This document shows, piece by piece, positions 1 through 25,930 of a stretch of 25,930 bases of DNA. Origin of the DNA: a virus. Within the stretch, counting starts at the first letter, position 1. Every line of letters starts with the position of its first letter. The stretch lies in IMG/VR virus record IMGVR_UViG_3300010883_000386, positions 1-25,930 of that record; one strand, 5' to 3'. The translations under genes were made by a program, and so were the position numbers. A model generated the notes under the pieces. It had not been told where the DNA came from. It made no database searches and saw only the letters and a list, made by a program, of their open reading frames with translations.

Positions 1-43
1 AATTTAATCAACAAGTAAATAATTTTTTAATGGAGTAATCAAT

Positions 44-1054
44 ATGGGTGCAATTGTAACCAGTAAATTCAGAACACAGAACTTGATGGTTTTCATCGAC
101 CAGTTCAAAACTACTGGTTCTGTCGATGACAACTTCCTGTATCTCGGCTTTGGACGATCTGACGTATGGCCCGATGATGCTCAAGGAAATGACGAAAGTT
201 CAGGTAACTTTACATTACCTGATCCACTAGATGAAGATGAACATCAATATTGGGTAGATATTGTTGGTACTAAACGAATTCAAAATGATGATATTTCACC
301 GGTGCTTCCCCGACTTGACTGGGATACTGGCGATACTCTCGCTTTTGATGGTGATGCTACAGCCGGCATCACGGGTATTGCTGAGCCTGGTCGCTCATTC
401 GTATCCAAAATAGGTTATCACTCTACAGTAATGAATTCAGAATATCGAGTTTATATATGTACGGGTGAGCCAGCGACTGGTAAATGTTATATTGGTGGTG
501 TTTATGATGGCGGCGTTGCTGTTTCACGAACAACTTGTGAAGATACAGTCGGCGGACTTTGGTTACCTACTGGTGCTTCTGAAGAGCCTTCTGGTTTCAC
601 AGGAGATTCCAACGGATTATTGGCTCAACCCATATTAACGTCTGATAACTATGTATGGACATTTATTTATAAACTAGAATTGAATGATATTATTAACTCG
701 ACTACAAACGACTGGATGCCTGTTATTTCGGGCGATGGTGTTCTAGCAGGTTCAGAACAAGCAGATTTTGGAGATATCGATGCAATATTTACCGCAAAGA
801 CTCACCACGGTCTAATTCACGTTAGATTGGAAACATCAGATGGATTTCCAGAAAATGATGACTTTCGACAAATTGGACTTCTACGTAACCCAGAACTAGC
901 TGGAGGTGGAACTAAGGCACAAGCGGCCGTATATGCCGATGCAGATGTAAGTCTTCAGCAAGATAGTGGGCAGTTGATTTATCTAGAGAATCGCCGAGCG
1001 ATTACTCGTGCTTCTGACCAGATAGAAGATTTAAAACTCGTAGTTGAATTCTAA
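44..1054 (+). CDS. 8: Baseplate wedge protein gp8 (T4-like)
   Basis: Structural subunit of the contractile-tail baseplate wedge. The 336-residue length is almost that of T4 gp8 (about 334). Signatures I recognise from T4 gp8 (recalled, not aligned by program) occur in order: AIVTSKFRT near residue 3, a FGRSDVW block near 36, a Cys loop with C-x18-C-x6-W about residues 148-174, DNYVWTFIYKLE near 201, FRQIGLLRNPEL near 274, and the C-terminal SGQLIYLENR...SDQIEDL block. T4 gp8 carries the same kind of Cys...Cys-GG-x-W loop. A GGAG ribosome binding site lies at about 33-36 before the ATG at 44. The upstream gene lies outside the window. The next gene starts 74 bases downstream, across a hairpin. 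Identity is close to certain; the sequence is diverged from T4. Confidence 0.93.
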   Translation: MGAIVTSKFRTQNLMVFIDQFKTTGSVDDNFLYLGFGRSDVWPDDAQGNDESSGNFTLPDPLDEDEHQYWVDIVGTKRIQNDDISPVLPRLDWDTGDTLAFDGDATAGITGIAEPGRSFVSKIGYHSTVMNSEYRVYICTGEPATGKCYIGGVYDGGVAVSRTTCEDTVGGLWLPTGASEEPSGFTGDSNGLLAQPILTSDNYVWTFIYKLELNDIINSTTNDWMPVISGDGVLAGSEQADFGDIDAIFTAKTHHGLIHVRLETSDGFPENDDFRQIGLLRNPELAGGGTKAQAAVYADADVSLQQDSGQLIYLENRRAITRASDQIEDLKLVVEF

Positions 1055-1079
1055 AAACTGTTTTTTAGAGTTAAACATA

Positions 1080-1103
1080 TATTCCTCTCAATGGGGAGGA
1101 ATA
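1080..1103 (+). other. Intergenic hairpin after gene 8
   Basis: Ten base pairs (one T-G) close an AATG tetraloop: arms 1080-1089 and 1094-1103. A T-run (1110-1115) follows, but six bases away from the stem, so this is not a textbook intrinsic terminator. It could be a weak terminator, an mRNA processing or stability element, or a structure that modulates translation of the DUF4815 gene, whose AGGA ribosome binding site is at 1116-1119. Confidence 0.5.
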
Positions 1104-1128
1104 CGAATATTTTTTAGGATGAAACCGA

Positions 1129-4100
1129 ATGGCATATAATTTTAATACATCTCCATATTATGATGATTTCTCCGCAGATGATAGATTTTTAAAAATCTTA
1201 TTTAATCCTGGGCGTGCAGTTCAAGCCAGAGAATTAACACAAATACAATCTATTCTTCAGCACCAGATGTCATCGGCTGCTAATCATATTTGGAAGAATG
1301 GATCGCCTGTCGTAGGTGGTGGAGTCAGTATCGCCAAAAGAGATTGGATGGGACTTGCCTCGGCAGATTCTACGTGGTTAAATCGTATTGTATATGGCGA
1401 AACATCATTGGCGGTTGCTGTTATTGAACAACTACACGATGATGAAACCCAACCCTACTACTATTATAGAGCCCTTTCCGGACAATTTGCACAAAGCGAA
1501 AATTTATTTACATACGATACTGTTTGTGACGGTGGTTTCGATATTAACGGAGATTGTATTGACAACTCTTGGTATGATCCTGCAATGCTGTACAAAGCGG
1601 GAGTTATCACTGGCATTGGAAAAGCATTAGAAGCGAAAGTTTCTGATGGTGTTTATTGGCTCGATGGTTTCTTTACTCCAGTTCTCGCCCAAACTATTTT
1701 TCTAGCTCCTTTATCTGATGACCCTTCTTGCCAAGTTGGATTCGATATTGAAGAAATTATCGTAGCATCAACTACTGATCCACGACTTCTTGACCCCGCT
1801 TCAGGATTCTATAATCAAAATGCTCCTGGTGGAGATAGATATCAAAAAACTCTGAAACTTATTAAAAAAGTAGATTCTGGTGAATCTAATAAGTGGATGT
1901 GGATGATGGATGTGACAGATGGTGGGATCACTACAAAATACGAATCAACTGATTATTCAATGTTGGCTGCCGAGATGGCAAAAAGAACATTTGATGAATC
2001 AGGCAACTATACTCTAAACCCATTTCCAATCGAAATGAAAGAGGGTAGTGACGCTGAGCATTTTGGAATAAGAGTTGAGCCTAGCAAAGCATACATTAAC
2101 GGATTTGAACACGAACTTTTAACTCCTATAACAATTGAAGCAGAAAGAGCAAGAACAACTCGCCACGTAGCTAATGATCATCTCAAACCAGAATTTGGAC
2201 CATATTTTGAAGTTGCAACAGTAGATGATCTACACGGTGTTTTCAATATCACCCAAAAAGAATATGTTATATTTGTAACAGATAATAATCATACTGTCGC
2301 AAATACATCTCCGAATACTATTGGAGTTCATAAACGTATTACCCACGTTACTCAAGCACTTCTATCTGGCTCTTATATAATGGGATATAGAATATATCTC
2401 GAAAATGATGTGGGGCTTGATGCAATTGCTCCTGCTCTGTATATTGTTTCAGAAACAAATGTCGGTATATACGCAAAACTTTATCGACCAACAGGTGCGA
2501 CTGTCTCGAAGGGCGTACATTATCCTTGGTTGTATAATGTTACAGATGTTGTTGCCGGATTAACTCTCGGACAAGTAACATATTCGACACAAAAGAATTC
2601 TACAGCAACCCTGACTGGTAGTGTTGCTTCAGTCCCCGCAGTTTTCGTTGATATGCACTGGGAAAAAATTCTATATATTTGGAATGACACGACTGGTACA
2701 CTTATACCTAAATTTGGAACAGTAGCATCCGGCGACACTTGGATTGATGACTTAACAGGAAATACGACCGCACTTATTACAATTGTGGATGGAAATACTG
2801 GTTCTGCATCAACGAATCTATCTGGAGACGCCATTATTATTATGGCAGATATGTATATGAGTAATGCCTCTTGGAGAAATATTACTTATATGGAAGCAGT
2901 CTCAAGTGATATTGTTCTTTCAGGAGTAAATGTAGGAGCAACATTAACTCTTCCTCACGCAGTAACAGAAGTTACTTCTATTATAGCGCCTGATACAACA
3001 GACGTAACCTCTTCATTTACTTTTACAAATGGTGATACTGATACGACTTATGATGCCGCAATTCTTACGTGGAATGATGGTATTAATGCTACTCAGGCTG
3101 GTACTTTTACAGTAACATACTCTCACTACAACCACGGTAATATTACAACCGCAACGTATTTTGCAGTTAATTCTTATACAGATGCTGGTATTCTTTATGA
3201 TAATGTTCCTGGATATCGTGATACATTAGCGGAAGAACATCCCCTTGCTGATGAGATAGACTTTAGAGCATCGGTAGCTGATTACGCAATCGGCACATAT
3301 TTGCCTATCCCAGAATCAGCCATTTCAGTATCTTTTGATTACTATCTTGGACGAAGAGATAGATTAACAATTAATGATGATGGAAAGATTCAAGTTAAAC
3401 AAGGATTTCCTTCTGATGAGCCTATGCTTCCAACAGAAGAACGAAATGAAATGACCTTGTATAATTTGATGATACCTCCGTACACGTATTTTCATAAAAA
3501 TATTAATGTATCCCACGTAGAACAAAAACGATATACGATGCAGGATATTCGGGGTATGGAAGGCCGACTAGAAAATTTAGAATATTATACCTCATTAAAT
3601 CTTCTTGAAAAATCTACTGCCGATATGCAGGTTGTAGATGAGAACGGAATGCAAAGATATAAGAATGGTATTCTAGTAGACCCATTTGCGGATCACGGTA
3701 TCGGCGATGTTTCAAATTCCAACTATTACTGTTCCATTTATCCAGAAGCCCGGATTTGTACTGTACCGTATGTAGTGTATGGTCTAGATTGTGAACCCGG
3801 AGTTACTTCAGGTGTTTCCGCAAACAATTTAACATATACATTAAATTATACTGTACAAGAGGCCTGGATCAAACAAGATCACGGCTCTCAAGTTCTTAAC
3901 TTGAATCCATTTGCAAGAAAATCTTGGATTGGATTCGCTACATTAACTCCTTCTACTGATACTTGGTTTGAAGAAACATATATGCCAGATGTTATTATTC
4001 AAAATAAAAATAATAATGCTGTTTTAAATCAAGTCGAAGAATATGGAACACAAACGAGATGGAATGCTTGGGAGACAACGTGGTCTGGTTTTAAAGATAA

Positions 4101-6576
4101 AGGTGGAAGAGATAATGTTCAAACAGGACGGGAAGTAACATTTGGTTCCAATGCTCAAAGCGGAGGATCCGCTGCCCGACAATTTACTACTGGTCGAGGA
4201 GGATCAATCAATGCCGGTTGGCGGGCAAGAACGAGAACGGCTTGGAGACAAATTGTAACGAAGGAAAGTTGGAGTCAAGAACAACAGAAGACCAGTAGTC
4301 AAATACGATCTGGTGAAAGGTCTCATATGGAAATCAATGATATTCGCACACAAGTAGGAGACAGATCCTTAGATGTTTCTGCTATTCCTTGGATGCGTTC
4401 AATACCTGTGTCTATTGATGTGGATAAGCTACGTCCAAATACTCATATGCACTTTCAGTTTGATGAAATAGACGTGGATGCTTATATCACTCCTGAAGGT
4501 GGAGCACAGGGCGATGCAGTTATGACTGATGAAAAAGGTAAAATAAGAAATGCTATTTTTCAAATTCCTTCAGAAGGTTCAGAAGGAATTAGAATCAGAT
4601 CGGGTATGAAAATACTTGCTATGAAAGACGATTTTATAGATTTCGATGCGATGACTACACAAGCAGTTGCCACCTTTACGGCTAAAGGTACTCTTGATAC
4701 ACGACAAAAAGATATAATGTCAACGTTTGAAAGTTATAGAGTAAATGAAACGCTTTCGGATGACCGTACAGTTTTGGGAGAAACTCGAACTGTTTCTCGA
4801 AGTCAAGAAACTGGTAGAAGTAAAACGCATAAGTCATTTACCGAATGGTATGATCCAGTTGCAGAATCATTTCTTGTTTCTGAATCAGATGGTGGTGCAT
4901 TCATAGATTCAATTGATTGTTATTTCTACTCAAAAGATGACGAATCTACTCCAGTCCGATTAGAAATTAGACCGATGGTGAATGGATATCCAACATCAAC
5001 AGCATTGCCAACTGCACAAGTTATGCTGTATCCTGAAGATGTTTCTGTTTCTACGAACGGTGCAGTAAGCACAAGATTTCAATTCGCTGATCCGATTTTT
5101 TTAATGGACGGGACTGAATATTGTTTTGTTATAATATCTGATTCACTTTTATATAATTTGTGGATTTCAGAATTAGGGGAAGTTGACTTACTTACTGGAG
5201 ATTATATCTCTGAGCAACCTTATCTTGGTTCTATGTTTACTTCACAAAATAATACCACTTGGACTCCAGAACAATTAATGGATGTAAAGTTCCGGATAAA
5301 TAAATGTCAATTTGCGGAAACAGGAAATGTTCAAATTAATTTGAAAGAGTATGTAGGAATTAAAGAAGTAGCTTCATTCACACCCAATTTTCAACCAATG
5401 GTTCTATCAGGAACTACTATGGATATGAATGTAATATTAAATGGTGACACAAATAATATTATTTACGGTATTCAAGATAACGAAGAAGTAGTTCTTGAAG
5501 AAGTGGAATCACTCGATGGTTCTCAAACTATAGCGGCTGGTTATCAATATACTCCAATATCATATAATGTGGAAATGACTACAAGTAATCCTAATATTTC
5601 TCCTGTTATCAATAAAGAAAGATTATCGACCATAGCTATTAATAATATTATATGGGATGCCGCGCCTACTGTCAAGAATCAAATGGGCGTCTATCTTTCA
5701 AAAGATGTCAAATTGGCAAATTTTGCAGATGATTTGCAAATGTTTTTAAGTGTACAGGAAGGTAATGAAACATATGTAAAAGTATATTATGATACAGGTA
5801 CAGTCACTCCAAGAACAATTACAGTTCTAGCATATGCAAATCTAATTACTTATGGTGATTATAATGTAAATGATTATGAAGAACAATACGCATATATTTA
5901 TCCAGCAGGGGGGAATAGTCCAGATGTTACTGTTAGAAGTAATTCTGAACAAATAGGAAGTTGGAATGGTACTATTGCTGATCCTGGACAAGGTGCTTCG
6001 GCACAAGTTTCTACAGCATACGTAGATGGAGATGATGATGAAACAAATCTCTGGTCGATGAGTCTAGTAGATATAAGCAGTATGAAAGATATTGTAACAG
6101 GTTGTTTTATTTGTACTGAAGATTTAGCAGGAGTATCGCACGACATAACTTCGTGGGGAAGTGCCGGAACAGATTTGAGTGAATATGAAGTTGGAGATAT
6201 CTGGTACGGAAGTCACGATGCGGATACTGATAGAAAATTCTGGAAGAAAATTCTTCTTCCTGATGGCTCTTATAGTAAAGAAGAAGTGCCACTTTTAGAA
6301 ATAGATAGTCAAGTTGCCGCAACACATCCTGATTTTCCGATTGGACTTGCTGTCCTTGAGGGAGAATCAATCACTTGGAGAGAAATGAAAGATGGAGGAG
6401 TGCAAATTACTAACACAGCAATATCTCTTAGTGCGGAATTTATTGAACATACCTTTACTCCATTGAAAAAAATTACTAAAGAATTCGACCATTTTAGAGT
6501 AAAAATAGAATTGCATACAACCCATCGATGTTCTTTACCAGCAATTCGAGAAATGAGAGTATTAGCAGTAACATAG
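1129..6576 (+). CDS. DUF4815-family giant virion structural protein
   Basis: Probable baseplate or proximal-fibre protein of 1,815 residues. The N-terminus (SPYYDDFSADDRFLKILF, then PGRAVQARELTQIQSILQ) is the hallmark opening of DUF4815 proteins of marine T4-like phages. Other family blocks in order: MEGRLENLEYYTSLNLLE near residue 810, RYKNGILVDPFADHG near 845, WIGFATLTPSTDTWFEE near 930, a Gln/Arg/Ser-rich stretch about 985-1085, IPWMRSIPVSIDVDKLRPNT near 1086, then about 1245-1400 a beta-rich block ending in EQPYLGSMFTSQNNTTWT. A minor Cys-Trp unit (C-x8-C-x3-W) lies near residues 133-146. The start has AGGA nine bases upstream. Its position directly after gene 8 supports a baseplate role; the exact role in the virion is not known to me. 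Confidence 0.85.
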   Translation: MAYNFNTSPYYDDFSADDRFLKILFNPGRAVQARELTQIQSILQHQMSSAANHIWKNGSPVVGGGVSIAKRDWMGLASADSTWLNRIVYGETSLAVAVIEQLHDDETQPYYYYRALSGQFAQSENLFTYDTVCDGGFDINGDCIDNSWYDPAMLYKAGVITGIGKALEAKVSDGVYWLDGFFTPVLAQTIFLAPLSDDPSCQVGFDIEEIIVASTTDPRLLDPASGFYNQNAPGGDRYQKTLKLIKKVDSGESNKWMWMMDVTDGGITTKYESTDYSMLAAEMAKRTFDESGNYTLNPFPIEMKEGSDAEHFGIRVEPSKAYINGFEHELLTPITIEAERARTTRHVANDHLKPEFGPYFEVATVDDLHGVFNITQKEYVIFVTDNNHTVANTSPNTIGVHKRITHVTQALLSGSYIMGYRIYLENDVGLDAIAPALYIVSETNVGIYAKLYRPTGATVSKGVHYPWLYNVTDVVAGLTLGQVTYSTQKNSTATLTGSVASVPAVFVDMHWEKILYIWNDTTGTLIPKFGTVASGDTWIDDLTGNTTALITIVDGNTGSASTNLSGDAIIIMADMYMSNASWRNITYMEAVSSDIVLSGVNVGATLTLPHAVTEVTSIIAPDTTDVTSSFTFTNGDTDTTYDAAILTWNDGINATQAGTFTVTYSHYNHGNITTATYFAVNSYTDAGILYDNVPGYRDTLAEEHPLADEIDFRASVADYAIGTYLPIPESAISVSFDYYLGRRDRLTINDDGKIQVKQGFPSDEPMLPTEERNEMTLYNLMIPPYTYFHKNINVSHVEQKRYTMQDIRGMEGRLENLEYYTSLNLLEKSTADMQVVDENGMQRYKNGILVDPFADHGIGDVSNSNYYCSIYPEARICTVPYVVYGLDCEPGVTSGVSANNLTYTLNYTVQEAWIKQDHGSQVLNLNPFARKSWIGFATLTPSTDTWFEETYMPDVIIQNKNNNAVLNQVEEYGTQTRWNAWETTWSGFKDKGGRDNVQTGREVTFGSNAQSGGSAARQFTTGRGGSINAGWRARTRTAWRQIVTKESWSQEQQKTSSQIRSGERSHMEINDIRTQVGDRSLDVSAIPWMRSIPVSIDVDKLRPNTHMHFQFDEIDVDAYITPEGGAQGDAVMTDEKGKIRNAIFQIPSEGSEGIRIRSGMKILAMKDDFIDFDAMTTQAVATFTAKGTLDTRQKDIMSTFESYRVNETLSDDRTVLGETRTVSRSQETGRSKTHKSFTEWYDPVAESFLVSESDGGAFIDSIDCYFYSKDDESTPVRLEIRPMVNGYPTSTALPTAQVMLYPEDVSVSTNGAVSTRFQFADPIFLMDGTEYCFVIISDSLLYNLWISELGEVDLLTGDYISEQPYLGSMFTSQNNTTWTPEQLMDVKFRINKCQFAETGNVQINLKEYVGIKEVASFTPNFQPMVLSGTTMDMNVILNGDTNNIIYGIQDNEEVVLEEVESLDGSQTIAAGYQYTPISYNVEMTTSNPNISPVINKERLSTIAINNIIWDAAPTVKNQMGVYLSKDVKLANFADDLQMFLSVQEGNETYVKVYYDTGTVTPRTITVLAYANLITYGDYNVNDYEEQYAYIYPAGGNSPDVTVRSNSEQIGSWNGTIADPGQGASAQVSTAYVDGDDDETNLWSMSLVDISSMKDIVTGCFICTEDLAGVSHDITSWGSAGTDLSEYEVGDIWYGSHDADTDRKFWKKILLPDGSYSKEEVPLLEIDSQVAATHPDFPIGLAVLEGESITWREMKDGGVQITNTAISLSAEFIEHTFTPLKKITKEFDHFRVKIELHTTHRCSLPAIREMRVLAVT

Positions 6577-6587
6577 GAAAATAAATA

Positions 6588-6836
6588 ATGGCTAAGATAC
6601 CCGAATATAGAAAAGACGAAGAGACTGGTGCTGTAATATTTCAAGATGCTAATGCCTATGCTCAACGTAAAAAGATTATTGTTAAGACTAAATTAGCAAC
6701 GATAGTAAAGAAGGACGAGCATAAGCGTATAAATAGTATGAAGAGGGAAATAAAAGACCTCAAGAAACTCGTATACGATATGATAGAAAATAATCCTGGT
6801 GGAACTGAGATTCCGCCTCCAGAGGAAGGTAACTAA
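6588..6836 (+). CDS. Small hypothetical protein with coiled-coil-like helix
   Basis: 82 residues, not recognised. The middle (about residues 22-67) is Lys/Glu-rich and predicted by eye to be helical, with a short heptad-like stretch (INSMKREIKDLKKLVYDMI); the end is Pro/Glu-rich. It starts 9 bases after the DUF4815 stop, and its stop overlaps the next start (TAATG at 6834-6838), so it is translationally coupled to its neighbours. It could be a small baseplate or fibre accessory protein or chaperone; that is inferred only from its position. A late-promoter octamer lies inside the coding sequence at 6728. Confidence 0.65.
   Translation: MAKIPEYRKDEETGAVIFQDANAYAQRKKIIVKTKLATIVKKDEHKRINSMKREIKDLKKLVYDMIENNPGGTEIPPPEEGN
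6728..6735 (+). promoter_or_regulatory. Candidate late promoter inside the 82-residue gene
   Basis: TATAAATA, the T4 late-promoter octamer, followed by GTAT; the same 12 bases occur at 15504-15515 in front of another tail gene. Transcription would start a few bases downstream, leaving an mRNA that begins with the 67-residue gene and the giant gene. It lies within codons, so chance occurrence in AT-rich DNA is possible. Confidence 0.4.
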
Positions 6837-7039
6837 TGGCTATAGGAACAAGTGAAATTCCATACGTAAGGAAGGATGAAACCTTTAAAACGTGGCGTGA
6901 ACGCACCAATCAAATGATTCAGCAACAAAATAATTTTGTTCGATTGCAAGAATTAGAAATGTTAGGAATCGCTGATCCGTATGTCACTACCTCTATGCAA
7001 TTGAATTATCAGGGCATAATTTTGACGAATGGAGAATAA
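6836..7039 (+). CDS. Small protein resembling a fibre N-terminal attachment segment
   Basis: 67 residues. Residues about 13-28 contain FKTWRERTNQMIQQQN, close to the TF-x-x-W-x-x-x-TN motif that I associate with the first residues of fibre and tail proteins in marine T4-like phages. Here it is not attached to a long protein: the stop codon follows at 7037-7039 and the giant tail gene starts 19 bases later in its own frame. It overlaps the previous gene by one base. It may be a separate small virion protein or a relic of a fibre N-terminus. Function unknown. Confidence 0.65.
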   Translation: MAIGTSEIPYVRKDETFKTWRERTNQMIQQQNNFVRLQELEMLGIADPYVTTSMQLNYQGIILTNGE

Positions 7040-7058
7040 AAATAAAGGAAATTAACAA

Positions 7059-10000
7059 ATGTCACAATATACATTCCAGCAGTTCTCACTAACAGAGTTA
7101 AATACGATAGAGCAACAAAAGAGTTCCTTTCTGGACTCTTTAAATATTAAGTTGTTGGCGCCCGATCTTCTAGTAAAAGACTTGGCATTGATGTTGAAGT
7201 CTCTAGAGGTAATGGAAAATTTAGAACATCTTCCAGAATATAAAGACTTTTTACTTAATATTGCAAATCGCTCGGCTAAATTTATCTCTCCGACAGAGAT
7301 GATAGAAAATGGGGGACTTGATATTACTTATGAAACTGCAAATCTAGTACAGAATAGTTCATTTTCTTCTGATGCCTTAGAGATAGAATTACTCAGAAAT
7401 GCTGGCTTCGATGTTCCAATAGATATGACTCGTCCTTGGTCAAATGGTATTGCATATCAATTTGATATTCTCTTTACTGAAGGAACTGAAATTGTTCAAG
7501 CATATACTGATGGACAACAAGTTGCTCTTGCTTGGTTCGAAGCCGATTTAAATCCTAATACACAATACAAATTTTCATACGATCTTACAGTTAGTGATGT
7601 AAATTGGGATTTACCACAAGGTGCTGTTAATATGGTCGACCAGTTAGCATCAGACCCAGGAACTTTCTCAGAGCAGGGCGGTGGACCAGATCCAAAAACA
7701 TATATTGTTTCTGTTATTGAAGATGCATCCTTAGTACGTCCTACTTGTGACGGAGTTGCAATTGAATATCTAGAATCAATCACCGCTATGGAAGTTGCTT
7801 GTCTTGCTCTAGGACACGTATGGGCTCCAGGAAACATCAACGATCCACAAACACAAGCACATACTCTTATTCCTTATCACTTAGAAGCACGAGAAGGTGA
7901 CACAATTATTTTTACGAATCCTTCTACTTCTATTTTAGTCCACAATGCAGTATCAGATGATAATATTTCTTTTGCTTCTCCTGACTTGGAGCCGGGCGAA
8001 GATTGGCCTTGGGTTATAGACGGTTATCACGATTTATATTTCCACTGTACATTTCACCCTCTAGAAGAAGGTCGATTGTCTTCTACAACGAATCACCGAT
8101 TCGTTTATTCTATCGATCACAATTTAAATCCCGGTGATACAATTAAAGTTCCTATTAACTATGGATCAAATATTGCCCTTCCATCGTTAAGTAATTCATA
8201 TCACATTAATTTGGTAATGCCTCAGGTTTGTACCTCAGTAGGTGGTGCAGGAAACCAGAATGTTGTAGAATCACTTTATCACGATCTTTCAATAGACGAT
8301 TTAGTAACATTTCAATCTGGTGCTGTTGAAACTAATCCAAATGCTGGTGTTCCTGTAGATGTAGTTTTCTCCGGGGGAAGTGATGGAGTCAATACACAAC
8401 ACGCTACCGGCGAAACTACAGTAGTTGGTGGTGTTGTAACAAATGCGGAACTAACCTCAGGAGGTACTGCTTATATTAGTATACCGACAGTATATATTAC
8501 TGGCGGAGGTGGAGCTGGTGCTACTGCATCTATTGAGTTTAGTGGAATATTTGATGACTATCTTATGACGAATGTTGGCAGCGGATATCTATCTGTGCCT
8601 ACTGTAGTAATTAGTGCGCCAGATGTCGCTACTTTAGCTGATCCGGGGAATGGTACTTGTACTGGTAATGCAAATCATAATGATGATGAATTATCCTGTT
8701 TAGCCGATGGTACTTGTTCTGATGGAACATATGATGGTAATGAAGCAGCCTGTTTAGCCGCAACTGAAACTTGGACACCTGCAAATAATACTTGGACAGA
8801 TGCAACTGTCGCAACTGTTCAAGCGACAGCAACAGCAACTTTAACAAGTGGTGGCGAAATCGATATAATTACAATTGACGATGGTGGAAGTGGATATCAC
8901 CTTCCTCCAACAGTCACACTATCGGGAGGTTCACCAACAGTTGCTGGAACATTAGATGCTTACATCAATGGTACAGTTATCACACTCTTACTAACTGCTG
9001 GCGGAACTGGATATGGTTCAGGTGACGGTTCAGTTGGAGTAGGCGAAAGAAAATGGGAAGAATATATCATCACCGCAGTACAAAAAGGTGATGCACGAGT
9101 AGACGTATTTTTTGATGATGTTAATTTCATCGGACACATTCATACTGCTGAATTGACCACGGCCGAATATGCGGCTATTCAAACTGGAGCTCCTACAGTT
9201 GTTATGACTTCTGTTGATGGAGATGGTTCTGGTGAAAATGCACCTCACTCTCACGCAGTTACATACGATTGGGATCCTGCATTAAACAATGGTGCAGGTG
9301 GAATGTATATGGTGGGTATGACAGGTTCTCATACACACGGTTTGGAGAACTACTACGATATTAGTGGTGGAACGAAAATCGAACTTACTAACTTTGGCCA
9401 CTATCACGAAATCCTGCTTAATTTGGCTGACGAAGCAACACTTAAAGCAAGTCCTCTTACTGGAGTTACACAAGACAACGACGGAACTTGGAGTGCCACT
9501 GGAGGTGCTACATTAATACGAACTTCTGATTATGGTACTTCAGACCCTCAGCATTTTCATACTGTCGAATTAGGTTGTCTTACCCCCGGGGATGATATCT
9601 ATTTAATTATATCAATCGATTTTCATATTCACGATTTTGATAGAGTCTGGTATCCAGGTTCTTCTCAATTCACAGTTGGGCAATATGACTTTGCACAAGG
9701 TGGAGATGATCTCAATCCCACATCTATTGCAATTCCATTCTCAGACATTACGGGCTATGTGAAGAAATTACGTGGAATTGAATGTGATACACACGGCCTT
9801 TTAGCGGGCGATAGAGTCCATTATCAAAATGTTTATCTCGGCATTCATCACGGTAATACCAACTATTATATAGATTTTATTATTGATGAAGATCACTTTG
9901 TACTCACAGAAACAGTAATTTATCCTTTAACAGATGCTACTGGTACTACACCTACTGTATTCAATCTTATTGAAGAATATACAGTTGTTGTGGATATGGC

Positions 10001-13000
10001 ATCTTATAGATTTGAAGTCGAAAGAGATATAACAAATCACTTTGGTGATGCCTTTGTTTCTGGTGTAGAAATGCTTTGGTCACGACCACGTACTGTTGAA
10101 TCAGCTAATCACGGATTAAGTGTTGGTGATATTGTTCAGTTACCATCAGGTCCATTACCATATACTCCTACAGAATTACCTGGAGAAATGCGTGATCATA
10201 CAGTTGTTGCTCTTGGAGATGGGTATGGTCCAACTGACCATTTACCTATTGTAGTAGATACTCAAACATCACTCACATTTCAGGATCCAAATACTACAAC
10301 TACAGAAGGCGCACATGATACTCCTTGGTTATGGACTTGGTATGATCGGAGTGCTATAACTTATTTTCCTTATCAAAGAGATGAAGCAGTAGCCGAGAGT
10401 TTTGGAGGCAACGATGGAATTGTCGGTGGTTTCGATTTATTCAGAGGTGGTACTTACGAATTTTTAAACAATGCTTGGCATCACGCGGGTTATGATACGA
10501 TGATTGATCCGTTTACGGGTGAACCTATGTCAATGTATTTACACGCCGCTGGTATTAAAGGAATACGTGGAGCAGGTTGGGATAACCTAGTTCAAGCAGG
10601 AATGGTAAGGGGTTTGGGTGATCCAGATGAAGGTTTTCATTGTATCTCTAAAAATGCAAGTCACGGTCTTACAATTAGTGTAGGAGATCACAACGACTTT
10701 GGAAGCACAGAAGAAGATCCGGGGACTTGGGTATCAGATCAAGATTTCCCTACTTGTATGGGATTAGGTGGCTGGTGCGAAGCATTAGATATAGATGGTT
10801 GGTACTACAATGGTGTTGATGATTATGCCGCTTGTGAACTATTGAATCCTCTTTTTGCAGATGTTGGATTACCTCAATGGAGAGGATCACAATGGATTGG
10901 TAACTTCTCAAAAGAATTTACTTGGAAAATTCCAGAAGATTTTGGTCTGACAGGATCAGACGGAAATTCTGGATTAGGACCATTTGTTGCGCCCGGGGCA
11001 GTCAACGGATATTATGCTGTTGAAGCACTTGAAGGATTATACAAATTTGACAAAGAAGGAATGATTGAAGGTACTAATCGTACAATCAATCTATATCGTG
11101 GTGGTACATATCGATTCAGAGTTAATGCCGCGGGACATCCGTTCTACGTGACTACAGATGATGGTTCTCACTTTACGCCTGGTGGTTATTTTGGTGAGTA
11201 TCTATTAGGTGTTACAGGAACAAGGGCTGAAGAAGGACCTGGAGATCAAACATATGCAGGATCATCAGCATTTGGTGCAGATGGTACCGGGGCTCTTAAA
11301 TATGAAATTTGTGAATTTACTGTACCTTCAGTAGCACCAGATACATTGTATTATCAATGTGCGTGGCACGCCTCGATGATGGGAACATTTCAGATTCACG
11401 ATCTACCAGTAACGGCTGCGGGTGAAGATATTCACGTTTTTTATCATCACGGTCAAGATAATATGTATACTCCGCTACACGTTCTAGATAAGATTCTTGT
11501 AGATAACGGAACAGGACCTACTTTCTTTCAAGTACAACCAGAGCCAGAATACGCATTCCCAGTAACGGGAACACAAGCAGACCTTCTTGGACTTGGTAAT
11601 CTAGCGACAGCAACCGGGCCTGGATATACTCCATATATTCAAGCAATGAATATTGAACTTGGTACTGTACAATATATTGATCCGTTGATAATGATTGAAG
11701 GTATGCATTCAGAACAGTTTCTTGTAACAAATAATTATTCTGGAACTGCTGTAGTCTATATGAGTGTAGATATTGGACAAAGGTCAAATATTGCCCTAGA
11801 TAATGTAACTTTCAAAGAAGTTGTTTGGACAGAAACAGGCTCCTGGCAAGTAGCGGGTGGTACAGCATATACCCAAAATACAGATGCAGGATATATTGAA
11901 CAAATTATTACGGGAGATGTTCTAGAGGGAATTACTTATGAAATTCAATATGATATTGTTGAAGATTTCAAAGATGAATTTGGAGCACCGAACGGAACAA
12001 TCAAGGCGTCTGTTATAGGTGACACAATTGTTGATGGTACTTCTAATACTGTAGTTGGACATTACTCTGAAACATTTATAGCACCTGTTAATCCTACATT
12101 ATTAAGACTAACCAGTACCGGTATGGGTAAGATTGATAATGCTTCAATCAGAGAACGTGTCACTGGTCAGAATGCTTGGTATGTGGGAGAAGGATGGGGT
12201 GCAACTGTTGGAGGTAAAGCATCTATTGATGGTTCTATTGCTTCAGCTACAGAACTTAGTCAAACTGTTGCTTTCGATGCAGGGAAATTATATGAGGTTA
12301 AATACAACTTATCAGACCTCGACCCCAATGATAATGGTATGACTGGACGATTAAGAGTCAGCCTTGGTCATAATCCTAATATTCTTATTGATAACTGGAA
12401 CTTTGATATTACTGATCCGGTGGCAATTAACTGGACTATGAGTGGAGTTGATATTCAGATTGTTTCTGAAAACCTAGATTTTAGTTCTTCGGTAAATGGT
12501 ACTGCAACATATACGCTTTCAAGTTCTCTTATTAAGAATAATCATTACGAAGCAACGATTGACGCTACCTTAGATACACATAACATTTTAAGTTTTCAAG
12601 TTGGACCAGGACCTGCTGGTTCTCACTTGCATACTTTCCAAATGAATCAGGCAGATGCTGATTGGTTAATGGAAGATGTCTCTCGCACACGAGCATTTCC
12701 GCAATCTGATGCTTATCACTCTGAAACATATACCCACGAATTTACTGTTGGATGGGACGATACCGCAGTGCCGGAGAGTTGGATTTTAGTCAGTCAAACT
12801 ATTCCAGAAGGACACGAAGATTTACTCTTGACAGGAACAACTACAAATAATCCAACTATAGAAGTTGTTTTAGATGGAGTTGTTCAAGGCACAGTCACAG
12901 AAAGTGGAATTCATCATTTGAATATGATTGGTGAAGCGACTGCCGATGTAGTTCTTAGGATGAATGGAACTGGTTCTATACACCACGTTAAATTATTTGA

Positions 13001-15482
13001 AGAAGAAATTCCAACGCTTGATCACGATTCTACTGGACTTGTGCATCAAGGTGAAGTCAAACATCACGTAAGAGCGGGATCACACGATTCTCTTATCCAC
13101 TTCGTTGCAGATGTGGATAATAATCATCAAGAAACTTACAGTCCATACTTCTCTCACATTGGATGGGAAGGAAGCATCGATGATGTTTCTGTACGAGAAA
13201 TCGAAGAGAATTGGACATTTGCACCTCAGCAGGGTGCCGCCGCTTATGTTGATCAATTATCTGAACAAATTTATACTGCCGGAACTGGCACTGGTGTAAG
13301 AGGAATTGCCCATATCAGTTTTGAAATGCTCGCTGATATGAATTATAGAGTAGCTTTCAATGTTGATAGACCTACTGATTCTGTAATTAAGATAGGCCCA
13401 GCGCCTGATACAGATCAATATGGAAGTATGGTTATTGTTGAGAATGATACAACTGGAAATAAAGAGTTTGTTTTTACTGCTCCAGTAACTGGAGTTGCAT
13501 TCTTAACACTTTCTACTACTGGTAACGGATTTACATATTGGGATAATATTTCAGTCGTGACTATTCCAAATCTTTCATCCGATGAATATTTGCTTCTCGC
13601 ACGTTCAATGAATGTGTTCGGAGTTCCAATCGGTGGAGAAGAGAGATGGAAAACAGGTCATCTAGATAAAGAAAATATAGATTATTTTGGAATGCCTGTC
13701 GCCGGAATGCGTACAATAGAATCGTATGGTGAATCTATAATTGAAGATTATTATGATATTAATAAACGACAAACCGATATCTTGAATCCGCCTATTGCAA
13801 TTGGTACTATTTCAGTTGAAACTGGAGATAGAACAGTAACGGCAATCAGTCCAACTTGTTATGATTACATTACAGGAGATGCTCTATCTGCCTATTCGAC
13901 AGCGGCAACTTGTCAAGAACCTAACGGAGTGTGGTATGCAGAAGTATTTGAATTTTGTACTGACGGAACTTATGTTACTGAAATAAATTGTATAGAACCT
14001 AACGGAACTTGGACAACAGGAACTTGTTCTGGCGGCGGTTTTCAAGATCAACCAACTTGTGAAGGTTCAGGTACTTGTTCTGATTCTGGATTTGACAATG
14101 ATTCAGGAGGTTGTCTCAGTGCAGGAACTTGTACTGATGTGATGTATAACAATGATGAAACTGGCTGTTTAGCCAATGGTGAAACTTGGACAAGTGCAGG
14201 AAATACCTGGACTGCTTCTGGTTATACTTGGTCCCCAGGTTCTTGTTCTAATGTTGGATTCACAACAGAAGGAACTTGTCTGGCACCAAGAGCAGTATGG
14301 AATGATACAGTAGATGCTCATTGTCAAGATGGTTTTGGTGGATTGGTCCCTGCTTTTACAAGTCAAACAACTTGTAATGCTCAAAGAGGAGCTTGGGATA
14401 TGTCAGATGTAGATGCTATTGTAGGCACAATTGGTGAACTAATTGGTGAAGGTATTGATCTTGATTGGACAGTAACAATTGGTGGAACTGTGCAAGATTC
14501 AAACGCAATTCTATTACCTACTAAAGTTAGTTATGAAGTTAACGCTTTAACTCCTCTAGGACCACAAGAGTTTAAGATTGAAAATGTAGATGGTGATTAT
14601 TCTGTATACACCGACCCATTTGTTGTAACAGATTCTATGAGAATCATCTCGGTGTATCAACCTTCTCCGAGAGTGTCAGACCTCGGAAAAGCGAAGTACG
14701 CTGGACACAACACCGAAGCTGATTGGGAAACAGGTGAGCAATTCGCCGGTGTAGCGACTTTCAAAATAAGTGGAATTGGGTTTGTCGATGGCTGTGTTGT
14801 TACAGTACAAAAATCTTCCCAAGCAGATCATCCACAAAATTACTTGGCAGGAGGAGATAACACCGTCATCAACACCGCCAGCGCCTACGATACAATAAAC
14901 GTATTTGAAAGTTCTACAGAGTTACATTGTGTCGTGCTTGTCTCTGATATTCCAGCCGGTCACGATGCATCTATCGGAGGAGATAAGTTCGGTGTAATGT
15001 ATTATGATGTAACGGTGACAAATCCGAACGGAGATACATTCACAGAAAAAGCAAGTGCAGTCCCCGGAGCTACTATTCCAGCATTAGGATCTGGTGCTTA
15101 CTATTCCTCTTGGGATACAAGTAAATATGAAGCAGGGCACGGAATCAGAATATGGGGATATTACTTACCAGAACACATTTATGTTCGTGAAGTTACAGTT
15201 GTCCAAGCCTCATCTGAATGGCTCATCTTCGGAGCTGGATTTGAAAACGATGGAGTAGATCACACTACCGTAGTGACATTAGTGGATACACTTGGTGCGG
15301 GTACGATATGGACACCAGCCGTTAATCCAGGAAACACTTCTCAATACGGAATCGAGATTCATAACGGTGCCGTAGATTCAATTACTGGACTTTATCCACC
15401 AAACGGTGATTACGATATAACAGTAACTAATTTAGATGGTTCTTCGGATACGCTGATTGGCGCATTTCATATGGGTCCATAG
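7059..15482 (+). CDS. 2,807-residue mosaic tail/adhesion protein with cupredoxin-like and HxH modules
   Basis: Probable surface-exposed tail or fibre protein; no single family covers it. Visible order: helical N-terminus (1-110); Cys-Trp unit C230...C248...W; cupredoxin-like domain about 269-340 (H295, C330, H333, Leu where the axial Met often sits); GxGY beta-repeats about 466-661 interrupted by a Cys-Trp unit at 534-578; six HxH motifs 693-858; HGL-x-x-GD-x-V repeats near 912 and 1018; a second cupredoxin-like region with H1360, C1434, H1437, M1440/M1441, preceded by a similar half-domain near 1120-1170; CBM/jelly-roll-like domains about 1580-2170; tandem Cys-Trp repeats 2267-2446; two IPT/TIG-like domains from about 2565 to the end. 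An AAAGGA site precedes the start. No signal peptide is seen. Domain names rest on motif recognition; the copper-site reading is an inference. Confidence 0.85.
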   Translation: MSQYTFQQFSLTELNTIEQQKSSFLDSLNIKLLAPDLLVKDLALMLKSLEVMENLEHLPEYKDFLLNIANRSAKFISPTEMIENGGLDITYETANLVQNSSFSSDALEIELLRNAGFDVPIDMTRPWSNGIAYQFDILFTEGTEIVQAYTDGQQVALAWFEADLNPNTQYKFSYDLTVSDVNWDLPQGAVNMVDQLASDPGTFSEQGGGPDPKTYIVSVIEDASLVRPTCDGVAIEYLESITAMEVACLALGHVWAPGNINDPQTQAHTLIPYHLEAREGDTIIFTNPSTSILVHNAVSDDNISFASPDLEPGEDWPWVIDGYHDLYFHCTFHPLEEGRLSSTTNHRFVYSIDHNLNPGDTIKVPINYGSNIALPSLSNSYHINLVMPQVCTSVGGAGNQNVVESLYHDLSIDDLVTFQSGAVETNPNAGVPVDVVFSGGSDGVNTQHATGETTVVGGVVTNAELTSGGTAYISIPTVYITGGGGAGATASIEFSGIFDDYLMTNVGSGYLSVPTVVISAPDVATLADPGNGTCTGNANHNDDELSCLADGTCSDGTYDGNEAACLAATETWTPANNTWTDATVATVQATATATLTSGGEIDIITIDDGGSGYHLPPTVTLSGGSPTVAGTLDAYINGTVITLLLTAGGTGYGSGDGSVGVGERKWEEYIITAVQKGDARVDVFFDDVNFIGHIHTAELTTAEYAAIQTGAPTVVMTSVDGDGSGENAPHSHAVTYDWDPALNNGAGGMYMVGMTGSHTHGLENYYDISGGTKIELTNFGHYHEILLNLADEATLKASPLTGVTQDNDGTWSATGGATLIRTSDYGTSDPQHFHTVELGCLTPGDDIYLIISIDFHIHDFDRVWYPGSSQFTVGQYDFAQGGDDLNPTSIAIPFSDITGYVKKLRGIECDTHGLLAGDRVHYQNVYLGIHHGNTNYYIDFIIDEDHFVLTETVIYPLTDATGTTPTVFNLIEEYTVVVDMASYRFEVERDITNHFGDAFVSGVEMLWSRPRTVESANHGLSVGDIVQLPSGPLPYTPTELPGEMRDHTVVALGDGYGPTDHLPIVVDTQTSLTFQDPNTTTTEGAHDTPWLWTWYDRSAITYFPYQRDEAVAESFGGNDGIVGGFDLFRGGTYEFLNNAWHHAGYDTMIDPFTGEPMSMYLHAAGIKGIRGAGWDNLVQAGMVRGLGDPDEGFHCISKNASHGLTISVGDHNDFGSTEEDPGTWVSDQDFPTCMGLGGWCEALDIDGWYYNGVDDYAACELLNPLFADVGLPQWRGSQWIGNFSKEFTWKIPEDFGLTGSDGNSGLGPFVAPGAVNGYYAVEALEGLYKFDKEGMIEGTNRTINLYRGGTYRFRVNAAGHPFYVTTDDGSHFTPGGYFGEYLLGVTGTRAEEGPGDQTYAGSSAFGADGTGALKYEICEFTVPSVAPDTLYYQCAWHASMMGTFQIHDLPVTAAGEDIHVFYHHGQDNMYTPLHVLDKILVDNGTGPTFFQVQPEPEYAFPVTGTQADLLGLGNLATATGPGYTPYIQAMNIELGTVQYIDPLIMIEGMHSEQFLVTNNYSGTAVVYMSVDIGQRSNIALDNVTFKEVVWTETGSWQVAGGTAYTQNTDAGYIEQIITGDVLEGITYEIQYDIVEDFKDEFGAPNGTIKASVIGDTIVDGTSNTVVGHYSETFIAPVNPTLLRLTSTGMGKIDNASIRERVTGQNAWYVGEGWGATVGGKASIDGSIASATELSQTVAFDAGKLYEVKYNLSDLDPNDNGMTGRLRVSLGHNPNILIDNWNFDITDPVAINWTMSGVDIQIVSENLDFSSSVNGTATYTLSSSLIKNNHYEATIDATLDTHNILSFQVGPGPAGSHLHTFQMNQADADWLMEDVSRTRAFPQSDAYHSETYTHEFTVGWDDTAVPESWILVSQTIPEGHEDLLLTGTTTNNPTIEVVLDGVVQGTVTESGIHHLNMIGEATADVVLRMNGTGSIHHVKLFEEEIPTLDHDSTGLVHQGEVKHHVRAGSHDSLIHFVADVDNNHQETYSPYFSHIGWEGSIDDVSVREIEENWTFAPQQGAAAYVDQLSEQIYTAGTGTGVRGIAHISFEMLADMNYRVAFNVDRPTDSVIKIGPAPDTDQYGSMVIVENDTTGNKEFVFTAPVTGVAFLTLSTTGNGFTYWDNISVVTIPNLSSDEYLLLARSMNVFGVPIGGEERWKTGHLDKENIDYFGMPVAGMRTIESYGESIIEDYYDINKRQTDILNPPIAIGTISVETGDRTVTAISPTCYDYITGDALSAYSTAATCQEPNGVWYAEVFEFCTDGTYVTEINCIEPNGTWTTGTCSGGGFQDQPTCEGSGTCSDSGFDNDSGGCLSAGTCTDVMYNNDETGCLANGETWTSAGNTWTASGYTWSPGSCSNVGFTTEGTCLAPRAVWNDTVDAHCQDGFGGLVPAFTSQTTCNAQRGAWDMSDVDAIVGTIGELIGEGIDLDWTVTIGGTVQDSNAILLPTKVSYEVNALTPLGPQEFKIENVDGDYSVYTDPFVVTDSMRIISVYQPSPRVSDLGKAKYAGHNTEADWETGEQFAGVATFKISGIGFVDGCVVTVQKSSQADHPQNYLAGGDNTVINTASAYDTINVFESSTELHCVVLVSDIPAGHDASIGGDKFGVMYYDVTVTNPNGDTFTEKASAVPGATIPALGSGAYYSSWDTSKYEAGHGIRIWGYYLPEHIYVREVTVVQASSEWLIFGAGFENDGVDHTTVVTLVDTLGAGTIWTPAVNPGNTSQYGIEIHNGAVDSITGLYPPNGDYDITVTNLDGSSDTLIGAFHMGP
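8449..9040 (+). repeat. GxGY-type beta-repeat region
   Basis: Protein-level repeats in the giant tail protein of the form [GS]-G-[ST]-[GA]-Y followed by a short P-T-V-x-[IL] strand and a Gly-rich turn: SGGTAYISIPTVYITGGG, VGSGYLSVPTVVIS, GGSGYHLPPTVTLSGG and GGTGYGSGDGSVGV. A Cys-Trp unit is inserted between the second and third copies. The same repeat recurs at least six times in the 1,193-residue protein. Such repeats are frequent in marine phage fibre-like proteins; they probably form a beta-solenoid or beta-sandwich string. Confidence 0.65.
9135..9629 (+). repeat. Cluster of six HxH motifs (metal-binding-like)
   Basis: Within residues 693-858 of the giant protein lie HIH (693), HSH, HTH, HYH, HFH and HIH (856). 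The first has the wider form HxHT-x-x-L-T-x-x-E, which returns as HLHTFQMN at residue 1856 and as HTHTIQLTQTE in the 1,193-residue protein at 549. HxH motifs coordinate iron in the T4 gp37 fibre tip, so metal coordination is a reasonable reading, although these motifs lie in a different protein context. Confidence 0.6.
13857..14396 (+). repeat. Tandem Cys-Cys-Trp repeat, about seven units
   Basis: Residues 2267-2446 of the giant protein hold 14 cysteines in seven pairs of form C-x(8-18)-C-x(4-8)-W, with W lost in two units. Examples: CTDGTYVTEINCIEPNGTW and CSNVGFTTEGTCLAPRAVW. Units are diverged at DNA level, so this is an old protein repeat and not a recent DNA duplication. A pair per unit suggests a disulphide or metal site in each small domain. 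Confidence 0.8.
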
Positions 15483-15503
15483 ATTAAAAAACAATGATGT
15501 TTA

Positions 15504-15523
15504 TATAAATAGTATTATAAATA
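15504..15523 (+). promoter_or_regulatory. Two tandem late-promoter octamers
   Basis: TATAAATA at 15504-15511 and again at 15516-15523, in the 76-base gap before the 1,193-residue gene. TATAAATA is the T4 late-promoter core recognised by the phage sigma gp55 with the clamp-linked co-activator. The intergenic placement, 36-55 bases before the start codon, makes these the most convincing late promoters here together with 19154. Confidence 0.75.
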
Positions 15524-15558
15524 TATCAAGAATAGATAAATTTTGGAGATAAAATAAA

Positions 15559-18500
15559 ATGTCAGTAACATTATCAAGCATTAATACCGCGGTCGACCCG
15601 TTTAACGACATACCAGATATTACTTTCGATAGTATCGATGTCACGGCCTTTACCGAAGAAGTAGAGATATATACCAATACACCAGCGGTGATGATCCCTA
15701 GCAAATTGAACGCTATGGCGGCATCAATGAAAGGGTGGTTGAATGATAATGTTTCTGCTCCATTAGAAAATCAACAAAACACTTTCAAAAACGAAGTTGT
15801 TGTTCGTACTAATACGGCAATGGCGGCAGTAGAAACCTATATGAACGATGAGGTTCAAGGTTTCGTAAATACAATCTTTGTTCCTTGGGCAAACGATTCC
15901 GGCAACGTTCTGTCTAATCACGCCAATCAACTAGAAGGTAATGTTACAGGAACTCTTGGACAATTACAGGCTGATTATACAGCCCACGTTATATCTCAAG
16001 ACCTTCTCATCGCCCAAGCCCTTGCAGATATTTTAGTAACGTTATCTCAATATACTTCAGGCGCATCCGATTCTGGTTATACGGTTCATCAGACAAATGA
16101 ACTGATGGCCGATATCACAATGACACGGCAGATAGCGTTCTCTGATTATTTGTATGATGCTAACGATGATGTCATATTCGCTCACGAAGGTCCTAACATT
16201 ACTCATCACATTAATTACAATCCAATAAATGGAGAGGTTTTGTCTTTTGGAGAGTCAATGCAAATTTTTGGTGAGCCTCGTCCTTTTATTCAACATTTGA
16301 GACTAGAATTAAGTCCTCAAGATACTCCATCAGTCTCACAAATTAAAGCATATGATGCGTTTAGAAACGAGTCGGCCGGTGCTATATTTTCATTCAGAAT
16401 TAGTGGACACGAAGCAAATGGTGAACCAGCAGAAGAATTAACTATTTTAAATAATGCTTCTGTTCCTGATGTTGATAATCCAACTCTTGCAGTAAGACGA
16501 GGAAAAGAATCCGCATTGCTGTGGGGTGGAATAGAAGATGGAGATTTTGTTAAAATAGTTGAATTAGATGGCACTACAATTTACAACGAGGGAATTTCTA
16601 ATAACTATGCTCAAGACTATGAAACTATGTTATTTAAACCTCATCAATCCTATTGTCACGATGCTTCATCAGCAGTAACTGGATGGGGAATTATTGCAGG
16701 TGACCACGCAAGTGACGTAGATGGATCTGGTGGAGATCACGACACTCCACTTACCTGTGAAGAGTATGTAACTTCTGATGTCGCCCTTTTAGATGACTTT
16801 ACTCGTTCTTATGAATACAGTTTGCCTGGAGAATCTTACGAAAGTGCCTTATCTGACGGACTGATTTATAAAGTTTTTATTAATGATGATACAGGATTTA
16901 TTGATTCTTACGCATATACAGTTGATGCAAATGGTAAAACAGGTACTGGTGCTATACTTAATGCTGTCTATGATGACGGTGTTTCCGATGTCACTATGAC
17001 ATCACCAGGCACCGGTTATTCCGTTAATACTCAAGCAAGAGTATTTGATTTAGGTGCTGTAGATGTCGCCGGTTCAGTGGAAACAAAAGCTACGGCTTCT
17101 CATACTCTTAAAAATGGAATGGTTGATTCTATTGTTGTTACAGATCCTGGTGCAGGTTATACTGGATACTGGGAAGTAGATGTAGCAGATGGAGGTAACG
17201 GACATACTCATACAATTCAATTAACTCAAACAGAAGTCGATGATATTATGGATGGTGGAATTGTCACTTCAACAACTGTTGATGCTGGACACACTCACGA
17301 CCAAGTTGTAATGTGGAACGCATTTAATAGTTCTTTCGAGTTTACAGGAACTTCAGGCTCCCATAATCATCCATTAGCCCTCGCAACCCACACAACCAAT
17401 CCAACAATTACTCCTGTATTCACTACCTCTACTGGCGGTCTTGCTACTGGCACAGTTTTTCTTAAAATAGATGATACACTTGACCGAGTAGAGATTACAA
17501 ATGGCGGAGCAGATTATGTTACCGCAGATACGGTTGCTATTACTGGTGGAACACCATCAGCGACAGGAACCATTACTATGAGTTTAGCGGATGGTGGAAT
17601 TGCTAGTTTCGCAGTAGGTGTACAGGGAACTGGATATACCGATACGGCTGCCAAAACAGTTTTAGTTGATATTCAAAACAATGCGTTTATTCCAAATGTT
17701 ATCTCTGCTAATGTAGGAGATTCTGTTGCATTTACAAATCAGGATATTTCAGCACATACTGTTACACACGAAGGTGGAATGTTTGATTCAGGAAATATTC
17801 CTCAGAATGCAACATTTACATATATAATTACAAAAGATACTGAAAAAACAGATAAGTATGAAATCTTCGATTCTAATCTCGTAACCACTAAAGCAACTCT
17901 ATGGGTACGTGATTCCTCAGTCTATGTGGATATGATTTCTGCTACTGGCGGAGGGATACGAGGACTAGCTACTGTTAACGCAAGTGGCAATGTTATTAAC
18001 ATTGCTGTAGATAGACCAGGACAAGGCTATGATGCAGTTGTCGATTCAGTAAAAATAGTTGATGTATCTGGACCTGGTGAAGGAGCTTATGCTTCTGTAG
18101 CTACAGATCGTAGCGTTGGAGAAGTTACTATAGGAGCTGGAGGTGCAGCCTATTCAGTAGATACAAAAATGATAGCATTTGATGCTACTGGATTTCCAGT
18201 ATACGATGTAGATGGAACTACTGAAATTGATCGATCATATGGTCACGGAGCAATCTTAAAACCAATAATTAGTAGTGAATTTATTGCTGGATATTGTGCA
18301 GATCCCCAATGGTTGAATGAAGTAGATTGTCTTGCATCAGCCCAATTCTGGTATGCAGATGTCGAAATTGGTCAAATAACAACTATAAATGTAATTGCTG
18401 GTGGAAGTGGATATAACGATATCGAATTCGTTATTAATGATCCAGCAGAAGAAGGTGCAGGTGCTGTTATGACCCCAGACCTTAATAATGTTGTTTCAGG

Positions 18501-19140
18501 TGTCACCTTTTCTGCAAGAGGAACTAACTATGATGAACCTTTTATTGTAATATCTGATGTTGGAGGTTTAATTGGCTCTACAAATAGCTCAGTAGGTAAT
18601 GGATTTGCTGGTACAGTCGAGCTAAATAATGGTATAGGATCAGCAACTATAGTTAATGATTGGCAAGATTATGAAGTTGGAGAAACAAGAGTTGTAGTCG
18701 CCGATGCACACGCCGATCCTACTGGATACGGTGCTGAAGGTATAGCTACTCTAGGAGTTTCAGGGAATGTGGAAGGTGTTGAAATAACTAATCCAGGCTC
18801 AGGATACAAATCACCTGTTGTAATGGTAGCAGGACCTGTGTTGCTGACTGGTTCATCAATTAACAATGTTAATGTTGATTTAGCACTATATGGACCAGAA
18901 GGAAATGAAAACTCATCTCCATACTCAGATAATAATACTGCTAATACTAACTTTAAAAATGGTATAATGATTCAATTTGAGAATCCTAACGGACACACAT
19001 TGAACGATTCCTGGACATTCAAATTGCAATCTTGGAAACTGGGTACTCCTGCAAGTTTACTATATACTTCTAGTAGATACGATGGTGCTCTCGAAAATAT
19101 GAGAGGTATTATTACTCTCAAAGATGTTTGGGAAGTATAA
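15559..19140 (+). CDS. 1,193-residue fibre-like virion protein with GxGY, HxH and cupredoxin-like modules
   Basis: Probable tail fibre or adhesion protein. The N-terminal ~190 residues are helical and Ala/Asn-rich (SKLNAMAASMKGWLNDNV), like fibre shafts or attachment segments. Then come beta-rich domains, a Cys pair (C...TCEEY) near 360-400, GxGY repeats (SPGTGYSV, DPGAGYTG, GGADYVTA, VQGTGYTD, AGGSGYND, NPGSGYKS), an HxH block (H549/H551, H578/H580, H602/H604), a cupredoxin-like domain about 693-775 (H733, H737) that lacks the C-x2-H-x-x-M end, and a Cys-Trp unit (C-x12-C-x6-W) near 914-935. The C-terminal ~80 residues look like a separate globular cap. It shares its modules with the giant protein upstream, so they may be parts of one structure. 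GGAG precedes the start; two late promoters lie upstream. Confidence 0.8.
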   Translation: MSVTLSSINTAVDPFNDIPDITFDSIDVTAFTEEVEIYTNTPAVMIPSKLNAMAASMKGWLNDNVSAPLENQQNTFKNEVVVRTNTAMAAVETYMNDEVQGFVNTIFVPWANDSGNVLSNHANQLEGNVTGTLGQLQADYTAHVISQDLLIAQALADILVTLSQYTSGASDSGYTVHQTNELMADITMTRQIAFSDYLYDANDDVIFAHEGPNITHHINYNPINGEVLSFGESMQIFGEPRPFIQHLRLELSPQDTPSVSQIKAYDAFRNESAGAIFSFRISGHEANGEPAEELTILNNASVPDVDNPTLAVRRGKESALLWGGIEDGDFVKIVELDGTTIYNEGISNNYAQDYETMLFKPHQSYCHDASSAVTGWGIIAGDHASDVDGSGGDHDTPLTCEEYVTSDVALLDDFTRSYEYSLPGESYESALSDGLIYKVFINDDTGFIDSYAYTVDANGKTGTGAILNAVYDDGVSDVTMTSPGTGYSVNTQARVFDLGAVDVAGSVETKATASHTLKNGMVDSIVVTDPGAGYTGYWEVDVADGGNGHTHTIQLTQTEVDDIMDGGIVTSTTVDAGHTHDQVVMWNAFNSSFEFTGTSGSHNHPLALATHTTNPTITPVFTTSTGGLATGTVFLKIDDTLDRVEITNGGADYVTADTVAITGGTPSATGTITMSLADGGIASFAVGVQGTGYTDTAAKTVLVDIQNNAFIPNVISANVGDSVAFTNQDISAHTVTHEGGMFDSGNIPQNATFTYIITKDTEKTDKYEIFDSNLVTTKATLWVRDSSVYVDMISATGGGIRGLATVNASGNVINIAVDRPGQGYDAVVDSVKIVDVSGPGEGAYASVATDRSVGEVTIGAGGAAYSVDTKMIAFDATGFPVYDVDGTTEIDRSYGHGAILKPIISSEFIAGYCADPQWLNEVDCLASAQFWYADVEIGQITTINVIAGGSGYNDIEFVINDPAEEGAGAVMTPDLNNVVSGVTFSARGTNYDEPFIVISDVGGLIGSTNSSVGNGFAGTVELNNGIGSATIVNDWQDYEVGETRVVVADAHADPTGYGAEGIATLGVSGNVEGVEITNPGSGYKSPVVMVAGPVLLTGSSINNVNVDLALYGPEGNENSSPYSDNNTANTNFKNGIMIQFENPNGHTLNDSWTFKLQSWKLGTPASLLYTSSRYDGALENMRGIITLKDVWEV

Positions 19141-19153
19141 TTGAATAAATTTA

Positions 19154-19167
19154 TATAAATATAAATA
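19154..19167 (+). promoter_or_regulatory. Overlapping late-promoter octamers
   Basis: TATAAATATAAATA contains two TATAAATA copies sharing two bases (19154-19161 and 19160-19167), 37-50 bases before the first Cys-rich gene and in the gap after the 1,193-residue gene. It probably drives the whole adhesin-chaperone block, since no similar motif is seen before 20200, 21017 or 21991. Confidence 0.75.
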
Positions 19168-19203
19168 ATAGAAATGAATATTAAAATACTGGAGAACAAC
19201 TAA

Positions 19204-20187
19204 ATGGATATACTAACACTAGGAAAAATGAATGCAATGGCGAGGGATGTTAACGTCACGTTAGAATATCTAGCCAATTCTACTTTTCAAGCACTTAAAG
19301 ATACTTGTGATACTCAAGAGGGTATGGCTGCCGGACTCGATCAAACGGCCCAAGATGCCGTAGACACTCTTAATGCGGCCGGCCCAAATATAGGAACACA
19401 AACAAGAGAATTCTACAACGATTGTGCTAGAGGCTGTTGTTGCTTCTGTGGATGTTCAGCTACCTGGACAGTTCCCACTGACTCAGTTAAAACGATTAAG
19501 TTTGAAGCCTGGGGCGGCGGTGGAGCTGGTGCAGGTCATTGTTGTCAGGGTTGTTATTGCGATATAGGATCTTGTGCCTCTTCTGGAGGAATGTATTCTC
19601 GAAAGACTCTTTGTCAGGACAAACACGGCTTTGCTGAAGGTACAGTCTACAATATTTGTTTAGGGGATGGTGGTAATGGATCAAGTCGATGTTGGACAGC
19701 TTGTTGTGGAGAGAGTCCCACCAATCGAGGTTGTATAACATATGTAAATGGTCAAGGTCTTACCAACTTTTGTGCTGTTGGCGGAAGAGGCGGATACAAT
19801 ATATATTGTACTTGTCAATGTAATATGAATATTTGCTGGTTGGAGAATGGCGAATGTCACGGACATATTATGTGTTCACCCAACCAGTGTGCTGTAGAAA
19901 CCTCCGTTGATTGGTCTCAAGGCGCTCACGGGATGGCCGCCTATTACGGAGATAACTGTCATTGTGGTGGTAGATGGATAACAACTGGCACATCAGAAGG
20001 ATTGAACAATTCATTACAGCAGGCCGTCGGATGGTATGCCGCACAATGCGGATGCGAAACTCCCTGCAGAACTATGAGACACGCTGGAGGAGGAATGAAT
20101 GCGATGAAATCACGTTGTGGCGGATGGCTCTGCAATTGTCTCGGTTCACCTGGAAAACCAGGTTTAGTTAGAGTAACATATTCATAA
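19204..20187 (+). CDS. Cys- and Gly-rich candidate receptor-binding protein, copy 1
   Basis: 327 residues with 34 cysteines (about 10%). N-terminus MDILTLGKMNAMAR, identical to the first 14 residues of the copy at 21017; residues 1-65 look helical and probably attach it to a fibre. At T87-P91 begins a TWTVP...VKTIKFEAWGGGG segment, the usual opening of glycine-rich phage tail-tip domains, and the protein ends with GLVRVTYS, the usual closing strand. Between them the glycine-rich body is studded with Cys clusters such as CARGCCCFCGC, HCCQGCYC and CTCQCNMNIC. Glycine-rich tips of this type bind receptors in other phages (polyglycine-II adhesins). No zinc-finger or metallothionein fold is recognised. 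GGAG precedes the start. The following gene is a chaperone-like partner. Confidence 0.75.
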   Translation: MDILTLGKMNAMARDVNVTLEYLANSTFQALKDTCDTQEGMAAGLDQTAQDAVDTLNAAGPNIGTQTREFYNDCARGCCCFCGCSATWTVPTDSVKTIKFEAWGGGGAGAGHCCQGCYCDIGSCASSGGMYSRKTLCQDKHGFAEGTVYNICLGDGGNGSSRCWTACCGESPTNRGCITYVNGQGLTNFCAVGGRGGYNIYCTCQCNMNICWLENGECHGHIMCSPNQCAVETSVDWSQGAHGMAAYYGDNCHCGGRWITTGTSEGLNNSLQQAVGWYAAQCGCETPCRTMRHAGGGMNAMKSRCGGWLCNCLGSPGKPGLVRVTYS

Positions 20188-20199
20188 AGGATATTAAAA

Positions 20200-20985
20200 A
20201 TGGGAAGAGAAGCAGATCCGGAAACTTGGAAAGAATGGGTAAACGTAGATTATACCTATGATTGTCCTACGGACAATTATTTAGAAGGTACGACTATGGA
20301 AGAAATTACAGAACATTACTATGGACCAGCCAGACTTGTTTGTCTTGTTGATAAAGTAGATAATACTGTAGAAGCAACCATAAGAGAATGGGAAGCATAC
20401 GATGGGCGACCGGGTAGATTGAATTGCGATGAAGTTGTAATTGACTGTGCTACGAATGCTCTTCTTTGCGAAGTGATGTCTAATTATCATAATAATCATT
20501 TAGATTTGGGATCAACAAATCCCAATTTTGGTGGTTGGGAAGGTGTTGGAGATGTTGAAACGGGTGATGTAAAGCATATTACTGATATTTATCCAGATGG
20601 TGTTACAGAAGATCCTCGTGAACAAAGATCAATTAAAACACCTGATGGTTATGAAGAATTTGAATGGCATTATCCTATGCATCCAGACGAATTATACAAT
20701 GATGCTAAAACGACTTATATAGATGGAGAATGGACGTTGTATAGAAATAAGAATATTGATATACTTGGACCCTCCGAGATGCACGAGGTGAGACATCACA
20801 GAAATACAATCTTGATGAACACGGATGGCATCGCTGGCGCAACTGATGCTCCTGATAGTTTACGAGATCCTGTCTTAGCAATGCGACAAAAATTACGTGA
20901 TTTACCTGAGGAATTAAAGGATATAGATGATGTATTCATTCCTTCTTGTTTTCCAGACACTAAAATTTTAGACCACAACGATTGA
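20200..20985 (+). CDS. Tail-assembly-chaperone-like partner of adhesin copy 1
   Basis: 261 residues. The C-terminal part, M194 to about 249, has RHHRNTILMNTD...MRQKLRDLPEEL, matching the R-x-x-R-x-x-L-x-x-TD...R-x-x-LRDLP pattern of phage tail assembly chaperone proteins (Phage_tail_APC type). The N-terminal part shares YxGPA, DGRP and V-x-IDC-x-x-N-x-L-x-C blocks with the protein at 21991, so they are paralogues. It starts 12 bases after the adhesin stop (AAGGA site), suggesting coupled synthesis. By analogy it would help fold, trimerise or attach the preceding Cys-rich protein, or form part of the tip. The motif is clear, the partner assignment is from position. Confidence 0.7.
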   Translation: MGREADPETWKEWVNVDYTYDCPTDNYLEGTTMEEITEHYYGPARLVCLVDKVDNTVEATIREWEAYDGRPGRLNCDEVVIDCATNALLCEVMSNYHNNHLDLGSTNPNFGGWEGVGDVETGDVKHITDIYPDGVTEDPREQRSIKTPDGYEEFEWHYPMHPDELYNDAKTTYIDGEWTLYRNKNIDILGPSEMHEVRHHRNTILMNTDGIAGATDAPDSLRDPVLAMRQKLRDLPEELKDIDDVFIPSCFPDTKILDHND

Positions 20986-21016
20986 GTAACAAAGCAATAA
21001 TAATTAAGGATCAAGA

Positions 21017-21967
21017 ATGGATATACTAACTCTAGGAAAAATGAATGCGATGGCTCGCAATACTGGTGTGGCATTAGAGTTAATGGCAAATCACTTATAC
21101 GAGTCTCAGCAAGAAATATGCAATTTTCAAGCCTCCAATATGGATACAATCAACGTAGCCGTAAATGATGGACTTGGAAATATTACCGCCGCAGGAGGTA
21201 AATTTATATGTTTCCAATGCGAATTACCATTTATGTGTCATACATCACACGATTCTGCCGGCAATGGTGGCTGTCATTTAGCTTGGACAGTTCCTGAAGC
21301 AGTCAAAGTAATTAAGATTGAACTACAAGGTGGCGGAGGCTCTGGAGGACCAAGCACGTGTTGTATGATTGGACGAGGAGGTGGAACCGGAGCATATGCT
21401 GATAAAACGCTCTACTCATCAGATTTTGGACCTGGATTGGGTTCAGACTTTTCCGCAGGTGATGTTTATGATTTTTGTTCAGGCGGAACAACTCCTTGTA
21501 GTTGTTGCGGTTGTTGCACTGGAATCTATGCGTGTGGTTGGTGCGGATGTCCTTCATACGCAACCGGCAACGGATTATCTGGTTTTTGTGCAAATGGCGG
21601 AACAGGTGGATGGAATAGATGCTCAGGATACTGCCACGGTTGCTTTACTATGTCTCAAAACGGTAACTGCTACTCACAACCTGCTTGTGCTTGCGGATCT
21701 TGGGATCATCAGATACAAGGCGCATCAGGAACACTTGTAGAACACAGATGGTGTTGGTCTGGTAAGCATACGATGGCTGGAGCTGGTACTGGCCCATACG
21801 CGGCATCGAGTGGCCCAGGTATGGATGGATGTCGAGCATACAAAGGTTGCTGTAATAATCACACTCTGTTTCCATCAGGTGGAGGAGGAACTCCCTATGG
21901 ACACTCTAGTTGTTGTTATGGCGGCTGGGGTGCTAGTGGACTTGTTAAAGTAACTTATTGGAAATAA
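21017..21967 (+). CDS. Cys- and Gly-rich candidate receptor-binding protein, copy 2
   Basis: 316 residues with 29 cysteines (about 9%). Same plan as copy 1: N-terminal MDILTLGKMNAMAR, helical segment to about residue 60, A89-P93 AWTVP then VKVIKIELQGGGGSGG, glycine-rich body, and closing GLVKVTYWK. The body is strongly diverged: Cys clusters differ (CSCCGCCTGIYACGWCGC near residues 160-178, YGHSSCCYGGW near the end) while both framing strands are kept, which is what variable receptor-binding tips usually show. AAGGA lies upstream of the start and no promoter is seen in the 31-base gap after the preceding gene. Exact function inferred. Confidence 0.75.
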   Translation: MDILTLGKMNAMARNTGVALELMANHLYESQQEICNFQASNMDTINVAVNDGLGNITAAGGKFICFQCELPFMCHTSHDSAGNGGCHLAWTVPEAVKVIKIELQGGGGSGGPSTCCMIGRGGGTGAYADKTLYSSDFGPGLGSDFSAGDVYDFCSGGTTPCSCCGCCTGIYACGWCGCPSYATGNGLSGFCANGGTGGWNRCSGYCHGCFTMSQNGNCYSQPACACGSWDHQIQGASGTLVEHRWCWSGKHTMAGAGTGPYAASSGPGMDGCRAYKGCCNNHTLFPSGGGGTPYGHSSCCYGGWGASGLVKVTYWK

Positions 21968-21990
21968 TTAAAGTAAAGGGATAATAAACT

Positions 21991-22770
21991 ATGGCAAATA
22001 TTACTAAAACGATCACTTACGCTATTCCTGATAAGTGGCAAGAACAAACTACTGCATTGGGCAAAACGTCCACGCAGACTTATACAGGACCTGCAATTGT
22101 TGTGGCAGTAGTTCAGACTAATGATGTATATCCAGATGGTAGAGTTGTAAATGCTTACGATAAATCAAAAGATGATGGTAGACCTCTAGCGGCTGATTTT
22201 GAATATGTTGATATTGACTGTGATAAAAATCCATTACATTGTGGTATATTATGGGGAGGTTTTGATCCGCCTGCTCACTTTGAAGTTGAAGTTGGTCCAG
22301 CAAGTAGATTAAATCCTACCGTTGCTGATCCTACTCATCCATCTGAAGTATTTGACATAATGTCATTTACTGATGGCTGGGATGGAAGTAAATGGAAAAC
22401 ACCTGAGTTCTCGAAGCCTGAGGCTGATGATGCAGATATGGATACAGTCAGAGAAGGTAGAAACGACTTGCTTGAAGCTACTGATCATCAAGTCGCGGAA
22501 GATATGCCTGAAGACATTAAAAAGCAATGGGTTGATTATCGCCAAGAATTACGAGATTTACCAGCAGATTATCCAGATGGTACACCTCCATATTTGATTA
22601 CATTTCCGGCGGCACCAAATGAGGTAAATCAAAGTTCAGAAATTCAAGGTGGTGAAGTGACGGATTCGGCAAATGAAGATGCGGGAGAAGGAGTTGTTCC
22701 TATCTCGGCACAAGGTTCACGAACAGACTGGCAAGGTCAGTTACCTCCAGGTATTGCTTCAGCAGATTAA
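21991..22770 (+). CDS. Tail-assembly-chaperone-like partner of adhesin copy 2
   Basis: 259 residues. The C-terminal half holds the clearer version of the chaperone motif: R154-E-G-R157-N-D-L-L-x-x-TD165, then W180-V-D-Y-R184-Q-E-L-R-D-L-P191. The N-terminal half keeps YTGPAIVV, DDGRP (about 66) and VDIDCDKNPLHC blocks shared with the protein at 20200. About 50 further residues rich in Glu, Ser, Gly and Asn follow the motif and look disordered. It lies 23 bases after the second Cys-rich gene and is the last gene before the terminator. Role inferred as folding or attachment of the preceding protein. Confidence 0.7.
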   Translation: MANITKTITYAIPDKWQEQTTALGKTSTQTYTGPAIVVAVVQTNDVYPDGRVVNAYDKSKDDGRPLAADFEYVDIDCDKNPLHCGILWGGFDPPAHFEVEVGPASRLNPTVADPTHPSEVFDIMSFTDGWDGSKWKTPEFSKPEADDADMDTVREGRNDLLEATDHQVAEDMPEDIKKQWVDYRQELRDLPADYPDGTPPYLITFPAAPNEVNQSSEIQGGEVTDSANEDAGEGVVPISAQGSRTDWQGQLPPGIASAD

Positions 22771-22794
22771 TTGATTATTTATACCGATTAATAC

Positions 22795-22829
22795 AAAAGG
22801 ATCTCTTAACACAAAGGGATCCTTTTTTT
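22795..22829 (+). terminator. Strong intrinsic terminator ending the structural block
   Basis: A 13-base-pair stem (one G-T pair), arms 22795-22807 and 22814-22826, closes a six-base loop and runs directly into seven T residues (22823-22829). It sits 25 bases after the last chaperone-like stop and just upstream of a sigma70-type promoter, so it insulates the two transcription units. Confidence 0.9.
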
Positions 22830-22854
22830 ATGTCATATAAGTAAAAGAAAAGAC

Positions 22855-22883
22855 TTGACAAGTAGTGATTATTATGTTATAAT
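22855..22883 (+). promoter_or_regulatory. Consensus sigma70 promoter with extended -10
   Basis: TTGACA at 22855-22860, a 17-base spacer, TATAAT at 22878-22883, and TG at 22875-22876 giving an extended -10. Every consensus position matches. DNA upstream is A/T-rich. Start of transcription is expected near 22890, about 40 bases before the glycosyltransferase ATG. This is a promoter that host RNA polymerase would use without phage late factors, unlike the TATAAATA sites of the structural genes. Confidence 0.9.
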
Positions 22884-22928
22884 TATTGCAATTATTAAGA
22901 TTATTTTTTAAAATTCAAGTGAGGTGAT

Positions 22929-24134
22929 ATGAAAAAGGGTAGTTCTAAGGCTTTCTTTATTAATGGTGGTGCAGGAAGGGTAATATCTTCAATTCCTGCT
23001 TTTGAAAAATACGCAGAAGAATCAGGTGATAAAGATTTTATAATAGTCTGCGAAGGTGGTATGGATTTCTACAGAGGACACCCAGTCCTTCAGAAACACG
23101 CATACGAAGTATGGCACAAAGGCCTCTTTGAACAGCATATTCGCAATAAGGATGTTGTTTCTCCAGAGCCATACAGAATCAATGAATACTTCAATCAAAA
23201 ATGTTCTCTTGCTCAAGCATTTGATATCGAAATCAATGATCTTGAGGAACCCAGAGAATTATCAGATCCGACTATCACCCTTAATAAGTCGGAAACGATC
23301 ACTGGATATCAGGCTCTTCAAGAAATTAAATCCAATTTAAACAAAGACAAAGTAATTGTTATTCAACCATTTGGTCGTTCTGTCCAACAAATGGGAGAAT
23401 ATGCAATTGATAGCACTTCACGATCTTTTGAAGTAGTAAATATTGTTAATATTATCAATAAGCTCCGTGAAAAATACGCAATAATTGTAATGACCGAATT
23501 ACGATTCCCTATTCCAGAAAATAAAGAACATCCAGTAGCAGTACCCAGTGAACCTAATTTAAGATTATGGGCATCAATGATTAACTCCGCAGACCATTTC
23601 TTAGGATGTGATTCTGTCGGACAACATATGGCAAAAGCCCTGAATAAAACTGCTACCGTTGTTGTTGGTTCTACTGTACCAATTAATATTACTTATCTAG
23701 ATGATGATAAATTTGATATTATAGATATTGGAGAAGAATTAGGAAGAAATTATTCTCCCATTAGAATGACTATGGATGATGAGTTAGATAGACAGAATGA
23801 TGGAGTAATGGCGATGACTGAAGAACACGAACAAAGAGTTGTTGATTCTTGTATAAAATTTTTAGGCAAAGGAGGGAAGTTTGAAGGAGAATTCATTCCA
23901 TCCCAACAACAAAATGTTTGTTCTAATCCTGATCATAATCATACTGATCCTAATCATCAACATCCACATCAGCATATTGAATATAATATGGATACCAGTC
24001 CAAAAGAAGGCAGCCGAAAAGAAAGACGAGCGGCTGAACGGGCTGAACGTAAGGAACAGACTAAAACGGAATCACCAAAATCACATTATGATTTTGGTAA
24101 GAATATTTCATCTAATACTAATAATAAGGAATAG
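22929..24134 (+). CDS. GT9-like glycosyltransferase with His-rich C-terminal tail
   Basis: 401 residues. The N-terminus (AFFINGGAGRVISSIPAF) resembles the first Rossmann-type domain of heptosyltransferase-like enzymes, and residues 224-253 (FLGCDSVGQHMAKALNK, then TATVVVGST) match the GT9 motif D-[ST]-x-G-x-x-H-x-A...V-x-x-x-G-[ST]-T, with D228, S229, G231, H233. The family transfers sugars such as heptose from nucleotide-sugar donors; the substrate here is unknown. The tail is unusual: H336, H338, H343, H345, H347 and H349, followed by a basic KERRAAERAERKEQ stretch. GAGGTGAT precedes the ATG. It opens a new unit behind a sigma70 promoter, with the carbamoyltransferase starting three bases after its stop. 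Enzyme class is probable, not certain. Confidence 0.72.
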   Translation: MKKGSSKAFFINGGAGRVISSIPAFEKYAEESGDKDFIIVCEGGMDFYRGHPVLQKHAYEVWHKGLFEQHIRNKDVVSPEPYRINEYFNQKCSLAQAFDIEINDLEEPRELSDPTITLNKSETITGYQALQEIKSNLNKDKVIVIQPFGRSVQQMGEYAIDSTSRSFEVVNIVNIINKLREKYAIIVMTELRFPIPENKEHPVAVPSEPNLRLWASMINSADHFLGCDSVGQHMAKALNKTATVVVGSTVPINITYLDDDKFDIIDIGEELGRNYSPIRMTMDDELDRQNDGVMAMTEEHEQRVVDSCIKFLGKGGKFEGEFIPSQQQNVCSNPDHNHTDPNHQHPHQHIEYNMDTSPKEGSRKERRAAERAERKEQTKTESPKSHYDFGKNISSNTNNKE

Positions 24135-24137
24135 ATT

Positions 24138-25930
24138 ATGAGTCAGTGGATTGCTGGTATTGCCAGAGGACATAATAGTGGGGTTTGTTTATTGAAAGAT
24201 GGAGAGATTGTTTTCGCAATAGAAGAGGAGCGAATGACTCGACAAAAATATGATGGCGGACCGTATAGGTCATTGATTAAAATTCTAGATTATACGGACA
24301 AAATAGATTTGCTAGTTATTGCTCATACCCAACCAGATGTTAGCCGAATTGATTTTAGGGGCGGTGATATATGTACAGGACTTGCACAAAAATTAGGTTT
24401 AATTGAGGACTCTCAGCCGACCAAAGGAAATGATCCTTCATCGAGTCAAGTATTGGATTTGCACAAATGGCATCACAAGATGCACGCCTCTTGTGCTTTT
24501 TATCGTTCAGGCTTTGAAGAAGCTGTAGCAGTTATTGTTGATGGTGCTGGAACATTTATTGGGGTGAATATGGGAGAAAACTCAATGAATGATGATGATA
24601 TGTCTTGGGAATTAGAAACTATATTTGATTGTTCTTATCCAGATAATTTAAAAACTCTCTATAAACATCTAGCTGGTAGAGGACCTTGGAAAAGTGTTCA
24701 CATACAAGAACAATCTTCAGAACGAGAGGCCGAGGAAGGAACTCACGAATTAATCATTGATGATTGTGCCGGAATTGTTAAAGCATATGAAGCCGTGACT
24801 CAATATTGTGGATTTCATCCTATTGAAGCAGGTAAGACGATGGGGTTATTTCCATATGGCGGCCCAGCAGATTATTTTCCAGATATTTACACAGACGCCG
24901 GTGGCAGTGCTTGGAAAACCGCAGATAGAAATTTGATTATTCCAACATATCCTAACGGAGCATTGGTGAATGAAGGACGTTGGAGAGAATTAAACTCTAC
25001 TCCAGAGGAATCTGAAGGCAAAGTAGATGTAACTTTGAATCAGAATCGTAGGGATATGGCATATGCTGTTCAGACAGAATCACAACAAATGGTTCTTGAT
25101 TTGATACGCAAAGCAGTTAAGATGAGTGGTAAGAAAAATGTTGTTATCTCTGGTGGATATGGACTTAATTGTGTCGCTAATTATTGGTATCTTGATCAAT
25201 TAAAAGACGAAGATATAAATCTCTATGTAGAACCTGTCTCTAATGATGCGGGAACGGCAATGGGAGCCGCGCTTTTGGCTCACTATGCACTCACAAAAGA
25301 TACAAAAGTAAGACCATTTGGAGAGAACCTGTGTCTTGGACCAAGTGTAATGCAGTCTGAAGAAGAAATTTTTGCAATTGCAAAGAAATATAACGCAACT
25401 GGTATATATGAAAAACAATATTCTCCAGATGCGGTGAAACTTATCTTGAAAGGAAATATAGTCACTTTGTTTCAAGATAGGTGTGAGAACGGCCCGAGGG
25501 CTTTGGGCAATCGTTCTATCCTATATGATCCGCGTGAAATTGACGGAAAAGACTATGTAAACTCCGTGAAAAAAAGGGAGTATTTCCGTCCATTCGCCGG
25601 GTCAATTCTTCACGAACACGCACACGACTGGTTTGATATGAGAGGGATGGAAGAATCTCCTCATATGATGTACGCAATGAATTGTAAAGAAGGAGTCGCA
25701 GAAAAAATTCCAGCAATCATTCACATAGATGGAACTTGTAGAATTCAAACTGTTAAAAAACATCAAAATCCTATTTATTATGAAATGATTGACCAATTTT
25801 ATAAAGAGACTGGAGTACCAATACTATTCAATACATCTTTCAATCTTGCAGGTGAACCACTTGTGGAAACAATTGATGATGCTCTTAGAACATTAGCTGA
25901 AAGTGACATCGAATATCTATATATACCAGA
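24138..25930 (+). CDS. NodU/TobZ-type carbamoyltransferase (3' end outside window)
   Basis: 597 codons are open to the window edge with no stop. The family transfers carbamoyl from carbamoyl phosphate, through a carbamoyladenylate, to a sugar or other hydroxyl group. Motifs in order: ARGHNSGVCLL near residue 8, H112-H113-x-x-H116-A-S-C-A-F, DGAG near 139, GKTMGLFPYG near 233, SGGYGLNC at 338-345, SNDAGTAMGAAL near 370, NGPRALGNRS at 451-460, YFRPFAGSILHEHAHDW near 480, and FNTSFNLAGEP from 564. Known members have about 570-610 residues, so only a short end is missing. All motif positions I know are kept. AAGGA precedes the ATG. Related genes occur in other marine T4-like phages. It is probably co-transcribed with the GT9-like gene; the target sugar is unknown. 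Confidence 0.92.
   Translation, partial: MSQWIAGIARGHNSGVCLLKDGEIVFAIEEERMTRQKYDGGPYRSLIKILDYTDKIDLLVIAHTQPDVSRIDFRGGDICTGLAQKLGLIEDSQPTKGNDPSSSQVLDLHKWHHKMHASCAFYRSGFEEAVAVIVDGAGTFIGVNMGENSMNDDDMSWELETIFDCSYPDNLKTLYKHLAGRGPWKSVHIQEQSSEREAEEGTHELIIDDCAGIVKAYEAVTQYCGFHPIEAGKTMGLFPYGGPADYFPDIYTDAGGSAWKTADRNLIIPTYPNGALVNEGRWRELNSTPEESEGKVDVTLNQNRRDMAYAVQTESQQMVLDLIRKAVKMSGKKNVVISGGYGLNCVANYWYLDQLKDEDINLYVEPVSNDAGTAMGAALLAHYALTKDTKVRPFGENLCLGPSVMQSEEEIFAIAKKYNATGIYEKQYSPDAVKLILKGNIVTLFQDRCENGPRALGNRSILYDPREIDGKDYVNSVKKREYFRPFAGSILHEHAHDWFDMRGMEESPHMMYAMNCKEGVAEKIPAIIHIDGTCRIQTVKKHQNPIYYEMIDQFYKETGVPILFNTSFNLAGEPLVETIDDALRTLAESDIEYLYIP

Follow-up and report, generated by a model that had tools for sequence, protein, structure and literature searches.

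Why is one tetranucleotide almost missing from a phage genome? The window, i.e. the whole stretch of 25,930 bases analysed here, is the complete IMG/VR record of a phage fragment and is depleted of CATG along its entire length. An initial annotation made from the sequence had attributed this to selection against a CATG-cutting restriction enzyme and had hoped that the avoidance would identify the host. Here, the count was compared with null models and with relatives gathered with carbamoyltransferase, terminase, DNA polymerase and topoisomerase as queries.

Gene content and CATG count of the window

The window carries a T4-like gene set with a gp8 baseplate wedge protein, a DUF4815 structural protein, a tail-assembly chaperone and a NodU-type carbamoyltransferase (Table 1). 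The gp8 homologue places the phage among the T4-like myoviruses, and a lytic marine T4-like myovirus is the best explanation for the window. Its terminase shares about 54-55% identity with the terminases of marine cyanophages and of one pelagiphage. No nucleotide match to the window was found among 50,697 phage records. The final 2,512 bases of the window recur at 100% identity in a metagenomic contig (L001), which extends 8.6 kb further with zero CATG, and another contig (L118) continues the window at 99.8% identity.

The 2807-aa protein (7059-15482) contains repeated cysteine-rich segments, e.g. CLADGTCSDGTYDGNEAACLAA, that resemble surface-adhesin repeats. Two glycine- and cysteine-rich fibre-like proteins (19204-20187 and 21017-21967) have a common N-terminus, MDILTLGKMNAMAR. 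This shared N-terminus and the alternation with two paired small proteins suggest a duplicated fibre module.

Table 1. Features of the window
Feature	Position	Strand	Remarks
T4 gp8 baseplate wedge homologue	44..1054	+	PF09215, E 9e-32
Large structural protein with DUF4815	1129..6576	+	1815 aa
Fibre/adhesin-like protein	7059..15482	+	2807 aa; holds the single CATG
Sole CATG	10314..10317		In-frame His codon CAT, next codon GAT; peptide context Glu-Gly-Ala-His-Asp-Thr-Pro; lies within the 2807-aa protein
Structural protein	15559..19140	+	1193 aa; Pfam: no match
Four genes, two fibre-like alternating with two others	19204..22770	+	Second of the others matches PF16778, phage tail assembly chaperone
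NodU/Nol-like carbamoyltransferase	24138..25928	+	Open at window end; query used to find relatives

The exact count of CATG is one, at the position reported before. Expected are 90.6 from base composition, 138 under a first-order and 84 under a maximal-order Markov model, and 136 +/- 11 in 100 dinucleotide shuffles. The most stringent null model was codon shuffling, in which the synonymous codons of each amino acid were permuted among its positions, so that proteins and codon usage stay fixed. It covers 11 genes, which is 97% of the window, and yields 83.1 +/- 6.2 CATG with a minimum of 67 in 400 shuffles (z -13.3). The near absence noted earlier is confirmed. Site elimination was defined as an observed/expected ratio below 0.1 at an expectation above 15; the ratios found are 1/83 (codon-shuffled) and 1/84 (maximal-order Markov) in the window and 2/515 in a 124-kb relative. 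CATG is a palindrome, falls into the 4-6 bp range of palindromes considered for Type II sites and matches the specificity of NlaIII and CviAII.

The depletion is specific. When the 256 tetramers were ranked against the codon-shuffled null, restricted to words of useful expectation, CATG was lowest with 0.012, followed by CGTC (0.46) and AGCT (0.47); none besides CATG was below 0.46. Among the control tetramers that had been called frequent, some show mild deficits as well: AGCT (35 vs 75), GATC (88 vs 124) and TGCA (104 vs 132).

Codon choice had been proposed to be shaped by the avoidance, and this applies: before G, His is encoded 66 times by CAC and once by CAT; before A, C or T, CAT is used 97 times and CAC 47 times. 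C precedes none of the 173 ATG codons. Start codons do not follow C either, as had been stated, which with 11 genes only is weak by itself. Mutational and compositional effects can deplete words. However, neither amino acids nor codon usage nor related tetramers account for the loss of CATG under the codon-shuffled null, which rules out codon or composition bias as its source.

Loss of CATG and other palindromes in relatives

The loss of CATG is not local, but extends over more than 100 kb and throughout an entire clade. A 124,360-base relative contains 2 CATG vs 515 expected, a 49,607-base relative (about 50 kb) 0 vs 239, and several relatives of 16-30 kb contain 0-2. The 124-kb relative also carries auxiliary genes for a NifU/IscU-type scaffold (L085:2755-3135), a tryptophan-halogenase-like flavoprotein (L085:5679-7373) and AIR synthase (PurM; L087:1310-2314).

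Every record is a metagenomic contig, and a sequencing or assembly artefact, e.g. a CATG-cutting library step, could in principle remove the word. However, CATG-free contigs were obtained from many datasets, alongside phage contigs that do carry CATG: observed/expected counts are 0/53 (L004) and 23/27 (L046) in 3300020373, 0/65 (L005) and 26/51 (L027) in 3300001683, and 0/67 (L033) and 40/54 (L054) in 3300031598. This rules out a library artefact, and the chance that any such technical cause applies is negligible.

On a terminase tree with 51 rows, the CATG-free state requires one change and covers all 25 rows of one clade, and in the sister clade, CATG reaches 0.21-0.65 of what a first-order model predicts. 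Within the CATG-free clade, a second set of phages lacks CATG, GATC and AGCT together. Its 48-51-kb contigs show 0/0/0, and a 55-kb contig 2/0/3 vs 280/225/176 expected. In this set, GATC is at 0 and AGCT at 0-3, and ATGCAT (0/143), GACGTC (2/55), AACGTT (4/151) and TTCGAA (6/143) are scarce, too. Set membership was assigned from the counts, and pooled totals of the sets are therefore descriptive, not independent tests. GCWGC is depleted in both sets, and the frequency of GANTC in the phages studied here is close to normal. Intermediates (L198, L284-L286, L128) have no CATG and 4-6 GATC of 31-50 expected. One degenerate motif for all avoided words was considered and rejected, since scans of 4- to 6-mers and gapped words yielded separate palindromes (and GCWGC, CGWCG).

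GATC and AGCT need four and five changes on the tree, respectively. The sub-clade of the window, in which both are near normal, is nested among the triple-free rows (path supports 93, 88 and 95, with some inner forks open). Most simply, this would mean that avoidance of GATC and AGCT was gained and then released in this sub-clade; repeated gain is the alternative. The mild AGCT and GATC deficit of the window could be a remnant of the former avoidance. Hence, the clade provides a natural series: a CATG-free base, nested phages that lack CATG, GATC and AGCT, intermediates, and a sub-clade in which GATC and AGCT have largely returned.

Each T4-like lineage has its own missing palindromes. More distant marine T4-like contigs (L164, L165, L167, L221, L225, L276) contain no GATC, AGCT or ACGT, but have not eliminated CATG; a C5 cytosine methylase gene is located at 27355-28410 of the contig to which L165 and L221 belong (G020). 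Other T4-like contigs (L174, L185, L188, L271; L190-L193; L178-L184) lack GTAC wholly, or have very little TGCA or AATT.

The mode of removal was determined at conserved residues. Comparison of CATG-bearing sisters with CATG-free phages identified 77 CATG sites on such residues, and 76 of them were changed silently, in all three codon frames. The products are CACG in 38 cases (His CAT to CAC), TATG in 22, CTTG in 8 and others in 8. The one conserved site lies in the gp23 major capsid gene of the 124-kb contig (L084:3960-3963), is one of its two CATG sites and is also present in the CATG-bearing sister G002. At conserved residues, control palindromes were retained far more often, namely to 23-27% between G002 and G001 (GTAC 34/126, TGCA 37/147, ACGT 35/152).

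These products bear on the possibility that CATG disappeared without selection, through cytosine methylation and deamination, codon usage or polymerase bias. The 22 changes to TATG could have arisen by deamination. However, half of the silent losses lead to CACG, which excludes deamination as the cause, and others are third-base changes before TG. Furthermore, codon usage was fixed in the null model, and the loss of one word of 256 tetramers here and of multiple palindromes elsewhere does not fit a general bias. A purely mutational or compositional origin is therefore extremely improbable.

A restriction enzyme in the hosts as probable agent

Selection against CATG is well supported by the codon-shuffled null, the silent removal in three frames, the single clade-wide change and similar losses in marine T4-like isolates. 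Thus, the part of the initial annotation that concerned word-specific selection stands, and the enzyme behind it is what we infer. The lineage has very probably eliminated the site of a CATG-specific, NlaIII-type Type II enzyme met in its bacterial hosts. On encounter with such an enzyme, a site-free genome would stay uncut, and every new CATG would be selected against. Removal would proceed by any silent change available: His CAT to CAC, another third base before TG, or T or A for C before ATG. That the agent belongs to the host and is of Type II is suggested by the palindromes lost in nested and other lineages, as would be left behind by restriction specificities that change over time. Likewise, the near-normal GATC and AGCT in the sub-clade of the window may reflect release from other enzymes. 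Methylases of the families PF02086 (D12), PF01555 (N6/N4) and PF00145 (C5) were not found in the contigs of this clade, which are partial genomes, in searches whose controls worked. This means, nothing was seen that would make avoidance unnecessary. Against an enzyme of the hosts it counts that cultured relatives with known hosts lack palindromes, too (ACGT in Mosig, CCGG in S-CAM1), and that their isolation hosts are not known to be rich in restriction systems.

The nuclease might instead be encoded by the phage itself. T4-like phages without modified bases need a means to tell host from own DNA, and phage-encoded CATG restriction is known from the CviAII-like enzymes of chloroviruses. A methylase-free CATG nuclease could degrade host DNA and spare a site-free genome, which would replace the modified bases of T4 in self/host discrimination. 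The near-absolute, clade-wide elimination is what an enzyme present in every infection would demand. However, the NlaIII/ICEA family (PF05315) was not found in 22 phage contigs, a weak search, as its positive control was silent as well, and HNH nucleases (PF01844) were absent from the related contigs in a search whose control worked. A scan of 69 proteins of uncertain function against Pfam and PHROGs revealed, among the 25 families listed for each, one SNase-like protein besides genes of T4 type or of metabolism; the nucleases named were of T4-core or repair types, apart from the SNase-like protein. In addition, GATC, AGCT and several 6-mers were lost, too, which would need several such enzymes. 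A phage-encoded cutter is unlikely in this clade, whose genomes are partial and contain many ORFs without a family, and self-restriction as the cause of the avoidance is very unlikely.

Another sequence-specific host defence, e.g. a modification-dependent or phosphorothioation-linked one, might read CATG in place of a classical Type II enzyme. This would suit the present data in that the avoided word is seen and the enzyme is not, and the absence of GATC in haloviruses has been discussed together with such systems (PMC7230728). However, in a published survey, elimination is common only for sites of orthodox Type II enzymes and stays under 0.5% for other types (PMC6286503), and each of CATG, GATC and AGCT is a classical Type II specificity of four bases. 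Such a defence is an improbable agent here.

The hope that avoidance of CATG would reveal the host was disappointed; the data point only to a bacterial and, judged from gene content, probably Gram-negative host. Related phages encode the gp55 late sigma factor (E 1.7e-59 to PHROG 234; E 1.6e-23 to gp55 in PDB), which implies a bacterial RNA polymerase and hence a bacterial host. A triple-free contig (G013) encodes a Gram-negative porin (PF13609; L310:12349-13239), whose only match in the phage collection is the porin of Pelagibacter phage HTVC008M (28%). At L310:17683-19724, two adjoining proteins resemble TET-associated glycosyltransferases (PF20691) in a contig without a C5 methylase; they might serve DNA or surface glycosylation.

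Two specific hosts were considered. Several contigs presumably originate from oxygen-minimum-zone samples, e.g. Saanich Inlet, and SUP05 was contemplated for this reason; a SUP05 virus paper provided nothing on restriction. An archaeal host was prompted by the loss of AGCT and GATC in the second set, as methylation of these two words is a conserved pair in Thaumarchaeota (PMC6329791); it was set aside since the phages encode T4 gp55. A scan of genomes for a host-associated copy yielded only terminase relatives with 45-53% identity in three MAGs, without CATG elimination.

If an enzyme of the hosts is the agent, complete site elimination over a T4-like genome of more than 100 kb is a strong record of the restriction specificity met by an uncultured phage. 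Such records might help to assign hosts to uncultured phages through methylation motifs, and to measure the speed at which marine restriction pressure comes and goes.

Comparison with known systems

In non-temperate dsDNA phages, 7.1% of Type II sites are eliminated at a ratio below 0.1 (Rusinov et al., 2018; PMC6286503). The case described here is alike in that a Type II palindrome of presumably lytic phages has an observed/expected ratio below 0.1. That survey covered isolates with known hosts; the ratio found here is about 0.004-0.012.

Isolates of the HF1 group of haloviruses wholly lack GATC and CTAG, and HRTV-7 lacks AGCT, too (PMC7230728). They also represent a myovirus lineage from which several palindromic tetramers and many 6-mers including TTCGAA are absent, and host restriction has been invoked. 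In contrast to the phages studied here, they are known isolates of archaeal hosts with known host enzymes, their CATG is only reduced (0.24-0.44), and most of them carry a methylase (PMC7230728). In about half of 33 pelagiphages, GANTC is depleted (PMC9516812). This, too, concerns a methylation motif in marine phages and follows phage phylogeny, but both the motif and the phage groups are others (PMC9516812).

Further parallels are marine T4-like isolates (Kyanoviridae), which belong to the same broad phage group and have completely lost single palindromes. Observed/expected counts are 0/89 for ACGT in Mosig, 0/66 for CCGG and 2/77 for GGCC in S-CAM1, 1/67 for TCGA in HTVC008M and 0/37 for CCGG in S-SSM7. 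However, none of them is without CATG, which reaches 0.36-0.75 of its expected number in the 50-kb stretches analysed. The present case of restriction-site elimination is striking but ordinary in kind; it stands out by how complete it is and by avoided words that were gained and released in a nested manner inside a single clade.
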